A stretch of DNA of 64,000 nucleotides from Christensenellaceae bacterium (GTDB lineage Bacteria; Bacillota; Clostridia; Christensenellales; Christensenellaceae): the NCBI GenBank assembly GCA_022846035.1, contig AP025580.1, positions 310,001-374,000 of the forward strand, read 5' to 3'. Below the pieces are notes generated by a model. That model did no database searches. It was not told the origin of the DNA and saw nothing but the letters and a program-made list of their open reading frames with translations. Position numbers and translations under genes: made by a program. Shown piece by piece: positions 1 to 64,000 of this stretch. Position 1 is the stretch's first letter. Every line of letters starts with the position of its first letter.

Positions 1-237
1 CGGGGCTTCCGTACGATTTATACCGGTCCGGCTCATCCATACGGAGAGGGTCTATGGCCGATTCCGGCGCTGGGAATCGGATATACGGAGACAAAGATCG
101 TCGAGTGTTACGATTTCATCAAGGCGATTGCGGAAAACAAACAGGCCTCGCCTAATTTTGAAGACGGCTACCAGATCGAGCGGATCAGCGACGCCGTCAT
201 GAGATCCGGCGCGAGCCGCGCATGGGAAAAGGTTTGA
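1..237 (+). CDS. Gfo/Idh/MocA-family oxidoreductase, C-terminal fragment (5' end outside window)
   Basis: Only the last 78 residues are visible, in frame 1 from the window edge to TGA at 235-237. The stretch HPYGEGLWPIPALGIGY followed by a helix with YDFIKAIAENK and an ending ERISDAVMRSGA is typical of the C-terminal domain of NAD(P)-dependent sugar or inositol dehydrogenases of this family. The Rossmann half is not in the window, so substrate and cofactor cannot be read. It lies 30 bases before the glycosidase-like gene and probably shares its operon with importer A. A mutated copy of its last 57 bases lies at 5411-5467. Confidence 0.8.
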   Translation, partial: RGFRTIYTGPAHPYGEGLWPIPALGIGYTETKIVECYDFIKAIAENKQASPNFEDGYQIERISDAVMRSGASRAWEKV

Positions 238-267
238 GTCAAACAGAACAAACAAAGGAGGCGCAAA

Positions 268-1422
268 ATGAATCAGCTCGATTATTTTGGAGGAACCGAA
301 CAAAAGCAATTTGAAGCCACTGGTTTTTTTAGGATTCAGGAGGAGGGAGAACGGCAGTGGTTGATTGATCCGGAAGGGAATGCATTTATTTCCGTAGGGC
401 TGAATCATCTGGATGATTCTAACTTGAAATATCAGTATAACCTTAACATCTGGAAAGAAAAGTATTCTTCAAATAAAGATAAATGGATCCGTGAAGGCCT
501 TGTAAAGGACATGAAAGACTGGGGATTCAATACAATTGGATGGACGCAGGAATATATCAGTGGGGACTGGGGCAAGGCGCTCGACTGGGGTGTGAATATT
601 AACCTCGGGCACTCCACGCCATGGAGCGCGGCGGATTACAGGACGGCGAATATGCCGTATGTTCTCCAGCTGCGCGTCGCGGAAATCGAGGACTGGAACG
701 GTCATCCTAATTTTCCCGACGTCTATTCCAGGGAATTCGACGTATACGCTGAGTGGTTGGCGCGCAGCATCTGCGCCGACCATGCGGACAGTCAGAACCT
801 GATCGGATATTTCTTCGTAGACATTGCGTCATGGCAGGACCATGCAAGCGGAAGGGATTTCCCGCAACTGGAAGGACTGGAAAAAGGGGAGAGGGACCGG
901 AAAGTGTTTGATATTGCTTCCAAATATTATGAAGTGGTCACGAAGCATATCCGCAGCTATGACAAAAACCATCTGATTCTTGGTGACCGGTACAACGGCA
1001 ACAAGGTAATCCCTACTCCGGTACTGGAAGCAATGAAACCGTATGTGGATGTATTTTCCGTGCAGTACTTCCCCGCCAATAACGAGGATGGATACCGGCA
1101 AATGCATGAAGACCTCAGAAAATGGCATGAAATCACGGGAAAACCCGTGCTTATCGCCGATATTGGAAACAGCTGCAAGACGGAGATGAATCCGGACCGG
1201 GTGTACGACCTTGACGGACAGGCCGCGCGCGCGCAGGACTATATCGATTCGCTGCGGCCGCTGCTGGACGAGCCGTGGTTTATCGGTTGGCACTGGTGTG
1301 CGTATGTGGAAAACACGGCGCGCGGATGGGGCTGCAAGACGCCCTTTGACGAACCGTATGAAGAATTTGTAGGGCCGGTGCGGGAATTCAACAACAAGGT
1401 GTACGACAACATCCTGAAATAG
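268..1422 (+). CDS. Agarase-like glycoside hydrolase clan A (TIM-barrel) protein, probably catalytically altered
   Basis: 384 aa. The start is set by AAAGGAGG six bases before ATG 268. There is no signal peptide, so it acts in the cytoplasm. The N-terminal WLIDPEGNAFISVGLNH (residues 31-47), the central LIGYFFVD (178-185) and the later DVFSVQYFP are hallmarks of cytosolic agarase-like barrel proteins. In relatives the middle strand usually reads GYF-x-DNE, with Glu as acid/base; here it is DIA (184-186). The second catalytic Glu expected after strand 7 appears as ADIG (297-300). It may therefore act on an unusual glycoside or be non-hydrolytic. It lies between the oxidoreductase and importer A, so a role on the imported sugar is likely. 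Confidence 0.65.
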   Translation: MNQLDYFGGTEQKQFEATGFFRIQEEGERQWLIDPEGNAFISVGLNHLDDSNLKYQYNLNIWKEKYSSNKDKWIREGLVKDMKDWGFNTIGWTQEYISGDWGKALDWGVNINLGHSTPWSAADYRTANMPYVLQLRVAEIEDWNGHPNFPDVYSREFDVYAEWLARSICADHADSQNLIGYFFVDIASWQDHASGRDFPQLEGLEKGERDRKVFDIASKYYEVVTKHIRSYDKNHLILGDRYNGNKVIPTPVLEAMKPYVDVFSVQYFPANNEDGYRQMHEDLRKWHEITGKPVLIADIGNSCKTEMNPDRVYDLDGQAARAQDYIDSLRPLLDEPWFIGWHWCAYVENTARGWGCKTPFDEPYEEFVGPVREFNNKVYDNILK

Positions 1423-1425
1423 CGG

Positions 1426-1488
1426 CGGCAGCAGACTGCTGCCGTTCCTGAAAAGAAGCCGCCGACGCGCGGAACAGCGCGTCGGCGG
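1426..1488 (+). other. Two strong stem-loops between glycosidase and ABC ATPase genes
   Basis: The first hairpin (1426-1444) pairs CGGCAGCA with TGCTGCCG. The second (1459-1488) is a perfect 12-bp stem, CCGCCGACGCGC with GCGCGTCGGCGG, and a 6-nt loop. No T-run follows on the + strand, so they look like intercistronic processing or 3'-end-protecting hairpins rather than full terminators. The ribosome site of the ATPase gene follows directly. Confidence 0.6.
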
Positions 1489-1506
1489 ACAGTAAGGAGT
1501 ATCCAT

Positions 1507-3006
1507 ATGGCCAAACATATCATTGAACTTAAAAAGATTGACATGAGCTTCAACGGCGTAAAGGTACTGGACCAGGTGGATTTCGCGCTGGAAAAAGGTG
1601 AAGTCCACGCACTGGTAGGAGGCAATGGCGCGGGAAAATCCACATTGATGAAAATCATGACCGGCGTATACATGAAAGATGCGGGAGAAATCATATTTGA
1701 CGGCAGTCCGGTCCATTTCCGGTCGCCACAGGATGCGGAAAAACTGGGGATCGCGATGATTTTCCAGGAATTCTCTCTGGCTCCGACCATGACGGTTACG
1801 GAAAATATATTCCTGAACCGAGAATTCAAAAAGAGGAATGGCCTCATTGACAACGGGAAGTGCACAGCGGAAGCGCGGCGTATCTTCAGCGAACTGAACG
1901 TAGCGATGGACCCAGGCGCGGTGATGTCCGACCTTGCTGCAGGGCAATGGCAGATGACGGAAATCGCCAAGGCTCTCGCGACAGACGCAAAGGTACTCGT
2001 CATGGACGAGCCGACCTCCTGCCTGACGGAAAACGAAGTGGGACACCTGTTCAGTATGATTAGAGAACTCAAAAAGAAAGGTATTGCAATCGTATATATC
2101 TCGCACCGCATGAAAGAAATCTACCAGGTTTGCGACCGGATCAGCATCCTCGCGGACGGAAAAAACGTCGTGACCGCCGACACGTCGGAAATCACGATGG
2201 AACAGATGATACGCGGGATCACGGGAAAAAATGTAGACAAATTCGAGTGGCAGGACAGAAAAACGCCGGTTGGGGAACGGATTGTGCTTTGCGCAAGCGG
2301 GATCAAGACGAACAACCGGGTGGAAAACGTGGACCTTACGCTGCGCGAGGGGGAGGTACTCGGGATTTCCGGCCTGGGCGGCAGCGGAACCAGCGAAACG
2401 CTGCGCGCGCTGTTTGGTATCGATCCTTTGGTTAAGGGCACGCTCACGGTGAACGGGGAGGAAGTCCGCTTTAGAAATCCCAGTCAGGCCATGAAAAAGG
2501 GCCTTGCGCTCATTCCGGAAGACAGGCGCGTGGAGGGATTGCTGGTGGATCATTCAGTTAAAGATAATATCTTGCTGCCGTCGCTTGATAAGCTTTCAAA
2601 CAGGGTGGGCGTAGTCGATGAAAAGAAATCAGTTCGGGTGGTAAACGACTGGACGGAGGAACTCCGCATAAAGACCGATTCCATGAACAAGCTTGTCCGT
2701 CTGCTTTCCGGCGGCAACCAGCAAAAGATCGTGTTTGCGAAATGGCTGGCAAACGAGCCGCAGATCATCCTGATGGACGAACCGACCAAGGGAATTGACA
2801 TCGGTTCCAAGGCGGAGATCATGGACATCATCCGCGGACTGGCACGGGACGGGAAGAGCGTCGTCATGGCTTCCTCTGAACTGGCCGAGATCCTTGCGAT
2901 TTGCGACCGGATTCTGATTATGCACCAGGGAAAGGTCATTCGGGAGCTGATGCGTGCAGAGATCGATTCAGAGGAGGAACTTCAACATGAAATCCAAAAT
3001 TTCTAA
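1507..3006 (+). CDS. Sugar ABC transporter ATPase A (RbsA/MglA type, two nucleotide-binding domains)
   Basis: 499 aa, the usual length for a fused double ATPase of the CUT2 class. Walker A of domain 1 is GGNGAGKST (38-46), Walker B ends VMDEPTS, and the domain 1 signature is the variant LAAGQ. Domain 2 has a degenerate Walker A (GLGGSGTSE), a good signature LLSGGNQQ and ILMDEPTKGID. It energises import by the permease, whose start lies inside this gene's last codons (20-base overlap). The start is ATG 1507 after AAGGAG. Substrate cannot be inferred from the ATPase. Confidence 0.93.
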   Translation: MAKHIIELKKIDMSFNGVKVLDQVDFALEKGEVHALVGGNGAGKSTLMKIMTGVYMKDAGEIIFDGSPVHFRSPQDAEKLGIAMIFQEFSLAPTMTVTENIFLNREFKKRNGLIDNGKCTAEARRIFSELNVAMDPGAVMSDLAAGQWQMTEIAKALATDAKVLVMDEPTSCLTENEVGHLFSMIRELKKKGIAIVYISHRMKEIYQVCDRISILADGKNVVTADTSEITMEQMIRGITGKNVDKFEWQDRKTPVGERIVLCASGIKTNNRVENVDLTLREGEVLGISGLGGSGTSETLRALFGIDPLVKGTLTVNGEEVRFRNPSQAMKKGLALIPEDRRVEGLLVDHSVKDNILLPSLDKLSNRVGVVDEKKSVRVVNDWTEELRIKTDSMNKLVRLLSGGNQQKIVFAKWLANEPQIILMDEPTKGIDIGSKAEIMDIIRGLARDGKSVVMASSELAEILAICDRILIMHQGKVIRELMRAEIDSEEELQHEIQNF

Positions 3007-3949
3007 CGCTGCAAGGACGTTCCATTGGCGGCAGAACGTCGTATATATTGCTTTTGTGGTCGTTGTCGTCGTATTTTCCATTTTGCTCGCGGATTCAGGC
3101 TTCCTGAAAATCAGTAACATCCTGAATATCGTAAGACAGACGTCCATTATTTCGATCATCGCGATCGCCATGACGTTTGTGATCTGCGCGGGCGAGTTGG
3201 ATTTGTCGGTGGGCGCGCTTGTCGGGCTGACATCCCTCACATGCGCTATGGCGTTGTCGTCCGGGTATGGAATATCAGGCGCGCTGGGTGCGGGCCTTGG
3301 AACGGGGGCGCTGTTTGGCCTGGCGAACGGCCTGCTGGTAAGCAGGCTCTCTATCCCGTCGTTTATCGTTACGATAGGTACTTCTTCCGTCGCAAACGGT
3401 GTCGCGATGTGGATTACCGGCTCTGCGCCCGTTCCCATTGATCATGAAGCCTATCTGTTCGCGTTCGGCACAGGCGATATTGGCGGCGTGGTTCCCGTGC
3501 TGCTGGTATGGCTCGTCGCGGCGGCGGTGATCGGGAATTTCGTATTGAAACGGACACGGTATGGAAGACGTGTGCTTGCAACAGGGGCGAATCCCGTGGC
3601 GGCACGGTTTACAGGAATCAACGTAAAAAACATCAAGCTGAGCGTCATGCTGCTGATGGGTGTGGTGACAGGCCTTGGAGGCATGCTGTACGCGGGCAGG
3701 ATGTATACGGGACGTTATACTCTGGGAGACGGCGCGGAGCTGGATGCAATCGCGGCAGTAATCTTAGGTGGCGCGGCGCTTTCAGGCGGAAAGGGCTCCA
3801 TCATTGGTACGATTGTGGGCGCGTTTTTGATCGGCATGGTGAACAACGGCCTCATCATTATGGGGCTCAATGTAAGTCAGCAGCTTATCATCAGGGGACT
3901 AATCGTAATCCTTGCCGTTGCGTTCGGCTACAAGAGTTCCAAACAATAG
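2987..3949 (+). CDS. Sugar ABC transporter permease A (RbsC/BPD_transp_2 type)
   Basis: 320 aa membrane protein with about eight to ten hydrophobic segments, starting VVYIAFVVVVVVFSILLAD, then the family signature GELDLSVGALVGL and the C-terminal ILGGAALSGGKGSIIGT. ATG 2987 is chosen because AGAGGAGG lies nine bases before it. A GTG 33 bases upstream has no ribosome site. The 20-base overlap with the ATPase gene implies translational coupling. The same overlap length occurs in importers B and C. Confidence 0.92.
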   Translation: MKSKISNAARTFHWRQNVVYIAFVVVVVVFSILLADSGFLKISNILNIVRQTSIISIIAIAMTFVICAGELDLSVGALVGLTSLTCAMALSSGYGISGALGAGLGTGALFGLANGLLVSRLSIPSFIVTIGTSSVANGVAMWITGSAPVPIDHEAYLFAFGTGDIGGVVPVLLVWLVAAAVIGNFVLKRTRYGRRVLATGANPVAARFTGINVKNIKLSVMLLMGVVTGLGGMLYAGRMYTGRYTLGDGAELDAIAAVILGGAALSGGKGSIIGTIVGAFLIGMVNNGLIIMGLNVSQQLIIRGLIVILAVAFGYKSSKQ

Positions 3950-4004
3950 AAATCCCATTTTTTCCACGTTTGTGGTGAAAATAATAAAAAACAGGAGGAG
4001 AAAA

Positions 4005-5228
4005 ATGAAAAAGGTATTGATTTTGGTGTTGGCGGCAGCTATGGTGCTTACGCTGTTTACCGCATGCGCGGACGGTGGAGCGGCGACTTCGGAAACAATT
4101 CCGCAGGAAAGCGTTGCGACTCCGGACTCAGGGGAAAGCGCCGCTGCTTCCGGCGAACAGGCGGGAACCTCGTGCGACCCCGATGAGAAGCTCGCGGAGC
4201 TGGACGGGAAATCCATCACGGTGGGCCCGAATGGCGAAACACCTGTATTTGCCAGTGATATTTCCATAACGGACGAACAGATCGAGCAGGTGAAGGCCAT
4301 GAACCTCAAAGCCGCGATTGCCATGCAGTACACGGGCAACGACTGGTCGCAGGCGCAGATCGACGCGCTCAAAGCGACGTTTGAAAAATACGGGATTGAA
4401 GTGATCGCGGTAACGGATCCGAACTTTGATGCGGCGCAGCAGACTGCGGATATAGAATCTATTCTGGCGACGGATCCGGACATTCTCGTTTCTATACCGG
4501 TAGATACTGCCGCCAACTCCGCAATCTACAAGAAAGCGACGGAGCAGGGCGTAAAGGTTGTGTTCATGAATCAGGCGGGAGATAACCTCGTTCCAGGGGA
4601 GGACTACGTAACGATCGTGTCGCCGGACGATATGGGTAATGGCGCGCGTTGCGCCCACCTGCTTGCCAAAGCGATCGGAGGCAAAGGGAAAATCGGCATT
4701 ATCTATTACGACGCTGTGTTCCGTACGACGGAAATCCGCTACGATGAAGCGCTTAAGGTATTTGAGGAATGTTATCCGGAGATCGAGATTGTAGAGGAGC
4801 AGGGCTTCAGTGGCAGCGATTCCTCCGGCGCGGCAGGCGAAGTGGCAGCAGCAATGCTGACCAAACATCCGGACCTTGACGGTATCTGGGGAATTTGGGA
4901 TGTTCCGTCGGAAGGCATTATTGCGGCGGTCAAGCAGGCCGGAATGGAAGACCAGGTAGCCGTAACCACCATTGACCTGGGGCTGAACGTAGGAATTGAG
5001 CTTGCAAAGGGCGGCGTGATTAAAGGACTGGCGGCACAGCAGGTTTATGACGCCGGCGTAGCCGAGGCGACGTGCGCGGCTCTTGCCTGCCTTGGTGAAG
5101 AAGTACCGACCTTTATTACGACCTCCGGCTTCGTAGTGGAACAAGATAATGTGCTTGACATGTGGAAAAACGTATATTACGCAGATCCGCCGCAGGAATT
5201 GGTCGCGGCTGCGGAAACACCGCAGTGA
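4005..5228 (+). CDS. Sugar-binding lipoprotein A (Peripla_BP_4 type)
   Basis: 407 aa. The start ATG 4005 follows CAGGAGGAG. A lipoprotein signal peptide ends at Cys21 (LFTAC), so the mature protein is anchored outside the membrane. After an acidic Ala/Ser/Glu linker comes VGPNGETPVF, shared with protein B, then a two-lobed RbsB-like fold (AAIAMQYTGNDWSQAQ, IEVIAVTDPNFDA, VVFMNQAGD, IGIIYYDAVF). In importer A this gene is last, whereas in B and C the binding protein is first. A terminator-like hairpin follows at 5278. Confidence 0.9.
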   Translation: MKKVLILVLAAAMVLTLFTACADGGAATSETIPQESVATPDSGESAAASGEQAGTSCDPDEKLAELDGKSITVGPNGETPVFASDISITDEQIEQVKAMNLKAAIAMQYTGNDWSQAQIDALKATFEKYGIEVIAVTDPNFDAAQQTADIESILATDPDILVSIPVDTAANSAIYKKATEQGVKVVFMNQAGDNLVPGEDYVTIVSPDDMGNGARCAHLLAKAIGGKGKIGIIYYDAVFRTTEIRYDEALKVFEECYPEIEIVEEQGFSGSDSSGAAGEVAAAMLTKHPDLDGIWGIWDVPSEGIIAAVKQAGMEDQVAVTTIDLGLNVGIELAKGGVIKGLAAQQVYDAGVAEATCAALACLGEEVPTFITTSGFVVEQDNVLDMWKNVYYADPPQELVAAAETPQ

Positions 5229-5277
5229 TCTGTTTCGTTTTTGAGACAGAGTAAATTGTAGAGAGTTTACAGACAGG

Positions 5278-5308
5278 AGTGCCAGACGTAACAGCGCGCG
5301 GCACTTTT
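5278..5308 (+). terminator. Terminator-like hairpin after importer A
   Basis: AGTGCC (5278-5283) pairs with GGCACT (5300-5305), followed by a short TTTT run. The surrounding bases (AGTTTACAGACA upstream, GCGCG in the loop arm) resemble the terminator at 10355-10390 after importer B, so the two seem to share ancestry. Confidence 0.5.
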
Positions 5309-5375
5309 GCTGTGCGGGAATCAGTCCTGGAAAACAAAGAATATCCAAAATACAAATCTTGAAATATTGAAATAT

Positions 5376-5461
5376 GGCCGGACAGGCGGACGCAATATTC
5401 CTCTGGAGCAAGCGACGCCGTCATGAGGTCGGGCGCGATCCGCGCATAGGAAAAGGTTTGA
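5376..5461 (+). pseudogene. Decayed tail of a Gfo/Idh/MocA oxidoreductase gene
   Basis: Bases 5411-5467 match bases 187-243 (end of the window's first gene) with only four differences in 57. One difference changes the TGG Trp codon to TAG, so the copy reads SDAVMRSGAIRA then stop, with the old TGA still in place at 5459-5461. Weaker similarity continues leftward for about 35 bases and then vanishes. It sits directly before binding protein B, as the intact gene sits before the glycosidase gene. Confidence 0.8.
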
Positions 5462-5513
5462 GTCAAATAAATTGGAGACATCCAATATCAAGAAAAAAAC
5501 AAGGAGGAAAGAA

Positions 5514-6821
5514 ATGAAAAAATTAGTGGCGATCATGGTAGTGATTGTGATGGCGGTGGCTGCTTTTACAGCCTGCGCCGAAACGACGGCTCCTGAGAAT
5601 TCCACGCAAACGCCTACAGAACAGGTAACGCAGGGAGCAACGGAGCCGACAGCCGAAGAAAGCGAAGCGGCGCCGGCAGAGGGCGGCGTAACAGAACGCC
5701 TGAATGCAATGGCGGCGGAGTATGGATGGCAGCAGCCATTCTGGTATGAAGAGCCCAGCGAAAACACGCTTAAAATGGCCGAATCGGCTCTCGACGGATC
5801 GGTTCTTAACTTTGGGCCGAATGGAGAAGAAGCGGTCTTAGGAAGCGATTTCGTTGCGGCCGTGACAGAAGATCAGAAAAACCAGATCGAAGCCCTCGAC
5901 GGAATGACGGCGGCGCTGTGCATGCGTTGGACAGGCAGCTTTTGGCCGAATCAGCAGATTGCAGGCATTACCGACACGCTCGAGTCCTATGGGATCGAGG
6001 TGATCGCAACAACAGACGCGAATTCGGACGACGTGACACAGATTTCCAATATCGAAGCGGCGATTGCGATGGAACCGGATCTTCTCTTTATCCATCCGAC
6101 GAATGAAGCTACCCTCACAGATGTGTGCAAAAAGGCCGTGGATGCCGGAATCAAAATCGTGTTTATGGATCAGGCGGTAGACGGACTTGAAGCGGGCACA
6201 GACTATGTTACCACGGTTACATGCGACAATCTTCTGAATGGTATGCGGCATGCCGACATTATTGCGCAGTCGCTGGAGGACAAAGCGGAAAAAAATGTCG
6301 GGATATTATACTATGCACCGCAGTTTACCGCAACCAATGACCGTTATGAAGGATTTGTAACAAGGATCGCAGCAAAATATCCGGACGTTAACATCGTGGC
6401 CATTGCGCCGTTCGAGGATGCGCTGGATACGGAAGCGTCCGCAGCGGCGCTGCTCACGGCGCATCCGGAGATCAACGCGATTTATACGGAGTGGGACGAA
6501 CCGGCAATCGGCATTATCTCTGCGGCGCGCGCGGCAGGACTTTCATCGGAGGATCTGGCAATCGGTACAGACCTTATGAGCGACGAGGTCGTGCTTGACT
6601 TGGCGCAGGGCGGATACGTAAAGGGGATCAGCACGCAGGATCCTTACCAGCAGGGAGTCGCCGAAGCGACGGCGGGTGTACTTGCCCTGATCGGCGCGGA
6701 CGTACCGGTATTTATTGAAGTAGTACCGACCATCGTTACCCGTGATAATCTTGCGGACACCTATGAAGCGGTATGCGGCGAACCTTTGTTTGCGGAGGCT
6801 GCCGAAGCGCTGAAGCAGTAA
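5514..6821 (+). CDS. Sugar-binding lipoprotein B (Peripla_BP_4 type)
   Basis: 435 aa. The start is ATG 5514 after AAGGAGGAAAGAA. The lipobox AFTAC places the lipidated Cys at residue 21. The protein keeps the GPNGEEAVLGSD segment of protein A and then the RbsB-like lobes (CMRWTGSFWPNQQIA, GIEVIATTDANSDD, KIVFMDQAVDG, VGILYYAP). An extra segment rich in aromatic residues (YGWQQPFWYEEPSENT) lies before the first lobe and has a counterpart in protein C (TQPAWFEQPTQTQ) but not in A. It begins the transcription unit of importer B. Confidence 0.9.
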   Translation: MKKLVAIMVVIVMAVAAFTACAETTAPENSTQTPTEQVTQGATEPTAEESEAAPAEGGVTERLNAMAAEYGWQQPFWYEEPSENTLKMAESALDGSVLNFGPNGEEAVLGSDFVAAVTEDQKNQIEALDGMTAALCMRWTGSFWPNQQIAGITDTLESYGIEVIATTDANSDDVTQISNIEAAIAMEPDLLFIHPTNEATLTDVCKKAVDAGIKIVFMDQAVDGLEAGTDYVTTVTCDNLLNGMRHADIIAQSLEDKAEKNVGILYYAPQFTATNDRYEGFVTRIAAKYPDVNIVAIAPFEDALDTEASAAALLTAHPEINAIYTEWDEPAIGIISAARAAGLSSEDLAIGTDLMSDEVVLDLAQGGYVKGISTQDPYQQGVAEATAGVLALIGADVPVFIEVVPTIVTRDNLADTYEAVCGEPLFAEAAEALKQ

Positions 6822-6843
6822 ACTGAAAATATGTAAAAATCCG

Positions 6844-6893
6844 AATGGGACAAGGCGGAACGGGACTTTTCAGGTTCCGCCTTACAGCCCATT
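6844..6893 (+). other. Intercistronic stem-loop between binding protein B and ATPase B
   Basis: A 10-bp inner stem, AAGGCGGAAC (6852-6861) with GTTCCGCCTT (6874-6883), lies inside an outer AATGGG/CCCATT pair. No T-run follows. Hairpins at this place often protect the abundant binding-protein mRNA and reduce read-through to the ATPase. Confidence 0.65.
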
Positions 6894-6909
6894 TTACAGG
6901 GTGGCAAAG

Positions 6910-8403
6910 ATGAATGAAAACGTTTTGGAAATGCACAATATCGAAAAACAATTCAGTGGCGTTCCTGTCCTGAAAAAAATGAATTTTTCCCTGAAAAAGG
7001 GTGAAGTCCACGCCCTGCTCGGAGGCAACGGCGCCGGAAAGTCTACGTTGATGAAGATACTGAACGGCGTATATACAAAGGACGCAGGGCAAATACGGAT
7101 CGACGGACAGGAGGTCGACCTGCACAGCGCGGAGGATGCGCATAAAAAGGGCATCGCCATGATCTACCAAGAGTTCAGCCTGCTGCCCGCCATGAGCGTC
7201 GCGGAAAATATTTATATTACGCGCGAGTGGAAAAAGGGCGGACTGATCGATGATAGAAAAAACATTAAAAAGACTGAAGAATTACTGAAATGGCTGGAAA
7301 TTGACAATATTGATCCCCGGGTTGCGGTCGAGTCGCTGGACGTCGGCTACTGGCAGATGGTAGAAATCGCAAAGGCGCTGTCTCAGGATGCAAAAATATT
7401 AGTTATGGACGAGCCAACGTCGTCTCTGTCAAAGGCGGAAACGAAAGCGCTGTTTAAGGTAATCCGCCAGCTCAAGGAAAAGGGGATCTCCATCATATAT
7501 ATTTCACACAGGATGGCCGAGGTTTTTGAAATTTGCGACAGGGTGACGATTCTGCGCGACGGCGTCAACGTTGCGACGGTCGAAAGCAGCGACATCACGA
7601 TGGAAGAAATCATCGATAAGATGCTCGATATAGCGGCTAAAACATCTTTTGAGCGTGTGGAAAGGAATTTTGAACAGTCCGGCGATCCCGTGCTGCGCGT
7701 AAGGGATTTTGCGTACGGAAACAAACTCACGGACGTCTCGTTTGAACTATACCCAGGGGAAATACTGGGGCTTGCCGGATTGATGGGGAGCGGGAGGACG
7801 GAGCTCGTCGAGTCCATATTCGGCATAAGGAAGAATTGGACGGGAGAAGTTGTCATACAGGGCGAGCCTATCAAAAGCCAAAAAGACGCGATGAATAAAG
7901 GAATCGCGCTTGTTCCCGAAGACCGCAGGCAGGAAGGGCTGATTTTGCAACACAGCATCAAAAGCAATTTTATGCTGCCCAGCGTCCGGCAGATGAGAAA
8001 AGGATTTTTGATAAACGATAAGAAAGGGGCGGATATTTCCAGGGAATATATTGAGAAGCTGTCAATCAAGGCGGATAGCATAGGCCAGATGGCGATGCTG
8101 CTTTCCGGCGGCAACCAGCAAAAAATCGTTTTAGGTAAATGGCTTGCGCGCGACCCCAAGGTTTTGATCCTGGATGAACCGACTATCGGCGTCGATGTCG
8201 CGGCCAAAGCCGAAATCCTGCGTATCATAAGGCAGCTTGCCGACAAGGGGGTTGCAGTACTGATGATCTCGTCGGAATTAAGTGAACTGGTGGCGGCGTG
8301 TGACCGGATCCTGGTCCTGTATAACCGGACGATCAATAAAGAACTGTCCGGACGAGAAATTGAATCGGAGGAGGTACTTCATCATGCAATCCAAGGTCTC
8401 TAG
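6910..8403 (+). CDS. Sugar ABC transporter ATPase B (RbsA/MglA type)
   Basis: 497 aa from ATG 6910. A GTG at 6901 would add three residues, but AGGGTGG fits the ATG better. Domain 1 has GGNGAGKST and VMDEPTSSLS with the variant signature LDVGY. Domain 2 has GLMGSGRTE and LLSGGNQQKIVLGKWL. It is a close relative of ATPases A and C, with all three sharing the KKGEVHAL lead into Walker A. It overlaps the permease start by 20 bases. Confidence 0.93.
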   Translation: MNENVLEMHNIEKQFSGVPVLKKMNFSLKKGEVHALLGGNGAGKSTLMKILNGVYTKDAGQIRIDGQEVDLHSAEDAHKKGIAMIYQEFSLLPAMSVAENIYITREWKKGGLIDDRKNIKKTEELLKWLEIDNIDPRVAVESLDVGYWQMVEIAKALSQDAKILVMDEPTSSLSKAETKALFKVIRQLKEKGISIIYISHRMAEVFEICDRVTILRDGVNVATVESSDITMEEIIDKMLDIAAKTSFERVERNFEQSGDPVLRVRDFAYGNKLTDVSFELYPGEILGLAGLMGSGRTELVESIFGIRKNWTGEVVIQGEPIKSQKDAMNKGIALVPEDRRQEGLILQHSIKSNFMLPSVRQMRKGFLINDKKGADISREYIEKLSIKADSIGQMAMLLSGGNQQKIVLGKWLARDPKVLILDEPTIGVDVAAKAEILRIIRQLADKGVAVLMISSELSELVAACDRILVLYNRTINKELSGREIESEEVLHHAIQGL

Positions 8404-9343
8404 CAGAAGAAGCTTTGAATGGAGAAATTACATCGTATACTTTGTTTTTATCGGCGTTTTCCTGTTCTTTCTGTTTTCAATCGGTGATTCAGGGTTTTTA
8501 AAACCCAGTAACCTGTTGAGCATAGTCAGGACGACTACGATGACGACGCTGATCGCGGTCGCAATGACATTTACGATTGCGGCGGGCGAATTCGACCTCT
8601 CGGTCGGAGCGACGGCGGCATTCGGCGCAATCTTTGCGGCCCTTGCGATCCAGGCGACCGGAAATGCGTTCATTGGCATTTTAGCCGGTCTCGCAGGAGG
8701 AGCGATCGTAGGCGCCGCCAACGGAGCACTTGTCGCCGGACTTGGGATTCCGTCGTTTATCGTAACAGTCGGCATGCAAATGGTGGTTCGGGGGGCGGAT
8801 ATGTGGCTTACCAACACCAAACCGATCATCATTGGCGATGCGGCGTTTAACAATATTTTCGGACAGGCGAGCATTGGCCCCGTGCCGGTGCTGGTGATCT
8901 GGACGGTCGCGGCGCTGCTGATTGGACACGTCGTGCTCAAAAAAACGTCTTACGGGCGCGAGGTGCTCGCAACCGGAGCCAACAGGGTGGCGGCGGAGTT
9001 TTCCGGCGTTTCTACAAAAAAGATTAAATTTATGGTCATGCTGGTTATTGGAATCGTGGCGGCCATTTCCGGCATGCTGTCGGCAGGCCTGATGCAAACG
9101 GCGCGCAGCACGATCGGGGAGGGCGGCATAGAGTTAAACGCAATCGCCGCGGCGATCCTCGGCGGCGCCGCGCTGTCCGGCGGAAAAGGCTCGATCATAG
9201 GAACGGTGGTCGCATCGCTTCTGATCGGCGTGATCAATAACGGTATCGTGATCATGGGGCTTAATATCGCACAGCAATATATGGTGACGGGCGCGATCAT
9301 CATTTTGGCGATCGCCTTTGGGGAAAAGCGCAAAAAGGTTTGA
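8384..9343 (+). CDS. Sugar ABC transporter permease B (RbsC type)
   Basis: 319 aa. ATG 8384 follows GGAGGAGG and lies inside the last codons of ATPase B. It is a multi-spanning protein beginning MQSKVSS, as permease C begins MQSKGAN. The signature GEFDLSVGATAAFGA and the C-terminal AILGGAALSGGKGSIIGT are intact. It forms the channel for importer B. The hydrolase gene follows after 40 bases. Confidence 0.92.
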   Translation: MQSKVSSRRSFEWRNYIVYFVFIGVFLFFLFSIGDSGFLKPSNLLSIVRTTTMTTLIAVAMTFTIAAGEFDLSVGATAAFGAIFAALAIQATGNAFIGILAGLAGGAIVGAANGALVAGLGIPSFIVTVGMQMVVRGADMWLTNTKPIIIGDAAFNNIFGQASIGPVPVLVIWTVAALLIGHVVLKKTSYGREVLATGANRVAAEFSGVSTKKIKFMVMLVIGIVAAISGMLSAGLMQTARSTIGEGGIELNAIAAAILGGAALSGGKGSIIGTVVASLLIGVINNGIVIMGLNIAQQYMVTGAIIILAIAFGEKRKKV

Positions 9344-9383
9344 CCACAATCAGTTTAAAATAAAATAAAAAGGAGAAGAAAAC

Positions 9384-10265
9384 ATGAAACAAGATATTTT
9401 GGACTTTCAGGGTAACAAAGTAACGCACTCTCGCAAGACCTGCAACGGAGTTCGCCTGCATTATTACACGGCGGGACAGGGACCGGCGCTGATCCTGCTT
9501 CACGGTGTTCCGAAAACCTCCTATTACTGGCGGAAACTCATACCTATCCTGACGGAGAAATACACAGTCGTATGTCCGGATCTGCGTGGTCTCGGGGATT
9601 CAAACCGGCCGAAAGACGGGTACGACATGATGACGATGGCGGACGACATCGTATCGCTGGCCGACCAGCTCGGGATTGACAAGTTTTATCTTACGGGAGA
9701 AGATTGGGGCGCGGCATGCGGATATTGTATCGCCAAAAAGTATCCTGACCGCGTAATGAAATTTGCTTATATCGAAATGCTCCTGCCCGGATTCGGGCTG
9801 GAAGAATGGTCTCACCTGACGCCGGAAAATGTGGAGGGCAACCGCTGGCTGTGGCACATCAATTTTTATAACGTACCGGCATTTCCGGAGGCGCTGATTA
9901 CAGGGCGTGAACGGATCTATTTTGACCAGTTCCTGAAGAATGAGGCATTGGACTGCAATATTCCTGACGACGCGATGGATGAATATATCCGCTGCTATTC
10001 CAAGCCGGATGGCATTCGCAGTATGTGCGAAATTTACAGAGCTACGTTCCAGGATGCGGAGTGGAACCTCGAGGCTGCCAAAGAAAAGCTGAAAATGCCT
10101 GTATTGGCGCTCGGCGGCAGAGAATTCATCTTTGAAGAAGTGGAACGCGAAATGAAACTGGTCGCAGAAGACGTCACCAGTGTCGTCCTTGACTACGGCC
10201 ACCAGATGGCGGAGGAATGCCCTGAACTTCTGGCGTCGGAGTTGGATAAATTTTTTGGAGCATAA
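9384..10265 (+). CDS. Alpha/beta hydrolase, epoxide hydrolase / haloalkane dehalogenase-like (paired with importer B)
   Basis: 293 aa, start ATG 9384 after AAAAGGAGAAG, no signal peptide. The oxyanion motif HGVP is at 40-43, the nucleophile elbow GEDWGAA places Asp107 as nucleophile, and the likely catalytic His is H273 (DYGHQMAEE). An Asp nucleophile followed by Trp is the pattern of epoxide hydrolases and dehalogenases, unlike Ser esterases. The usual acidic partner is not evident (ALGGREFIF). It lies directly downstream of importer B and before a strong terminator, so it probably acts on the imported compound. The gene at 41660 is its paralog beside importer C. Confidence 0.85.
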   Translation: MKQDILDFQGNKVTHSRKTCNGVRLHYYTAGQGPALILLHGVPKTSYYWRKLIPILTEKYTVVCPDLRGLGDSNRPKDGYDMMTMADDIVSLADQLGIDKFYLTGEDWGAACGYCIAKKYPDRVMKFAYIEMLLPGFGLEEWSHLTPENVEGNRWLWHINFYNVPAFPEALITGRERIYFDQFLKNEALDCNIPDDAMDEYIRCYSKPDGIRSMCEIYRATFQDAEWNLEAAKEKLKMPVLALGGREFIFEEVEREMKLVAEDVTSVVLDYGHQMAEECPELLASELDKFFGA

Positions 10266-10354
10266 ACAGAAATTGGACAGGGCATTGATTGGAAGTGCGT
10301 GATACTGGGATACATCCTGCCCAAGCCTAAACCCTTGATCAGAAAGTTACAGAC

Positions 10355-10390
10355 AAAAGCGCCAGGCGCAAAAGCGCGTGGCGCTTTTTT
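10355..10390 (+). terminator. Rho-independent terminator of the importer B-hydrolase unit
   Basis: AAAGCGCCA and TGGCGCTTT form the stem, with an inner GGCGC/GCGC(G) pairing and a TTTTTT run at the end. It could also serve the convergent XRE gene. Confidence 0.85.
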
Positions 10391-10412
10391 CGTAAAGGCA
10401 AAACAGAGAAGT

Positions 10413-10922
10413 TTATACTTTCTTCCGTGTTAAGAAAATTCCGACGATTGCCCCGATAAGGATAATCGGCGCCAATCTGACAAACAACCATTCAAACGCG
10501 TGAAAAGCTACTCCGGCAACGCTAGTTTCAGGGTCACTATAATTCCAATCCAAGTAAGGACTATTTAATCCTATTAAGACCGCAGAAATTATTATTATGA
10601 CCGCGCACAATGAGATAAGTAACCAATGAAGTATTTTTCGTCTTTCGGTTTTCCTTTGTGCAAGCTGCAAGTTTATAATCTCCAGTTTTTCTGAAATTGC
10701 TTTTAAGTCAGCAGCTTTTGACTCGATAACAGCTTCTCCGAGCAAAGTGCTGACGGGTGTTTCAAGCGCTTCTGATATAGAGATTAACATTTCAGAATCA
10801 GGAACTGATAATCCTTGCTCCCATTTAGAGATTGTTTGTCGCACCACATTCAACTTGACAGCAAGTTCTTCTTGCGAAAGTCCTTTTGATTTTCTGATTG
10901 CTTTAATGTTTTCGTTTAACAT
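10413..10922 (-). CDS. XRE-family regulator with C-terminal membrane segments
   Basis: 169 aa. I choose the ATG at 10922 (MLNENIKAIRKSKGLSQ), as in the many Firmicute homologs, with AAAGGAT about 11 bases ahead. Residues 4-60 form a Cro/C1-type helix-turn-helix (LSQEELAVKLNVVRQTISKWE). A short coiled linker follows, then two hydrophobic segments (LLISLCAVIIIISAVLIGL and LAPIILIGAIVGIFL). Such proteins tether a DNA-binding domain to the membrane. The target is unknown. It is convergent with the hydrolase gene and lies just outside the integrated element. Confidence 0.85.
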   Translation of the reverse strand: MLNENIKAIRKSKGLSQEELAVKLNVVRQTISKWEQGLSVPDSEMLISISEALETPVSTLLGEAVIESKAADLKAISEKLEIINLQLAQRKTERRKILHWLLISLCAVIIIISAVLIGLNSPYLDWNYSDPETSVAGVAFHAFEWLFVRLAPIILIGAIVGIFLTRKKV

Positions 10923-11066
10923 CAGGGATAACATCCTTTCTTTCTTTCGGCCGTTATCACTATTGTATGAGAACTTGCCCGTTGCTACAAGCAATACATA
11001 TTAACATTGAGTCTCAAGCCTCGCTGACGCTTGCTTTCGCATGATTCTTATCTTCTACAATCAAAC

Positions 11067-11099
11067 AAAAAAGCCCATATCTTCGATACGAACTTTTTT
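11067..11099 (-). terminator. Terminator hairpin beside the outer tRNA fragment
   Basis: AAAAAAG...CTTTTTT arms enclose a stem with several G-U pairs around a GAA loop. On the minus strand it directly follows a copy of the tRNA 3' end (11103-11120), as a tRNA terminator would. Confidence 0.6.
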
Positions 11100-11120
11100 A
11101 TTTGGTAGCGGCGAGTGGAT
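11097..11120 (-). repeat. Outer partial copy of the tRNA-Met 3' end (old att scar)
   Basis: These 24 bases match 47947-47970 exactly, covering the tRNA CCA end, the acceptor strand and six flanking bases (TTTATT). Beyond 11120 the match breaks. About 35 bases later GAACCACCG resembles the tRNA T-arm again, as if the copy were interrupted. I read it as a relic of an earlier integration at the same tRNA. Confidence 0.6.
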
Positions 11121-11190
11121 AGCTCATCTGCGCCCTGCGGGCTTGATTCGCATGAACCACCGGCGGTTCGATACTACTTATCATTACCAT

Positions 11191-11215
11191 AAAAAAACCC
11201 CGTGCTCTGCACGAG
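11191..11215 (-). terminator. Original tRNA-Met terminator, now separated from the gene
   Basis: On the minus strand CCTCGTGC and GCACGGGG form a stem around a short loop, followed by seven T. It lies directly beyond the 25-bp att copy at 11226-11250, where the tRNA terminator would have been before integration. Confidence 0.7.
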
Positions 11216-11225
11216 GTATTCTTCA

Positions 11226-11250
11226 TGGTAGCGGCGAGTGGATTCGAACC
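11226..11250. repeat. attL core: displaced 3' end of tRNA-Met
   Basis: The 25 bases equal 47953-47977, running from the CCA end through the T-stem of the tRNA. Identity ends sharply on both sides. This is the standard product of tyrosine-recombinase integration into a tRNA 3' end. Confidence 0.85.
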
Positions 11251-11373
11251 CCAATATATAAATCAATATAAAAATTGTAATTGCCAAATATGGCTTAACA
11301 ATCATCATTTCAGTACATTTTGCATTTTGGATTATCAACGAGAAAAGGGCGATTATTACCACTTTAACGATCA

Positions 11374-11397
11374 AAGTGGGGTCAAAAGTGGGGTCAA
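11374..11397. repeat. Left integrase arm-type repeat
   Basis: Two AGTGGGGTCAA units in tandem with a 12-base period; the whole 24 bases recur at 47884-47907. It lies four bases beyond the integrase stop. Paired repeats on both sides of the core fit arm-binding sites for the integrase N-terminal domain. Confidence 0.75.
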
Positions 11398-11401
11398 AAA
11401 A

Positions 11402-12532
11402 TCACTCTCCAAGTATCCTTTTAAAGGCATTGTCAATCATTTGTGCCGCCCTTGCAGCGTCACCCTCTTGTTCATGGCTGTACGTTGCAAAACCGTCAAA
11501 AGACTTGCTATGCCCCCCAATAGGCTTAATCAATTCTTCTGGAATGCCTTTGCCGACAGAAAAGAATGTGTGCCTCAATTCATAAGGAGATTTTTCGGAA
11601 ATCTTATTAAATGTCCTATATCTATTCCAGTTACGAAGATATACGCGCTGGACCGTACGTTCCCCATCTGGGGTCGGGAAAAGTGCATCAGATTGTATGC
11701 CGGCAGACAGGAGCATTTTGCGTTGCGCCCTAATCTCTGATAGGCCGATCTTTGGAATTTCAAATGTACGCAGCGCGATCTCACGTGATGCGTTTTTGTC
11801 CTTACCCTTAGTTATTTCATCATACCGATTGAGCGACCTATTGATAGTACAACGGCTGCCTGAAATATCGGACATATCTAGCCCCAGCAATTCGCCTGGT
11901 CGTAACCCTATGATAGTCTCAAGGCGGTAGGCATGGATATACCAGTCATGGACAATCTTCCCTCTATACGTGGTCTTGTCACTGGAAAAGAGGGTCTTAA
12001 TATCATTGGGTTGCAACGCACCGCGAGAACTCCGTTGTGCGTCATTAGGAATCATCAGGCTTTCAGGAAGCAATGTGGTAACCCGTGCGATACGGCAGTA
12101 TTTTATGAAAGACCTAAGAACGGCCCTTAAATTCTTCAACGTTTTATAGGACAGGCCTTTACCGTGATTGCCGATTGAATGCGCATAGTTTATAATTCCT
12201 TGTAGGTGTTCTTCTGTTACTGTGTCAATCTTTTTATTGCCAATTTTCGGGGTAGCGTACAGGCGCAGGAACTTCTCGTTTTGCTCTATATGTTCACGGC
12301 TTACGTGACGATCTTTCAACGAATTAATAAAGCGGGCGATCATGATGGACGTTTTAACACTGCCGTCCACACCGTCATCCAGCCAAAGATCGGCCTTTGA
12401 ATTTGCTTCGCGCTGGCCCTTGCGTCCAGGAGTGGAAGAATAAAAGGTTCGCCTCTCCCCGTCCTTTTGTACGTTGATCCGCCAGCGTTTTTGCTTTTCA
12501 TTCCATGTAGCGGTATTGACCCTTTTTCCCAT
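11402..12532 (-). CDS. int: Tyrosine-type site-specific integrase
   Basis: 376 aa. The N-terminal beta-rich arm-binding domain (about 1-60, TATWNEKQKRWRINVQKDGE) is followed by a SAM-like core-binding domain (about 65-175) and the catalytic domain. Catalytic residues visible are Arg in GLRPGELLGL, Arg in YELRHTF (the preceding His is Tyr here), His in GGHSKS and the nucleophile Tyr in ATYSHE. It should recombine attP with the tRNA-Met 3' end. It sits at the left end of the element and reads outward. Confidence 0.93.
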   Translation of the reverse strand: MGKRVNTATWNEKQKRWRINVQKDGERRTFYSSTPGRKGQREANSKADLWLDDGVDGSVKTSIMIARFINSLKDRHVSREHIEQNEKFLRLYATPKIGNKKIDTVTEEHLQGIINYAHSIGNHGKGLSYKTLKNLRAVLRSFIKYCRIARVTTLLPESLMIPNDAQRSSRGALQPNDIKTLFSSDKTTYRGKIVHDWYIHAYRLETIIGLRPGELLGLDMSDISGSRCTINRSLNRYDEITKGKDKNASREIALRTFEIPKIGLSEIRAQRKMLLSAGIQSDALFPTPDGERTVQRVYLRNWNRYRTFNKISEKSPYELRHTFFSVGKGIPEELIKPIGGHSKSFDGFATYSHEQEGDAARAAQMIDNAFKRILGE

Positions 12533-12598
12533 AATAAAAAACTCCTTTCATTTCACCCCGCCCATATGGTAAAATAAAAGGGCAGGGTTCCTTTCCTC

Positions 12599-12627
12599 GT
12601 AGTGGTGGAATAAATTCTGCTTGCCCC
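12599..12627 (-). repeat. Copy 1 of GGGGCAAGCAGA...CCACCACTAC motif
   Basis: On the minus strand GGGGCAAGCAGA, nine other bases and CCACCACTAC lie between hicB and int. GAGGGGC at its start can pair with GCCCCTC near 12650, forming a hairpin downstream of the hicB stop. Copies 2 and 3 are at 16207 and 17299. Confidence 0.55.
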
Positions 12628-12659
12628 TCTTGTGTTGGTAGCGCGGAGGGGCTTTTAAT

Positions 12660-13049
12660 TTATCCGATTTTCTTTCTCAATGCTTCCTGTAGCGTCTGTG
12701 ACAGGCTTATTCCTGCACGCTCGGCCCGTGTTTCCATCCACGCAGGAATAGAGACGTTTTTACGAACGCTGCGGTTATCCGTTTCGGCTCTATACTGGTT
12801 TGTGTCAACGTCGATCAGCGCGGCAAATGCGCCATCTGGTACGTCTAAAGCACCCGGCAGCGTAGAGGTCGCGATTGGGTAGCCGTGATCCTCTGCGGAG
12901 CACAGACAGCCAGCTAGAGCATCCTTAGCTAACTCCATAGCTTCGGTTATATCTTTTCCGCTGGTTACGCAGCCAAGGACATCGGGAACCCTTACAAGAT
13001 ACCCTCCGCTTTCCTGCGGCTCAAATATCGCCGTGTATACGTATTTCAT
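12660..13049 (-). CDS. HicB-family antitoxin (second copy in the operon)
   Basis: 129 aa. The N-terminal HicB RNase H-like domain (YTAIFEPQESGGYLVRVPDVLGCVTSG) and a C-terminal ribbon-helix-helix-like segment (VSIPAWMETRAERAGISLSQ) are both present. The ATG at 13049 follows AAGGAGGAA. It lies 37 bases after the other hicB and is probably co-transcribed with hicA. It should neutralise HicA or a related toxin and bind the operon's operator. Confidence 0.85.
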   Translation of the reverse strand: MKYVYTAIFEPQESGGYLVRVPDVLGCVTSGKDITEAMELAKDALAGCLCSAEDHGYPIATSTLPGALDVPDGAFAALIDVDTNQYRAETDNRSVRKNVSIPAWMETRAERAGISLSQTLQEALRKKIG

Positions 13050-13086
13050 AGTATTCCTCCTTGCTTGAGAGGGGCTTTTTGTTTAT

Positions 13087-13512
13087 CTAGATAGCCTTTT
13101 TCTGATCGTCAATGCCCAATTGCTCGATAATGGCGTGCTGTAATGCTTGCGAAAAATTAACGCCTTTTTCAACGGCTGCTGCATTAAGCCACGCGGGGAG
13201 CGTCACAGTTCGGTTTACGGACTTGTTTTCCTCAGAGAAACGCACCGTAGGCATAAATACGTCTACCAACACAGCGCGCTCGTTGCTCTCGATGGCTAAA
13301 TCCTTTAAGGATGAAGGGACGGGGATATTTTCGCCTGCATTCTCCATACAATATAAATGTCCGCCTAAAGCTTCTTTTGCCATTTCAAGTGCTTCAACTT
13401 CATTTTCCCCGCATGTAGCGCACCCTGGAAGATCGGGGAAGGTCACGGCGATCTCAAATCCGTCCTCATATGTGAATACAGCAGGGAATATATATGTATT
13501 TTTCTTTTTCAT
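13087..13512 (-). CDS. hicB: HicB-family antitoxin (first copy)
   Basis: 141 aa with the same two-domain layout: YIFPAVFTYEDGFEIAVTFPDLPGCATCGE then VTLPAWLNAAAVEKGVNFSQALQ. It is only modestly similar to the second copy, so this is not a recent duplication. It lies 25 bases after hicA, the classical hicA-hicB order, and is therefore the likely cognate antitoxin. Confidence 0.88.
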   Translation of the reverse strand: MKKKNTYIFPAVFTYEDGFEIAVTFPDLPGCATCGENEVEALEMAKEALGGHLYCMENAGENIPVPSSLKDLAIESNERAVLVDVFMPTVRFSEENKSVNRTVTLPAWLNAAAVEKGVNFSQALQHAIIEQLGIDDQKKAI

Positions 13513-13537
13513 ATTTTTATCCTTTCAGGGGCTGTTT

Positions 13538-13729
13538 TTATACCAGCCCCGCTTGTTCTAATATACTCTTTGCGGTCTTTGGAGGGAGGCTTTTCTTTGG
13601 GTGCGGAATCGTTACTGTTCCAATCTTTGTGTTGTGTTGGAAATGGTGGTGGCTCCCTTTCACCCTTACCTCATACCATCCATCATCCAAAAGCATTTTG
13701 ATGAGTTCCTTTGAACTATATATTTTCAT
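13538..13729 (-). CDS. hicA: HicA mRNA interferase toxin
   Basis: 63 aa, normal HicA length. It has the dsRNA-binding-like HicA fold with the catalytic His in KGSHHHFQH and the conserved ending VTIPHPKKSLPPKTAKSIL. HicA cleaves mRNA and blocks translation when free of HicB. It is the first gene of the hicA-hicB-hicB operon and has a consensus promoter at 13754-13782. Confidence 0.92.
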   Translation of the reverse strand: MKIYSSKELIKMLLDDGWYEVRVKGSHHHFQHNTKIGTVTIPHPKKSLPPKTAKSILEQAGLV

Positions 13730-13753
13730 GCGCTCCCCCTTTCCTATGAGTCT

Positions 13754-13782
13754 ATTATAACAAATATAATAATATTTGTCAA
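13754..13782 (-). promoter_or_regulatory. hicA promoter with overlapping palindrome
   Basis: On the minus strand TTGACA (13777-13782) and TATAAT (13754-13759) are separated by 17 bases. The spacer holds the palindrome CAAATAT-N4-ATATTTG (13761-13778), a good candidate operator for HicB autoregulation. Confidence 0.8.
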
Positions 13783-13918
13783 TAAAAATAAACGAATATT
13801 TTAGTATTTGTTTTGATTATTTCACAACCCGTATTAACCGCCTAACCTCTCCGAGCACGCGACATTCGTTCAAATCCCAATTCTCAATGCGCGTGGTAGC
13901 AAGAGGGGCTTTTGTTAA

Positions 13919-14311
13919 TTACTCGTAAAGCGCCTTTATATGACGTTGGTATCGTTTTGGAATATTTATTCCAACCAAATACCCAAGTTGATCTAAGACG
14001 GACGAGATGACTGCAAAACCATTCTTATAAAATTCGGAGATGCGTTTTGTCCGATCCTTTATCCCTTTATAATTTTCAGGGCACACAAATGTCCAGTCTG
14101 CGCCGGAACGGTCAAGGATGATCCGATAATATTTATCAAGATCGTCGGCGGGCCGGTCAGCCCTTGAGAGTAGGATATGATGCTCCACGCCATAATCAAG
14201 GCGACCCATGATAACTTCGGAGCCGTCGAATGCAATCAGTACAAGAAGCGGTTCGTCGGCTTCAATGGCCTGCAAGACATCCTGATCTGTTGGAAGTTTA
14301 ATATATTTCAT
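13919..14311 (-). CDS. Unknown 130-aa protein, third gene of the yefM-yoeB unit
   Basis: 130 aa starting at ATG 14311 after GAGG; a longer reading would overlap yoeB. It has no membrane segment or motif I can name. It is acidic in the middle (VLQAIEADEPLLVLIAFDGSEVIMGRLDYG) and has charged repeats later. Its start lies seven bases beyond the toxin stop, so it is probably co-transcribed. Codons and ribosome site support a real gene. The function could be an accessory to the toxin-antitoxin pair or unrelated phage cargo. Confidence 0.6.
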   Translation of the reverse strand: MKYIKLPTDQDVLQAIEADEPLLVLIAFDGSEVIMGRLDYGVEHHILLSRADRPADDLDKYYRIILDRSGADWTFVCPENYKGIKDRTKRISEFYKNGFAVISSVLDQLGYLVGINIPKRYQRHIKALYE

Positions 14312-14318
14312 CTTAACC

Positions 14319-14579
14319 TCATTCGTAATGCGTCCACATGCTGCGTATAACGACGATTTGAGCGTCTTTATCCACTGAGTAGACCAATCTATGCTGTACA
14401 TTGATACGACGGCTGTAATAGCCTTGCAAGTCGCCTACAAGCTTTTCGTAAGGCGGGGGATTCTGGAAGGGATTTTGCTTTAAAATATTAATTAGCTCTC
14501 CGGCCTTTTTCAGTATACCCGCCTGTTTCAATTTTGCATAATCCTTGAAGGCTCGTTTTGTCAATTGCGCATCGTACAT
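14319..14579 (-). CDS. yoeB: YoeB/Txe-type mRNA interferase toxin
   Basis: 86 aa, the usual length. RelE-fold features include KRAFKDYAKLKQAGILKKAGELI and the C-terminal YYSRRINVQHRLVYSV with VIRSMWTHYE, where Arg and the terminal His-Tyr are the catalytic region of YoeB. It cleaves mRNA at the ribosome. It lies three bases after yefM, the canonical antitoxin-first order. Confidence 0.92.
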   Translation of the reverse strand: MYDAQLTKRAFKDYAKLKQAGILKKAGELINILKQNPFQNPPPYEKLVGDLQGYYSRRINVQHRLVYSVDKDAQIVVIRSMWTHYE

Positions 14580-14582
14580 AGT

Positions 14583-14834
14583 TTACTCCCAATCGAGGTC
14601 ATCAGCGCTTACCATTTCTTCTATAGGCTCGTTCTCGCTCTCCTTGATGCCCTCTACAAGGCCAGGAACAGAATACAGGTATAAAGTTTCCTGTATGGCC
14701 CGCCAATCGTCCTCAGAGAGCAGAACGGCGTTTCCGTCCTTGCCAAGTATCTGGATTGGGGCGTGGGATTCGTTGGTATCTTTCACAAGCTTATATAAAT
14801 TCTGCCGTGCTTTTGTAATATTGATCGCTTCCAT
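14583..14834 (-). CDS. yefM: YefM/Axe-type antitoxin (Phd/YefM family)
   Basis: 83 aa. The start ATG 14834 follows GAGGTGAT. The N-terminal MEAINITKARQNLYKLVKD and ILGKDGNAVLLSEDDW define the Phd/YefM DNA-binding fold. The acidic C-terminal tail should wrap the YoeB toxin. The promoter at 14853-14881 has direct repeats suited to autoregulation. Confidence 0.92.
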   Translation of the reverse strand: MEAINITKARQNLYKLVKDTNESHAPIQILGKDGNAVLLSEDDWRAIQETLYLYSVPGLVEGIKESENEPIEEMVSADDLDWE

Positions 14835-14852
14835 GTTTATCACCTCAATACT

Positions 14853-14881
14853 ATTATAGCGTACGTGATAGCGTACGTCAA
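14853..14881 (-). promoter_or_regulatory. yefM-yoeB promoter with repeated CGTACGCTAT operator
   Basis: On the minus strand TTGACG (14876-14881) and TATAAT (14853-14858) are 17 bases apart. The sequence CGTACGCTAT occurs twice, 13 bases apart, across this interval. Each copy contains a CGTACG palindrome. Confidence 0.8.
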
Positions 14882-14907
14882 GGGGCTTTGGTTGAAAAGA
14901 TGGAAAG

Positions 14908-15921
14908 TTAGTCGCTTGTCGGCGGCTCTTCTTTTGCCATTATCTCAATAATTTGAAGGATTTTCTCTTGGGTTTCAGGAGAAGATGATGACAGTAAATC
15001 AACAAGCTTATCGAGGACTTGAGCGTTTTTATGGTAGTTTCGATATTTTTTTTCCATTATTTTGTAATCCATATATTTTTTTCTAATGCTATTTAGACTA
15101 TAAAGCATTTCTTTCTGTTGCTCAGGAGAAAGGTGGTGCTTATATTTATTGAAAAAATCAAACATTTCTGAAATGTTGATATCCATCTTGTTAGACTCTA
15201 GATCGTCAGGGTTCATAAACGCTATAATTGATCCAGGCGGCATACCAGATAGCCTCTCAAACTCTCCAATATCACCTTCATCCAATGCCTTGGACAATTT
15301 TTTTGCATTTTTGCTTTCTACCCCATATAAATATTCGAATGGAAGCTGAAGATTAAAGGCATAGTCACTAATTTGCTCAATAGTAGGAATCTTTTCACCG
15401 TTTTCGTATTGGATAAGGAGTTTTAATGAAATATGTAACTTCTTGGACAATTCCTTTTGAGACCAACCATTATCGGAGCGGATTTCCTTTATTACATCAG
15501 AAAATGTTCGATCGTGCAGATTTTTTTTATCAAGGTATACGATATCCAATTTATTTTTTTCGGGAATATTAGTAATACTTGCAATATTTGAATCTATTAT
15601 TCTCCAATATTGAACATTAGTAATACTGCCGATTGGTTCATGGGGAGGGATATATAACCTCCGTTCGTTTAAAGCATGCAATATTGTATTTTTGAAAATC
15701 TCTAAAAGATTTAAATCTTCAAATGGTTGCTTGCTCAAAAAAAAGTTAACAGAAATACTCAACTGTTTTGAAAGTTTCTCAAGTTGTGCTATACCTGGAT
15801 TTCTGTTTCCTGCCTCGTATTGACGTATTGTTATAGTCGCAAGACCTGTTTTTTCGTGTAGTTGTTCTTGAGTAAGCCCACTTTCTTGGCGAAACAGCCT
15901 TATTCTCTCTCCAACGCTCAC
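14908..15921 (-). CDS. Phage repressor-like protein with two helix-turn-helix domains
   Basis: 337 aa. The first Cro/C1-type HTH is at about residues 4-60 (LTQEQLHEKTGLATITIRQYE), the second at about 137-195 (WSQKELSKKLHISLKLLIQYE). A C-terminal part rich in Lys and Tyr ends in a helical segment. There is no LexA-type protease motif. Its position, divergent from excisionase and antirepressor across an operator region, makes it the likely lysogeny repressor. Two DNA-binding domains in one chain is unusual for a C1 protein and might allow binding to both operators at once. Confidence 0.8.
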   Translation of the reverse strand: MSVGERIRLFRQESGLTQEQLHEKTGLATITIRQYEAGNRNPGIAQLEKLSKQLSISVNFFLSKQPFEDLNLLEIFKNTILHALNERRLYIPPHEPIGSITNVQYWRIIDSNIASITNIPEKNKLDIVYLDKKNLHDRTFSDVIKEIRSDNGWSQKELSKKLHISLKLLIQYENGEKIPTIEQISDYAFNLQLPFEYLYGVESKNAKKLSKALDEGDIGEFERLSGMPPGSIIAFMNPDDLESNKMDINISEMFDFFNKYKHHLSPEQQKEMLYSLNSIRKKYMDYKIMEKKYRNYHKNAQVLDKLVDLLSSSSPETQEKILQIIEIMAKEEPPTSD

Positions 15922-15972
15922 ATTAATACCTCATTTCACTTTATTTCTTATCTTAACACATTTGATAGACAA

Positions 15973-16017
15973 TTGTACAGATTCAAACGAATCGGTTAAT
16001 ATAGATTCAAATGAATC
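15973..16017 (+). promoter_or_regulatory. Early promoter with two GATTC-N4-GAATC operators
   Basis: TTGTAC (15973-15978) and TAATAT (15997-16002) are 18 bases apart. Operator 1, GATTCAAACGAATC (15980-15993), fills the spacer. Operator 2, GATTCAAATGAATC (16004-16017), follows the -10 box. Their centres are 24 bases apart. They lie directly between the divergent repressor and excisionase genes. Confidence 0.8.
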
Positions 16018-16035
16018 CAAAAGGAGGCTAAAGAT

Positions 16036-16206
16036 ATGAATGAATTTTTAACATGTGTTGAGATTGCGCGCAAGTATAATCTAACAAGAGCTACGGTGCA
16101 TCGCTGGATTCGCGAGAAGAAATTGAGAGCAATGCGAGCGGGGAGAACATATCTTATAAAAAGCACAGACTTAATTGAGTTTGAGAAACAACGGATGACT
16201 ATGTAA
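16036..16206 (+). CDS. Excisionase-like small helix-turn-helix protein
   Basis: 56 aa, start ATG 16036 after AAGGAGG. The sequence FLTCVEIARKYNLTRATVHRWI, then GRTYLIKSTDLIEFE, is the MerR-like winged HTH of excisionase/HTH_17 proteins. These proteins steer the integrase towards excision or act as small regulators. It is the first gene of the rightward early operon and is under the two operators. Confidence 0.8.
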   Translation: MNEFLTCVEIARKYNLTRATVHRWIREKKLRAMRAGRTYLIKSTDLIEFEKQRMTM

Positions 16207-16242
16207 GGGCAAGCAGACCAAAAATAATCACCACTACAAAAT
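16207..16242 (+). repeat. Copy 2 of GGGCAAGCAGA...CACCACTAC motif
   Basis: It starts at the base after the excisionase stop codon: GGGCAAGCAGA, an 11-base gap, CACCACTACAAAAT. It is very like copy 3, which also begins right after a stop codon. Confidence 0.55.
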
Positions 16243-16248
16243 TTTAAC

Positions 16249-16304
16249 AGTTCGGTACACCTACGATCAGATTCATACTGTAGATTTAGTACAGGAACCG
16301 AACT
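16249..16304 (+). other. Inverted repeat AGTTCGGT / ACCGAACT upstream of the antirepressor
   Basis: AGTTCGGT (16249-16256) and ACCGAACT (16297-16304) are perfectly inverted, 40 bases apart, and end about 30 bases before the antirepressor start. They could form a leader RNA stem or mark protein sites. Function unknown. Confidence 0.45.
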
Positions 16305-16333
16305 ACAGAGGAAGCAGAAAGGAATAGTTTGAA

Positions 16334-17095
16334 ATGAAAAACGAATTACAGATTTTCAAAAGTACACAATTTGGAGAAATGCGGACTCTAGAAGAGGATG
16401 GAAAAATACTCTTCTGTGGAAGTGATGCAGCCAAAGCATTGGGTTACGTAAAGCCGAACAATGCGATCAATCAGCATTGCAAAGATGCTACCCTAAAACA
16501 GGGTATCACAGACTCCTTAGGGAGGAAGCAGGATATTCTTTTTATTCAGGAAGGCGACCTTTACCGTTTGATTGTTGGTAGTAAACTTCCAGCGGCTGAA
16601 AAGTTTGAACGATGGGTGTTTGATGAAGTTCTTCCAACCATCCGTAAAAACGGATATTACGCCGCGAAAGCAAAAGAAGACGAACTCAAAGCTAAACGTG
16701 TTGAGATCATGCAGCAGAACGCAAGATCACGCGAGGCTGCTCTATGGCTTAAGATCGGCGAGAACGTACCAATGCCGGAGTACAAGCAGATATGCGCAAG
16801 TTACGCCAGCAAAACCCTTGCAGGATTGGCAGTATTGCCGTTGCCAGTAATGGATCATCAATATTACACGGCGCAGGAAGTAGGAACCCGTATCGGGATT
16901 ACTGGAAATATGGTCGGACGGATCGCTAATGCTCACGGCCTAAAAGCACCGCAAGGGCAGGCGAATAAATACGGACGGTGGTTCTGGGACAAAGCGAAGC
17001 ATTGCTCCAAAGAAGTTCCGGCATGGAAGTATACGGACGATGGAGCAAATGCTATAGAAAAATTTTTCAAGGAGGAAAAATCATGTTTTATGTAA
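16334..17095 (+). CDS. Phage antirepressor, BRO-N type
   Basis: 253 aa. The N-terminal BRO domain is clear (KILFCGSDAAKALGYVKPNNAI, then FIQEGDLYRLIVGSKLPAAEKFERWVFDEVLPTIRKNG). The C-terminal part (about 170-245, YYTAQEVGTRIGITGNMVGRIA) looks like a further HTH-type DNA-binding domain. Such proteins counteract the lysogeny repressor during induction. A real ribosome site (AGGAA) precedes ATG 16334. Confidence 0.88.
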   Translation: MKNELQIFKSTQFGEMRTLEEDGKILFCGSDAAKALGYVKPNNAINQHCKDATLKQGITDSLGRKQDILFIQEGDLYRLIVGSKLPAAEKFERWVFDEVLPTIRKNGYYAAKAKEDELKAKRVEIMQQNARSREAALWLKIGENVPMPEYKQICASYASKTLAGLAVLPLPVMDHQYYTAQEVGTRIGITGNMVGRIANAHGLKAPQGQANKYGRWFWDKAKHCSKEVPAWKYTDDGANAIEKFFKEEKSCFM

Positions 17096-17298
17096 AACAA
17101 AAAATTTCAGAGGACGCAGAAATTAGGATTGACATTACGGATGAAAATGTATTTGCGATCTGCCCGGAATGCGGAAAGGAAATAAGCGTTGATTTGGCAG
17201 ATATCTTTTCCGATGGAGAAGGGGATTTATTCGGGACAAGCGTATTTTGTGAAGCATGCACAAAAAAGCGTTTGGCCGAAAGAGAAATATATAAATAA
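17083..17298 (+). CDS. Small zinc-ribbon protein
   Basis: 71 aa. ATG 17083 follows AAGGAGGAAAAATC and overlaps the antirepressor end by 13 bases. CPECG and CEAC, about 37 residues apart, form a four-cysteine zinc knuckle. The role in the phage early region is unknown. Confidence 0.7.
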   Translation: MFYVKQKISEDAEIRIDITDENVFAICPECGKEISVDLADIFSDGEGDLFGTSVFCEACTKKRLAEREIYK

Positions 17299-17329
17299 GG
17301 GGCAAGCAGAAAATCCACCACTACAAAAT
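17299..17329 (+). repeat. Copy 3 of GGGGCAAGCAGA...CCACCACTAC motif
   Basis: It begins directly after the TAA of the zinc-ribbon gene: GGGGCAAGCAGA, four bases, CCACCACTACAAAAT. It lies 26 bases before the next gene. Confidence 0.55.
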
Positions 17330-17354
17330 ATTTACTAAAGAATGGAGAGGAAAT

Positions 17355-17573
17355 ATGACTAAAAAAGAATTTCTAACAAAATTAAGAAATTACGGGATTA
17401 ATGGATTAAAGGCGAGAAGAATCGCAAAACAAATGTATGCGCTGCATGGCTCATATGACAAGGCCTTAGAATCAATGAATGGTATACAAAAGGGCCTTAG
17501 GGGTGCTTTTACAGGATTAACAAAGGCAATTAGCACGATGGCAAAAGCTATCGGCGGAGATATGGAGGAATAG
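17355..17573 (+). CDS. Small basic phage protein, unknown function
   Basis: 72 aa after GGAGAGG. The first half is basic and helical (LRNYGINGLKARRIAKQMYALHG). The second half has a weakly amphipathic glycine-rich helix (LRGAFTGLTKAISTMAKAIGG). No family recognised. The next gene starts three bases after its stop. Confidence 0.55.
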   Translation: MTKKEFLTKLRNYGINGLKARRIAKQMYALHGSYDKALESMNGIQKGLRGAFTGLTKAISTMAKAIGGDMEE

Positions 17574-17575
17574 TA

Positions 17576-17827
17576 ATGAAAAAATTCAAACTTTTAAGAC
17601 TGAAAATGTACGACCAGGACGTTACACAAGAGGATATTGCGCAGCATATTGCCAATGTTCTGAACAACACTTGCTCAATATCTCATATCAGCGATCTATT
17701 TAACGGGCGCAGTTCATGGCGCATGGATGAAGCGTATGCCGTCCTTGATCTGCTCAAGGTTCCACATAGTGAGCTTCACAAGTATTTCCCTAAAGATTGG
17801 GAAAGATCTTGCTATGTGCAAATATAG
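17576..17827 (+). CDS. Small HTH-like phage protein
   Basis: 83 aa. The order VTQEDIAQHIANVLNNTCSIS then HISDLFNGRSSW resembles a Cro-like HTH, and LLKVPHSELHKYFP resembles the dimer helix after it. It may regulate early genes. It follows the preceding gene at once (TAGTAATG) with no gap for a promoter. Confidence 0.6.
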   Translation: MKKFKLLRLKMYDQDVTQEDIAQHIANVLNNTCSISHISDLFNGRSSWRMDEAYAVLDLLKVPHSELHKYFPKDWERSCYVQI

Positions 17828-17836
17828 GAGGCGGGC

Positions 17837-18163
17837 ATGGAAAACATAATACCATTAATTCAAAAGCCGGAAATATTGCGGTTCAAGAATTTTGCATCGC
17901 CGGAAGTCGCAATGAAGATTGTCTTTGCATTTGAAGGTTACGCAAAGTACTGTGAGCAGGTCGGAGAAGCCGAGGACGCGGGATATTATCGAAAGTTCGC
18001 ACAGGGCATCATGGAGCACGGAACCGACCCTTACGTCAAGGAAATATGCGACTACGTATCAGACATATTTTGGTCGGTTGATGGTCAGCCGTCGCAATAT
18101 CTGAGTGAAGAGGACATAAAATTCCTTCAAGCTGTATGCGAGTATCGGGAAGGGAGGACTTGA
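17837..18163 (+). CDS. Hypothetical phage protein
   Basis: 108 aa starting after AGGAGGCGGGC. It is an acidic helical protein with many aromatic residues (FEGYAKYCEQVGEAEDAGYYRKFAQGIMEHG). No motif recognised. It lies in the early operon between two other short genes with gaps of under ten bases. Confidence 0.6.
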   Translation: MENIIPLIQKPEILRFKNFASPEVAMKIVFAFEGYAKYCEQVGEAEDAGYYRKFAQGIMEHGTDPYVKEICDYVSDIFWSVDGQPSQYLSEEDIKFLQAVCEYREGRT

Positions 18164-18166
18164 AAA

Positions 18167-18442
18167 ATGAAAAAATATCAAGATGAAAACCAGATTTTAG
18201 ATGATATAACCGTGCGACTTGATGCGCTGGCCGCAATAATGAGGGCTCTTTATGATAAGTATTGTAATGGGTACAACGAATTGGACGCTGATAGGTTCAA
18301 CAGCTTTTCGTGTGCTTTTTCAATGGCAACAGAAAACCTCATTGATTTAGCCGAAGACGCGGATGATTTCATGAGTGATACAGAAATACAAAGGATAAAG
18401 GGCGTTATATGCAAAGATACCAGAAGCAAATTTTACAAATGA
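18167..18442 (+). CDS. Hypothetical phage protein
   Basis: 91 aa, start ATG 18167 after GGGAGG. It is acidic and helical (ILDDITVRLDALAAIMRALYDKY). No family recognised. It starts three bases after the previous stop. Confidence 0.55.
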   Translation: MKKYQDENQILDDITVRLDALAAIMRALYDKYCNGYNELDADRFNSFSCAFSMATENLIDLAEDADDFMSDTEIQRIKGVICKDTRSKFYK

Positions 18443-18445
18443 AAA

Positions 18446-18510
18446 GGCGTTCACCACAACGCCCAATCATAAATCAATTCACTTTATCTACGCCTATTTT
18501 ACCATAGGCG
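18446..18510 (+). other. Two hairpins in the gap before the next early gene
   Basis: GGCGTT-CACCAC... with AACGCC (18446-18463) and CGCCTAT-N6-ATAGGCG (18491-18510) are both perfect. The second lies just before the GGAAAGGA ribosome site of the gene at 18527, so it may affect its translation. No T-run is present. Confidence 0.5.
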
Positions 18511-18526
18511 GAAAGGAAAAAGCAAG

Positions 18527-18715
18527 ATGAAAGATTATGAAGATATGACGTTTGGAGAGCTGACCCGTGAATATGAAAAATTCGTAGGAAAGCAAATGAC
18601 AGAAAGTGAAAGAGTGCTTCTAGTAATGATGCATACAGAGATAATAGATGCGTACAAAAGAGGCTTTGCAGCGGGTGTGCATTCGACCAGAAAGGCGGTA
18701 CGGCATGAATATTGA
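18527..18715 (+). CDS. Hypothetical small phage protein
   Basis: 62 aa after GGAAAGGA. Features are MTFGELTREYEKFVGKQM and YKRGFAAGVHSTRKAV. It is helical and no family is recognised. It overlaps the next gene by 11 bases. Confidence 0.55.
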   Translation: MKDYEDMTFGELTREYEKFVGKQMTESERVLLVMMHTEIIDAYKRGFAAGVHSTRKAVRHEY

Positions 18716-18899
18716 AACGGTACAGAAAAAGAGGAGAGAGCTAGGGCTTTACGGTATTGGCATAGATGAAACAATCGAACTGATTGAGAAGGCTAAGAAG
18801 AGGGGCGTGGGCTTCTCATATGAACTAGCCATATTGGCCTATGCCTACGGCTTCATACGCGGCGGTAATGCGGAACGAAATAAGCGTAAAAGAGGTTAA
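18705..18899 (+). CDS. Hypothetical small phage protein
   Basis: 64 aa. ATG 18705 lies inside the end of the previous gene, after AAAGGCGG. The sequence is basic and helical (TVQKKRRELGLYGIGIDETIELIEKAK). The ending is strongly basic. Function unknown. Confidence 0.55.
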   Translation: MNIETVQKKRRELGLYGIGIDETIELIEKAKKRGVGFSYELAILAYAYGFIRGGNAERNKRKRG

Positions 18900-18902
18900 G
18901 CG

Positions 18903-19637
18903 ATGACATCGGGAGGATTCATAAAACTTCATAGGAAATTGACGGAATGGGAGTGGTATTCCGATCCATGCACAAAGGATGTATTTCTCCATCTCTTGTT
19001 GACCGCCAATCATAAGACGCGGCGCGAAAAGGGAGTTACATATAAACGCGGGCAGGCGTTTTTTGGGCGGCGGGAAATGGCTTTGAAATTGGGGATTTCA
19101 GAACGCAACGTGCGCACTGCGCTAAATCATCTAAAATCGACCAACGAAATAACCATCAAAGCGACCAAGCGCGGAAGCGTCGCAACCATTGTTAATTATG
19201 AGAAATATCAAGTGAAAGATACTGGAAACGTCCAACAAAGTGACCAAGGCAATGACCAGAAAGCGACCAACACCCGACCAACAAGTGACCAACAGGTGAC
19301 CACTAACAAGAATGATAAGAATGAAAAGAATATAAAGAGAGGGGGGGCTTTTGACCCCGAACCCCTCCTCATGGAAAAGGGATTCAGTCCAAAGATCGAG
19401 GAGGCCATCAGAGAGTGGTGGAGGTACAAGAGCGAAAGAAAAGAGGCGTACAAAGAAACGGGCTGGAAAAAACTTTTATCTCAATTCCAGAATAAAATTA
19501 ATGCCTATGGGGAACAGGCTTTGATTGAAGCACTGGACAGGGCGATCTCTTCAGGGTGGAAAGGATGGGATTTTGAAAGCAGCTTTCCGCAGGACGTAGA
19601 AGCGCCACAGTACAAGGAGATAATTTATGACGACTGA
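18903..19637 (+). CDS. Phage replisome organizer / replication initiator protein
   Basis: 244 aa. The N-terminal part (FIKLHRKLTEWEWYSDPCTKDVFLHLLL, then GRREMALKLGISERNVRTALNHLKSTNEI) is the winged-helix DNA-binding domain of phage replication proteins. A polar Gln/Asn/Thr/Lys linker (about 110-145) leads to a DnaD-like C-terminal domain (EWWRYKSERKEAYKETGWKKLLSQF). It should bind the origin and recruit the DnaB-type helicase encoded next. The linker-coding DNA holds six iterons (19240-19304), so the origin probably lies inside the gene. Confidence 0.82.
   Translation: MTSGGFIKLHRKLTEWEWYSDPCTKDVFLHLLLTANHKTRREKGVTYKRGQAFFGRREMALKLGISERNVRTALNHLKSTNEITIKATKRGSVATIVNYEKYQVKDTGNVQQSDQGNDQKATNTRPTSDQQVTTNKNDKNEKNIKRGGAFDPEPLLMEKGFSPKIEEAIREWWRYKSERKEAYKETGWKKLLSQFQNKINAYGEQALIEALDRAISSGWKGWDFESSFPQDVEAPQYKEIIYDD
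19240..19304 (+). repeat. Six GTGACCAA-type iterons, likely phage replication origin
   Basis: Copies of [G/A/C][T/C]GACCA[A/G/C] start at 19240, 19252, 19263, 19274, 19285 and 19296. The spacing is 12, 11, 11, 11, 11 bases, close to one helical turn. Looser copies occur at 19138 and 19161. They lie in the linker region of the replication protein gene, the usual place for phage origins. Confidence 0.75.
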
Positions 19638-20985
19638 ATTAGAGTTGATACCACAAAATTTAGAAGCGGAACGTAATGTTCTGGGCGCGGCGCTGCTGAA
19701 GCCTGATTGCGCGTACGAAATGTTGGCGCGTACAGATCGGTATGATTTTTGCAACATCGTTCACATGTATACTTTTGACGCAATAGCAGACCTTGTACAA
19801 AGAGGAATTACGCCTGACATCGTGACGGTGAACGAGTATCTGGAAAGTAACAAAAAGGCGAATATGGGAACAATGGAGTTCCTCTCCGGCCTTGTAAGCG
19901 GGGTAGTATCAACGTCCAATGTGGACGCCCATATTGATATTATCCTTGAAAAATCAAAGCGCCGGCGGTTCAAAGAGATATGCAGCAGGGCGGTGACGGC
20001 AGCGTCCGATCCTGAAAATGACATTGACGAAATAGCGGGCGACCTGTGCAACGAGATATACGATCTGGATAAACGGAAGTCAGATATAAAATCGCTCAAA
20101 ACGGCATATCAGGAAGCCTATGCGGAGATCGTAGAAGCTGTAGAGGCTAAAAAAAGAGGTGAATACCTGGGGCTGCAAACTGGATTTGCAAGACTGGATA
20201 GGACGCTTGCAGGACTAAAGAAAGGGGAGCTTATTGTAATCGGCGCAAGATCAAGTATTGGAAAAACATCTTTTGCCATGAACATAGCCGACCATGTAAG
20301 GCGGGATCACAAAGTTCTGTATTTTTCCCTCGAAATGAAACCCTCGCAGCTTGCGATCCGGCCTATGGCGGGGGAAACGGGAATCTCTATGCAGGACTTA
20401 AGAACGGGCAACATTGATGAAACAAAAATCAAAAAGATTTCAGATTGCCTAAAGGGTGTACGAGAAAACATGTATATAAGCGATAGCTTCAGCCAGAGTA
20501 CGACAGACATTATGGCGATCTCCCAGAAAATGAGGAGGGAGCACGGTCTTGATTTAATTATCATAGACTATCTCCAGTTAATAAAGCGCACGGAACATAA
20601 GGACAACGAAGTGCAGGCCCTTGATGCGATAACAAGGCAATTAAAAATCATTGCCGGCGAATTGGATGTTCCCGTTATTCTCTTAAGTCAGTTATCACGG
20701 GAAGCGGATAAAGGGAATAAAGAACGCCAGAGGGGAAAACTTCCTGATTTATCTGATTTACGCGGAAGCGGTGCAATTGAGCAAAACGCCGACGTTGTAA
20801 TGCTTCTTCATAGAAAAGATAGGAACAGCACAGAGGCAAAGCTTATTATTGCCAAGCAGAGAAACGGAGCGACGGGCATGACAGGGCTTTATTGGGACGG
20901 TGAGAGGACGCGCTTTACCGAAGAAGACAATTTTCATAGATACACGGGAAGAACGCCTTTTGAGGAAAAGGAGGCAGAATATTGA
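19627..20985 (+). CDS. dnaB: Replicative DNA helicase, DnaB family
   Basis: 452 aa, full length for DnaB. The N-terminal domain (IPQNLEAERNVLGAALLKP) is followed by the RecA-like domain with Walker A GARSSIGKTS and Walker B IIIDYLQLI. Later motifs are LLSQLSREADKGN and DLRGSGAIEQNADVVMLLHR. It unwinds phage DNA at the fork. It overlaps the replication protein gene by 11 bases. Confidence 0.94.
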   Translation: MTTELELIPQNLEAERNVLGAALLKPDCAYEMLARTDRYDFCNIVHMYTFDAIADLVQRGITPDIVTVNEYLESNKKANMGTMEFLSGLVSGVVSTSNVDAHIDIILEKSKRRRFKEICSRAVTAASDPENDIDEIAGDLCNEIYDLDKRKSDIKSLKTAYQEAYAEIVEAVEAKKRGEYLGLQTGFARLDRTLAGLKKGELIVIGARSSIGKTSFAMNIADHVRRDHKVLYFSLEMKPSQLAIRPMAGETGISMQDLRTGNIDETKIKKISDCLKGVRENMYISDSFSQSTTDIMAISQKMRREHGLDLIIIDYLQLIKRTEHKDNEVQALDAITRQLKIIAGELDVPVILLSQLSREADKGNKERQRGKLPDLSDLRGSGAIEQNADVVMLLHRKDRNSTEAKLIIAKQRNGATGMTGLYWDGERTRFTEEDNFHRYTGRTPFEEKEAEY

Positions 20986-21167
20986 TTACGCCGGATATGA
21001 TACTAAAGGTCAAAAAGAGGCTTGAGCGGATTATGAACGCCGATCCGTACAGGACCGTTTTGATGCAACGTAATAAATCACGTCGGCAATATATTAAGGC
21101 AGCATTGATGGCAAAATTGTTAAACGATATGGAGGATGAAAATGAGAACGGCGAACACAAACATTGA
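20982..21167 (+). CDS. Small basic phage protein, TTG start
   Basis: 61 aa. TTG 20982 has AAAGGAGG seven bases before it and overlaps the helicase stop; the ATG at 20997 lacks a ribosome site. It is rich in Lys and Arg (LKVKKRLERIM, LMQRNKSRRQYIKA) with an acidic tail. Function unknown. Confidence 0.55.
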   Translation: MITPDMILKVKKRLERIMNADPYRTVLMQRNKSRRQYIKAALMAKLLNDMEDENENGEHKH

Positions 21168-21384
21168 AGCAATGGGAGCAAAAATATTACAGATTATTCC
21201 TGTAAGTGGAAATCTCAAAATTCAGGCACATTACAAAGACGAGAGGGGAGAATTTAATTGCCCTGTAGTATGCATGGCTTTAATTCAATATATGGACGGA
21301 TCGCGCGAAGTCGTTTGTTTGGACATTGATAGTTCTGGGGTGGTCGATGTAGCGGGAACGGACATTTTATATTCCTGGGCTTAA
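21142..21384 (+). CDS. Hypothetical phage protein
   Basis: 80 aa. ATG 21142 is chosen because GGAGG lies six bases before it; an ATG at 21136 sits on the ribosome site. The predicted fold is beta-rich (AKILQIIPVSGNLKIQAHYKD, VVCLDIDSSGVVDVAG). No family recognised. It overlaps the previous gene by 26 bases. Confidence 0.55.
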   Translation: MRTANTNIEAMGAKILQIIPVSGNLKIQAHYKDERGEFNCPVVCMALIQYMDGSREVVCLDIDSSGVVDVAGTDILYSWA

Positions 21385-21387
21385 GTT

Positions 21388-21906
21388 ATGACGATACGCC
21401 AAAAGCTGGAACAGTACAGGGCATTGAAAATAGAGGTACGCAATCTTGAACGGCGTATATCTGATATGCAGACGAAAAAAGTTTCATCCTGCGATATAGT
21501 GAAAATGTCGTCGCCCGAATTTCCTTTTACGGAGCACAGCAGTAAGGTGATAGGGCATGCCATAGATAAGACAACGCTTCAAAAGGTTGTGGACACCTAT
21601 AAAGATCGGCTTGAAAAGGCAAACAGAATGATTTTAGAAGTAGAGGCTTTTATCTCCTCCGTGGAAGACAGCGAGATGCGGGAGCTTTTGCGGCTACGGG
21701 GAGTGTGTGGTGGAGGACCGCATGAGGGACGGCGGCAAGGTAGATGTGTATCTTGGAGAACGCGATGTGTGCGCTTGCGGCGGCGAGTGGGGCAAGCGGA
21801 GGATCGCGGTGTGGGTGATGGAAAGCGGATCATGAAAAAGGCCCCATATAACATGGGGCCGAACGTTTATGACAAGCGTGTTATTTCTCATAAGAGACAT
21901 AATTAA
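21388..21906 (+). CDS. Phage coiled-coil regulator-like protein with atypical C-terminus
   Basis: 172 aa in the open frame. The first 100 residues (LEQYRALKIEVRNLERRISDMQ, then KVVDTYKDRLEKANRMILEVEAFI and EDSEMRELLRLR) resemble phage proteins of the DUF1492/ArpU-like group, which normally end in a sigma-region-4-like helix-turn-helix. Here the sequence after LLRLR turns to Arg/Gly/Cys-rich residues that look non-native. The tail was probably lost by a frameshift or replacement near 21700. A better-looking peptide runs in the +1 frame (21722-21835). Confidence 0.6.
   Translation: MTIRQKLEQYRALKIEVRNLERRISDMQTKKVSSCDIVKMSSPEFPFTEHSSKVIGHAIDKTTLQKVVDTYKDRLEKANRMILEVEAFISSVEDSEMRELLRLRGVCGGGPHEGRRQGRCVSWRTRCVRLRRRVGQAEDRGVGDGKRIMKKAPYNMGPNVYDKRVISHKRHN
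21722..21835 (+). CDS. Possible 37-aa protein overlapping the previous gene in another frame
   Basis: ATG 21722 has TGGAGGA five bases before it and reads MRDGGKVDVYLGERDVCACG, then GEWGKRRIAVWVMES, then TGA. Composition is more protein-like than the overlapping frame. It may be a small gene or a displaced tail of the upstream gene. Confidence 0.4.
   Translation: MRDGGKVDVYLGERDVCACGGEWGKRRIAVWVMESGS
21840..21860 (-). terminator. Terminator of the ATP-cone gene
   Basis: GGCCCCAT and ATGGGGCC form a perfect 8-bp stem with a 5-nt loop. On the minus strand the run TTTTT follows. It lies 20 bases beyond the stop of the minus-strand gene. Confidence 0.8.
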
Positions 21907-22129
21907 GCAATGTTCGCATATGGCCTTTTGAGTAGAGCAGCCCAAACAGGATAATGTCGATCTGCTCACTGGTGATTTGGGATTTTTCCTCGATGATTTG
22001 CTGGAAACTTGCCAACAAACCGGGCAGGTAGATGGATTCGTCTGTATTGAGGTTTGCAGACCTTACAGAGTGACGCAATTTACCAAGTGAAAATTCCTCG
22101 GTCAAACCGGATTTTTTAACAACAATCAT
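21881..22129 (-). CDS. Stand-alone ATP-cone-like domain protein
   Basis: 82 aa, start ATG 22129 after AGGAGGGATGATTT. The beginning VVKKSGLTEEFSLGKLRHSVRSA and the helices around ITSEQIDIILFGLLYSKG resemble the ATP-cone, the nucleotide-sensing domain of ribonucleotide reductase and NrdR. No other domain is attached. It is the only minus-strand gene in this part of the phage and has its own terminator. It may sense (d)ATP for phage regulation, which is inference. Confidence 0.55.
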   Translation of the reverse strand: MIVVKKSGLTEEFSLGKLRHSVRSANLNTDESIYLPGLLASFQQIIEEKSQITSEQIDIILFGLLYSKGHMRTLLNYVSYEK

Positions 22130-22269
22130 AAATCATCCCTCCTTTTCTTTATTATATCACAATGGGAAGCGGAGTAAAACAAAAAGCGCAGACCGCGTTT
22201 AAAGGTGGGGGCACGGCGCCGCGCTTCTTGCGTTATGGATGATTCTAAATATAGTATAGCGCGGAGGGC

Positions 22270-22719
22270 GTGAGAGTGCAAACAAAATACAGAATAGACA
22301 GGGATACACGGACGCTTATTTTAAAATATATTCGTAAATATGATGAATACAGAGCGTGGTATCAATGTGAGCGGGATAAAATACTGTACCCATCGATAAA
22401 ACCATCAGACGGAATGCCAAAGGGTACAAATATTTCCGATCCCACTTTATCAGCAGCAGAAAGGCTGGAGCGGCTTGATCTTACTCATAGGGCTAGAGTG
22501 ATTAAGGCGATAGAACAAGCAAAGCACCTTATCGGGGTTGATATTTTGCAGACATTGGAACAAGAGGAAACGTTAAGGCGTTGTATATGGCTTTCTTGTG
22601 TGAATGCAAAAGAATATCCGTTTGAAGCGTTTGACGGACTTGTTTTCATATCGCGCCGCCACTTCTATAGGTATAAAAATAAATTTATGAACGATATTAA
22701 GTATTTGCTCGGGCTATGA
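22270..22719 (+). CDS. ArpU/RinA-like late transcription regulator
   Basis: 149 aa with GTG start at 22270 (another GTG at 22276). A charged N-terminal half is followed by LIGVDILQTLEQEETLRRCIW and EYPFEAFDGLVFISRRHFYRYKNKF, the sigma-4-like HTH layout of late regulators placed just before terminase genes in Firmicute phages. It probably activates packaging and structural genes. Confidence 0.65.
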   Translation: MRVQTKYRIDRDTRTLILKYIRKYDEYRAWYQCERDKILYPSIKPSDGMPKGTNISDPTLSAAERLERLDLTHRARVIKAIEQAKHLIGVDILQTLEQEETLRRCIWLSCVNAKEYPFEAFDGLVFISRRHFYRYKNKFMNDIKYLLGL

Positions 22720-22722
22720 GCA

Positions 22723-22754
22723 TTGACATATAATAGCACATATGATATTATATG
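22723..22754 (+). promoter_or_regulatory. Promoter with CATATAATA inverted repeat before the RelE-type pair
   Basis: TTGACA (22723-22728) and TATTAT (22746-22751) are 17 bases apart. CATATAATA (22727-22735) and TATTATATG (22746-22754) are perfectly inverted and cover the promoter, as expected for toxin-antitoxin autoregulation. Confidence 0.7.
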
Positions 22755-22778
22755 AGCATAAAAGGAAGGGGCGGCGCA

Positions 22779-23024
22779 ATGGAGGTCATATTGAAAAAAC
22801 AACCGCAGAAATATCTTGCGTCAGTAGACGGGAACACGCGGGCGAAGTTATATAAGGCGATCGATGGGCTAAAGGAACTGGGCGGAGACATCGTGCGGCT
22901 TAAGGGAACGAAAAACAGCTATCGGTTAAAAATCGCGCATTACCGGATATTGTTTGAATATGACGGGCGCGGCGGCCTTATTATTGTAGGTATGATAAAT
23001 ACAAGAACGAATATCAAATATTGA
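22779..23024 (+). CDS. RelE/ParE-superfamily toxin
   Basis: 81 aa from ATG 22779. EVILKKQPQKYLASVDGNTRAKLYKAI, then LKGTKNSYRLKIAHYRILFEYD, is the RelE fold with the basic RLKIAHYRILF strand that carries the active Arg residues. It should cleave mRNA or poison another target. It lies in front of its RHH antitoxin (toxin-first order). Confidence 0.85.
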   Translation: MEVILKKQPQKYLASVDGNTRAKLYKAIDGLKELGGDIVRLKGTKNSYRLKIAHYRILFEYDGRGGLIIVGMINTRTNIKY

Positions 23025-23034
23025 GGTGAGAAGG

Positions 23035-23292
23035 ATGGATAAAAAAGAATTTGAAAAAAGACTGGGCGCTCTTCCACAAGAAGAGCCGGACGAAATAGAC
23101 AGTATGATGCTGAAAGCGGCGGAGGAAAGCAGGGGCGGAGAAATGAATCTTGAGGACTTTAAAAGCCTGATGGATTACAGCGGAAATATTTCCCTGCGCG
23201 TACCAAGAAGTCTTCATAAGGAGCTTGCAGAGGCGGCGAAAGTAGAAGGCGTGAGCCTGAATCAGTATGCGCTTTATAAATTGAGCCATTAA
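23035..23292 (+). CDS. Ribbon-helix-helix antitoxin for the RelE-type toxin
   Basis: 85 aa. ATG 23035 follows GAGGTG. An acidic N-terminal half should contact the toxin. The C-terminal NISLRVPRSLHKELAEAAKVE, then GVSLNQYALYKLS, is a HicB/CopG-like ribbon-helix-helix. The gene follows the toxin by ten bases. Confidence 0.8.
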   Translation: MDKKEFEKRLGALPQEEPDEIDSMMLKAAEESRGGEMNLEDFKSLMDYSGNISLRVPRSLHKELAEAAKVEGVSLNQYALYKLSH

Positions 23293-23402
23293 AAGTTGGC
23301 ACTGGGCGTTCAAAATGTAGGTTATAATAGTAGTGTAGAATTATGTGCAAAGCGTCATTCTTGCGGGAGTGGCGTTTTTGTTTTGTCAAAAAGGGTGAAG
23401 CT

Positions 23403-23627
23403 ATGGATATTTACAACATGAGCCATTGCAGGGATTTGACTGCCGCTATAGCGATTAGCAGGGCGGACAGGAGAAAGACGGTCGCGTTTGTGGTGCGCGG
23501 CGGCAGTTACTGCATTGGGGAAGTATACAGGCTCGAATGGAAGAATGGGGTGCTTGATATATGGAAGATAACAAAGGCGGAAGGCCGCTTAAATTTAAGA
23601 GCGCAAAAGATCTCGAAAAAAAGATAG
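23403..23627 (+). CDS. Hypothetical small phage protein before terminase
   Basis: 74 aa, start ATG 23403 after AGGGTGAAG. It has LTAAIAISRADRRKTVAFVVRGG and a basic tail (KISKKR). Its last 67 bases overlap the terminase small subunit in another frame. No family recognised. Confidence 0.5.
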   Translation: MDIYNMSHCRDLTAAIAISRADRRKTVAFVVRGGSYCIGEVYRLEWKNGVLDIWKITKAEGRLNLRAQKISKKR

Positions 23628-23941
23628 GGGAATATTTCGATCGGTGCGAGAAGAAAGGAATGCCGTTTACCATGAGCGGGCTTGCGAACGGTCTCGACGT
23701 GGACCGAAAAACGCTTCTTAATTATGGAGAACGGGAGGAGTTTTTCCCCACTATAAAAAGAGCGCGGCAAAAAGTAGAGCAATGGTGGGAAGAACGGCTT
23801 GCGAATCCTGCGGCGACAGGAGCCATTTTTAATCTGAAAAATAATTTCGACTGGAAAGACAAGACCGAACAAAGCATTAACGTATCAGGGAAGATGTCTT
23901 TAGAGGGAAAGCTGCGAGAAGTGATGGGGGACAAGTTTTAG
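23561..23941 (+). CDS. terS: Terminase small subunit
   Basis: 126 aa. GGRPLKFKSAKDLEKKIGEYFDRCEK begins the HTH DNA-recognition domain of small terminases, followed by LDVDRKTLLNYGE and a C-terminal oligomerisation part (NPAATGAIFNLKNNFDWKD). It recognises the packaging site and works with the large subunit encoded six bases downstream. Confidence 0.88.
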   Translation: MEDNKGGRPLKFKSAKDLEKKIGEYFDRCEKKGMPFTMSGLANGLDVDRKTLLNYGEREEFFPTIKRARQKVEQWWEERLANPAATGAIFNLKNNFDWKDKTEQSINVSGKMSLEGKLREVMGDKF

Positions 23942-23946
23942 CGGGC

Positions 23947-25551
23947 ATGGCGATCAACACAAAGGCTTTTATCGAAAAATTTTTAAAGATTAAGGATAAA
24001 AAGGCTAATATCATAGACTTTAAGCTGAATCCCGCGCAGTGCAAGCTGTACGACGCGATAGCAAGGCAATATGCGGAAGGAAAACCCGTGCGCGCAATCA
24101 TCTTAAAGGCGCGGCAGATGGGGTTTTCAACGCTGGCGGAAGCCATGATATACAAAGACTCCGCTACGCATCCTAACGTGGCGAGCGGTATCGTGGCACA
24201 TGAATCTGTCGCTACCACGAACCTTTTCACGATGTCAAAGAGGTACCACGATACTTTAGACGAGGATTTAAGGCCGTCTCTTAAGGCAAGTAACGCCAGG
24301 GAACTGATTTTTGACCATGCGGACGGCGCGAGCTCTATCAAATGTATGACGGCGGGAAACGACAGTATCGGACGGTCTGATACATTTCAAAACCTGCACA
24401 TTTCCGAATATGCTTACTGGAATGGAAACAAGGAAGAAACGCTCACAGGACTTTTGCAGGCGGTACCGCACGAGAGGAACACGATGGTAATCATTGAATC
24501 CACGGCAAACGGGTACGATGACTTTAAAGATTTATGGGATAGGGCGGTAGCTGGCGAGAGTGATTTTGTACCGGTTTTCTGCGCATGGTGGGAACATGGG
24601 GAGTATACGCTGCCGGCTGCTGGGATTGTCCTTACCGAAGAAGAACGGCGTTTAAAAGACGCGTACCATCTGACGGATGGGCAGCTTGCATGGCGGCGGT
24701 GGTGCATCAAGAACAATTGCGGCGGAAACAAAGACCTTTTCGCCCAGGAGTATCCCGCATGCCCTGAGGAAGCGTTTTTGATGAGCGGGCGACCTGTTTT
24801 TGACAACGAAAAAATCATGCGGCGTTTGTCAGAGCTTACTGCGCCGGAGGAAATCAGTTTCCGCTATACATGGCATGACGCGGACAGCGAAGATTATATC
24901 GAGAGTTATGAGGTGGGCAACGGAAAAGATATTCGCATCTATGAGTGCCCGAAAACTGGCGTGCCGTACGTGATCGGCGCAGATACCAAAGGCGAGGGAA
25001 GGGACTATTACGCAGCGACGGTGATCGATAACATCACGGGAAAAAGGGTAGCTACGCTGCATATGCGCTCGGACCACTCTAAGCCGTATACACATCAGTT
25101 GTATTGTTTGGGAAAGTATTACAACGACGCCTTAATCGGCGTGGAGATGAACTTTAACACGGGGCCGATAGAGGAATTGCAGCGCCTGAAATACCCGCGC
25201 CAGTATATGCGCAGGACGTACGACAGCAGGGATAAGAAAGAACAAAAAAAATATGGGTGGAAAACAGACGGAAACACGCGGCCCCTTATCATCGACAGGG
25301 AGATTGACTGCTTAAGCAATCATATAGAACTGTTTAACGACGCCGCTATGCTGCGCGAATGTATCACGTTTGTTTACGACGAAAACGGGAGGCCGGACGC
25401 GATCAGTGGAAAACACGATGATCTTTTGTTTTCCGATATGATTGCAAACGAGATCAGGACGCAGCAACGCGCTCATATGAAAGAGGAACCGCCTGCGGAG
25501 ATCGCGCGTTACGAAAGAGACTTGGGCGACTTTTTGGAATATGGAGAGTGA
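23947..25551 (+). CDS. terL: Terminase large subunit (packaging ATPase/nuclease)
   Basis: 534 aa. The ATPase domain has the Walker A variant LKARQMGFSTL (about 56-66) and Walker B NLHISEYAYW. The C-terminal half carries the RNase H-like nuclease (YVIGADTKGEGRDYYAATVID and KHDDLLFSDMI, with Asp residues as metal ligands). It pumps DNA through the portal and makes headful or site-specific cuts. It is intact in length. Confidence 0.93.
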   Translation: MAINTKAFIEKFLKIKDKKANIIDFKLNPAQCKLYDAIARQYAEGKPVRAIILKARQMGFSTLAEAMIYKDSATHPNVASGIVAHESVATTNLFTMSKRYHDTLDEDLRPSLKASNARELIFDHADGASSIKCMTAGNDSIGRSDTFQNLHISEYAYWNGNKEETLTGLLQAVPHERNTMVIIESTANGYDDFKDLWDRAVAGESDFVPVFCAWWEHGEYTLPAAGIVLTEEERRLKDAYHLTDGQLAWRRWCIKNNCGGNKDLFAQEYPACPEEAFLMSGRPVFDNEKIMRRLSELTAPEEISFRYTWHDADSEDYIESYEVGNGKDIRIYECPKTGVPYVIGADTKGEGRDYYAATVIDNITGKRVATLHMRSDHSKPYTHQLYCLGKYYNDALIGVEMNFNTGPIEELQRLKYPRQYMRRTYDSRDKKEQKKYGWKTDGNTRPLIIDREIDCLSNHIELFNDAAMLRECITFVYDENGRPDAISGKHDDLLFSDMIANEIRTQQRAHMKEEPPAEIARYERDLGDFLEYGE

Positions 25552-25553
25552 CG

Positions 25554-25766
25554 ATGGACGTACTGCATTTAATAGCGTTGTTTGCGGCGTTTGTGCTGGG
25601 GGCATGGATACGCAAACCGTTTGTGATTAGAAAAAAAGAAGAAAAGAAAGAGGCTGCACGCTCAGGCGCTCTGCAGCCGGACAGGATGGATATTCAAATG
25701 CAAAATCTTTTAGGGTACGGGATGCCTGACTATCGGCAGAAAGAATTAAACGATGATGAGGATTAA
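25554..25766 (+). CDS. Small membrane-anchored phage protein
   Basis: 70 aa. ATG 25554 follows GGAGAG. One N-terminal membrane segment (LHLIALFAAFVLGAWI) precedes a basic stretch and a soluble acidic tail. It overlaps the portal gene by 14 bases. Function unknown. Confidence 0.55.
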   Translation: MDVLHLIALFAAFVLGAWIRKPFVIRKKEEKKEAARSGALQPDRMDIQMQNLLGYGMPDYRQKELNDDED

Positions 25767-27528
25767 ACAAACGGCGAGCGAGGTATGGGGCGAATACCAG
25801 CGCGGGATTGAATACAAGACTGGGATCGGCCTATATGATACGGTAAAACGCAACGAGAATTTTTTCAACGGCAAGCAATGGGAGGGCGTAAAGGCTCCTG
25901 AACTGCCAAAACCCGTCTTTAATTTTTTAAAACCTGTTGTAAATTACTATAACGCTATGCTTATTTCGGACGATATTGCGGCGAATATAGAGGTTATGGA
26001 CAGTACGGGCGGTAACATGGATATGCAGATCGATATTCCGAAAATTATATCGACGGAGATTGACAATATCATGGAACGGGCAAACGTCCGTTTCAAAAAC
26101 CGCAAGATGATCCGTAACTGCGCGGTGGACGGCGACGGATGTTTTTATATCTGGTTTGATCCGGACGCGCCGACAGGCTTTGAATACAAGGGCGAGATTA
26201 AGGTAGACCTGATCGACAACACAAATATATATTTTGGCGATCCGTCAAATAGCGAGCCGCAGGAGCAGCCGTACATCATCCTTGCATACAGGCGGCTGAC
26301 ATCGCAGGTGCGCGAAGAGGCAAAAAAATACGGCGTTGACCCGCAGTCGATTGTTGCGGATAACGAATCGCAGTATATGAATTCTGACAGGGACAATGAA
26401 AACGAGTATACGACCGTGTTGCTTAAGCTTTGGAAGGAAGAGGGCACGGTATGGATGATGAAATCCACGGAGAGCGTAGAGCTTGTATCGCGTACTGACA
26501 CGGGATATAGGCTATATCCTGTAGGGTTTATGAACTGGGAGGGCGTAAAAAATTCTTATCACGGAGTATCTCCCATTACCGCAGCTATTCCAAACCAGAT
26601 ATTTGTTAACAAGTTGTATGCAATGGCGATGATCCAGATGCAAAACGGAGCCTTTCCGAAAGTTATTTACGACAGCTCAAAAATTACGAAGTGGGACGGG
26701 AGAGCGGGACGTGATATTCCAGTGGAAGGAAGCGTGACCGACGCAATTTTTAACGCATGGCGGCCTCCCGACATGAGCGGGTATGTGTCGCAGATGATTG
26801 ATTCTACGATCAGGTACAGCAAGGACCTGATGGGCGCCAGCGACGCGGCGCTGGGGAATGTGAAGCCGGACAATACGTCGGCGATCGTCGCGGTACAAAA
26901 AGCGGCGGGTATGCCGCTCGATTTGCAGCGAATGGATTTTTACAATTTCGTAGAGAGTGTGATTCGCATTTTCATTGATATAATGCGGGTAAACTATGGC
27001 CTTAGAAATATTACGCTTACGGACGAAGAAGGCGCGCATACCGTGATGTTCGACTATTCCGCCCTGAACAATTATGTACTGCGTTTGAAAATCGATATTG
27101 GACAGGCGGCGTACTGGTCTGAGCTTACGCAGGTACAGACACTGGACAACCTGATGGACAGGAAGATATTGCCGGACGCGCTCACATACCTTGAAAGCCT
27201 GCCGGACGGGTACGTAAAAAATAAGAAAGACATTATCGAAAAAATCAAACAGGTAATGCAAATACAAACGATGCAGGAAACGGCGGCGCAGGATGTAGCC
27301 TTGATGCAGGAAAGGCCGCCCTTGCAGGAGCTTAAGACGCAGGACGGACTTACGGACAGCCAGATCGCAGACATTGCAGTACAGCTTATGGAAAAAACGG
27401 GCGGCGAAGCGATGCGGATTGTCGAGGCGATGCAAATCGCGGAAGCAGACAAAGAGCGCGTCGCAAAAGCGTATGAGGAATTAAAGAACGGGGGAAGCGG
27501 AGATGCTTTGCAGCAAATGCGGAAATGA
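25753..27528 (+). CDS. Portal protein (P22-like podovirus type)
   Basis: 591 aa. KQWEGVKAPELPKPVFNFLKPVV and the following YNAMLISDD are typical of P22-type portals. The middle (LWKEEGTVWMMKST, then WEGVKNSYHGVSPITAAIPNQIFVN) and the DNTSAIVAVQKAAGMPLDLQRM helix support this. The dodecameric ring is the DNA channel at the head vertex. A long helical C-terminus resembles a barrel region. Confidence 0.85.
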   Translation: MMRIKQTASEVWGEYQRGIEYKTGIGLYDTVKRNENFFNGKQWEGVKAPELPKPVFNFLKPVVNYYNAMLISDDIAANIEVMDSTGGNMDMQIDIPKIISTEIDNIMERANVRFKNRKMIRNCAVDGDGCFYIWFDPDAPTGFEYKGEIKVDLIDNTNIYFGDPSNSEPQEQPYIILAYRRLTSQVREEAKKYGVDPQSIVADNESQYMNSDRDNENEYTTVLLKLWKEEGTVWMMKSTESVELVSRTDTGYRLYPVGFMNWEGVKNSYHGVSPITAAIPNQIFVNKLYAMAMIQMQNGAFPKVIYDSSKITKWDGRAGRDIPVEGSVTDAIFNAWRPPDMSGYVSQMIDSTIRYSKDLMGASDAALGNVKPDNTSAIVAVQKAAGMPLDLQRMDFYNFVESVIRIFIDIMRVNYGLRNITLTDEEGAHTVMFDYSALNNYVLRLKIDIGQAAYWSELTQVQTLDNLMDRKILPDALTYLESLPDGYVKNKKDIIEKIKQVMQIQTMQETAAQDVALMQERPPLQELKTQDGLTDSQIADIAVQLMEKTGGEAMRIVEAMQIAEADKERVAKAYEELKNGGSGDALQQMRK

Positions 27529-27688
27529 TATGAAGGTACGCGGGGGGCGCTATGAAGTGAGCGGGGATAAGTCCGCACAGACGCAGACAAAGGTTACGTA
27601 TATAATGACGCTGGAGTGCGTGAACCAAAGCTGCCCCGAAAGAGGAAAAACGATCGAAATCGCGCAGGATGTAAAGCTGGGTACTTAG
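27503..27688 (+). CDS. Small zinc-ribbon protein overlapping the portal end
   Basis: 61 aa. CSKCG near the N-terminus and CVNQSCPERGK later supply four Cys for one zinc. It overlaps the portal gene by 26 bases in another frame. The role is unknown. Confidence 0.6.
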   Translation: MLCSKCGNDMKVRGGRYEVSGDKSAQTQTKVTYIMTLECVNQSCPERGKTIEIAQDVKLGT

Positions 27689-27743
27689 GCAAAAAGGGAA
27701 ACCTTTGCATAAATAAAAAAATTTTACGGAGGAAACGTAAACG

Positions 27744-28481
27744 ATGGAAGAAAACATGATGCAGTCGGAGGAAACGGCGGCAACGGACGCGGCCGCGCTC
27801 TCTGATTTTGAAGCGGGTTTTGCGGACGAAGAGGAAACGGGCGCCGAGGAAACGATTGACACGCCCGAGGAAACGCAGGCGGAGGAAACGCAGGCAGAAG
27901 AAAAGGAAGATCCGGACATCCCAGCGATTTCTGTAGACGGCAGGAAGTATACGAGCGAAGATGTAAAAGCGTTGCTTGAAAGGAAGCCGGAATTTCCGGA
28001 CACGCTAAAAGCGTTGGCGCACAGAGCGGGCATGAGCGTGCAGGAGTACCTGCAAGCTGTAGAGGACGCTTCCGAAAAGCAAAAAATGGATGCGCGCATA
28101 TCGCAGCTATTAGAGCAGGGCATGGAAGAAAGCCTTGCGCAGTATGTGGCGGACGTTGAGCGGCAAAACGAACGGCTGCGCGCTGAGCAGAAGGCAGGCA
28201 GCGAGCGCGAGAAGTCGCGCGCGGAATTCCAGAAACACATAGAGGAATTTGACCGGCTATATCCAGATGTGAAAGAACTGCCGCCCGAAGTAACGGACGA
28301 TATTACGAAGACGGGAGCGACGCCCGCGGCCGCATACCAACGGTATTTGATACGAAAGCAGGAAAAGGAGCTTAAGATGCTCCGGCAGGAAAAGAAGAAC
28401 AGGGAAACAACCCCAGGGAACGTGAACGGGCGCTCTGACGTTGTGACCGATCCGTTCCTTTTGGAATTTATGAAAGATTGA
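27744..28481 (+). CDS. Scaffold protein
   Basis: 245 aa. The first 60 residues are very acidic (EEETGAEETIDTPEETQAEE), followed by a long coiled coil (ARISQLLEQGMEESLAQYVAD, ERQNERLRAEQK). Position between portal and major capsid, and composition, fit a head assembly scaffold. It starts after GGAGG. Confidence 0.75.
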   Translation: MEENMMQSEETAATDAAALSDFEAGFADEEETGAEETIDTPEETQAEETQAEEKEDPDIPAISVDGRKYTSEDVKALLERKPEFPDTLKALAHRAGMSVQEYLQAVEDASEKQKMDARISQLLEQGMEESLAQYVADVERQNERLRAEQKAGSEREKSRAEFQKHIEEFDRLYPDVKELPPEVTDDITKTGATPAAAYQRYLIRKQEKELKMLRQEKKNRETTPGNVNGRSDVVTDPFLLEFMKD

Positions 28482-28494
28482 GAGGGAAAAGAAA

Positions 28495-29550
28495 ATGGCA
28501 GATATTAATTTAGCAAGTAAATATAGCGGAAAGATCGCTGAAAAATTTACAAAGAACTCTTTTGTGGCGGGGAACGCGTCTACAGACTACGACTTTTCCG
28601 GCGTAAAGTCGATCACGATTTACACGCCGCAGACAGTCGAATTAAACGACTACGTGCGAAGCGGACAGAACCGTTACGGAACGCCGGTTGAGATGGGCGA
28701 TTCCATACAGGAATTAGAGCTTTCGCAGGACAAGGGATTTTCACTGACTATCGACAGGGGAAATAACTTAGACCAGATGAACACAAAGGGCGGCGCAAAA
28801 ATGCTCAAGATGCAGATCAAGGAGCGGGTCGTGCCTACGATGGATAAATACGCGCTTTCAAAATGGTCGCATCTTGCGGGCACAATTGCGCCTCTTAGCG
28901 CGGCGCCGACGGCTGACACGATTGTAGAAAAAATATTTGATGGCGCAAAGACCCTTGATAATTTACTGGTGCCGGATGAAGACCGCATCCTGTACCTGCC
29001 GACCACGTATTATAATTTGCTGCGGCTTTCAAAGCAGTTTCTGGCGGTGGACAATCTCGCGGAAAAAGCGCTTTCCAAAGGCTATGTCGGCATGGTAGCA
29101 GACATGAAGGTCATCAAAATACCCGATTCGTATATTCCGGAAAACGCATACTTCTTGATTACGTACAAAGGATCTGTGCTGATGCCGAACAAGATTAAAA
29201 AGGCGAAGCTTACGTCTGATCCGCCTGGAATCGATGGAGATTTGCTCGAGGGACGCAACTACTACGACGCGTTTGTCCTTTCCGCAAAGGCGGGCGGCGT
29301 TTATCTGGCGGCAGATTCCGCGTATGTGGTGGCGTCTCCGGCGATTTCGATTGCAAGCCACAGCGCGACGATCACGGCGGTATCCGGCGTAACGTTCAAG
29401 TATACGGTGGATGGCAGCGATCCGAGGTATTCTAAAACGGCGCAAACATACTCCGGTGCAGTTACGACGACTGCGGGGACGGTATTTAAGGCGTTTGGGC
29501 AGGCGAGCGGGAAATTCCCGTCAGGCGTATCTACGGCCACGGATGCGTAA
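28495..29550 (+). CDS. Major capsid protein with C-terminal Ig-like (CHB_HEX_C-like) domain
   Basis: 351 aa. Residues about 1-280 form the coat (YSGKIAEKFTKNSFVAGNASTD, DKGFSLTIDRGNNLDQM, then LYLPTTYYNLLRL). Residues about 285-351 (ASHSATITAVSGVTFKYTVDGSDP, then AVTTTAGTVFKAFGQASG) match the chitobiase C-terminal beta-sandwich pattern. An attached sandwich domain would project from the capsid surface and could bind polysaccharide. The gene is intact and well spaced after the scaffold. Confidence 0.82.
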   Translation: MADINLASKYSGKIAEKFTKNSFVAGNASTDYDFSGVKSITIYTPQTVELNDYVRSGQNRYGTPVEMGDSIQELELSQDKGFSLTIDRGNNLDQMNTKGGAKMLKMQIKERVVPTMDKYALSKWSHLAGTIAPLSAAPTADTIVEKIFDGAKTLDNLLVPDEDRILYLPTTYYNLLRLSKQFLAVDNLAEKALSKGYVGMVADMKVIKIPDSYIPENAYFLITYKGSVLMPNKIKKAKLTSDPPGIDGDLLEGRNYYDAFVLSAKAGGVYLAADSAYVVASPAISIASHSATITAVSGVTFKYTVDGSDPRYSKTAQTYSGAVTTTAGTVFKAFGQASGKFPSGVSTATDA

Positions 29551-29606
29551 CTTAAGGGCTTAATGGGGGGGGAATAATCCCCCTCCATTATTTTTAGGAG
29601 ATTGGT

Positions 29607-29768
29607 ATGGAAAAGTATATTCGCGGGAACAGGGAGATCAGCAAGGAAGAATTTGAGGCGACAAAGGCATGCCTGAGCGTGGCGGACGTTGAGCGGGAAA
29701 GAAAAGCGATGGCAATGCCGCAGCGCGCGAGGCAAGCAAACGGCGCAAAAAGCAGGGCGAGGCGATAA
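29607..29768 (+). CDS. Small basic phage protein between capsid and connector
   Basis: 53 aa from ATG 29607 after TAGGAG. It reads MEKYIRGNREISKEEFEATK with an Arg/Ala-rich end. It lies where P22-like phages may have small head proteins. No family recognised. The next gene starts three bases after its stop. Confidence 0.5.
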   Translation: MEKYIRGNREISKEEFEATKACLSVADVERERKAMAMPQRARQANGAKSRARR

Positions 29769-29771
29769 AGG

Positions 29772-30146
29772 ATGACGGCACAGGAGATTTTTAACACGGC
29801 GGTAACGTTTATGTTCGGGGAACAAACCGACAGGCCGGACTATCAACCATTCTGGCTGGATACGCTGAATTATATGCTGGCGGAAAACTTCAGGACAAAT
29901 AATGCATTGCGACAGCGCCGTGGAAAAGAAAAGATGGAATCCCCGCCGCTTTTAACCGGAATGGAAGATTTGGTTGACTATGAATGGGAATTTACACGGC
30001 AGATTTTGCCGATGGGATGCGCCGGATATATTTTCACAGAGGATTCGCCTGGCATTGCGACGGCGTACAAGAACAAATACGAAAACGAACGCAGCCGGAT
30101 TTTGCAGGCGGATTATGTAAATTCCGTTGCGGAAGAGGAAGAATAA
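29772..30146 (+). CDS. Head-tail connector / tail accessory protein (gp4-like by position)
   Basis: 124 aa. MTAQEIFNTAVTFMFGEQTD and YEWEFTRQILPMGCAGYIFTED, with an acidic helical tail, resemble small connector proteins that bind beneath the portal. The call rests mainly on position between the coat and the stabilisation protein. The next gene starts directly after its stop. Confidence 0.6.
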   Translation: MTAQEIFNTAVTFMFGEQTDRPDYQPFWLDTLNYMLAENFRTNNALRQRRGKEKMESPPLLTGMEDLVDYEWEFTRQILPMGCAGYIFTEDSPGIATAYKNKYENERSRILQADYVNSVAEEEE

Positions 30147-32001
30147 ATGTATCAGGAGAAAGCGCCGGAGGCGGCGGACGTATATAAAAAATCATACCGC
30201 GATTTTAAAGGCGTCGACCTGACATCCGCAGTGACGGAGGTAGACGACGCGCGCAGCCCGTATGCGCCGAATATGATCGCCGACATGGCAGGATTTCCGC
30301 AAAAGCGCACGGGATATACTGTTCTGGCAACACTAGACGGACGGATCAACGGGATACACCGGTACATCATGGCTGACGGCACGAAGAAGCTCGCGCTGCA
30401 CGCAGGTACGGTATTGTACGACTTTACCTCCGCAGGGGCGGAGAGCATCAGGACAGGACTTAATGATGCGCGAAGCTGGAGCTTTGTATATTCCGGTAAG
30501 CTGTATATTCTGGATGGTAAAAACTATGTGGTATGGGACGGGGCGAGCGTTGCGGATGTTATGGACAATGCGTATATTCCGACAACCGCGATTTCCATGC
30601 CTCCGGAGGGCGGGGGCACGGATTACGAACCGGTAAACCTGCTGCAAAGCAGGCGTATCAACAGCTTTTTGGGGAAAGCGGGAGCGACGCAATACCGGCT
30701 TGACGCAGAAGGAATAGACGCGGTAACCAAAGTGGAAGTGATGAACGCTTCCGGCATATTTGTAGAAGTTGCAGCGTATACGGCTGATCTGCAAAAAGGG
30801 ATTGTTACGTTTGCGACGGCGCCTGGGGACACCCCCCGTTACCGGTGAGGATAATGTCAGGATTACATTTCAAAAAGAGATAACGGGCTATGCGGACAGG
30901 ATCAAAAAATGCAGGATCGCCGCCATGTATGGAATTGGGAACGATACGCGCGTATTTGTGTCCGGCAACCCGAATTACCGTAATTATGACTGGTGGTGCA
31001 CTGCGCTGCGGGCAGATTATTTCCCTGACGTTAATTACAACATCGTGGGCAGCGAAGCGGGCGCGATCATGGGCTATTTGAAGCAGTACGACGACCTTGT
31101 TATTGTAAAGGAGCAAAGCGGACAGGATGCAAGTGTGTTTTTGCGCAGCGCGACGCTTAGTGATAAAAACGAAGCGGCTTTTATCACCAAGCAGGGATTG
31201 GCTGGCGTAGGCGCGTGTTCCATGTATGGGTTTGCAACCCTTGTAGACGATAATATTTTTCTTTCAAAAGACGGCGTATACGGTATGGATACCTCGTCCG
31301 TCACCCAGCAGAAAACCACACAGATCAGGAGCTATTACGTGAACGCTTCCTTAACGAAAGAAGCCGGTCTTGACGAGGCGGTATGCTGCGTGAACGACGG
31401 CTACTTTTATTTATTCATAAACGGGCATGTATATGTTGCGGATTCGCGGCAAAAGAACATTAACCCGTCAAAATCATTCGGGTACGAATGGTATTACTGG
31501 ACGGATATTCCTGCGCGCGTAGTAGCGGTGATTGATGGGTGCATCTGGTTCGGCGCAAAAGACGGGCGAGTATGCGCATTCAAGACGGAGCTTACGGACG
31601 GAATGGACGCGTATTCCGATAATGGGCGTGCAATCGCCGCCGCGTGGGCGACTAAAATGGATCGGCTTTCAGACAGCGCGGTTTACAAAAAGATCACCAA
31701 AACCGGAACGGGAGTTGTGGTCAAACCATTTGCGAAGACGGACGGAACGATCTGTTATATGACGGATGGCGAGCAGGAAGTAAAAGAATACGCGATGTCC
31801 ACGATCTTTGATTTTGACAACGTGGACTTTGACAATTTCAATTTCGGCATGCTTCCTAATCCGTTGTTCGTACCCGCAAGGAAGAAAAAGCGTAAGGCGA
31901 AGATGTGGCAGATGATTGTCAAAAACTCTGCGGTGAACAGCGCATTCGGACTTTATGAAATCCGCGTCAATTATGAGCTTTGCGGATTTATCAAGAGATA
32001 G
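30147..32001 (+). pseudogene. Tail stabilisation protein (P22 gp10-like), frameshifted at a C6 run
   Basis: The first frame (30147-30848) gives 233 aa ending at DLQKGIVTFATAPGDTPRYR. The second frame resumes with PPVTGEDNVRITFQKEITGY and runs to 32001. The two parts join smoothly if one C of the CCCCCC run at about 30833-30838 is removed, giving a protein near 617 aa. Motifs such as ARSPYAPNMIADMAGFPQKRTGY and the beta-propeller-like VFVSGNPNYRNYDWW are typical of phage stabilisation proteins. It is either a true mutation, a base-count error, or programmed +1 frameshifting at proline codons. Confidence 0.78.
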
Positions 32002-32010
32002 GGGGATAAT

Positions 32011-32727
32011 ATGGCGGTTAATTGGGAAGATATTTTTAATCAGAAATGGGCGGAAGGACAAAGCGGTTACGAAGAGCAGAAAAAGGCATATGAAGACGCG
32101 CATCGGGGAGAACAGGCGGCGATCGACGCGCAACTGAAAGCGAGCACGGACAAGATCGCGCAGACGCGGGACGAAGCGCTTAGGCAGGCATATATCAGCA
32201 AGCGGCAAAACGAGAAAACGATGCCGTCTCTTTTGGCGGCAAACGGAATGACGGGCGGCGCGAACGAAACGTCCGTGGCAAGCCTTCTGCGCAATTACCA
32301 GAATGCCAGGAACGCGGCAAACAATTCGTATGCGTCCAGCGAAAAGGACCTCAGGACGAATTACGATACGAACACGGCGACGCTGGGCAGCAGATACGCT
32401 AATTTGCTTGCTCAGTTGCAGCAAAAGCGGCGGGATGACGCGATTGCGCAGGCGCAATTTGCGTATAACGCGCAGGTAGAGAAAGAAAAACAGGAGGAAG
32501 AAAAGCGCAGGTGGGAGGCTGAAATGGCATTCCGCAAGCAGCAGATCGGCGGAAGTTCATCCGGCGGCGGTTATTCGAGCGGCTCAGGTGGCGGAGGTGG
32601 ATATACGAATCCGAACACTACAAATGCGGGCACAAAAGGATATGGCGGGTATACTAGCCCGTACAAGCCGACTTCGAAATATGATAAATCGTATGCTGAT
32701 TCGGTATACGGAAACAAGTGGAGATAA
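32011..32727 (+). CDS. Coiled-coil virion protein, possible ejection protein
   Basis: 238 aa. A long charged coiled coil (about 15-190) is followed by a Gly/Ser/Tyr-rich low-complexity tail. The last residues, KSYADSVYGNKW, recur as QSYADAVYANKY near residue 64 of the next protein. It occupies the place of P22 gp7-like ejection proteins. It starts ten bases after the stabilisation gene. Confidence 0.6.
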   Translation: MAVNWEDIFNQKWAEGQSGYEEQKKAYEDAHRGEQAAIDAQLKASTDKIAQTRDEALRQAYISKRQNEKTMPSLLAANGMTGGANETSVASLLRNYQNARNAANNSYASSEKDLRTNYDTNTATLGSRYANLLAQLQQKRRDDAIAQAQFAYNAQVEKEKQEEEKRRWEAEMAFRKQQIGGSSSGGGYSSGSGGGGGYTNPNTTNAGTKGYGGYTSPYKPTSKYDKSYADSVYGNKWR

Positions 32728-32748
32728 CAGGAAACGGGAGCTTTTGAT

Positions 32749-35700
32749 ATGGGATGGAAATGGGACAAAAAAGGAAAAATTTACGTGGGGATGGGCGAAG
32801 ACGCGGGAAAAACAAGACAGCTCTCCAGCCTCCAGTCCCGCTCCCCGCGCACGGATGGCAAAGGCAAGGTATATACATCGGACCGGTACGCTTCGGCCGT
32901 GCGCGCCATGCCGTCAAAAAAGCAGTCTTACGCCGATGCGGTATACGCAAACAAATATTCGGTAAAGACGAAAACGCCCGATTTAGGACAGGCGGAGCAG
33001 GACTACAAGAATATTTTTGCGCCCATTGAAGCGGGAGCGACCGTATCGCCTTTCAGGACCACGCCGGACGCTTTCAAGCGCGACGGGAAGATCAATGCAA
33101 TCGACCCTGTGGGAAATGCGAAGTTGGAGAGTATCGGGCAGGTTGCGAAAAATACCTATGAAAGCAATTCCGGTTATCGGGCGGCGAAAGAAAAGCGGGA
33201 CGCGCTGGATCGAAAAGTGATTGAAGATGAAGACATGATCATGGAAAAAGGACGGGCGGCGGCCGCGGCGCTCACGTCCGTCGGCGGCGTTCATGACGAA
33301 GCGACGCGGGAGCGGCTGCTTGCGGACGTCAGGGCGGCGGACGACCTTCAGGCACAGCGCAAGGCTGCGGCAAACCGTGCGGAAGGTTTCAAAAACGAAG
33401 CGTACGTAAAAGCGGCAACGGATGAAATAAAGGATCTTGTATCCACAATCAACAACGATAAGGACGCGGCTGCAAAAATTAAAGCGGCACGGGAAACGGA
33501 AGATTTTAAAAGATTTGCAGACTATGCAAAAAACGGCACGCGAAACGCGGTCTTAGACGCGCTCGACAAACACGGGGCGAACATCCTCGGCGGTTATTCC
33601 GCAAAGGACAGGAACGCGACGATTACGGACGACGAGCTTTCGATTACGGCTTATTTGATCGGCGACGGGCAGAAAGACCGCGCAAAGAGATACCTGAAAG
33701 ATATCGTATCGCGCGATCTTGACGCGCGGGCAAGCAAAAAACATTTGCAGGAGGTTCGCGATGCATTCGGCGGTGAAAACGCCACGGGCGCGCAGAAGGT
33801 GGGCGCGGGGATTGTGAGCGTGCTTACGTCTCCGCAAAAGATGTTCGGATTAGGAGAAGGAATTGCTCAATCTATCAAAAATGCGGCTACCGGAGGATAT
33901 GAACCCATCAACACGAACAGCATGTTTTACGCAGGAACCAAACAAAACAGGGAATTGAGGGGACTCGCGGTAGAAGGATTGGACGGCGTTGCGGCGTTTG
34001 CGGCGAATACCGCAATGAGCATCGGCGATACTTTGATGACGCTGCCCTTTGGAGGGGCGGTTGCGCCTGCGATTATGGCGGGCGAGACGATAAGCGACAG
34101 CACTTTGCAGGCGGCCGAAAGCGGGGCGACGACGGAACAGGCGACGGCGCTGGGATTGGCAAACGGCGCGGCGGCATATGTTCTTGAAAAAGTTGGCATC
34201 GACAACCTGTTTGCAACAAAAGACGTAGCCAAACAACTTGGAAAGAACGGATTTAAGGAATTTGTACGCGCGGCGGGGCAACAGGCTGTCGTCGAGGGCG
34301 CGGAAGAACTTGGCGAAGAGGCGATCGATATACTGGCGGACATCGCGATATTGGGCGACAAGGGCGAGGTACAGGCGTATATTGACCAATACTTGGCGGA
34401 GCATCCGAACTCTACGCAGGCGCAAAAGGACGCGGCCCTGGCCGTGTATGTGCTGGACCGCTTAGGTCGGTCTGCGCTGGGTGGGGTCGTTTCCGGCGGT
34501 GTTTTGGGCGGCGGCGCACAGATGATCGGAAACGCGCGGTATAAAAGTGAGACGCGCGCGGCGGATCGGTTGACCGACGACCTTTATGTGAATATGGGCA
34601 CGATGGACGCGCTCAATAACCCGATAGAGGCGCAGGCGGACGGTATCGTTTCGAGCGTAACAGGGCAAGACTTGGGCGAGCTTACAAAAAACCGCGCGCT
34701 TACGGTTCAGGCGGAGACGCAGGCCGACGCTATCGTAAACAACGCCATTCCCGGTTACGTACAGCCGCGCCATGAAACGCGGAATACGGCGGAAAGCGCG
34801 CAGGGGAATATAAGCGCGTACAGCGAAGCATATACAGATGTGGATATTCCGCGTATACGCAAAGAAGGAAAGACCTTCCGCAATATCATCGCAGGAATCG
34901 ATACAAAGGTATCGGACTTCTTCAACAAATGGAAAGACGGGCGTAAAAGCCACGCCGGAGAAAAGCTTGAAAAGTTGTATCTTGGCAAGACAACGGACGT
35001 TGCAAATGAGGACATTTCCAATATTTTAGGATATGATGTTGATGGGCGCGACTTCATTATCACGAATGACGATGTGAAGCACATTCTCGACAGGCACGGA
35101 CCGGACGGAGAGGCGACGAGGAACGGCTATGCAGAAGTAACGCCTGAAATCATTGATATGCTTCCTGAGATTGTGAAAAATCCAGACAACGTATACGCAG
35201 GTAGTACTAACAGAATCGGAAAGCAAGGCGTTGTTTTTGAAAAAGTACTGCCGGACGGGAATGTTGTATATATACAATTCGATAATCCAGGGCGGGGAAC
35301 ACTGCAAGGAAAAACGATATATATAAAAAAAGACACCACTTCGGGGAGCGATGCTTCCGCAGAAACTCCGATCAGAACGTCCGAAACGACCGAACCCGTG
35401 TCTTTTTCTACTTATACTATACCCCAAACGGACGGCGGTGTAAACAGGCAAAACGGGATTGCAGGAGAAGATACACGCATGCGGCGGGCGGCGAAAAGCA
35501 TGCTTGAAAGCCCGAACCTGAGCGAAGACGCGGGGAACGCGCTTTCAGAAGCGATCGAGCGCGGGGAGTTCCAATACGTCCCCGTATCGAACAAGACGGC
35601 GATTGAGGCCGCGCGCGAGTGGATCGCCGAAAAAGGCGGCGTATCAAATGCGCTTTCGAGCTGGCTTACACTGGCGGAAGAAGGGAAGATAGGCAACAAA

Positions 35701-36786
35701 ACACAGATCGCGCAGGGCGAGCAGCTTTTGGCCGAGCTTTCGGACATGGGCGACACGGAAGGTTTTATGAAGCTGGCTGCGGAATTGGCGGCGGAAGGCA
35801 CGCGCACGGGGCAGATGACGCAGGCGTTTTCCATGATCGACAAGCTCACGCCGCAGGGACGCATGGTGTACGTGCAAAGGCAGCTTGCAAACATCAACCG
35901 CGAATATGCGCGGAAATTCGAGAAACAGGCGTTAAAGAATCCTGAAAAGGCGTGGAAAGACATTAAGCTTTCGAAGGAAACGGCGGACGCGATCATGAAC
36001 GCAAAGAGCGTGGCGGAGCTGAACGCCGCCGAAGAAACGGCGGCGGTGGAGATCGCGCAACAGCTTCCGTCGTCGATGGGGGACAAGCTGCGGGCGTGGA
36101 GGTATCTTTCCATGCTGGGCAACTTAAGGACACACGCGCGCAACATCGTAGGCAACGCGTTTATGCGGCTTGCGACGAACGGCAGAAACCTGATTGCAAC
36201 AGGGCTTGAGCGCGCGTTCGTTGCGGAAGGGGAGCGTACAAAGGCGGTGCTTACTCCCAAAGACAGGCAGAACGTACAGTTTGCAAAGGAACAGTTTGAG
36301 CAGTCCAAACGCGCCATGCTCAGCGACGGTAAATACGGCATGGACGACGTTATCGACCAGAACCGGAAGATATTCAATACAAGATGGCTTGAGTTTCTGC
36401 GCACGCTGAACAACGAAGGACTGGAAGGTGCGGACGCGTTCTTTATGAAGGGAGCGTATGCAAATGCGTTTGCGCAAATGATGAAAGCGCGGGGATATAC
36501 GCGCTCTTTCCTTGAAAGCGGTACGAAGGCGGGAAACACGGCCTTGCAGCACACACAACAGTACGCGACGCGGCAGGCGCTGGAAACGACGTTCCGCGAG
36601 TATTCCAAAACGGCGGCGGCGCTTAACAATCTGGCGCGCAACCACAAGGGCGCGGCGGCGTGGGCGTTGCCCCAGGCGCAACCCGCAATTTATACGGCAC
36701 CATTGTGGCCGGGAATTACCTCGAAGGCGCTTTCCAATCGGAAATGGCGCAGGGCGGAATTATCGATAACGGCACGGGTACGGTGA
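32749..36786 (+). CDS. Giant virion/ejection protein with PBECR-type nuclease-like domain, truncated by fusion
   Basis: 1345 aa in the open frame. Residues 1-90 carry a low-complexity lead with QSYADAVYANKY. Residues about 190-620 are mostly helical, with an Ala/Gly-rich membrane-active stretch (about 350-480). Around 740-865 lies VKHILDRHGPDGEATRNGY, then VTPEIIDMLPEIVKNPDNVYAG, typical of phage-encoded BECR-fold nucleases found in polyvalent proteins. Residues about 900-1300 are another helical module. After NHKGAAAW (about 36660) the frame turns into nonsense because adhesin DNA begins, so the true C-terminus is lost. Confidence 0.7.
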   Translation: MGWKWDKKGKIYVGMGEDAGKTRQLSSLQSRSPRTDGKGKVYTSDRYASAVRAMPSKKQSYADAVYANKYSVKTKTPDLGQAEQDYKNIFAPIEAGATVSPFRTTPDAFKRDGKINAIDPVGNAKLESIGQVAKNTYESNSGYRAAKEKRDALDRKVIEDEDMIMEKGRAAAAALTSVGGVHDEATRERLLADVRAADDLQAQRKAAANRAEGFKNEAYVKAATDEIKDLVSTINNDKDAAAKIKAARETEDFKRFADYAKNGTRNAVLDALDKHGANILGGYSAKDRNATITDDELSITAYLIGDGQKDRAKRYLKDIVSRDLDARASKKHLQEVRDAFGGENATGAQKVGAGIVSVLTSPQKMFGLGEGIAQSIKNAATGGYEPINTNSMFYAGTKQNRELRGLAVEGLDGVAAFAANTAMSIGDTLMTLPFGGAVAPAIMAGETISDSTLQAAESGATTEQATALGLANGAAAYVLEKVGIDNLFATKDVAKQLGKNGFKEFVRAAGQQAVVEGAEELGEEAIDILADIAILGDKGEVQAYIDQYLAEHPNSTQAQKDAALAVYVLDRLGRSALGGVVSGGVLGGGAQMIGNARYKSETRAADRLTDDLYVNMGTMDALNNPIEAQADGIVSSVTGQDLGELTKNRALTVQAETQADAIVNNAIPGYVQPRHETRNTAESAQGNISAYSEAYTDVDIPRIRKEGKTFRNIIAGIDTKVSDFFNKWKDGRKSHAGEKLEKLYLGKTTDVANEDISNILGYDVDGRDFIITNDDVKHILDRHGPDGEATRNGYAEVTPEIIDMLPEIVKNPDNVYAGSTNRIGKQGVVFEKVLPDGNVVYIQFDNPGRGTLQGKTIYIKKDTTSGSDASAETPIRTSETTEPVSFSTYTIPQTDGGVNRQNGIAGEDTRMRRAAKSMLESPNLSEDAGNALSEAIERGEFQYVPVSNKTAIEAAREWIAEKGGVSNALSSWLTLAEEGKIGNKTQIAQGEQLLAELSDMGDTEGFMKLAAELAAEGTRTGQMTQAFSMIDKLTPQGRMVYVQRQLANINREYARKFEKQALKNPEKAWKDIKLSKETADAIMNAKSVAELNAAEETAAVEIAQQLPSSMGDKLRAWRYLSMLGNLRTHARNIVGNAFMRLATNGRNLIATGLERAFVAEGERTKAVLTPKDRQNVQFAKEQFEQSKRAMLSDGKYGMDDVIDQNRKIFNTRWLEFLRTLNNEGLEGADAFFMKGAYANAFAQMMKARGYTRSFLESGTKAGNTALQHTQQYATRQALETTFREYSKTAAALNNLARNHKGAAAWALPQAQPAIYTAPLWPGITSKALSNRKWRRAELSITARVR

Positions 36787-38018
36787 GCGACAGCTACGGC
36801 GAAAACAACATCATCGGTATCCCCGGTTCCGGCAGCCTTTCAGACTTGCAAACCATCATGCAGGCGGAAACGCTGCCCATAGGCGGAAACAATTATATTA
36901 TGGGTCAACTGCAGACCAACGGTGGCGCAACGAAAACCGTTATGCTTTCCCCGGGCAGCCCGGCGCTCGATAACATCCCCACCGCCATATTCGGCGGCTG
37001 GCCCAGCTCTTCCACGGTAGACCAGCGGGATATGCCCCGTCCGGACGCTTCGAATGCCAACTTTGTAGATATCGGCGCGGTAGAGGTGCAGCAGGTCGTT
37101 TCCATCGCAATCACCTCCCCACCAACGCATCTGAACGTGGAACAAAACCAAACGCTGGCCTATACTACAGTTCCCGCAACTCCCGAGGCTTTCGGCGGCG
37201 TTACGTGGTCAAGCAGCAACCCCAATGTTTTGGCGATAGACCCTCAAACGGGCACGCTCACGGCAAAAAACCCAGGCAGTGCCGTTATTACAGTGACGAC
37301 GGCCAACGGCAAAACGGCGACCTGTGTCATTATGGCTACCCAACCCGTTACGTCTGTCGCCATCAACGAAGGACCACAAATGCTGCAACTGCCTAATGCC
37401 ACGGCCATGTCTGTTATGGCGCCCGGCTTTTCATATACAGCAACGGTTTCCCCGGCAGATTACTCCACAAAAAACCTTGTCACATGGGCAAGCAGCGACC
37501 CTGCCGTTGCAAGCATCGACGCAAACGGTAACGTTACGGCGAAATCCGCGGGCACGACAGAAATCACAGCCGGCATTGTGGACGAATACAACAACAATAA
37601 AACGACAATTTCCGCACCCGTACAGGTGACGGTTTCTTCCAATGTCATCCCAGTGACTGGTGTGACCCTCAATGTGGATAACACAACGGTTCTCGTAGGC
37701 AAAGCCGTGCAACTTACCGCCACTGTCGTGCCGGATAACGCCACAAACAAGTCGCTTACCTGGCAAAGCGATGATACGTCCATTGCCATAGTAGATGCAA
37801 ACGGCCTTGTAAAAGGGATGAAATCGGGCGTTGCCACTATCACGGTGACGACCGGCAACGGTAACTACACCGCAACCTGCACGGTGACGGTGACGGCAGT
37901 TTCCTCAACATCCGCGCAAACGGGGGACAGCACAAACCAGAATTGCTGGGTTCTGCTTGCGCTGTGTAGCATTATTACAATCTATATTTGCATCCGCAAA
38001 CGGCCGCAACGCCTATAA
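36660..38018 (+). CDS. C-terminal fragment of a surface adhesin (choice-of-anchor Q plus three Big2 domains)
   Basis: The open frame gives 452 aa, but the 5' part is missing; no natural start or ribosome site is seen. Residues about 1-140 end a beta-helix (LSPGSPALDN, VDQRDMPRP, VDIGAVEVQ). Three Big2-like Ig domains follow (about 140-225, 230-330, 335-415; each with VTW-S-S-P...V-A-I-D...G-T pattern). The C-terminus SAQTGDSTN plus a hydrophobic segment and RKRPQRL resembles a sortase signal. It joins the phage gene at about 36660, probably by a deletion or illegitimate recombination. Confidence 0.8.
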   Translation: MGVAPGATRNLYGTIVAGNYLEGAFQSEMAQGGIIDNGTGTVSDSYGENNIIGIPGSGSLSDLQTIMQAETLPIGGNNYIMGQLQTNGGATKTVMLSPGSPALDNIPTAIFGGWPSSSTVDQRDMPRPDASNANFVDIGAVEVQQVVSIAITSPPTHLNVEQNQTLAYTTVPATPEAFGGVTWSSSNPNVLAIDPQTGTLTAKNPGSAVITVTTANGKTATCVIMATQPVTSVAINEGPQMLQLPNATAMSVMAPGFSYTATVSPADYSTKNLVTWASSDPAVASIDANGNVTAKSAGTTEITAGIVDEYNNNKTTISAPVQVTVSSNVIPVTGVTLNVDNTTVLVGKAVQLTATVVPDNATNKSLTWQSDDTSIAIVDANGLVKGMKSGVATITVTTGNGNYTATCTVTVTAVSSTSAQTGDSTNQNCWVLLALCSIITIYICIRKRPQRL

Positions 38019-38613
38019 AATCATAATACCAGGTTGGGTGTTCCCAATTCCCGTACTTAGCGCCCAGCCTGTTGCCTGAATTCCCGACCCAACATGGTCG
38101 TTTACCGAGAGTTCTTCTCCCGGCTTGAAGACCACCCTGCTAAGTGAATCGTTTATCTTTTCGATAGCATAGTCTTTTTCATAAAAAATCATCTTTTTCT
38201 TATATTGTAAATGTATCAAAATTCCGGGCAAATGCAGTTTGGCCATTGAAAAGTGACTTAGGGCAGCCGGTTTTGTGACTTTCGATAGTTTGGCATTTTT
38301 TAAGGCTTTGATGTTGCGTTGGAGTTCCTGATTGAGTTGGCGGAAGAAACGATCGAAAACGGAAGCGACCACTACATCCCAAAAGAGTTGGTAATTACAT
38401 TATTAGCATCAACATTTTTGATTTTGAAATCTCACATGGTTGAATCGTTAGTAAATGGTCTTAGATATGGGAATAAGCCATAATATTTACTATTACAACT
38501 GGAATTTAGCAATAATTTCAGTAATGTGTGTTTCGAATTACAAAAATAAGTTCAATGTCCTGAATAACATAATGCTTTAAAAGAGAACTGCTTCCAAAAG
38601 TATAACTTTGCGC
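38019..38613. other. Gene-poor AT-rich interval
   Basis: A 119-aa minus-strand frame (38013-38372) and a short plus-strand frame around 38310-38480 are open, but neither has a clear ribosome site, domain or neighbour relation. They may be remnants. The rest is AT-rich with no RNA gene seen. Confidence 0.4.
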
Positions 38614-38629
38614 ATGAGTACGTTATCAT
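38614..38629. promoter_or_regulatory. Auxiliary LacI-type operator
   Basis: ATGAGTACGTTATCAT differs from the main operator's core at two positions. Its centre is exactly 80 bases upstream of the main operator centre, which would permit DNA looping. Confidence 0.55.
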
Positions 38630-38692
38630 AAAAATAGTAGTTTAATATAACTTAAGCTTACAATAAATGCCATAAAGTTGTAAATAAATTAA

Positions 38693-38745
38693 AATGATAA
38701 CGTTATCATTTTTTTTATTGACATTTTCTTTTTTTTGTATATAGT
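38693..38745 (+). promoter_or_regulatory. Main LacI-type operator and promoter of the importer C locus
   Basis: AATGATAACGTTATCATT (38693-38710) is a perfect 18-bp palindrome with the CG centre usual for LacI-family sites. TTGACA (38718-38723) and TATAGT (38740-38745) follow with a 16-base spacer. Transcription should lead into the regulator gene at 38793, giving autoregulation. Confidence 0.75.
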
Positions 38746-38792
38746 ATTAAATATGATCTACATCAAATAAGTGTAAACATGAGGGAAAATCC

Positions 38793-39845
38793 ATGCGTGA
38801 AATAAAAAACAACAACGAGGTAACAATTAAAGAAGTTGCTGAAAAAGCTGGTGTTTCACAAGCCACGGTTGGCAGGGTGATTGGTGGGTATGGAAGTGTT
38901 TCCCCAAAAACAAGAGATAAAGTATTGGCGGCGGCTAAAAAGCTTAATTATGTTCCCAATGCGATTGCGCAGAGTATGAAAAGTAAAAACACTCGAACAA
39001 TCGGTGTAGTTGTTGGAAACATAGAAAACCCGTTTTTTAGTGAAATAGTGCATGCGATTGAGCGGAGAAGTGCGGAAGCGGGCTTTCATCTGATTATCAG
39101 CAATACAGGAGAGATAGCGGAGCGGGAAGTAGAGGCGCTGCAGCTATTGCATAGCAAACGAGTAGACGGTTTGATTGTTGCGACCACGCAACCTGCTAAT
39201 AAGGTTTTTGACGAACGCGAACAAAGGCTGTACTATGGGTTGATTCCGACGATTTATATTGACCGGGAAATTTTCGGTGTCAATGAATTGTGTGTAAAAA
39301 CAGATAATTTCGGGGGAGCATATGAAGTTACAAAAAAGTTTATAGAAAATGGACATAGTAAAATTGGTGTCCTGGCAGGGAAAAAGACAAGCACAATGGA
39401 TCAGCGGGTGGACGGTTATCGTAAAGCGTTGGAGGATCATGGTATCGCTTTCAACGAATGCTATATCGATTTTGGCACGGAAGGCTCCATTGAGGAGGGA
39501 TGCAACCTGACAAAACGGCTTTTAAAGAATAACAAAGAACTGACAGCGCTATTTCCCTTGAATAGTTTAATCTGTACTGGATGTCTTCTGGCATTACATA
39601 AACTGGAAAAGAAAATAGCAAAAGATATTAGTTTAATTGCGTGGGATGATTTTCCCCTGGCGAAAATTCTGGATCCGCCGCTCTCCACAATGACCCAGGA
39701 TACGGATAAAATTGGAACCGTTGCCATTGAGAAACTTCTTGAAACCATAGAAGGGAAAGAAAAAGGAAACGAGCTTTACGGGGAAAAAAGAATTACTTTG
39801 AAAACACGTTTTATTGAGCGCGAATCTTGCGCGAAGATTAATTAG
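38793..39845 (+). CDS. LacI-family transcriptional regulator
   Basis: 350 aa. The N-terminal HTH and hinge are typical (VTIKEVAEKAGVSQATVGRVI, then LNYVPNAIAQSMKSKNT). A periplasmic-binding-protein-like effector domain follows (IGVVVGNIENPFFSEIVHAIE). GAGGGA precedes ATG 38793. It should repress the locus until a sugar or sugar phosphate binds. Its own operators lie just upstream. Confidence 0.92.
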   Translation: MREIKNNNEVTIKEVAEKAGVSQATVGRVIGGYGSVSPKTRDKVLAAAKKLNYVPNAIAQSMKSKNTRTIGVVVGNIENPFFSEIVHAIERRSAEAGFHLIISNTGEIAEREVEALQLLHSKRVDGLIVATTQPANKVFDEREQRLYYGLIPTIYIDREIFGVNELCVKTDNFGGAYEVTKKFIENGHSKIGVLAGKKTSTMDQRVDGYRKALEDHGIAFNECYIDFGTEGSIEEGCNLTKRLLKNNKELTALFPLNSLICTGCLLALHKLEKKIAKDISLIAWDDFPLAKILDPPLSTMTQDTDKIGTVAIEKLLETIEGKEKGNELYGEKRITLKTRFIERESCAKIN

Positions 39846-39876
39846 CATATTTGGATTAGCCCAAGGAGAAAACAGA

Positions 39877-40545
39877 ATGAAACAAGGGATATCTGCGTCG
39901 GTAATGTGCGTAAATTTTGCTGACACCAAAAAAGATCTTTGTGAATTAGAAAAAGCAAAAATTGAATACTTACATTTTGATATTATGGATGGAACATTTG
40001 TGCCTAATTATGCCCTCGGTACCGGCATTATTGATAGCTTGAGGGATCAGACCGATATTGCGTTTGACATCCACCTGATGGTAACAAATCCCGAGCAAAA
40101 AATAAATTATTTTAACTTGCGCCGTGGCGACGCTGTTTCGGTGCATGCGGAAAGTACATTCCATATACAACGTATATTGGCAAATCTGAAAGATAGTGGC
40201 CTTTTCGCGGGAGTCGCGTTAAATCCGGGAACACCAATAGAAACGCTGGACTTTATCACAGATGTCATAGATTTTGTATTGATCATGACGGTTAACCCGG
40301 GATTTGCAGGACAAAAAGCAGTCCCTTCCATGCTGGAAAAGATAAGCAGGACAAAGGAATATCTCCTTTTCAAGGGACGCGATGATGTAACAATCCAGGT
40401 AGACGGCAATGTGAGTTTTGAAAATGCTTCAAAAATGAAAGCAGCTGGAGCAGATAATTTTGTGGCGGGCACATCTGGTATTTTCAGAAGAGATATGAGC
40501 ATTGCGGAAGCGGCTGCAAAATTGCACAGCAGTATTGGAGCATAA
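39877..40545 (+). CDS. Ribulose-phosphate 3-epimerase family protein (possibly allulose-6-phosphate 3-epimerase)
   Basis: 222 aa from ATG 39877 after AAGGAG. The TIM-barrel motifs of RPE are present: YLHFDIMDGTFVPNYALG (metal-binding His and Asp), FDIHLMV, MTVNPGFAGQKAV and IQVDGNVS. It interconverts keto-sugar phosphates at C3. Beside a ManA-type isomerase and an RbsA-type importer it resembles AlsE of the D-allose pathway more than housekeeping RPE, but substrate is inferred only. It overlaps the next reading frame by one base. Confidence 0.85.
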   Translation: MKQGISASVMCVNFADTKKDLCELEKAKIEYLHFDIMDGTFVPNYALGTGIIDSLRDQTDIAFDIHLMVTNPEQKINYFNLRRGDAVSVHAESTFHIQRILANLKDSGLFAGVALNPGTPIETLDFITDVIDFVLIMTVNPGFAGQKAVPSMLEKISRTKEYLLFKGRDDVTIQVDGNVSFENASKMKAAGADNFVAGTSGIFRRDMSIAEAAAKLHSSIGA

Positions 40546-40562
40546 TGAGAAGGAGCAACAAG

Positions 40563-41528
40563 ATGCTATACCCTTTAAAATTCAATCACATCTATAAATC
40601 GATGCCATGGGCGGGTCGTGACTTTGAATTGTTCAGAAACGATTTACCGGAAGGGATTGTTGGCGAAAGCTGGGATATTGCTTGCCATGAAGAAGGAACA
40701 AGCATTGTGGCAAATGGGGCTTATGCGGGGTTGTCACTGGAAGATATGGTGCGCCGGTATGGGCCGCAATTACTGGGAACGAAAATGAATAGGATTCCTA
40801 TCATGCTCCGCCTTGTCAATCCAAGAGAACGGCTTTCCGTGCAAGTACATCCCACAGACAAGTATGCAAGAACATGTGGGGCGGCAGAGGGGAAAACCGA
40901 AGCGTGGTATGTGATGGAGGCCTTTGAAAATGCATTTATGTATATAGGTGCAAAGGGCTGTACTTCGCAGAAATTTCTGGAAAAAGTGAAAGATGGGACA
41001 GTAGAGGAATGTTTGCATAAGGTGCAGGTAAAAAAAGGCGACTTTTTCTATATTCCAAGCGGACAGGTGCACGCCATGGGACCGGATCTTGTGGTACTGG
41101 AAATTGGACAAAATGCCAACTGTACTTATCGTTTGTTTGATTATGGCAGGGGAAGGAAACTGGATATCGATGACGCGGTTGAAGTGATGGATCTGACCAT
41201 ACCAATAAAAAAATCACGAAACCTGACAATATCGCATGATGGATACCAGAAAACTATTTTGTGTGTAAGTGATTATTTTTCCTGCGACCTGATCTCTATC
41301 GATACTTCTTACGGCGCAATGTCTTATAGCAAAGCATTCCATACCTATACCTGTGTGGAAGGCTGCGGCATCATTCATTATCAGGATGGAATGGAATACA
41401 TAAAAAATGGAGACAGCCTGTTGATCCCGGCTGCTTTGGGATCCTATCGCATCACAGGCAGGCTCAAGCTGGTCAAGACGATGGTTGGCGAAACACAAGA
41501 GCAAGTCGAGAAAATTGTTTACCAATAA
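40563..41528 (+). CDS. Mannose-6-phosphate isomerase type I (cupin isomerase)
   Basis: 321 aa. ATG 40563 has GAAGGAG seven bases ahead, better than the ATG at 40545. MPWAGRDFELF, then RLSVQVHPTDKYAR, GKTEAWYV and FFYIPSGQVHAMG supply the zinc ligands of ManA. It converts aldose and ketose 6-phosphates. It lies between the epimerase and the hydrolase genes. It may be specialised for a sugar other than mannose. Confidence 0.9.
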   Translation: MLYPLKFNHIYKSMPWAGRDFELFRNDLPEGIVGESWDIACHEEGTSIVANGAYAGLSLEDMVRRYGPQLLGTKMNRIPIMLRLVNPRERLSVQVHPTDKYARTCGAAEGKTEAWYVMEAFENAFMYIGAKGCTSQKFLEKVKDGTVEECLHKVQVKKGDFFYIPSGQVHAMGPDLVVLEIGQNANCTYRLFDYGRGRKLDIDDAVEVMDLTIPIKKSRNLTISHDGYQKTILCVSDYFSCDLISIDTSYGAMSYSKAFHTYTCVEGCGIIHYQDGMEYIKNGDSLLIPAALGSYRITGRLKLVKTMVGETQEQVEKIVYQ

Positions 41529-41659
41529 AAATAATATGCGAACATACGGTATTAGCCTTTTCTTTCGTTGATAAAGATTCCATACAATTTCTATCAAAAC
41601 ATAGCGAAGCATCATCGCTGAACTAATAATTCTCAAAAAATCATGAGGAGGGAAAAACC

Positions 41660-42565
41660 ATGAATGTAAAAGAAGCTATGAAAGACCACAATGGAAAACC
41701 AATGAAACATGGCAAGGAAGATGTGAATGGCGTTAGGCTGCACTATGCAATCGCAGGCTCGGGCCCCCTGGTAGTTTTGCTGCATGGCGTGCCAAAGACA
41801 ATGTATTTTTGGCGCCGGGTGATTCCCTATCTGACGCCGCACTATACAGTGCTAACACCTGATATCAGGGGATTTGGTGATTCGGAAAGGCCGGACAAGG
41901 GCTATGACACACAAACAATTGCAGAAGATATTGCGCAGCTTGTCACGGCGCTTGGCTATGACAAATTCCGTGTTGTAGGTGAAGATTGGGGTGCTGCCTT
42001 TGCTTATGCAGTAGCTGCATTCAATAGGGACAGGGTAATTCAGCTTGTATATGAAGAAATGATGCTGCCTGGTCTTGGATGGGAAGACGGGCCTGCCGAT
42101 AGGGTAAAAAGGTTCAAGCGTTGGGATACACGCAATTTATGGCATTTGAATTTCTTCTCTTTGCCGGGATATCCGGAAATGCTTTTGGCAGGAAAAGAAA
42201 AAGAGTTCTGGGGAACATGGATGAGGAGCGAAATGTATGATCCTTCCGCTTTGTCCGACGACGAGTTGGATGAATATGTACGCTGGATGAAAACTCCTTG
42301 CGGGATGCGTACTATTTTTGAAGTGTACCGCGAAAGTGAAACAGATGCGGAACAGAACAAAAAACAGTTTGAGAAGAAGCTGGAGATGCCTGTTTTAGCA
42401 GTTGCGGGGAAACACTTTTTTGAAGACGAGGCATTGAGTCAAATGCGCCAGGTTGCGGAAAATGTGCGTGGCGTTATCCTTGATTGCGGGCACAATCTGC
42501 CTTTAGAGCTTCCCGAAGAAGTTGCAAATGAATACCTGAAATTCTTTAACGAAATCAAAGACTAA
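41660..42565 (+). CDS. Alpha/beta hydrolase, epoxide hydrolase / haloalkane dehalogenase-like (paired with importer C)
   Basis: 301 aa, start ATG 41660 after GAGGAGG. HGVP (42-45), nucleophile elbow GEDWGAA with Asp109, and catalytic His278 (DCGHNLPLE) match the protein at 9384, as do HGVPKT, RGFGDS and GEDWGAA context. The cytoplasmic location and Asp nucleophile point to opening of an epoxide, ester or carbon-halogen bond. It directly precedes binding protein C, whereas in locus B the hydrolase is last. Confidence 0.85.
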   Translation: MNVKEAMKDHNGKPMKHGKEDVNGVRLHYAIAGSGPLVVLLHGVPKTMYFWRRVIPYLTPHYTVLTPDIRGFGDSERPDKGYDTQTIAEDIAQLVTALGYDKFRVVGEDWGAAFAYAVAAFNRDRVIQLVYEEMMLPGLGWEDGPADRVKRFKRWDTRNLWHLNFFSLPGYPEMLLAGKEKEFWGTWMRSEMYDPSALSDDELDEYVRWMKTPCGMRTIFEVYRESETDAEQNKKQFEKKLEMPVLAVAGKHFFEDEALSQMRQVAENVRGVILDCGHNLPLELPEEVANEYLKFFNEIKD

Positions 42566-42673
42566 TTCAAACCGAATACCAATCCTCTTGTTTGCATAAT
42601 CGGATGAGAGGATTGGAGTTTAGCAACGATGGACACAGACGTTTGTTTTGTGTACGAAAAAAAGGAGAAAAAG

Positions 42674-43945
42674 ATGAAAAAACTAGTATCAATTCTATTA
42701 ATTACCATACTTGCAATTGCACTTTTTGCATGCGCCCCATCGGACGTTCCTGCCGAAACAGGCCAATCGCAAGAGCCGGTAGCGGCAACACAAGAACCGG
42801 CAAGCACTGCGGAAGCAGCTGACGGAAACGAAGATTTTGTCGTGGAATGGGAGGGTGTGACACAACCTGCATGGTTTGAACAACCGACGCAGACACAAAT
42901 TGAGATTGCCCAAATGGACGAAGTGGATCAAGTAAATTGCACTCCTTATGTGGAAGGCATCGAGGAGGAATCGGTGGATGCCTCTGCAATCGAACTCACA
43001 GAGGACCAGATTGCGCAGGTGCAGCAGGCGGGCCTTAAGGCTGCCATTTGTATGCACTCTATGAGTTTTGATTGGCCGCAGCAGCAAGTGGAAGGACTAA
43101 AAACGGAATTTGAAAAGATGGGGATTGAAGTGATTTCTGTGGCAGATTCCAATTACAACGATGCAGACCAGATGGCACAGGTACGGGCGGCCATTACAGC
43201 AGGCGCAGACATCATTGTCAGCCTCCCTGTAGACCCGCAGACAACACAAATCGCGTTCCAAGAGGCGTCGGAGGCAGGCGTAAAACTGGTTTTCATGAGC
43301 CAGGCCCCGAATGGAATGAAGGCTGGAGAAGACTATGTCTCGGTCGTAGTGCCGGATGATTTTGGTAATGGTATTGTTTCGGCAGATCTTATGGCGGAAG
43401 CAATCGGTGGATCTGGAGAAGTTGCGGCGGTATACTATGCAACAGATTATGACACGACCAACTTGCGTTATCTTGGTTTTGTGACAAGGCTTAAAGCAAA
43501 ATATCCGGATATTGCATTGGTGGAAGCACAAGGCTTTGCACATCAGGATGATACCCAGGGTATCGGAAATGCGCTTTTCACAAAATATCCGGAGCTCGAC
43601 GCCATATGGGTTGCATGGAGCGTTCCCGCAATGGGTGTGGTTGCATCAGCGAGATTAGCGAATCTCCAGCCGCAGGATTGTTATATTATTACGGAAGACC
43701 TGGACAATGATTCGGCGCTTAGTATTGCGGAGCAATCCTATATTTATGGATTGGGTACACAGTTCCCGTATGATATGGGCATTACAGAAGCAAGGCTGGC
43801 TGCGCTTGCGTGTATTGGCGAGTCCGTTCCTCCCCTTATTTCTTATGCCAATATGAAAGTGGATAGAAGTAACCTTCTGGAAGCGTATGACGCAGTTTGG
43901 CATGTTGACCCGCCTGCAGAAATTGTGGCAGCAATGGAAGAATAA
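42674..43945 (+). CDS. Sugar-binding lipoprotein C (Peripla_BP_4 type)
   Basis: 423 aa; ATG 42674 follows AAAGGAG. The lipobox LFAC puts the lipidated Cys at residue 20. It shares with protein B the aromatic pre-domain segment (VTQPAWFEQPTQTQIEIAQ) and with A and B the lobe motifs (ICMHSMSFDWPQQQVEG, GIEVISVADSNYND, KLVFMSQAPNG, VAAVYYATDYD). It is closer in layout to B than to A. A strong hairpin separates it from the ATPase gene. Confidence 0.9.
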   Translation: MKKLVSILLITILAIALFACAPSDVPAETGQSQEPVAATQEPASTAEAADGNEDFVVEWEGVTQPAWFEQPTQTQIEIAQMDEVDQVNCTPYVEGIEEESVDASAIELTEDQIAQVQQAGLKAAICMHSMSFDWPQQQVEGLKTEFEKMGIEVISVADSNYNDADQMAQVRAAITAGADIIVSLPVDPQTTQIAFQEASEAGVKLVFMSQAPNGMKAGEDYVSVVVPDDFGNGIVSADLMAEAIGGSGEVAAVYYATDYDTTNLRYLGFVTRLKAKYPDIALVEAQGFAHQDDTQGIGNALFTKYPELDAIWVAWSVPAMGVVASARLANLQPQDCYIITEDLDNDSALSIAEQSYIYGLGTQFPYDMGITEARLAALACIGESVPPLISYANMKVDRSNLLEAYDAVWHVDPPAEIVAAMEE

Positions 43946-43968
43946 TTGGCGCTGACGGTAAGAAAGCT

Positions 43969-44002
43969 TACACCGCTACTCCAAACACGGAGTAGCGGTG
44001 TA
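43969..44002 (+). other. Intercistronic stem-loop between binding protein C and ATPase C
   Basis: TACACCGCTACTC and GAGTAGCGGTGTA form a perfect 13-bp stem with an 8-nt loop; no T-run follows. It stands in the same place as the hairpin in locus B but is unrelated in sequence. Confidence 0.7.
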
Positions 44003-44020
44003 AAGCAAAGGTGATTAAAT

Positions 44021-45517
44021 ATGGAAACGATGCTTGAAATGAAAGGTATTGAAAAAGCATTCGATGGGACGACTGTTTTAAACAATGTAAACTTTCAGCT
44101 GCAAAAAGGCGAAGTACATGCACTCTGCGGCGGGAATGGAGCAGGAAAGTCCACATTGATGAAAATCCTGACTGGCGTTTATCCAATGGATGCGGGCTGT
44201 ATCCGCATTGCTGGAAAAGAAGTGGAAATTAAAACGCCGCATGATTCCGAAAAAAATGGAGTTTCAATGATATTCCAGGAATTCAGCTTAGTCCCATCCA
44301 TGACGGTTTCCCAGAATTTATTTTTAAACCGTGAACATACTAAGGGCGGTATGATGGTGGACGACAAAAGGTGTATTGAGGAAGCGGCCCAAATGTTTCA
44401 AAAATTGAATGTTGAGATAGACCCAACTGCCCTTGTGGAGACTCTTTCGGTCGGATACATGCAAATGGTGGAAATTGCCAAAGCGTTGCTTGCAAAAAAT
44501 ACACAAATCCTGATCATGGACGAGCCGACAGCTTCCTTGTCGGATTCCGAAACGGAAGCGCTATTTACACTGATAGGTAATTTGAAAAAAAGTGGTATTT
44601 CTATCATATATATTTCCCACCGATTGTCTGAAATATTTAAAATTTGTGACCGGATCTCCGTATTAAAAGATGGCAGGTCGGTACTCACTAAAAAGAGTGA
44701 AGACCTGACGATGGATCAGGTGATAAAAAGTATGGTAGGAACCGAAGTGGACAACTTCATCTATATAAAACGTGATCAGCCGCGTGGTAAAAGCCCCGTA
44801 TTTGAAGTCAAAAACCTAACGATGGGTACGGCAATCAGGGATGTTTCCTTTGACATATACCCTGGGGAAATTGTCGGCCTGGCCGGATTGATGGGTAGCG
44901 GCAGGACGGAGATTGCAAGATGCCTGTTTGGTATAGATACACCCGACACTGCTGAAATTTATGTCGATGGGAAACGAGTGACCATACATAACCCGCAGCA
45001 GGCAATGCAAAATGGCGTTGCTTTGGTTCCGGAAAACAGAAGGACGCAGGGTCTGGTCATCGATCACTCTGTCAAGGACAATGTAATATTGCCCCAAATT
45101 GACAATCTTACCACGGGATTGGTCGTCAGCGAAAGGCAAAGTAACCAATTGGTGGAAACATACATCAAGAGGCTGAATATTAAAACAGACAGTATGAATA
45201 CCGTGGTTCGCTTATTGTCGGGTGGAAACCAACAGAAAATAGTACTGGCAAAATGGTTGGCCCGCCACCCCAAGGTGTTGATATTGGATGAGCCGACAAT
45301 AGGCGTCGACATTGGGGCCAAAGGAGAAATTATTGGAATTATGCGTGAAATGGTGACAGACGGCGCAGGAATACTGGTGATATCGTCAGAATTTGAAGAA
45401 CTGATTGCGGTGAGCGATCGGTTGCTCATCCTTAATAATGGAAAAATCACTGGCGAAATGCAGCGGGAAGAAATAAATTCGGAGGAGGAACTGCATTATG
45501 CAATCCAAGGGAGCTAA
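44021..45517 (+). CDS. Sugar ABC transporter ATPase C (RbsA/MglA type)
   Basis: 498 aa. Walker A GGNGAGKST, variant signature LSVGY and IMDEPTASLS in domain 1; GLMGSGRTE and LLSGGNQQKIVLAKWL in domain 2. It is a close paralog of ATPases A and B but with more AT-rich codons. The last codons overlap the permease start by 20 bases. Confidence 0.93.
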   Translation: METMLEMKGIEKAFDGTTVLNNVNFQLQKGEVHALCGGNGAGKSTLMKILTGVYPMDAGCIRIAGKEVEIKTPHDSEKNGVSMIFQEFSLVPSMTVSQNLFLNREHTKGGMMVDDKRCIEEAAQMFQKLNVEIDPTALVETLSVGYMQMVEIAKALLAKNTQILIMDEPTASLSDSETEALFTLIGNLKKSGISIIYISHRLSEIFKICDRISVLKDGRSVLTKKSEDLTMDQVIKSMVGTEVDNFIYIKRDQPRGKSPVFEVKNLTMGTAIRDVSFDIYPGEIVGLAGLMGSGRTEIARCLFGIDTPDTAEIYVDGKRVTIHNPQQAMQNGVALVPENRRTQGLVIDHSVKDNVILPQIDNLTTGLVVSERQSNQLVETYIKRLNIKTDSMNTVVRLLSGGNQQKIVLAKWLARHPKVLILDEPTIGVDIGAKGEIIGIMREMVTDGAGILVISSEFEELIAVSDRLLILNNGKITGEMQREEINSEEELHYAIQGS

Positions 45518-46481
45518 CAATCAGGGTGGTACCCTTACAAAGCCGTTCCATAAAAAAACTTTTTATTGGCATAACTACATCGTTTACATTGCGTTTGCGC
45601 TTGTTGTTATTGTATTTGGCATTCTGATCAACGACAGAGGGTTTCTAACGATAAACAATTTCATGAATATCATCCGGCAGACAACAATGGTAATTGTAAT
45701 GGGTGTGGCCATGACATTCGTAATGGCAAGCGGGGAAATTGACTTGTCCGTGGGTTCTACAACCGCTTTTGCAGGATTGCTGACCGCAATGGCATTGCAA
45801 AGTGGCGTGAATGTGTTTGTTGCAATCCTGATCGGCCTATCCGCCGGGTTGATTGTGGGAAGTATAAACGCAGTATGTGTGGCCCTGATTAAAATACCTT
45901 CTTTCTTAGTAACGCTGGGCACGATGATGGCATTCCGGGGTGTCGATATGTGGTTGACCAATACGTCACCAGTTCCGATTTTGAATGAAGAGTTCATTAC
46001 AATCTTTGGAGCTGGCAACATCGGCCCCATTCCTACGTTATTACTTTGGTCAATCGCAGTGACGATTGTAGGACATTTTGTATTGAAAAAAACAAAATAT
46101 GGGAGAAAAGTATTGGCGACCGGCGGTAACCGCACATCTGCGAAATATTCGGGAATTAATACAAAAAAAATTATCTTTTCTACATTCATCATAACAGGGC
46201 TTGCGGCTGCCCTGGCCGGATTACTTTATTCAGGATTGATGGCATCAGGCCGGTACAACTTTGGCGACGGAGATGAAATGGATGTGTTGGCCGCAGTCAT
46301 CATGGGAGGCACTGCCTTTTCGGGCGGAAGAGGGTCCATCATTGGAACTGTGGTGGGCGCGTTATTGATTAGCACAATCAATAATGCACTGATTCTGTTT
46401 GGGCTTGAACCGGCGCAGCAGATGGTGGTAAGCGGTGCTGTTATTATCGTTGCTGTTGCACTGGGAAGAAAGAACTCTTAA
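45498..46481 (+). CDS. Sugar ABC transporter permease C (RbsC type)
   Basis: 327 aa, ATG 45498 after GGAGGAGG inside the ATPase gene. The multi-spanning layout, GEIDLSVGSTTAFAGL and AVIMGGTAFSGGRGSIIGT are the family marks. The start MQSKGAN resembles permease B. It completes importer C. Confidence 0.92.
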   Translation: MQSKGANNQGGTLTKPFHKKTFYWHNYIVYIAFALVVIVFGILINDRGFLTINNFMNIIRQTTMVIVMGVAMTFVMASGEIDLSVGSTTAFAGLLTAMALQSGVNVFVAILIGLSAGLIVGSINAVCVALIKIPSFLVTLGTMMAFRGVDMWLTNTSPVPILNEEFITIFGAGNIGPIPTLLLWSIAVTIVGHFVLKKTKYGRKVLATGGNRTSAKYSGINTKKIIFSTFIITGLAAALAGLLYSGLMASGRYNFGDGDEMDVLAAVIMGGTAFSGGRGSIIGTVVGALLISTINNALILFGLEPAQQMVVSGAVIIVAVALGRKNS

Positions 46482-46530
46482 ATAAGCGCTATGCTTATTT
46501 AAAAAATATGATTACTAAATGGAGGGAATT

Positions 46531-47766
46531 ATGGCACTAATTATTGGTATGAACAGCGGTTCATCATTCGATGGGATTGATGTAATCCTTGCGGAAACAG
46601 AAATTGCAAACGATGGTTTTCCAAAACCCACAAAATTCTTGAAAGGAAATTCTTATGCATGGCCCAAAGAGGTTGAGGACATGATCATGCCGGCATTTGA
46701 TAACAAGGTCGACATGGTAGGAATGACGCGGCTGACTTACATTGCAGGCGCTGTGATGGCTGAATCTGTAAGAAAGTTTATGAAAGAAAACAAGATCGAT
46801 CCTAAGGATATCGAAGTACTGGGCGTAGATGGTCAAACAATTTATCAGGAACAGCCCGAACACATTAAAATTGCGGCGATGACAGACGAGCAAAAAGACG
46901 ATTGGGTATCAAGATGGCTGGACGGCCCGTATCCGGTTGGCTATCAGATTGGGGATACATCCGTTATTGCGGGATTAACGAATATCACGACGGTTACAAA
47001 CTTTCGCCAGGGCGACCATGTGTGGGGAGGCAGTGCAGCGCCGCTGATGCAATATTTTGATTTTGTATTGTTCCGTGATCGCGAAGAACCGACATTGACT
47101 TTAAATATCGGGGGCATTGCAAATGTGCATTTGGCATATAAGGACAGGAAGAAAATGGTTGCGTTTGATACGGGTCCTGGTAATTTGCTTTCCGACCATG
47201 CAGCCAGAATATTGGTAGGGCAACCTTGCGACTACGATGGTAAGATTGCAGCTGCAGGCAAAGTAAACAAAGAAATGCTGGATGAATTTATGGATCATGA
47301 TTTCTTTAAACGACCAGTCCCGCGTTCCGGCTGGAAGTATGACTTTTCGAAGGAATACACGGAAAAAATGCTTAAGAAATATGCAAACCTTTCTAAAGAG
47401 GATATTATGGCAACGATTTGTGCGTTCACTGCGGAAGCGATTGTAAAAAACATGAACGATTACATACCACAAGATATGTTGCAAAAAGTAAAAGTTATGT
47501 ATGCAAGCGGTGGCGGTGTAAAAAACCCAACTATTATGAAATATATACAAGAGCGGCTGCCGCAAAACATAAGGTTGGCATCTTCAGACGAGATTGGTAT
47601 TCCGCCAGAATATAAAGAAGCATGTAAATTTGCAACACTCGCGTATTCTACGATGCATAATATCGCAAATAATATTCCCGCGGCATGCCATGCTTCTCAA
47701 TATACAATTATGGGGAAGGTATCCTTTGCACCATGGAAGGCAAAATGTGTGGAACCGCTTGAATAA
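46531..47766 (+). CDS. AnmK-family anhydro-sugar kinase
   Basis: 411 aa. ATG 46531 is chosen since GGAGGG lies four bases ahead. Nucleotide-binding motifs of the ASKHA fold are GMNSGSSFDGIDV at the start, LNIGGIANVH, and FDTGPGNLLSDHAA with the catalytic Asp. The family phosphorylates and opens 1,6-anhydro-N-acetylmuramic acid, and levoglucosan kinase is a relative. It is longer than typical AnmK (about 370 aa), and its place at the end of a sugar import locus suggests a substrate other than cell-wall anhydro-muramic acid. Confidence 0.85.
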   Translation: MALIIGMNSGSSFDGIDVILAETEIANDGFPKPTKFLKGNSYAWPKEVEDMIMPAFDNKVDMVGMTRLTYIAGAVMAESVRKFMKENKIDPKDIEVLGVDGQTIYQEQPEHIKIAAMTDEQKDDWVSRWLDGPYPVGYQIGDTSVIAGLTNITTVTNFRQGDHVWGGSAAPLMQYFDFVLFRDREEPTLTLNIGGIANVHLAYKDRKKMVAFDTGPGNLLSDHAARILVGQPCDYDGKIAAAGKVNKEMLDEFMDHDFFKRPVPRSGWKYDFSKEYTEKMLKKYANLSKEDIMATICAFTAEAIVKNMNDYIPQDMLQKVKVMYASGGGVKNPTIMKYIQERLPQNIRLASSDEIGIPPEYKEACKFATLAYSTMHNIANNIPAACHASQYTIMGKVSFAPWKAKCVEPLE

Positions 47767-47801
47767 AGCTTATGGTCTATGGCAGTCATAAATGAAGGAT
47801 T

Positions 47802-47830
47802 AACCCCGGCTCTGTCTGGGGTTCTTTTTT
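47802..47830 (+). terminator. Terminator of the importer C locus
   Basis: AACCCC and GGGGTT form the stem with a 10-nt loop, followed by CTTTTTT. It lies 35 bases after the kinase stop. Confidence 0.8.
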
Positions 47831-47883
47831 ACACTATCCGTCCTTTTTTATTTGCTCAAAACATGGATTTGCGCTATTTGTTT

Positions 47884-47907
47884 AAGTGGGGTCAAAAGTG
47901 GGGTCAA
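47884..47907. repeat. Right integrase arm-type repeat
   Basis: Identical over 24 bases to 11374-11397, with two AGTGGGGTCAA units. It lies 45 bases inside the right att core, showing that the right end of the element is preserved. Confidence 0.75.
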
Positions 47908-47917
47908 CGGCAAAATA

Positions 47918-47950
47918 AAAACCCTATAAACTGCTGTTTAAAAGGGTTTA
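47918..47950 (-). terminator. Element-borne terminator for tRNA-Met
   Basis: AAACCCT and AGGGTTT pair around an inner TAAAC/GTTTA hairpin. On the minus strand it directly follows the tRNA and ends in a T-rich run, replacing the original terminator left at 11191. Confidence 0.6.
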
Positions 47951-47952
47951 TT

Positions 47953-48029
47953 TGGTAGCGGCGAGTGGATTCGAACCACCGACCAATCGGGTATGAACCG
48001 AGTACTCTAGCCAACTGAGCTACGCCGCC
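47953..48029 (-). tRNA. tRNA-Met (anticodon CAT), integration target
   Basis: 77 nt including an encoded CCA. Acceptor GGCGGCG pairs with CGCCGCT, D-arm GCTC/GAGT, anticodon loop TTCATAC, T-loop TTCGAAT. The CAT anticodon could also belong to a tRNA-Ile read with lysidine. The first base pair of the anticodon stem (C-T) is mismatched. Bases 47953-47977 form the att core. Confidence 0.9.
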
Positions 48030-48101
48030 ATTCGATTAAATTGTCTTGCAATATAATATCATAAGCAAGATACAAAATCAACGTTTTTTGTGCGTGAAAT
48101 G

Positions 48102-48130
48102 GAAAAAAGAGCGGGGTTCCGCTCTTTTTC
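48102..48130 (-). terminator. Bidirectional terminator hairpin
   Basis: AAAAAGAGCGG and CCGCTCTTTTT form the stem with a GGTT loop. It lies downstream of the minus-strand recombinase-like gene and upstream of the tRNA. Confidence 0.85.
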
Positions 48131-48172
48131 CTGAGTGTATTGTAAGAGTATAACAAATATAGTGGAGGCCGT

Positions 48173-49018
48173 TTAAAGTTCCAGCCGCGCAAGCGCGCGG
48201 CTTTTTTCTTCAATGCTCCGTCTGGGGAGCAGCTGGTGACTGGAGTAGATCTTGTTTCCCAATAATTCGTTTAATTCTATCATGTCTTTTTCGCTTTCCA
48301 AAAAAGTCCGAGAAAAGTAAAGCCGCAATCCGCGTGTCGTCAACTTGCTTTCGCTGATATGCACCATAGCGCCGAAAACCTTGAGTTGGCGGCAGATATA
48401 ACCACGGTCAATAATCTTGTTGTTGCCTTTGCCACTGAAAATAATGCCGTCGCGGATTCCGTTTTCTGCGCAGTATTGCAAAAGCAGTTTTTGCAGATTA
48501 CGGGAAATGATGATTGTCCAGCGCTTATTTCCGCGTTTGGCGGCGGCATATCCGTCGTGAACGGCATTTACCGTAATAAACTCAAGGTCGCTGTAGTTAA
48601 TGCCTGTACATGCAAAGGTACGGATAATATAGTAAAGTTTGCTGTCCTCGCGCGCGGAGACTGCCAAAAGCTTTCGGTACTCATCTTTGGTCAGAATATC
48701 CGGCGGACAGTCGGGTTCTTCTTTTTTGATGTTGTCTACGCAAAAGTCCTCACAGCGAACAAAACGGAAAAAACGGTTGGCTGTTCCCAGCATGTTGATG
48801 GCAGTCATATTTTTATATTGACTGACCACATAGTCCTTAAAGGCCCGCATATCATCCGGAGAGACAAACTTTCTTTTCAGATCGTACTCAAAGAAATGCA
48901 GCATATGTGCAAGATTGCGCGTATAAAGGGTAAAAGTAGAAGGCGAAATACCTTTCTGATCAAAAGTATCGAGATAAGTCTGCACATTCCTTTTCAAGGT
49001 ATCAAGCGTTATTGTCAT
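48173..49018 (-). CDS. Tyrosine-recombinase-fold protein lacking catalytic residues
   Basis: 281 aa from ATG 49018 (GGAG nine bases ahead); a longer frame to 49531 has no homologous look. The N-terminal SAM-like domain (VQTYLDTFDQKGISPSTFTLY) and catalytic-domain fold follow the clostridial integrase family. The first catalytic Arg of TG-I-R-x-SEL is Asn (TGINYSDL), the HxxR box is GLRLYFSRTF with His missing, the second His is Asn (LGNKIY), and the Tyr position reads HQLLP. It is unlikely to recombine DNA and may act as a DNA-binding protein. Confidence 0.75.
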   Translation of the reverse strand: MTITLDTLKRNVQTYLDTFDQKGISPSTFTLYTRNLAHMLHFFEYDLKRKFVSPDDMRAFKDYVVSQYKNMTAINMLGTANRFFRFVRCEDFCVDNIKKEEPDCPPDILTKDEYRKLLAVSAREDSKLYYIIRTFACTGINYSDLEFITVNAVHDGYAAAKRGNKRWTIIISRNLQKLLLQYCAENGIRDGIIFSGKGNNKIIDRGYICRQLKVFGAMVHISESKLTTRGLRLYFSRTFLESEKDMIELNELLGNKIYSSHQLLPRRSIEEKSRALARLEL

Positions 49019-49179
49019 ATGTTTGTCTCCATAATTATTATTAGTGTTGCCGCGTACCTCGCTCGGTACAACTATATGTTTCATTTTATGATATGCATTC
49101 ATAAAGTAGAACAGATGAAAAAAAGCGTCACGTGAAATTGTTGACATATATGTGGAAAGTGTTTTCCGTGCGTGGGCTG

Positions 49180-49207
49180 TTGACAATAAAAGGGAAAGGT
49201 GTATGAT
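49180..49207 (+). promoter_or_regulatory. Promoter of the carboxylesterase gene
   Basis: TTGACA (49180-49185) and TATGAT (49202-49207) are 16 bases apart, 33 bases before the start codon. Confidence 0.65.
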
Positions 49208-49240
49208 ATTTTCAGTAAGAAACAGAAAGGAATGAGAAAC

Positions 49241-50725
49241 ATGCACGATACGGTGGTTACAACGGCATCCGGACAAGTGGAAGGATGCGGCGGGAATGGC
49301 GTATGCGTATGGAAGGGAATCCCCTATGCCGCGCCCCCTGTCGGGAACCTGCGCTTTTCTCGGACGCAAAAGATAAAACCGTGGAACGGCGTGCGTGAGG
49401 CAAAGCGTTTCAGCCGTTCCTGTCCGCAGCCCAGCCGCAAGAATATGGTTATGGACGAGGATTGCCTGACTCTGAATATATGGTCGCCGTGCGCGGACGC
49501 AAAAAAGCGGCCGGTATTGTTTTTTATTCATGGAGGTTCGTTCGCGGGAGGAGCGGGCAGTGAGGAGGCGTACAACGGAACCTATCTTGCGGGATACGGC
49601 GACGCAGTGGTGGTTACGTTTAACTATCGGATCGGAATTCTCGGATTTTTAGATTTTTCTTTCTTAGGGGAGGACTGTGACCCAAACTGCGGACTGTTCG
49701 ACGTTATAGAAGCACTGCGGTGGGTGCATGACAATATCGATGCCTTTGGCGGCGATCCGGACAACATCACGGTATTTGGGCAGTCGGCGGGAGGAACGAC
49801 GACCGCTACGCTGGCGACATTGCCTGCGGCGCAGGGACTTTTCCATAAATGTATCGTTATGAGCGGCGGACCGACACTGCTGCAGGGAAAAGAGGAAGGA
49901 CGGAGGACTGCCGGACATTTTCTCGATTTTATGCAGGTCAATACGGCAGGGGAATTGCGCGCGGTACCGGCGGAGGAACTGGCCGCAAAACAACAGGCGT
50001 TTTGTGCATCATGCGGCCTGGGCGCGGGAACTTTTCGTATTTCAGTGGATGGCGGGCTGGTGCCCGATTACCCGATTCCGGCTGCGGCGTCAGGCGCGGG
50101 ACATGGTATCCCTATGTTGATCGGTACGACCAGAGAGGAAATGTCTTTTTTGCTGATACCCTCTCTTGCGAATATCATAGACGTGGGAGGTATCATGGAA
50201 GCGGGGGTCAGCCAAGAGGATGAGGCGTGCAGGGAATGTATCCCGCGCGCCTACAGCGAACGCTATGGGAAACGGCGCGGCAAGACCATGATGTTCACGG
50301 ATATGGTGTTTCGCATGGGCAGCGTATGGTTTGCGCAGACGCGCAGTATACGAAACGACGTGTGGATGTACCGCTTTGATTACGAGACGGCGGCCATGAA
50401 AGTAAGCGGCCTGCATACCTTTCATTCCAGCGACGTACCGTTTGTATTCGGCAATTTTTGCGCGGGTATGGGAAAGCTGATTTTCCTGCTTACGCCATCG
50501 CTGAAAAAAGCGCGGGGGATAGCGCGGGAAATGCAGGACGATTTTCTTACGTTCGCGCGGACGGGAAAGCTTGCGTGGGAAAAATGTACGCAGAATTCTG
50601 CGCCTGCAAAATGTTATCACAAGGAATGCCGCGTGCAGCCGATGGTGGAGAGCGATATTCTGGCGCAATACGAAAAAACGCACTTCAAAAAGACAAGTTT
50701 CTTAAGCGCGAACGCTCAGCTCTAA
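49241..50725 (+). CDS. Type B carboxylesterase
   Basis: 494 aa from ATG 49241 after AAAGGAATG. VWKGIPYAAPPVGNLRF, then EDCLTLNIWSP, FFIHGGSFAGGAG (oxyanion) and FGQSAGGTT (nucleophile Ser) are the type B signatures. The acid is probably Glu in GTTREEMSF, and the His lies in TFHSSDVPFVFG. No signal peptide, so it is cytoplasmic. The substrate is an unspecified ester. It stands alone with its own promoter. Confidence 0.9.
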   Translation: MHDTVVTTASGQVEGCGGNGVCVWKGIPYAAPPVGNLRFSRTQKIKPWNGVREAKRFSRSCPQPSRKNMVMDEDCLTLNIWSPCADAKKRPVLFFIHGGSFAGGAGSEEAYNGTYLAGYGDAVVVTFNYRIGILGFLDFSFLGEDCDPNCGLFDVIEALRWVHDNIDAFGGDPDNITVFGQSAGGTTTATLATLPAAQGLFHKCIVMSGGPTLLQGKEEGRRTAGHFLDFMQVNTAGELRAVPAEELAAKQQAFCASCGLGAGTFRISVDGGLVPDYPIPAAASGAGHGIPMLIGTTREEMSFLLIPSLANIIDVGGIMEAGVSQEDEACRECIPRAYSERYGKRRGKTMMFTDMVFRMGSVWFAQTRSIRNDVWMYRFDYETAAMKVSGLHTFHSSDVPFVFGNFCAGMGKLIFLLTPSLKKARGIAREMQDDFLTFARTGKLAWEKCTQNSAPAKCYHKECRVQPMVESDILAQYEKTHFKKTSFLSANAQL

Positions 50726-50773
50726 CGCAATTATAAAAGGATGGGAATATTTTGCCGGATTCGGGAAGATTGC

Positions 50774-50802
50774 TTGCGGTCCTGACCGTCCTATTGTAAT
50801 AT
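50774..50802 (+). promoter_or_regulatory. Candidate gcv operon promoter
   Basis: TTGCGG (50774-50779) and TAATAT (50797-50802) are 17 bases apart, 33 bases before gcvT. No glycine riboswitch-like sequence is seen in the 110-base leader. Confidence 0.45.
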
Positions 50803-50835
50803 CAATATATAAGTATTATCAGGGTGGAGGAGCAT

Positions 50836-51912
50836 ATGGACAAGAAAACGGCATTATACGAAAAGCATGTGGCGGCAGGAGGCAAAATGGTTTCTTTCGC
50901 GGGCTATCTCCTTCCCGTGCAGTACAAGGCGGGCATCCTCAGGGAACATAAGAGCGTACGGGAGAAAGCGGGACTTTTCGACGTATCCCATATGGGAGAG
51001 TTTATGATAAAAGGCAAAGACGCCGAAAGCAGCCTGAACCATTTGCTGACAAACGAATTTTCTAATATGAGCGTAGGGCAGGCGCGTTACAGCCCGATGT
51101 GTTATCCGGACGGCGGCACGGTAGACGATCTGCTCGTCTACAAGATGGCCGACGAGGAATACATGATCGTGGTGAACGCCGCCAACAAGGATAAGGATTT
51201 TGCCTGGATGGAAAAAAATCTTGTAGGAGACGTGCAGCTTACGGATGTTTCGGAGCAAGTTGCGCAGCTAGCGCTGCAGGGACCGCTTTCAGGGGAAATA
51301 CTCAGCCGGATCGCGGATAAGCAGTCAATTCCAGAAAAGTATTATTCCTTTATAAAAGACGCGCGTATCGGCGAAATTCCCTGCCTGATTTCCAAAACGG
51401 GATACACCGGCGAGGATGGATACGAGATTTATATGAAAAATGAATATGCGGAGCAGGCGTGGGACCTGTTGGTAGAAGCGGGGGAAGAAGCAGGGCTGGC
51501 GCTTTGCGGATTGGGAGCGCGCGACACCCTCCGCCTTGAGGCGGGCATGCCGCTTTACGGGCATGAGCTTTCTGCGGATATTACGCCTAAGGAAGCGGGC
51601 CTTGGTTTTGCGGTGAAGCTCGGCAAGAAAGAATTTGTCGGCAGGGATGCGCTCGATAAGCCGCGCCTGCGCAAAAGGATTGGCCTGAAGCTGATAGACA
51701 GGGGGATTGTACGCGAGGGCGCAAAGGTTTTCGCGGGCAGCGCGGAAGTGGGCACTGTTACGTCGGGAACGATGTCTCCTACGCTGGAGGCGGCCATTGC
51801 CCTGGCGCTTGTTCCCTCGGGTCTTGACGAGGACATGCTGTGCGTGGAAGTGCGCGGGAAAAAACTCAAAGCGGAAGTAATACAGCTTCCGTTTTATAAA
51901 GCAAACAAATAA
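50836..51912 (+). CDS. gcvT: Glycine cleavage system T protein (aminomethyltransferase)
   Basis: 358 aa, normal length. ATG 50836 follows GTGGAGGAGC. LFDVSHMGEFMIKGKDA, then GGTVDDLLVYKM, KTGYTGEDGYEIYM and the C-terminal VTSGTMSPTLEAAIALALV are diagnostic. It transfers the aminomethyl carbon from lipoyl-H protein to tetrahydrofolate, releasing ammonia. First gene of the gcvT-H-PA-PB operon. Confidence 0.96.
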   Translation: MDKKTALYEKHVAAGGKMVSFAGYLLPVQYKAGILREHKSVREKAGLFDVSHMGEFMIKGKDAESSLNHLLTNEFSNMSVGQARYSPMCYPDGGTVDDLLVYKMADEEYMIVVNAANKDKDFAWMEKNLVGDVQLTDVSEQVAQLALQGPLSGEILSRIADKQSIPEKYYSFIKDARIGEIPCLISKTGYTGEDGYEIYMKNEYAEQAWDLLVEAGEEAGLALCGLGARDTLRLEAGMPLYGHELSADITPKEAGLGFAVKLGKKEFVGRDALDKPRLRKRIGLKLIDRGIVREGAKVFAGSAEVGTVTSGTMSPTLEAAIALALVPSGLDEDMLCVEVRGKKLKAEVIQLPFYKANK

Positions 51913-51930
51913 CGGACGGAGGATAGAACA

Positions 51931-52314
51931 ATGAATATTCCCAAAAATTTAAAGTATACGAAAACACACGAATGGGTAGAGTTTTTGGACGGCGGCAAGG
52001 CGCGGATTGGCATCACGGATTATGCGCAGGATACGCTCGGCAACCTGGTATATGCGGAACTGCCGCAGGCGGGCGACATGGTGGATGTTGGCGATAATCT
52101 TGCGGTCGTCGAGTCGGTAAAGGCGTCGTCCGACGTATATGCGCCGGTTTCAGGAACGGTCGAAGAGATCAACGAGGCGCTGGTAGACAGTCCGGAGATG
52201 ATCAACGACGATTGTTATGGCGCGTGGTTTGTGCAGATCGCTGACGCGAGCGAGGAAGGGGCGGAGCTGCTCTCGCCGGAAGAATATGAAGCAGCGGTTA
52301 AAGAGGAGGAATAG
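51931..52314 (+). CDS. gcvH: Glycine cleavage system H protein
   Basis: 127 aa. KYTKTHEWVEFLDGGKARIGIT begins the fold, and VVESVKASSDVYAPVSG places the lipoylated Lys at residue 64. It shuttles the aminomethyl group between P, T and L proteins. It lies 18 bases after gcvT. No lipoamide dehydrogenase gene follows here, so it must be elsewhere. Confidence 0.96.
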   Translation: MNIPKNLKYTKTHEWVEFLDGGKARIGITDYAQDTLGNLVYAELPQAGDMVDVGDNLAVVESVKASSDVYAPVSGTVEEINEALVDSPEMINDDCYGAWFVQIADASEEGAELLSPEEYEAAVKEEE

Positions 52315-52315
52315 G

Positions 52316-53632
52316 ATGGAATATATTCCAAACACGCCACAGGAGGCTTCCGCTATGGCCAGGCGTATCGGCGCAGACAGTCTTGAGGATCTTTACGCGG
52401 ATGTTCCCCAAAACGTGCGCTGTGCGCGTCCGCTTGCTGTGGGCGAGGGAATGAGCGAGCTTGCGCTGGTGCGCGAGCTGAAAAGAATTGCGGCGAAAAA
52501 CAGGGTTTACGATACCATCTTTATGGGCGCGGGCGCGTACGCGCACTTTATTCCGGCGGCAGTGGATAACCTCAGCGCGCGTAATGAATTTGTGACGGCA
52601 TATACTCCATATCAGGCGGAAATGAGCCAGGGAATTCTCCAAAGCATTTTTGAATTTCAGACCATGATCTGTGAACTGACAGGGATGGATGTGTCCAATG
52701 CGTCCGTTTACGACGGAGCGTCCGCCGCGGGCGAAGCATGCCTGATGGTAAGGGATCGCAAGAGGAGCAGGATGCTGGTATCCGCCGCCGCACATCCGCA
52801 GGTGATACAAACGATGAGGACGTATGCCGTGCCTGCGGGTATGGAATTTGAAATAGTTCCGGAAAAGGACGGCGCAACGGACATGGATGTCCTGAAAACT
52901 ATGCTTGACGAAACGGTAGCGGGAGTGTTTTTATCGTCGCCGAATTATTATGGAATCATAGAAGACGCGGCCGCGGTATCCGGACTGGCGCACGAAGCGG
53001 GCGCAAAATGTATCCTTGGCGTGAACCCATTTGCGGCTGTTTTGCTGCACAGCGCGGCGGAGCTGGGAGCGGATATTGCCGTAGGGGAAGGACAGCCTTT
53101 GGGGATACCGTTGTCGTTCGGCGGGCCGTACCTTGGATTTATGGCCTGCAGCAAGGCGCTTATGCGCAAGCTGCCCGGACGGATCGTAGGCGAAACGGTA
53201 GACGACGCAGGCAGGCGCGCGTTTGTATTGACGCTGCAGGCGCGTGAGCAGCATATCCGCAGGGAAAAAGCAGGCAGCAATATCTGTTCCAATCAGGCCT
53301 GGTGCGCGCTTCGGAGCGCGATCTATATGAGCCTGATGGGAAGCTGCGGCATGCGCGAGGTAGCGGAGCAATGCTATGCCAATACGCATTATTTACGGGA
53401 CGAATTGAAAAAAGCCGGATTCGAGCCGGTATACGGGAAAGAATTTTTCCATGAGTTTGTAACCAAAAGTCCGATAGAGCCGCGCAGGCTGCAGGAAGTT
53501 CTCGATCGAAAGAATATATTGGGCGGCCTCGATATTGGCGGCGGGAATATCCTTTGGTGCGCGACCGAGCTTACGGGCAAGAACGAGATCGATGAGTTGA
53601 TCGGGGCAATAAAGGGGGCGTATGAGAAATGA
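52316..53632 (+). CDS. gcvPA: Glycine dehydrogenase (decarboxylating) subunit 1
   Basis: 438 aa from ATG 52316, one base beyond the gcvH stop. EYIPNTPQEASAMARRIG, then FMGAGAYAHFIPAAVD, TPYQAEMSQGILQSIFEFQTMI and SNICSNQAWCALR are typical of the alpha half of the split P protein. With subunit 2 it decarboxylates glycine using PLP. The ending overlaps gcvPB by four bases. Confidence 0.95.
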   Translation: MEYIPNTPQEASAMARRIGADSLEDLYADVPQNVRCARPLAVGEGMSELALVRELKRIAAKNRVYDTIFMGAGAYAHFIPAAVDNLSARNEFVTAYTPYQAEMSQGILQSIFEFQTMICELTGMDVSNASVYDGASAAGEACLMVRDRKRSRMLVSAAAHPQVIQTMRTYAVPAGMEFEIVPEKDGATDMDVLKTMLDETVAGVFLSSPNYYGIIEDAAAVSGLAHEAGAKCILGVNPFAAVLLHSAAELGADIAVGEGQPLGIPLSFGGPYLGFMACSKALMRKLPGRIVGETVDDAGRRAFVLTLQAREQHIRREKAGSNICSNQAWCALRSAIYMSLMGSCGMREVAEQCYANTHYLRDELKKAGFEPVYGKEFFHEFVTKSPIEPRRLQEVLDRKNILGGLDIGGGNILWCATELTGKNEIDELIGAIKGAYEK

Positions 53633-55086
53633 AACTCATTTTTGAAAAGAGCGCAGATGGCCGGCGCGCGGTCTCCCTGCCCGCAAACGAACTGATAAAA
53701 ACATATCGGCCTGAAAATGAGATGCTCAGGCGGGATACGGCGAAATTGCCGCAAATGGCGGAAGTGGACGTCGTGCGGCACTATACCGCGCTTTCGCGCA
53801 GAGCGCAGGGCGTGGACAACGTATTTTATCCGTTGGGGTCGTGCACGATGAAATACAATCCTAAGGTAAACGAAGCGATGGCGTCGCTTCCAGGCTTTAC
53901 GGCTGTGCATCCGCTGCAGCCGGAAAACAGCGTGCAGGGATGTCTTGAGGTGCTGTACCGCATGCAGGAGCTGCTGAACGAAATATCGGGTATGGATGCG
54001 ACGACCATGCAGAGCGCTGCGGGCGCGCAGGGGGAATGGACGGGGCTGCAACTAATACGCGCCTACCATCTTGCGCATGGCGGGGAAAAGCGGCGCAGGA
54101 TGATCGTGCCGGATTCCGCGCACGGGACTAACCCGGCGAGCGCGGCCATGTGCGGGTTTGATGTTGTGAGCGTGCCATCCACGCCGGACGGATATGTGGA
54201 CGTACGGGCGCTGCGCGATATTGCAGACGACACAGTGGCGGGCCTGATGCTTACCAACCCAAATACGCTGGGAAAATTTGAAAAAGATATTTGCCAGATC
54301 AGCGAGATTATACATGAAGCAGGCGGGTTGCTTTATTACGACGGCGCGAACCTTAATGCCATTATGGGCGTGACGAGGCCGGGAGACATGGGATTTGACG
54401 TTGTGCACTGGAACCTGCATAAAACGCTTTCTACGCCGCATGGCGGCGGCGGACCGGGCAGCGGACCCGTCGGATGCAAGGAATTGCTGCGGGAATACCT
54501 GCCTGTGCCGGTAGTGGAAAAACGGAACGGAAGCTATTACCTGAACAGCGATAAACCGGATACGATCGGGCGGGTAAAAATGTTTTACGGAAACTTTCTG
54601 GTGATTGTCAAGGCGTTTTGCTATATTCTGTCGCTGGGCGGCGAAGGGCTCAGGCAGGCTTCGATGAACGCTGTTTTGAATGCAAATTACATGCTGCGGG
54701 CCTTGGAAGAATATTCCGATGTAAAATATGACACGCCGTGTATGCACGAGTTTGTGTTATCTTTAAAGCAATTTAAAAAAGAAACGGGGATTTCTGCGCT
54801 CGATGTCGCCAAGGCAATGATCGACAAGGGGATCCATCCGCCGACCATGTATTTTCCGCTTATTGTAGACGAGGCGCTTATGTTTGAGCCTACGGAAACG
54901 GAAAGCGTACAGACGCTGGACGGGGCGATCGCGGCGGTAAAAGATATTTTGGATCGTAGCAGAAGCGATCCGCAAAGCGTGCACCGCTCGCCGGTGACTA
55001 CGCCTATCGGCCGTCCGGATGAGGTCAGGGCCGCAAGGAATCCGCATCTGCGCTATCTGTTCGAAGCGCCGGAGGATGAAAACTAA
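53629..55086 (+). CDS. gcvPB: Glycine dehydrogenase (decarboxylating) subunit 2
   Basis: 485 aa. NVFYPLGSCTMKYNPKVNE, then SAHGTNPASAAMCGFDVV and NLHKTLSTPHGGGGPGSG, with Lys265 as the likely PLP Schiff base. The overlap ATGA with gcvPA implies coupled synthesis of the two subunits. Full length. Confidence 0.96.
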   Translation: MKLIFEKSADGRRAVSLPANELIKTYRPENEMLRRDTAKLPQMAEVDVVRHYTALSRRAQGVDNVFYPLGSCTMKYNPKVNEAMASLPGFTAVHPLQPENSVQGCLEVLYRMQELLNEISGMDATTMQSAAGAQGEWTGLQLIRAYHLAHGGEKRRRMIVPDSAHGTNPASAAMCGFDVVSVPSTPDGYVDVRALRDIADDTVAGLMLTNPNTLGKFEKDICQISEIIHEAGGLLYYDGANLNAIMGVTRPGDMGFDVVHWNLHKTLSTPHGGGGPGSGPVGCKELLREYLPVPVVEKRNGSYYLNSDKPDTIGRVKMFYGNFLVIVKAFCYILSLGGEGLRQASMNAVLNANYMLRALEEYSDVKYDTPCMHEFVLSLKQFKKETGISALDVAKAMIDKGIHPPTMYFPLIVDEALMFEPTETESVQTLDGAIAAVKDILDRSRSDPQSVHRSPVTTPIGRPDEVRAARNPHLRYLFEAPEDEN

Positions 55087-55955
55087 TGCGGTATGAGGGG
55101 CGGATATTTCGGCCGCCTAGCGAGGCGCACAGCCTGATTGTGCAGGCGACGGTCGGATGTTCCCACAATCAATGTACTTTTTGCAGCATGTATAAGGAAA
55201 AGCAGTTCCATATGCGCGATTTGCAGGCTGTTCTGGCGGACCTTAAGGAGATGGCAGAGCTGTATCCCCGCGTAAAGCGTATTTTTCTTGCGGACGGGGA
55301 CGCGCTGATTCTCCCTATAAAGCGATTGGAAGCCATACTGGAGTTGATCAGGGAAAAGTTTACGGAATGCGAGCGCGTCGGTATTTACGGATCGCCGCGT
55401 TCCATCCTGCGCAAAACGCCGCAGGAACTTGCGCTGCTACATGAACTTGGGTTGGGGATCGTTTATCTGGGACTGGAATCCGGCAGCGACGAGATACTTA
55501 AAAAAATCAATAAAGGGGAAACCGCGGACGAAATTATTACCGCAGGCCTCAAAATAAAGCAAGCTGGCATTCCTTTATCCGTGACCGCAATCAGCGGGAT
55601 CGGCGGAAAAGAATTATGGCGCGAGCATGCCGTGAAAACGGGAGAAGCCTTTACGCGTATGAAGCCGGATTATATCGGATTGCTGACGCTCATGCTCGAA
55701 GATGACGTGCCGCTCGAGCAGGATTACAAGGCAGGGAGGTTTGCGCCTTTGGGACCGGAAGAGGTCGCGCTGGAAACGCTCGTAATGCTTGAGCATATGG
55801 ATTGCGAGGGCAGCGTATTCCGCAGCAATCACGCGTCCAATTATATCTCCCTGCGCGGAACGCTGAATGCGGACCGCGAGAGGATGACGGAGCAGCTAAG
55901 GTCTGCCCTTAAGGGCAATGTGGAATATAAAAAAGAAACGATGCGCGCCTTGTGA
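55086..55955 (+). CDS. Radical SAM protein of unknown substrate in the gcv operon
   Basis: 289 aa, the start overlapping the gcvPB stop by one base. The cluster motif reads GCSHNQCTFCSMY: Cys25, Cys30 and Cys33, a CX4CX2C spacing rather than CX3CX2C. This form with HN between the cysteines is usual for a clostridial family of small radical SAM proteins. Later GLESGSDEILKKINKG is the SAM-binding region. Tight linkage suggests a link to glycine, lipoyl or one-carbon metabolism, but no reaction is known to me. Confidence 0.85.
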   Translation: MRYEGRIFRPPSEAHSLIVQATVGCSHNQCTFCSMYKEKQFHMRDLQAVLADLKEMAELYPRVKRIFLADGDALILPIKRLEAILELIREKFTECERVGIYGSPRSILRKTPQELALLHELGLGIVYLGLESGSDEILKKINKGETADEIITAGLKIKQAGIPLSVTAISGIGGKELWREHAVKTGEAFTRMKPDYIGLLTLMLEDDVPLEQDYKAGRFAPLGPEEVALETLVMLEHMDCEGSVFRSNHASNYISLRGTLNADRERMTEQLRSALKGNVEYKKETMRAL

Positions 55956-55981
55956 GGGGGCGGCAATAAGGAGGAGTGGTT

Positions 55982-57052
55982 GTGAAAAAGGGATGGAAAA
56001 AGGCCGGCAGGATTGTGCTCATCGTAGTTGTGGTAATCGCAATCCTTTTTGCGGCGCTCCTCATATTTTTGACGGCCACGGAGTATAAGCCAGAAGCGGT
56101 AGAAACGCTCGCCACGCCCGAAGGTACGGCGCTGGCCGCGCCGGGGGATGAGCTTACGCTGGTGACGATGAATACGGGCTATGCGGGGCTTGATAAGGAG
56201 GCGGACTTCTTCATGGACGGCGGGAAAGGCGTGAATCCCGAAAGCCGAAGCCAGGTGGAAGCAAATCTTGCGGGCATTGCGGACACCTTAAGATCCCTAT
56301 CGGCGGATGTCTATTATTTGCAGGAAACAGACGTCAATTCCGGACGCACCTATCATATCGACCAGGCTGCGTATTATGAAGACGCCCTCCAATTGCCGGG
56401 GACCTTTGCCTGCAATTATAAATGTAATTTCGTACCGTACCCCATTCCGATGATCGGCCAGGTGGAAAGCGGGATACTCACATTGAGCGGTCTAAAGACA
56501 GACAGCGCCCAACGCGTCGCGCTCCCCGTATCTTTTAGCTGGCCGGTCAGTACATGTAATTTAAAGCGGTGCCTGCTTGTGGAATATCTACCGCTCAAAG
56601 AAACGGACGCGAAGCTGGTGCTTATTAATCTGCATCTGGAAGCGTACGACGAGGGAGACGGTAAGATCGCGCAGACGAAAATGCTTGCGGATATACTGCG
56701 CAGCGAATATGAGAAAGGGAATTATGTGATTGCGGGGGGCGACTTTAACCAGACGTTTCCGGATGTGAAGCAATATCCGGTTGTGGATACAAAAAACTGG
56801 GTGCCGGGCGTGATAGGAAACGATGTGCTTCCCGACGGGTTCCGTTTTGCAGTGGACGACAGCCTGCCTACGTGCCGGCTTTTAAGCGCGCCGTATACAG
56901 GTTCTTATGAGCAGTCGCAAATGTATGTGATCGATGGTTTTATCGTTTCGCCTAACGTGCAGGTAAAAACGGTGGAGACTATCGCAACAGATTTTGAAAA
57001 TTCGGATCACCAGCCGGTAAGGCTGGAGGTGACCTTAAGTCCGGCGGCATAA
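55982..57052 (+). CDS. Endonuclease/exonuclease/phosphatase-fold protein, membrane-anchored
   Basis: 356 aa. GTG 55982 is preceded by AAGGAGGA at six bases. One N-terminal membrane segment (IVLIVVVVIAILFAALLIFL) leads to an extracellular domain. LVTMNTGYAG, YYLQETDVN, LINLHLEAYDEG, GGDFNQTF and SDHQPVRL are the metal and phosphate site motifs of the DNase I-like fold. It may be a phosphodiesterase or phosphatase at the cell surface. It follows the radical SAM gene by 26 bases. Confidence 0.87.
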   Translation: MKKGWKKAGRIVLIVVVVIAILFAALLIFLTATEYKPEAVETLATPEGTALAAPGDELTLVTMNTGYAGLDKEADFFMDGGKGVNPESRSQVEANLAGIADTLRSLSADVYYLQETDVNSGRTYHIDQAAYYEDALQLPGTFACNYKCNFVPYPIPMIGQVESGILTLSGLKTDSAQRVALPVSFSWPVSTCNLKRCLLVEYLPLKETDAKLVLINLHLEAYDEGDGKIAQTKMLADILRSEYEKGNYVIAGGDFNQTFPDVKQYPVVDTKNWVPGVIGNDVLPDGFRFAVDDSLPTCRLLSAPYTGSYEQSQMYVIDGFIVSPNVQVKTVETIATDFENSDHQPVRLEVTLSPAA

Positions 57053-57061
57053 ATAAGCAAT

Positions 57062-57094
57062 CAAAAACCGCTTCTGTGAAAGAAGCGGTTTTTT
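57062..57094. terminator. Bidirectional terminator
   Basis: AAAAACCGCTTC and GAAGCGGTTTTTT form the stem with a 7-nt loop, placed between the convergent endonuclease-fold gene and the ferredoxin gene. Confidence 0.88.
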
Positions 57095-57096
57095 GA

Positions 57097-57285
57097 TTAA
57101 TCCTCTACCTCGATCACGCCGACCGGACAACTGTCCGCAGCTTCGCGTACCGAGCTTTCAAGCTCGGGCGTAACGTCCGCATAGACCTCGGCAAGGCCGT
57201 CCTCTGCCATGCGGAATACTTCCGGACATATGCTTTCGCATACGCCGCATCCGATACATCCATCCCTGTTGATTTTTACGTTCAT
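57097..57285 (-). CDS. Ferredoxin
   Basis: 62 aa. CIGCGVCESICP (Cys10, 13, 16, 20) and a later Cys in ADSCPVG. This is the arrangement of a single [4Fe-4S] ferredoxin with an extra Cys that may form a disulfide. The acidic protein should carry low-potential electrons. It lies 17 bases after the cupin gene and is probably co-transcribed. Confidence 0.92.
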   Translation of the reverse strand: MNVKINRDGCIGCGVCESICPEVFRMAEDGLAEVYADVTPELESSVREAADSCPVGVIEVED

Positions 57286-57302
57286 AGCAAAAACCTCCTT
57301 TC

Positions 57303-57635
57303 TTAGAATACCACTACCAAAAACATTTTAAACCGTTCCTGCGCGTATACCGCGTGCGGGTGCCGGGCGGGCATAATGATTGATTCGCCCGCGTGCAGGA
57401 CGTGTTTCTGACCGTCGATCGTAACTTCGCCGGTTCCGTCGAGAGCGATCACGAGCGCGTCGCCTTCGGATTCATGCGTACTGATCTGCTCCTCTTTGTC
57501 AAAGGCGAACAGCGTTAAACTGAGAGCGTCGTTTTGCGCGATCGTTTTACTGGCCACCTGTCCGGGAAGATAGGAGACCTGCTCCGCAAACGGCAGCACA
57601 GTTTCATAGTCAAGATTTTTCATATGCTTTTCCAT
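57303..57635 (-). CDS. Small cupin-domain protein
   Basis: 110 aa from ATG 57635 after AAAGGAGC; the open frame extends further up but without homology. STHESEGDALVIALDGTGEVT, then LHAGESIIMPARHPHAV, are the two cupin motifs; the usual first motif His-X-His is reduced to one His. Proteins of this type often sense or protect against oxidative stress. A 14-bp palindrome lies 59 bases upstream. Confidence 0.85.
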   Translation of the reverse strand: MEKHMKNLDYETVLPFAEQVSYLPGQVASKTIAQNDALSLTLFAFDKEEQISTHESEGDALVIALDGTGEVTIDGQKHVLHAGESIIMPARHPHAVYAQERFKMFLVVVF

Positions 57636-57693
57636 AACGGTTGCTCCTTTATTTTCTATATTTATACTATACCCAAAAAAGAATACTTTTTGC

Positions 57694-57707
57694 GTTGCAA
57701 TTGCAAC
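57694..57707. promoter_or_regulatory. GTTGCAATTGCAAC palindrome at the cupin promoter
   Basis: Perfect 14-bp palindrome between the divergent cupin and small charged protein genes. The same arms occur at 61306-61319 upstream of the Crp/Fnr gene, so both are candidate sites of that regulator. Confidence 0.65.
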
Positions 57708-57780
57708 ATAATAATCGTTGTTTATGGACGAGGCATTTTGTGTATTATGTAGAAAAGCAAAAAATAAGGAGGCTGCGAAA

Positions 57781-57960
57781 ATGACAAAGCATGGACACCG
57801 CGCGCAAATACACGGAACCGAAATCAAAAATGAACGCGAGGCATATGAAGCGGAAAACAGCAGAGAGCGTGGGAAAATAAAAGAAGAAACCGAAAAACAC
57901 CGCGAACGGGAGCAACAGCTCAAGGAAGCGAAGAAATACGAAGCGAAAGAAAAAGAATAG
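57781..57960 (+). CDS. Small highly charged coiled-coil protein
   Basis: 59 aa from ATG 57781 after AAGGAGG. More than half of the residues are Lys, Arg, Glu or His (EREAYEAENSRERGKIKEE). No family known to me. It is divergent from the cupin gene and may share the palindrome for control. Confidence 0.6.
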   Translation: MTKHGHRAQIHGTEIKNEREAYEAENSRERGKIKEETEKHREREQQLKEAKKYEAKEKE

Positions 57961-57963
57961 TTA

Positions 57964-58028
57964 CAAAAAACCCCTGTGCAACCCCGAAGCCTGACGGCCT
58001 CAGGGAACATGTGTACAGGAGTTTTTGT
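57964..58028 (+). terminator. Branched terminator-like structure
   Basis: AAAAAC-CCCTGT and ACAGGAGTTTTT close a stem with one mismatch, enclosing an inner CCTGA-CGGCC-TCAGG hairpin. A T-run ends it. It follows the small charged protein gene by three bases. Confidence 0.55.
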
Positions 58029-58034
58029 GTATTA

Positions 58035-58232
58035 TCATGTTACGAGCTTAGTGGCGTTTATAAGCGTGCCGCATGCAAGACACCGGCGCTCGTTTTTCCG
58101 TGAGTCAAAGAACGGAACTTACATATAATCCTGCATGTTGGTAGGTTCAAGGTAACCGATCTGGCCGAGCTGCAGCAGGTCTACAATGTCGATTTCGCAG
58201 AATTTTTCAAAGGGATTGCCGCGCGAGTGATC
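58035..58232 (-). pseudogene. Possible broken small gene after yitT
   Basis: One minus-strand frame reads NPFEKFCEIDIVDLLQLGQI and YLEPTNMQDYM, then TAA, and continues in the same frame as VPFFDSRKNERRCLACGTLI to a TGA at 58035. No start codon precedes it. It could be a remnant interrupted by a nonsense mutation; the CLACG part hints at a metal site. Confidence 0.25.
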
Positions 58233-59145
58233 ATTTGTTTTTCTTCTCGCGCCGTTTTCGCGTCATTTCGCTGGCGGCAATGTTGCGGAATCCCTCGCCG
58301 CTGATCTCGCCTGCGTCGCCCACGATGATAAATGCGTTCGGGTCGATTTCGTGTATGAGGTGGTAGATGCGGTATACTTCCTGCCTGCGCACCGCGCACA
58401 AGAGGATCTCGCCTTCTTTGTTGCTGTAAACGCCGCGCGATTTAAGCGCCGTCACGCCGCGCGACAGCCGTGTGATGATCGCGGAGGCGATCTCCTGGTT
58501 TTTGGGAGAAACGATGAACATCATCTTGCCCGCGCCGACGCTCGTACCGTAAAGAATCGCGTCAATGATCCACGATGTAATAAAGATGACGATCATCGCA
58601 TAAAGCGGGCTTTCAAAGTCCTTGTATACCCATGCGGAAAACAATACCACGATCACATCCAGCACCAAAATCAGTTTGCCGATGGAAATGTGCGGGAATT
58701 TGAGCGCGATGAGGTTGGCTGCCAGCTCCGTGCCGCCGGAGGTACCGCCGCGCATCAAAATAAGCGCCAGCCCGACGCCGGACAGCAATCCGCCAAACAC
58801 CACAGTGATCAGGGGTTCGCCATGGTACGAGGGAAAGAAACCGGCGGTCGCGTCGATTACGACGGAAGAAAGCGCGGTAGCGATAATGGTCTTGATGATA
58901 AACTTCCAGCCGAAATAAATAAATCCAAGGATAAAAAGCGGTACGTTCATCACGAGGATCATGGTACCGATGGGCAGGCCGAATAAAAAGTTGAACATGG
59001 TGGCGATACCGGTAAGGCCGCCGGGCGCGATGTTATTGGGCGCGGTAAAGATATTGATTGCCGCAGCATAAATCAGGCTGCCCACAAAAAAAAGCAGTCC
59101 GTCCACGATATATCCTCTCATGGATTTTGCAGAAATCCGGCCCAT
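58231..59145 (-). CDS. YitT-family membrane protein (DUF2179)
   Basis: 304 aa. Five or six membrane segments (FFVGSLIYAAAINIFTAPNNI, GLTGIATMFNFLFGLPIGT, VFGGLLSGVGLALILMRGG) are followed by the soluble DUF2179 domain (SRGVTALKSRGVYSNKEGEIL). The family is common in Firmicutes; the transported compound is unknown. The start ATG 59145 follows GAGGATCG. Confidence 0.9.
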   Translation of the reverse strand: MGRISAKSMRGYIVDGLLFFVGSLIYAAAINIFTAPNNIAPGGLTGIATMFNFLFGLPIGTMILVMNVPLFILGFIYFGWKFIIKTIIATALSSVVIDATAGFFPSYHGEPLITVVFGGLLSGVGLALILMRGGTSGGTELAANLIALKFPHISIGKLILVLDVIVVLFSAWVYKDFESPLYAMIVIFITSWIIDAILYGTSVGAGKMMFIVSPKNQEIASAIITRLSRGVTALKSRGVYSNKEGEILLCAVRRQEVYRIYHLIHEIDPNAFIIVGDAGEISGEGFRNIAASEMTRKRREKKNK

Positions 59146-59203
59146 ATGGCGATCCTCACTTTCAGGATATTAATACCCATTTTCATATGCGTTTATTTAT
59201 TTT

Positions 59204-59596
59204 TCAGGCAATTTTCTTTGCTTTCCGCTGATGTTTTCCATGTCGATGCGGATAATTGCCGTGCGCGCAAACTTTCTCGTCCTTTCCCTCGACCAGGCGC
59301 GCCCTGCCGTAAGCGACCGTACTCTGGTAGGCGGTCGAAAAACGCTCGGGCATGCGCGTAATATGATCCGCGCATACAAGGCATACCTGCGGGTTATGCG
59401 CGATGCAGTCGATCTTGTATCCTGCGGGCGCGCAATGGATATATACGGTTTCTCCGTCCAGCGCGGGCGAAACGGGTACGGCATGCGGATTGCCGTCAGA
59501 ATCGGTCAGGCAGAGCACGGCATATTCGCACTCTTTGAGCAATGTAAGGGCATCATCCCTGGTGGTTGCACGTTGTTTTCGTCTCATTTCACGCAT
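59204..59596 (-). pseudogene. Pyridoxamine 5'-phosphate oxidase-like flavin protein, C-terminus lost by out-of-frame deletion
   Basis: The frame gives 130 aa. MRRKQRATTRDDALTLLKE, then YAVLCLTDSDGNPHAVPVSPAL and YKIDCIAHNPQVCLVC are the FMN-binding beta-barrel of the NimA/PNPOx-like group. After GRARLVEGKDEK the sequence becomes unrelated (VCAHGNYPHRHGK). A family-like ending, FARTAIIRIDMENISGK, lies in another frame of the same bases (about 59205-59275). About 25 residues seem deleted with a frame change. The remaining protein may be non-functional. Confidence 0.7.
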
Positions 59597-59633
59597 AGTA
59601 TCTTCCTGCCTTTGTTTTTTTTAAGTATAACAC

Positions 59634-59662
59634 AAAAAAGCCTGCGTTTCCGCAGGCTTTTA
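59634..59662 (-). terminator. Terminator of hcp
   Basis: AAAAAGCCTGCG and CGCAGGCTTTT form the stem around TTTC, five bases beyond the hcp stop. Confidence 0.88.
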
Positions 59663-59666
59663 GTCG

Positions 59667-61217
59667 TCAGCCGAGGATTTTTCTCAGGTCCTCTTCCGGT
59701 GTGGAGATCGGGCTGATATTGAATTTATCCACGAGAATATTAAGGACATTGGGCGAAACAAATGCGGGCAGCGTAGGCCCCAAATAAATATTTTTGATAT
59801 TAAGCGAGAGCAGCGTCAGCAGGATACATACCGCCTTTTGCTCATACCACGAAAGCACGAGGGATAAGGGCAGGTCGTTGACGCCGCAGTCAAAGGCGCT
59901 CGCCAACGCCAGCGCGAGGCGGATCGCGGAATATGCGTCGTTGCATTGTCCCATATCCATCAGGCGCGGCAGTCCCGCTACCGTACCGAGATCTAAGTCG
60001 TTGAAGCGGAACTTACCGCATGCCAGCGTCAGGATCACGGAATCGTCCGGCGTCTGCCTGACAAAATCGGTATAATAGTTGCGGCCGGGCTTTGCGCCGT
60101 CGCAGCCGCCGACGAGGAAGAAATGGCTGATTTTGCCGCCTTTTACCGCGTCGACGACCTGGTCCGCAACGCTGAGCACCGTGTCCACGCCAAAACCTAC
60201 GCTCAAAACATGTCCGCCGTTTAAGCCGCTCATTTCTTTTTTCTCAGGATAGCCGCCCAGCGCGAGAGCCTTTTCGATCACCGGATCGAAATCCTTGTTA
60301 TCGCCGATATGCTGCATTTGTGGATAGCCGACTACGGATGTGGTAAAAACGCGGTCAGAATAGGAGGGAAGCGGAGGCATCAGGCAGTTTGTGGTAAAGA
60401 GGATGGGCGCGGGTACGTTGTCGAATTCCTTTTTCTGGTTCTGCCACGCCGTTCCGAAGTTACCTTTCAAATGGCTGTACTTTTTCAGTTCGGGATATGC
60501 GTGCGCAGGAAGCATTTCGCCGTGCGTATAAATATTCACGCCCTTGCCGTCCGTTTGCTCAAGCAGCAGCTTAAGGTCGTGCAGGTCGTGTCCGGTTACA
60601 ATGATAAACGGACCTGGCTCAATGTCTGTACTGACCTGGGTGGGCGTGGGTTTACCATACGCGCCTACATTCGCGTCGTTTAAAAGTTCCATACATTTCA
60701 GGTTGACCTGTCCGCATTCCATCACAAGCGCGAGGCGTTCGTCTATGCTCAGCTCCTTGGCCAAAGAGGCGAGTCCGCGATAGAAAAATTCGTTGACCTC
60801 GGGGCTGATTTTGCCAAGCACGCGCGCGTGGTGTGCGTACGCTGCCATACCGCGCATACCGAAAAGCAGCAGGGCCTGCAAACTGCGTATATCTTCGTCG
60901 TTATGCCAGATACGATTGGCGTCAAAACTGCAGGCGCCGCCGTAGCGCGCGACCAGCTTGTCTATTGCGTCTGTCTGCATGCCGATTGCCGTATCGTCGA
61001 AATTGACGTTTGTCACCGTTGTAAAAAGCCCGTCGATGATCGCCGCGTCCGTCTGTGCGTCATGGGGCTTTTCCTCCGCCGCGCACGCAAGCTCGACCAT
61101 CTTGTCCGTCAGGCGGTCCTGCAGGTTTGCGGTTTCCACTTTCTTGCCGCATACGCCGCCCATTGTGCAGCCGGTTCCTTTAGCGGTCTGTTCGCATTGA
61201 AAACAAAACATATCCAT
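59667..61217 (-). CDS. hcp: Hydroxylamine reductase (hybrid-cluster protein)
   Basis: 516 aa, class II size. FCFQCEQTAKGTGCTMGGVC places Cys5, Cys8, Cys17 and Cys23 on the [4Fe-4S] cluster. The hybrid-cluster ligands follow later (TGHDLHDL, TTNCLMPP, VGGCDGAKPGRNYY, CNDAYSAI). It reduces hydroxylamine or nitric oxide and protects against nitrosative stress. It is divergent from a Crp/Fnr regulator, a known pairing (HcpR-like). Confidence 0.95.
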   Translation of the reverse strand: MDMFCFQCEQTAKGTGCTMGGVCGKKVETANLQDRLTDKMVELACAAEEKPHDAQTDAAIIDGLFTTVTNVNFDDTAIGMQTDAIDKLVARYGGACSFDANRIWHNDEDIRSLQALLLFGMRGMAAYAHHARVLGKISPEVNEFFYRGLASLAKELSIDERLALVMECGQVNLKCMELLNDANVGAYGKPTPTQVSTDIEPGPFIIVTGHDLHDLKLLLEQTDGKGVNIYTHGEMLPAHAYPELKKYSHLKGNFGTAWQNQKKEFDNVPAPILFTTNCLMPPLPSYSDRVFTTSVVGYPQMQHIGDNKDFDPVIEKALALGGYPEKKEMSGLNGGHVLSVGFGVDTVLSVADQVVDAVKGGKISHFFLVGGCDGAKPGRNYYTDFVRQTPDDSVILTLACGKFRFNDLDLGTVAGLPRLMDMGQCNDAYSAIRLALALASAFDCGVNDLPLSLVLSWYEQKAVCILLTLLSLNIKNIYLGPTLPAFVSPNVLNILVDKFNISPISTPEEDLRKILG

Positions 61218-61305
61218 TGAATCTTTCCTCCTTGATTAGTTAGGCAATTGATAAACATATATTGCTTTGTAATCACAAGGATAGTACAATAACAGGAAAA
61301 GATAT

Positions 61306-61319
61306 GTTGCATTTGCAAC
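61306..61319. promoter_or_regulatory. GTTGCA-TT-TGCAAC site between hcp and the Crp/Fnr gene
   Basis: Perfect 6-bp arms with a TT centre, 14 bases before the Crp/Fnr start. It is like the site at 57694. It is probably bound by the adjacent regulator. Confidence 0.65.
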
Positions 61320-61332
61320 GAAAGGAATATGA

Positions 61333-62010
61333 ATGGAAATCGACTACACGGTCCTTGGGAAAAACGAATTGTTCGCGGGTATGGACCCCGCGGATACGCA
61401 GGCCATGCTCTCGTGTTTGGGCTACAGCGTGCGCGAATATCCGAAAAATGATATGGTCTGGAATGTCGGTAAGGCGGTCACCGGCTTTGGCATTGTCCTC
61501 TCGGGCCATGTGCAGGTAATTCGCGAGGATTATTTCGGTAAGCGCAGTATCATCGCCGCCATCCATGCGGGCGGCGTATTCGGCGAGGCATTCGCGTGCG
61601 CAGGGATAACGGAAAGTCCGCTTGCGGTAAGCGCGGGAGAGGAGAGCAGGATTCTTTTTTTACAGGCAGACAAAATTCTGACGACGTGCGGCAACGCCTG
61701 CGCCTTTCACAGCGAACTGATCCGCCGCCTCGTCCGTATGCTGGCGCGTAAAAATCTTGAGCTTAACCGCAAGATGGATTTTTTGAGCAAGCGCACCACG
61801 CGCGAAAAGCTGGGCGCCTATTTGCTCAGTGAATACAGTCGGGTCAAAACAAATCCCTTTCTTATTGATTTGAACCGTAACGAGCTGGCCGACTACTTAA
61901 GCGTCGACCGCAGCGCGATGTCGCGCGAACTTTCGCGCATGCGGGAGGCAGGAATACTCGATTACTGGAAAAACAGTTTTAAGATACTCGATTTTCATGG
62001 ATTGGAATAA
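61333..62010 (+). CDS. Crp/Fnr-family transcriptional regulator (HcpR-like)
   Basis: 225 aa, start ATG 61333 after AAAGGAATATGA. The N-terminal cyclic-nucleotide-like sensor (FAGMDPADTQAMLSCLG, then VTGFGIVLSGHVQVIREDYFG) is followed by a winged helix (LSVDRSAMSRELSRMREAGIL). Two Cys at 117-121 (TTCGNAC) might bind a cofactor. It should control hcp and itself, and perhaps the cupin gene. Confidence 0.9.
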   Translation: MEIDYTVLGKNELFAGMDPADTQAMLSCLGYSVREYPKNDMVWNVGKAVTGFGIVLSGHVQVIREDYFGKRSIIAAIHAGGVFGEAFACAGITESPLAVSAGEESRILFLQADKILTTCGNACAFHSELIRRLVRMLARKNLELNRKMDFLSKRTTREKLGAYLLSEYSRVKTNPFLIDLNRNELADYLSVDRSAMSRELSRMREAGILDYWKNSFKILDFHGLE

Positions 62011-62040
62011 AAAAGGCGGCCGCACAAAGCGGCCGCCTTT
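62011..62040. terminator. Bidirectional terminator
   Basis: AAAGGCGGCCGC and GCGGCCGCCTTT form a perfect 12-bp stem with an ACAAA-type loop between two convergent genes. Confidence 0.88.
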
Positions 62041-62051
62041 CATCTGACCAT

Positions 62052-62960
62052 TTAATCCCATGCCGGAACGGTGAGCGGCATAGTGAACCAATCGACGCAG
62101 TTCCAGTTTTCATGCCTGGTAACAACGGAAAACGCATTTTCAAAGAATTCCCGTATGGCCGCCTGCGGATCGGGATAGGAAAGCGCATCCTTTAAAGACA
62201 GGAAGTATTCCATTTTCACCGTGCTCCATACCGCTTTGTCCGGCTTAATGGGATAGCCCGAAAGGCCATCCTTGATAAACGGATACGGCATGATAAAAAA
62301 CGAGGGATCGGCAAGAGTTGAGTCTCCGGCCCAGAAACCGGCCTCTAAAAACTGCTCGTCGAATCCGTTTGACTCGATCACGCCGCTTCCCGGAAACGGG
62401 CTGGGTTTGCCTGAAAAAAGGACGGTGGAAACGTCGAACGTTCCCCAAAAGAATGAGGGCAGTAGCTTCTTACCACGAAAAGGCGAGGAAAAATCGAGCA
62501 GTATATTATGCGCATACACATACATCCGGAAAAATTCACGGGCGGCGCAGCCGTCATAATCGCGCTTTGGCGTGTCGTTATAAAAGGGGATCTTGGTACC
62601 CATTTCCTGCGGGGTTTCGTTGATCACGGTGTCGCACACAAGCGCGGCAAGCATTTTTTTAAAATCGTTGTAATATTCACTGACAGAGGTATTGTTACGG
62701 AGCGAAAATCCGGAAGTATCGCCGGATACGGTCTGCGTAAAGACGGTGGACGTATCGAGGTTCAAATTAATGGCAAAGCTGCGCTCGCCGTTGGGGATCA
62801 GCCCCGTAGTGAGGCCCTGCGGCGTGAAATGCAGGACGATATGCCCCCATTCGGGCTGCGCGGGACAACGCACAAGCTTTACCTTGCCCATCATCTGCGC
62901 AATCATATGCAGGGTATACGCCGTATCCGTCCATTTGTCGTAAGTTAAAATCGATGTCAT
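62052..62960 (-). CDS. DUF5996-family protein
   Basis: 302 aa. YDKWTDTAYTLHMIAQMMGKV, then WGHIVLHFTPQGLTTGLI and FFWGTFDVSTVLFSGKP with a later DPSFFIMPYPFIK, match the DUF5996 pattern of Trp/His-rich proteins of unknown role. Start ATG 62960. Its AGGAGG lies in a hairpin with the end of the preceding gene. It is downstream of feoB, but no iron motif is visible. Confidence 0.75.
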   Translation of the reverse strand: MTSILTYDKWTDTAYTLHMIAQMMGKVKLVRCPAQPEWGHIVLHFTPQGLTTGLIPNGERSFAINLNLDTSTVFTQTVSGDTSGFSLRNNTSVSEYYNDFKKMLAALVCDTVINETPQEMGTKIPFYNDTPKRDYDGCAAREFFRMYVYAHNILLDFSSPFRGKKLLPSFFWGTFDVSTVLFSGKPSPFPGSGVIESNGFDEQFLEAGFWAGDSTLADPSFFIMPYPFIKDGLSGYPIKPDKAVWSTVKMEYFLSLKDALSYPDPQAAIREFFENAFSVVTRHENWNCVDWFTMPLTVPAWD

Positions 62961-62965
62961 AATAA

Positions 62966-63000
62966 AAGCCTCCTGAAATCAAATATCATTCCGGAGGCTT
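62966..63000 (-). promoter_or_regulatory. Hairpin hiding the DUF5996 ribosome site
   Basis: On the minus strand AAGCCTCC (end codons of the previous gene) pairs with GGAGGCTT, which contains the ribosome site of the DUF5996 gene. A TTTTATT run follows, so it might also act as a weak terminator. Confidence 0.55.
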
Positions 63001-63180
63001 GTCGAAAAGCGTCTTTTTACGAGCGGTTTGCTTCTTGTCCATCGGACATCCCGAGCATCCGCCGCTCCGGTTGCATTCACTGCAGCCTATGCACTCCCCT
63101 TTTTTTCGCTTTTTTACGATGTATACGATGGCGGCCACAACGGCCGCAGCGATAATGATCCCAATGATGATTTCCGCCAT
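62986..63180 (-). CDS. FeoB-associated Cys-rich membrane protein
   Basis: 64 aa. One N-terminal membrane segment (IIIGIIIAAAVVAAIVYIV) is followed by KKRKKGECIGCSECNRSGG and CSGCPMDKK, a cytoplasmic Cys cluster. The family accompanies FeoB in anaerobes and is thought to help Fe(II) handling. It lies 18 bases after feoB. Confidence 0.93.
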   Translation of the reverse strand: MAEIIIGIIIAAAVVAAIVYIVKKRKKGECIGCSECNRSGGCSGCPMDKKQTARKKTLFDKPPE

Positions 63181-63198
63181 GACTATTTCCTCCTCAGT

Positions 63199-64000
63199 CT
63201 ATAGGAGAAGCGAGCCGATCTGGAAAATCACGAACGCCACCACCCATGCCGCGAGCGTCTGGTAAACGATGGTAAAGACCGCGTTCTTAGTACCCAGCTC
63301 GCGTTTTGTCGTCGCTACCGCCGCGATACACGGCATGTAGAGAAGCACAAAAGCGAGGAAAGAATAGGCCGCAAGCGGCGTAAAAAGCGACGTCAGCATT
63401 TGCTCGCCTCCGGTAAGCACTGACAAAGTACTTATAACCGTTTCCTTGGCGGTTAAACCGGTAATAAGCGCGGTGGACGCCTGCCAGCTCCCGAAACCGA
63501 GCGGCGCGAACACCGGAGCGATGAACCTGCCGATCGTCGCTAAAATACTGGTGGAATTATCTGTCACAAAATTGAACTGAATATCGAACGACTGCAAAAA
63601 CCAGATAATGATGCTGGCTAGGAAAATAATCGTAAACGCGCGTACCAAAAAGTCTTTTGCCTTGTCCCACATGTGCAGCAGCACGTTTTTGATGGAGGGC
63701 AGGCGATAGGCGGGGAGTTCCAAAACAAACGGAACCGGATTGCCACGGTACAATGTCTTTTTAAAAATCAATCCGGTCAGGATGGCGATCAGGATGCCGA
63801 GGATATAAAGAGACGTCATCACAAGTCCTTGGTATTGCGTGAAAAACGCCGCCGTAAACAGGGCGTAAATAGGCACCTTGGCCCCGCACGACATAAACGG
63901 CGTGATCAATATGGTAAGCTTCCTGTCCCGCTCGCTCGCCAATGTGCGCGCCGACATGATCGCCGGTACGCTGCAGCCAAAGCCGATGAGCATAGGTACG
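63199..64000 (-). CDS. feoB: Ferrous iron transporter FeoB, C-terminal part (5' end outside window)
   Basis: About 267 C-terminal residues are present. VPMLIGFGCSVPAIMSAR (a Gate motif with Cys), then ILITPFMSCGAKVPIYALF (second Gate motif), and FGSWQASTALITGLTAKETVISTLSVL are FeoB signatures. The N-terminal G domain lies beyond the window edge. It imports Fe(II). Confidence 0.95.
   Translation of the reverse strand, partial: VPMLIGFGCSVPAIMSARTLASERDRKLTILITPFMSCGAKVPIYALFTAAFFTQYQGLVMTSLYILGILIAILTGLIFKKTLYRGNPVPFVLELPAYRLPSIKNVLLHMWDKAKDFLVRAFTIIFLASIIIWFLQSFDIQFNFVTDNSTSILATIGRFIAPVFAPLGFGSWQASTALITGLTAKETVISTLSVLTGGEQMLTSLFTPLAAYSFLAFVLLYMPCIAAVATTKRELGTKNAVFTIVYQTLAAWVVAFVIFQIGSLLL

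Follow-up and report, generated by a model that had tools for sequence, protein, structure and literature searches.

A complete sugar operon within the att sites of a probably chimeric, defective prophage at a Christensenella tRNA-Met gene

RESULTS

The analyzed window is a stretch of 64,000 nucleotides from the genome of Christensenella, a gut bacterium. Within it lies an att-bounded unit of 36,727 bp that holds a prophage together with an eight-gene sugar operon. The 25 bp core repeat TGGTAGCGGCGAGTGGATTCGAACC matched exactly (25/25) between attL (11226-11250) and attR (47953-47977). The attR core forms the 3ʹ terminus of a tRNA-Met gene on the minus strand (47953-48029), and the attL core is identical to it. 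Two arm-type doublets of the sequence AAGTGGGGTCAAAAGTGGGGTCAA, presumed to be integrase arm sites, were located at 11374-11397 and 47884-47907, laid out as in a sister prophage of congener G002. They were identical (24/24) and occurred at only these two places in the 2,768,446-bp genome when up to three mismatches were allowed. With both gene sets lying between these repeats, the original prediction that att repeats enclose prophage and operon alike was borne out.

The 17-nt heart of the core occurred three times in the window at ≤3 mismatches, compared to 0.17 expected from shuffled sequences, and three exact copies were found genome-wide. The third copy belongs to a partial core outside the element (11097-11120), which is also present in congener G004, indicating that it predates the insertion. 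As G004 has this copy and G003 has two of its type, it was set aside as an att site of another element.

In G004, the integration site was empty. Window positions 10407-11250 and 47948-50707 aligned to positions 17334-18175 and 18146-20900 of the G004 locus (L054), respectively. The two alignments overlapped by 30 bp with nothing between them, and both the phage and the operon were absent. An integrase gene, flanking att direct repeats, and an empty site in a relative mark the unit as an integrated prophage. With the operon kinase as marker, the operon was beside this tRNA in none of the five congeners, and the arrangement that would have spoken against a single element, an operon at the tRNA lacking the phage, was therefore not seen in any of them. 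The kinase was found in G001 and G002 only, separated from their tRNA-Met genes by about 70 kb and 1.03 Mb, respectively. The related operon on the chromosomes of these two congeners would agree with the operon being old chromosomal DNA at the tRNA, with the phage simply inserted alongside. We consider this highly improbable, because the operon is followed by the right arm of the phage and by the only right core, G004 has neither part, and the kinase is far from tRNA-Met in G001 and G002.

The phage part begins with a tyrosine integrase gene on the minus strand (11402-12532; 376 aa, full length relative to a 71% identical homologue), followed on the same strand by genes for two HicB-like proteins (12660-13512) and a CI-like repressor with HTH domains (14908-15921). 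On the plus strand are genes for an Ant/BRO antirepressor (16334-17095), a DnaD-like helicase loader and a DnaB-like helicase (18903-20985), the small and large terminase subunits (23561-25551), and a portal protein, a protein in the scaffold position, and a major head protein (25753-29550). The protein in the scaffold position had no family match and was homologous to proteins of relatives. The terminase, portal, and major capsid genes assign the element to the tailed phages, and these genes, like those of the integrase and repressor, were all full length. A PICI-like phage satellite was rejected, as the element has its own TerL, portal, and head protein. Among the subset of element ORFs run against Pfam, no relaxase or conjugation gene, the mark of an ICE or IME, was found.

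Several prophages resembled this part. In the tandem prophage of G002 (L061-L063), which consists of two 24.9-kb copies with a homologous integrase, the integrase was 71% identical to that of the window and the replication genes were 70%-90% alike. Its att layout was also the same, with the arm doublet, core, and int at one end and the core and arm doublet at the other. It differed in its core and site (no tRNA was found there) and in its tail genes, and the sugar operon was absent from the stretch read. Moreover, its right arm directly follows the endolysin and holin genes, both of which are kept. A second G002 prophage, which runs across the record start (L109, L108), and IMG/VR contigs (L045-L049) shared the order of the terminase, portal, capsid, and virion genes (36%-76% identity), but had another integrase and core, lysis genes past the giant gene, and no operon. 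In a structural sibling of 34,685 bp in G002, the giant gene is followed by an amidase endolysin, a haemolysin/XhlA-like protein, and then the arms and core. More distantly, Bacillus phage Page (Pagevirus), a lytic record of 39.9 kb, shared the podovirus-type portal (30%) and one virion structural protein, and the cargo of the window was absent from the 24 kb read.

Further downstream, the phage part is damaged. A virion structural gene (30147-32001, plus strand) is divided between two ORFs that do not share a frame, and it is one stop-free frame in the eight relatives showing both parts; a sequencing error could account for the split. The gene of a giant protein with a PBECR3 domain (32749-36657, plus strand) is truncated at its 3ʹ end, keeping about 1,303 codons. 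Its relative in genome G005 is an open frame of 2258 aa that continues for at least 500 aa beyond the aligned part. The position-equivalent giant protein of the G002 sibling (2231 aa) showed no significant similarity to that of the window (no blastp match at 1e-3; phmmer E 0.015), so that the truncation call rests on the G005 relative and L045. Relatives of the C-terminal part of the giant protein were found neither in viral_contigs nor among phages.

No endolysin or holin was recognized in the 34 phage-part ORFs scanned (≥60 aa), and one virion protein matched an amidase only weakly and partially (E 8e-4); lysis genes may be present yet unrecognized. Two related prophages have their lysis genes at the place where the window has the sugar operon. 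With truncated and split genes and no recognized lysis genes, where an active phage needs a complete late region, the element corresponds to a degenerate-prophage genomic island, that is, a broken prophage with non-phage genes between att sites. The notion of a temperate-phage-derived island with cargo thus held in part: one att unit holds both gene sets and G004 lacks both, but the phage is truncated, split, and devoid of recognized lysis genes. For the same reasons, it is very unlikely that the operon is a large moron of a working temperate phage, as had been proposed, even though the integrase, repressor, terminase, portal, and capsid genes are of full length. On size alone, the element could still be packaged into a capsid, since 36.7 kb is near the sizes of the 34.7-kb sibling and the 39.9-kb phage Page.

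The phage frame runs up to 36,657 and is joined, out of frame, to a bacterial gene whose frame starts at 36,660 (joint at 36650-36670). This gene, for a surface protein, retains its 3ʹ end but lacks its 5ʹ part (36660-38018, plus strand); the retained portion encodes Big_2 repeats and an anchor-like C-terminus, and in genome G009 it aligned to a gene with an uninterrupted upstream part. An AT-rich non-coding stretch (38019-38792; GC 0.339) follows and ends in the promoter-operator region of the operon. After the joint, the order is thus the surface-protein fragment and remnants, the operon, and the phage right arm. The nature of the stretch separating phage and operon (36,657-38,792), a junction with truncated bacterial genes, and the broken state of the phage part had not been described in the original prediction.

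Simple aberrant excision, the lambda-dgal type, would not leave a complete right arm and core beside the cargo; as both arm doublets are present, it was set aside as the origin of the joint. The operon adjoining a complete right arm and core is compatible with another origin, in which two tandem elements of the same att type, a left phage and a right non-phage island with the surface protein and the operon, were fused by a deletion from the giant gene to the surface-protein gene. This deletion would have taken the middle att, and the operon would never have been phage cargo before the fusion. Tandem copies with a homologous integrase do exist in G002, and the GC content of the surface-protein fragment (0.547) is unlike that of the operon (0.441). 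However, no relict core was detected within the element, where even the closest sequence has 8 mismatches to the 25-mer, though this model itself removes the middle core; the right half has no second integrase; and with left and right arms identical, a single element fits at least as well. We regard the tandem origin as possible but unlikely.

The operon is preceded by a putative LacI-type operator, TGATAACGTTATCA (38695-38708), which is the sole exact copy in the genome; an identical site is found upstream of lacI in G001 and G002 too. All genes are on the plus strand and encode a LacI-family regulator (38793-39845), a ribulose-/allulose-phosphate 3-epimerase family protein (39814-40545), a type I mannose-6-phosphate-isomerase-like protein (40545-41528), an alpha/beta hydrolase (41660-42565; nearest to epoxide hydrolases among solved structures), a ribose-type sugar importer (42629-46481), and an AnmK/levoglucosan-kinase-like sugar kinase (46519-47766). 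The importer, of the CUT2 type, comprises a Peripla_BP_4 binding protein (SBP), a double ABC ATPase, and a BPD_transp_2 permease, and all eight ORFs were intact. The kinase belongs to the AnmK family PF03702 (266.5 bits vs. a cut-off of 24) and fell below the NCBIfam equivalog cut-offs for anhydro-N-acetylmuramic acid kinase (best 325.3 vs. 387). Its best solved chain was 4zxz (E 4.8e-48, residues 8-402). Since levoglucosan kinase is nearest to it among solved structures, an anhydrosugar is a plausible substrate of the operon.

As predicted, the cargo was AT-richer than its surroundings, with the GC content of the operon at 0.441, compared to 0.522 and 0.524 in the flanks. Its proposed paralogy to the flanking importers applied to the transporter and hydrolase (hydrolase 45%, SBP 36%-38%, ATPase 50%-52%, permease 50% identity), but the LacI, epimerase, isomerase, kinase, and operator resembled those of an operon in Christensenella sp. 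Marseille-P2438 (G001; LT700187.1) and G002. This operon (LacI-kinase-importer-isomerase-MFS-epimerase) had the same operator and similar proteins (kinase 87%, LacI 57%, epimerase 58%-60%, isomerase 52%-53%). It differed in gene order, an extra MFS gene, the lack of the hydrolase, and a transporter just 30%-44% alike; it is chromosomal, and the phage genes of the window were not found around it.

No donor of the operon was found in genome_contigs or in the class and order genomes. The kinase had relatives at three loci in genome_contigs, namely LT700187.1 (87%) and two Planctomycetaceae MAGs (71%-72%), whose names may stem from binning. Beyond the query, the SBP search of 391 class genomes (E limit 1e-50) recovered nothing other than the flanking importers and two loci in G002 (34%-40%). 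In 200 order genomes (E limit 1e-20), the hydrolase had only 45%-46% relatives: the flanking gene in G000, and genes with an internal stop in G002 and G003. Pattern scans with the kinase, SBP, and integrase, which reach only close relatives, gave no relative of the cargo in viral_contigs. In 50,697 phage records, tblastn with the kinase gave three records (27%-28% identity), two of them annotated anmK in Acinetobacter phage MD-2021a, and the permease matched 25 records, each below 60% identity, including Salmonella contigs in the phage collection. As no cargo relative was found in these limited phage collections, we rejected the operon as a gene set of other phages.

DISCUSSION

The element is probably a chimeric, defective, att-bounded prophage with a full-length integrase, in which the operon would be bacterial DNA in place of the late end. 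This reading draws on the bounds, empty site, joint, lack of recognized lysis genes, intact operon, and shared operator, all read directly from the DNA. Bacterial DNA that took the place of the last part of the late region is a better account of the cargo than an extra load on a working phage, because the giant gene is truncated and fused, a virion gene is split, and no lysis gene was recognized.

A short-tailed-type phage would have integrated into the 3ʹ end of tRNA-Met, which the attR core restores. The left 25.4 kb would be this prophage (integrase, repressor, replication, terminase, portal, and capsid), having lost its late end. The right 11.2 kb would be bacterial DNA, with the surface-protein 3ʹ end, remnants, and the complete LacI-controlled operon, followed by the phage right arm and core. 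The join at about 36,657 may have been made by illegitimate recombination. Such a phage would presumably have lost infectivity and would not be expected to burst cells alone, and the integrase may still excise the element. The intact proteins and the promoter with the operator of their own repressor suggest that the operon was kept, the host gaining the use of a sugar. The likely route would be import, phosphorylation by the anhydrosugar-type kinase, isomerization, and epimerization to fructose 6-phosphate, with both the sugar and the order of steps presumed.

We think it unlikely, though conceivable, that the prophage traded its lysis cassette for the operon and still moves it, through integrase excision or lateral transduction, with a co-resident prophage lysing the cell. 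In the latter route, packaging would begin at the prophage's own terminase start and run rightward, across the operon and on into the chromosome. Counted from terS along the direction of packaging, the operon is 15-24 kb downstream and so falls within a single headful. For the order to which Christensenella belongs, it has been suggested that DNA adjacent to prophages is packaged (PMC12946183).

Partial parallels exist. The csc sucrose regulon of E. coli W adjoins the prophage-site tRNA argW; in the relevant section of that paper, it is placed between the argW region and dsdX and is not stated to be inside prophage att sites (PMC3032704). The passages of PMC10132054 that treat the csc genes and argW prophages offer no precedent for the layout of the window. 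GI175 of Roseburia, as described in PMC6907783, is a degenerate prophage serving as an operon-bearing island, with sporulation genes as cargo, compared to sugar genes here.

The probably chimeric prophage thus offers a view, at single-gene resolution, of how a complete sugar operon may enter phage att sites by replacing the phage late end. An element that continues to excise or to be packaged would provide a route for the spread of carbohydrate use among Christensenella; an immobile one would be a snapshot of a prophage under domestication for the diet of its host.

Attachment sites and empty site

The source genome (G000) is one contig of 2,768,446 bp, in which the window occupies G000:C1:310001-374000. 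The element's predicted bounds were correct: the core TGGTAGCGGCGAGTGGATTCGAACC occurs exactly (25 bp) at 11226-11250 and 47953-47977, the right copy being the 3ʹ end of tRNA-Met, and no third core lies within the element, where the best match has 8 mismatches in 25. A doublet AAGTGGGGTCAAAAGTGGGGTCAA was found just within both ends, at 11374 and 47884, and nowhere else in the G000 genome at up to three mismatches. Congener G002 has a sister prophage whose integrase is 71% identical and in which doublets occupy both corresponding positions (AAGTGGGTTACAATGTGGGTTA adjoining int, AAAGTGGGTTCAAATGTGGGTTA at the opposite end); a second G002 prophage with a different integrase also carries a doublet near the core at both ends. 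Judged from sequence, these doublets are presumed integrase arm sites.

In congener G004 (locus L054), the left flank (window 10407-11250) and the right flank (47948-50707) aligned at 84.9% and 76.4%, respectively, to adjacent DNA, with a 30 bp overlap at the core (L054 18146-18175). Phage and operon were missing together, which shows an insertion relative to G004 but does not prove that both arrived in one event. The original prediction held that an operon beside the tRNA without phage genes would speak against it; with the kinase as marker, this arrangement was found in 0 of five congeners. The kinase occurs in G001 and G002, at respective distances of about 70 kb and 1.03 Mb from the tRNA-Met match; G003-G005 gave no kinase match at an E limit of 1e-3. 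At the G004 site (L054 1-17333), nothing matched the pair of importer clusters to the left of the element (window 1-10400), indicating that the left flank is variable too.

Partial copies of the tRNA end, linked to about 120 bp of further sequence, occur outside the element in G000 (window 11097-11120), in G004 (L054) and twice in G003 (L059), and are possibly scars of older insertions. Another paired repeat, TTGTACGACA..TTGTACGACA, adjoins the 3ʹ side of the same tRNA-Met in G002 (L056, core at 15815) and G005 (L060, core at 6829), and G005 has a Shedu SduA defence gene near it (L060 4514-5476). Other elements thus appear to use this tRNA-Met as an integration hotspot. To its right, window 48173-49531 is a conserved chromosomal gene that encodes a phage-integrase SAM-like domain and that G002-G005 also have beside the tRNA region.

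Prophage part and its relatives

PHROGs matches covered an integrase, HicB-like proteins, a repressor, an antirepressor, a helicase loader, a helicase, RelE-like proteins, terminase subunits, a portal, a head protein and a virion protein. The RelE-like proteins number two (14319-14579, minus strand; 22752-23024, plus strand), as do the HicB-like proteins. Relatives of the structural module with the same gene order were five IMG/VR contigs (L045-L049) and a 34.7-kb G002 prophage that crosses the arbitrary record start (G002:C1 2953088 to 18481; L109, L108); L047, L048 and this prophage gave identical identity values, probably represent one lineage and are therefore not independent. The podovirus Page is a distant relative (portal 30%). 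A 24.9-kb G002 prophage is present in two tandem copies, 99.96-100% alike (G002:C1:2657806-2707605; L061-L063), reflecting either double lysogeny or a duplication in the assembly.

A probable chimeric and defective element

The prophage is not intact, as shown by the join in its giant gene, a split virion gene and the lack of a recognised lysis gene. In the giant gene (from 32749), phage sequence ends at about 36,657, beyond which the ORF reads 42 codons out of frame into what remains of a surface-protein gene with Big_2 repeats, namely its 3ʹ end (36660-38018). A homologue in genome G009 extends upstream beyond the start of the window copy (52% and 49% identity; E 1.8e-92). On the phage side, a G005 relative (2258-aa frame, 31% identity) extends for 500 aa or more beyond the aligned part; the window's phage sequence stops 133 aa beyond that part. 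Counting against truncation, the position-equivalent giant gene of the G002 sibling (2231 aa) had no significant similarity to the window's, and 14 of 16 genomes searched gave no match, G000 itself being one of the two that did.

The virion gene (30147-32001) is split over two frames; its halves share a single stop-free frame at 8 of 9 relative loci, and the ninth (L046) ends within the gene. A scan of 34 ORFs from the phage part recognised no lysis gene; the sole hint, a weak and partial match to amidase (E 8.1e-4), came from the virion protein at 30769, which belongs to a virion gene in relatives. In both G002 prophages, lysis genes sit between the late genes and the right arm. One has an endolysin together with a holin (phrog_297, 5.4e-7); the other has an amidase endolysin, a haemolysin-type protein (1.9e-5) and another small ORF, membrane-like but without a match.

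These defects did not bear out a plain temperate phage with metabolic cargo, and make a working phage carrying the operon as a moron very improbable. At 36,727 bp, the element is close in size to the G002 sibling, whose cores delimit 34,685 bp, and to Page (39,874 bp), so its length by itself does not preclude packaging. A report on a Christensenellales bacterium describes a 36.8-kb prophage with packaged reads of 37.4 kb and raises lateral transduction as a possibility (PMC12946183); this likeness is one of length and perhaps chance. Other terminase-like matches in G000 (732-740 kb, and a weak one at 1417 kb) make a helper conceivable. We consider it quite probable that the element is a chimeric, defective, att-bounded prophage island. 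The join could have formed by replacement within a single phage; deletion between two tandem elements with the same att type, a tentative alternative, is compatible with a chimeric island as the present structure.

Composition and origin of the operon

The operon comprises eight unbroken ORFs encoding LacI, an epimerase, an isomerase, an alpha/beta hydrolase, a binding protein, a double ATPase, a permease and a kinase. As predicted, the cargo is AT-richer (GC 0.441, compared with flanking values of 0.522-0.524). With a GC of 0.547 in the surface fragment, the right part of the element may itself be composite. A perfect operator TGATAACGTTATCA at 38695 precedes a sigma-70-like TTGACA/TATAGT pair, read by eye. 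It is the sole exact copy in the G000 genome, with one 1-mismatch copy at 2164181; since the reversed control yielded 3 single-mismatch matches on each strand, the exact match alone is informative. The operons of G001 and G002 carry the same 12-mer upstream of their lacI genes, and locus L068 contains one further copy.

The proposed paralogy to the flanking importer held for the ATPase and permease (50-52%) and the hydrolase (45%), but the kinase (87%), LacI (57%), epimerase (58-60%) and isomerase (52-53%) were closer to the G001/G002 operon. These identities suggest that the operon arose by recombination between two local systems. Positions 187-243 and 5411-5467 share a 57-nt repeat (93% identity), which lies shortly ahead of the ORF at 268 and the binding-protein gene at 5472 and is possibly a control element common to both flanking importers.

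In the open-access literature, we found no report of a sugar operon within prophage att sites in Christensenella, which is weak evidence of novelty. Two papers offer near precedents: the csc regulon adjoining argW (PMC3032704) and a Roseburia island from a degenerate prophage (PMC6907783).

Predicted function of the operon

The best solved relative of the kinase was levoglucosan kinase 4zxz (E 4.8e-48, residues 8-402), followed by AnmK (E 8.4e-41, residues 142-391). Those of the epimerase were ribulose-phosphate epimerases, with allulose-6-phosphate epimerase ranking lower, and that of the isomerase was a mannose-6-phosphate isomerase. The hydrolase was closest to epoxide hydrolases and Cif, and the binding protein matched ribose-type binding proteins weakly. 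Epimerase, isomerase and kinase all scored below NCBIfam equivalog cut-offs; the epimerase exceeded that of a subfamily model (196.9 versus 165). The operon would be predicted to convert an anhydrohexose to hexose 6-phosphate, ketose 6-phosphate and finally fructose 6-phosphate.
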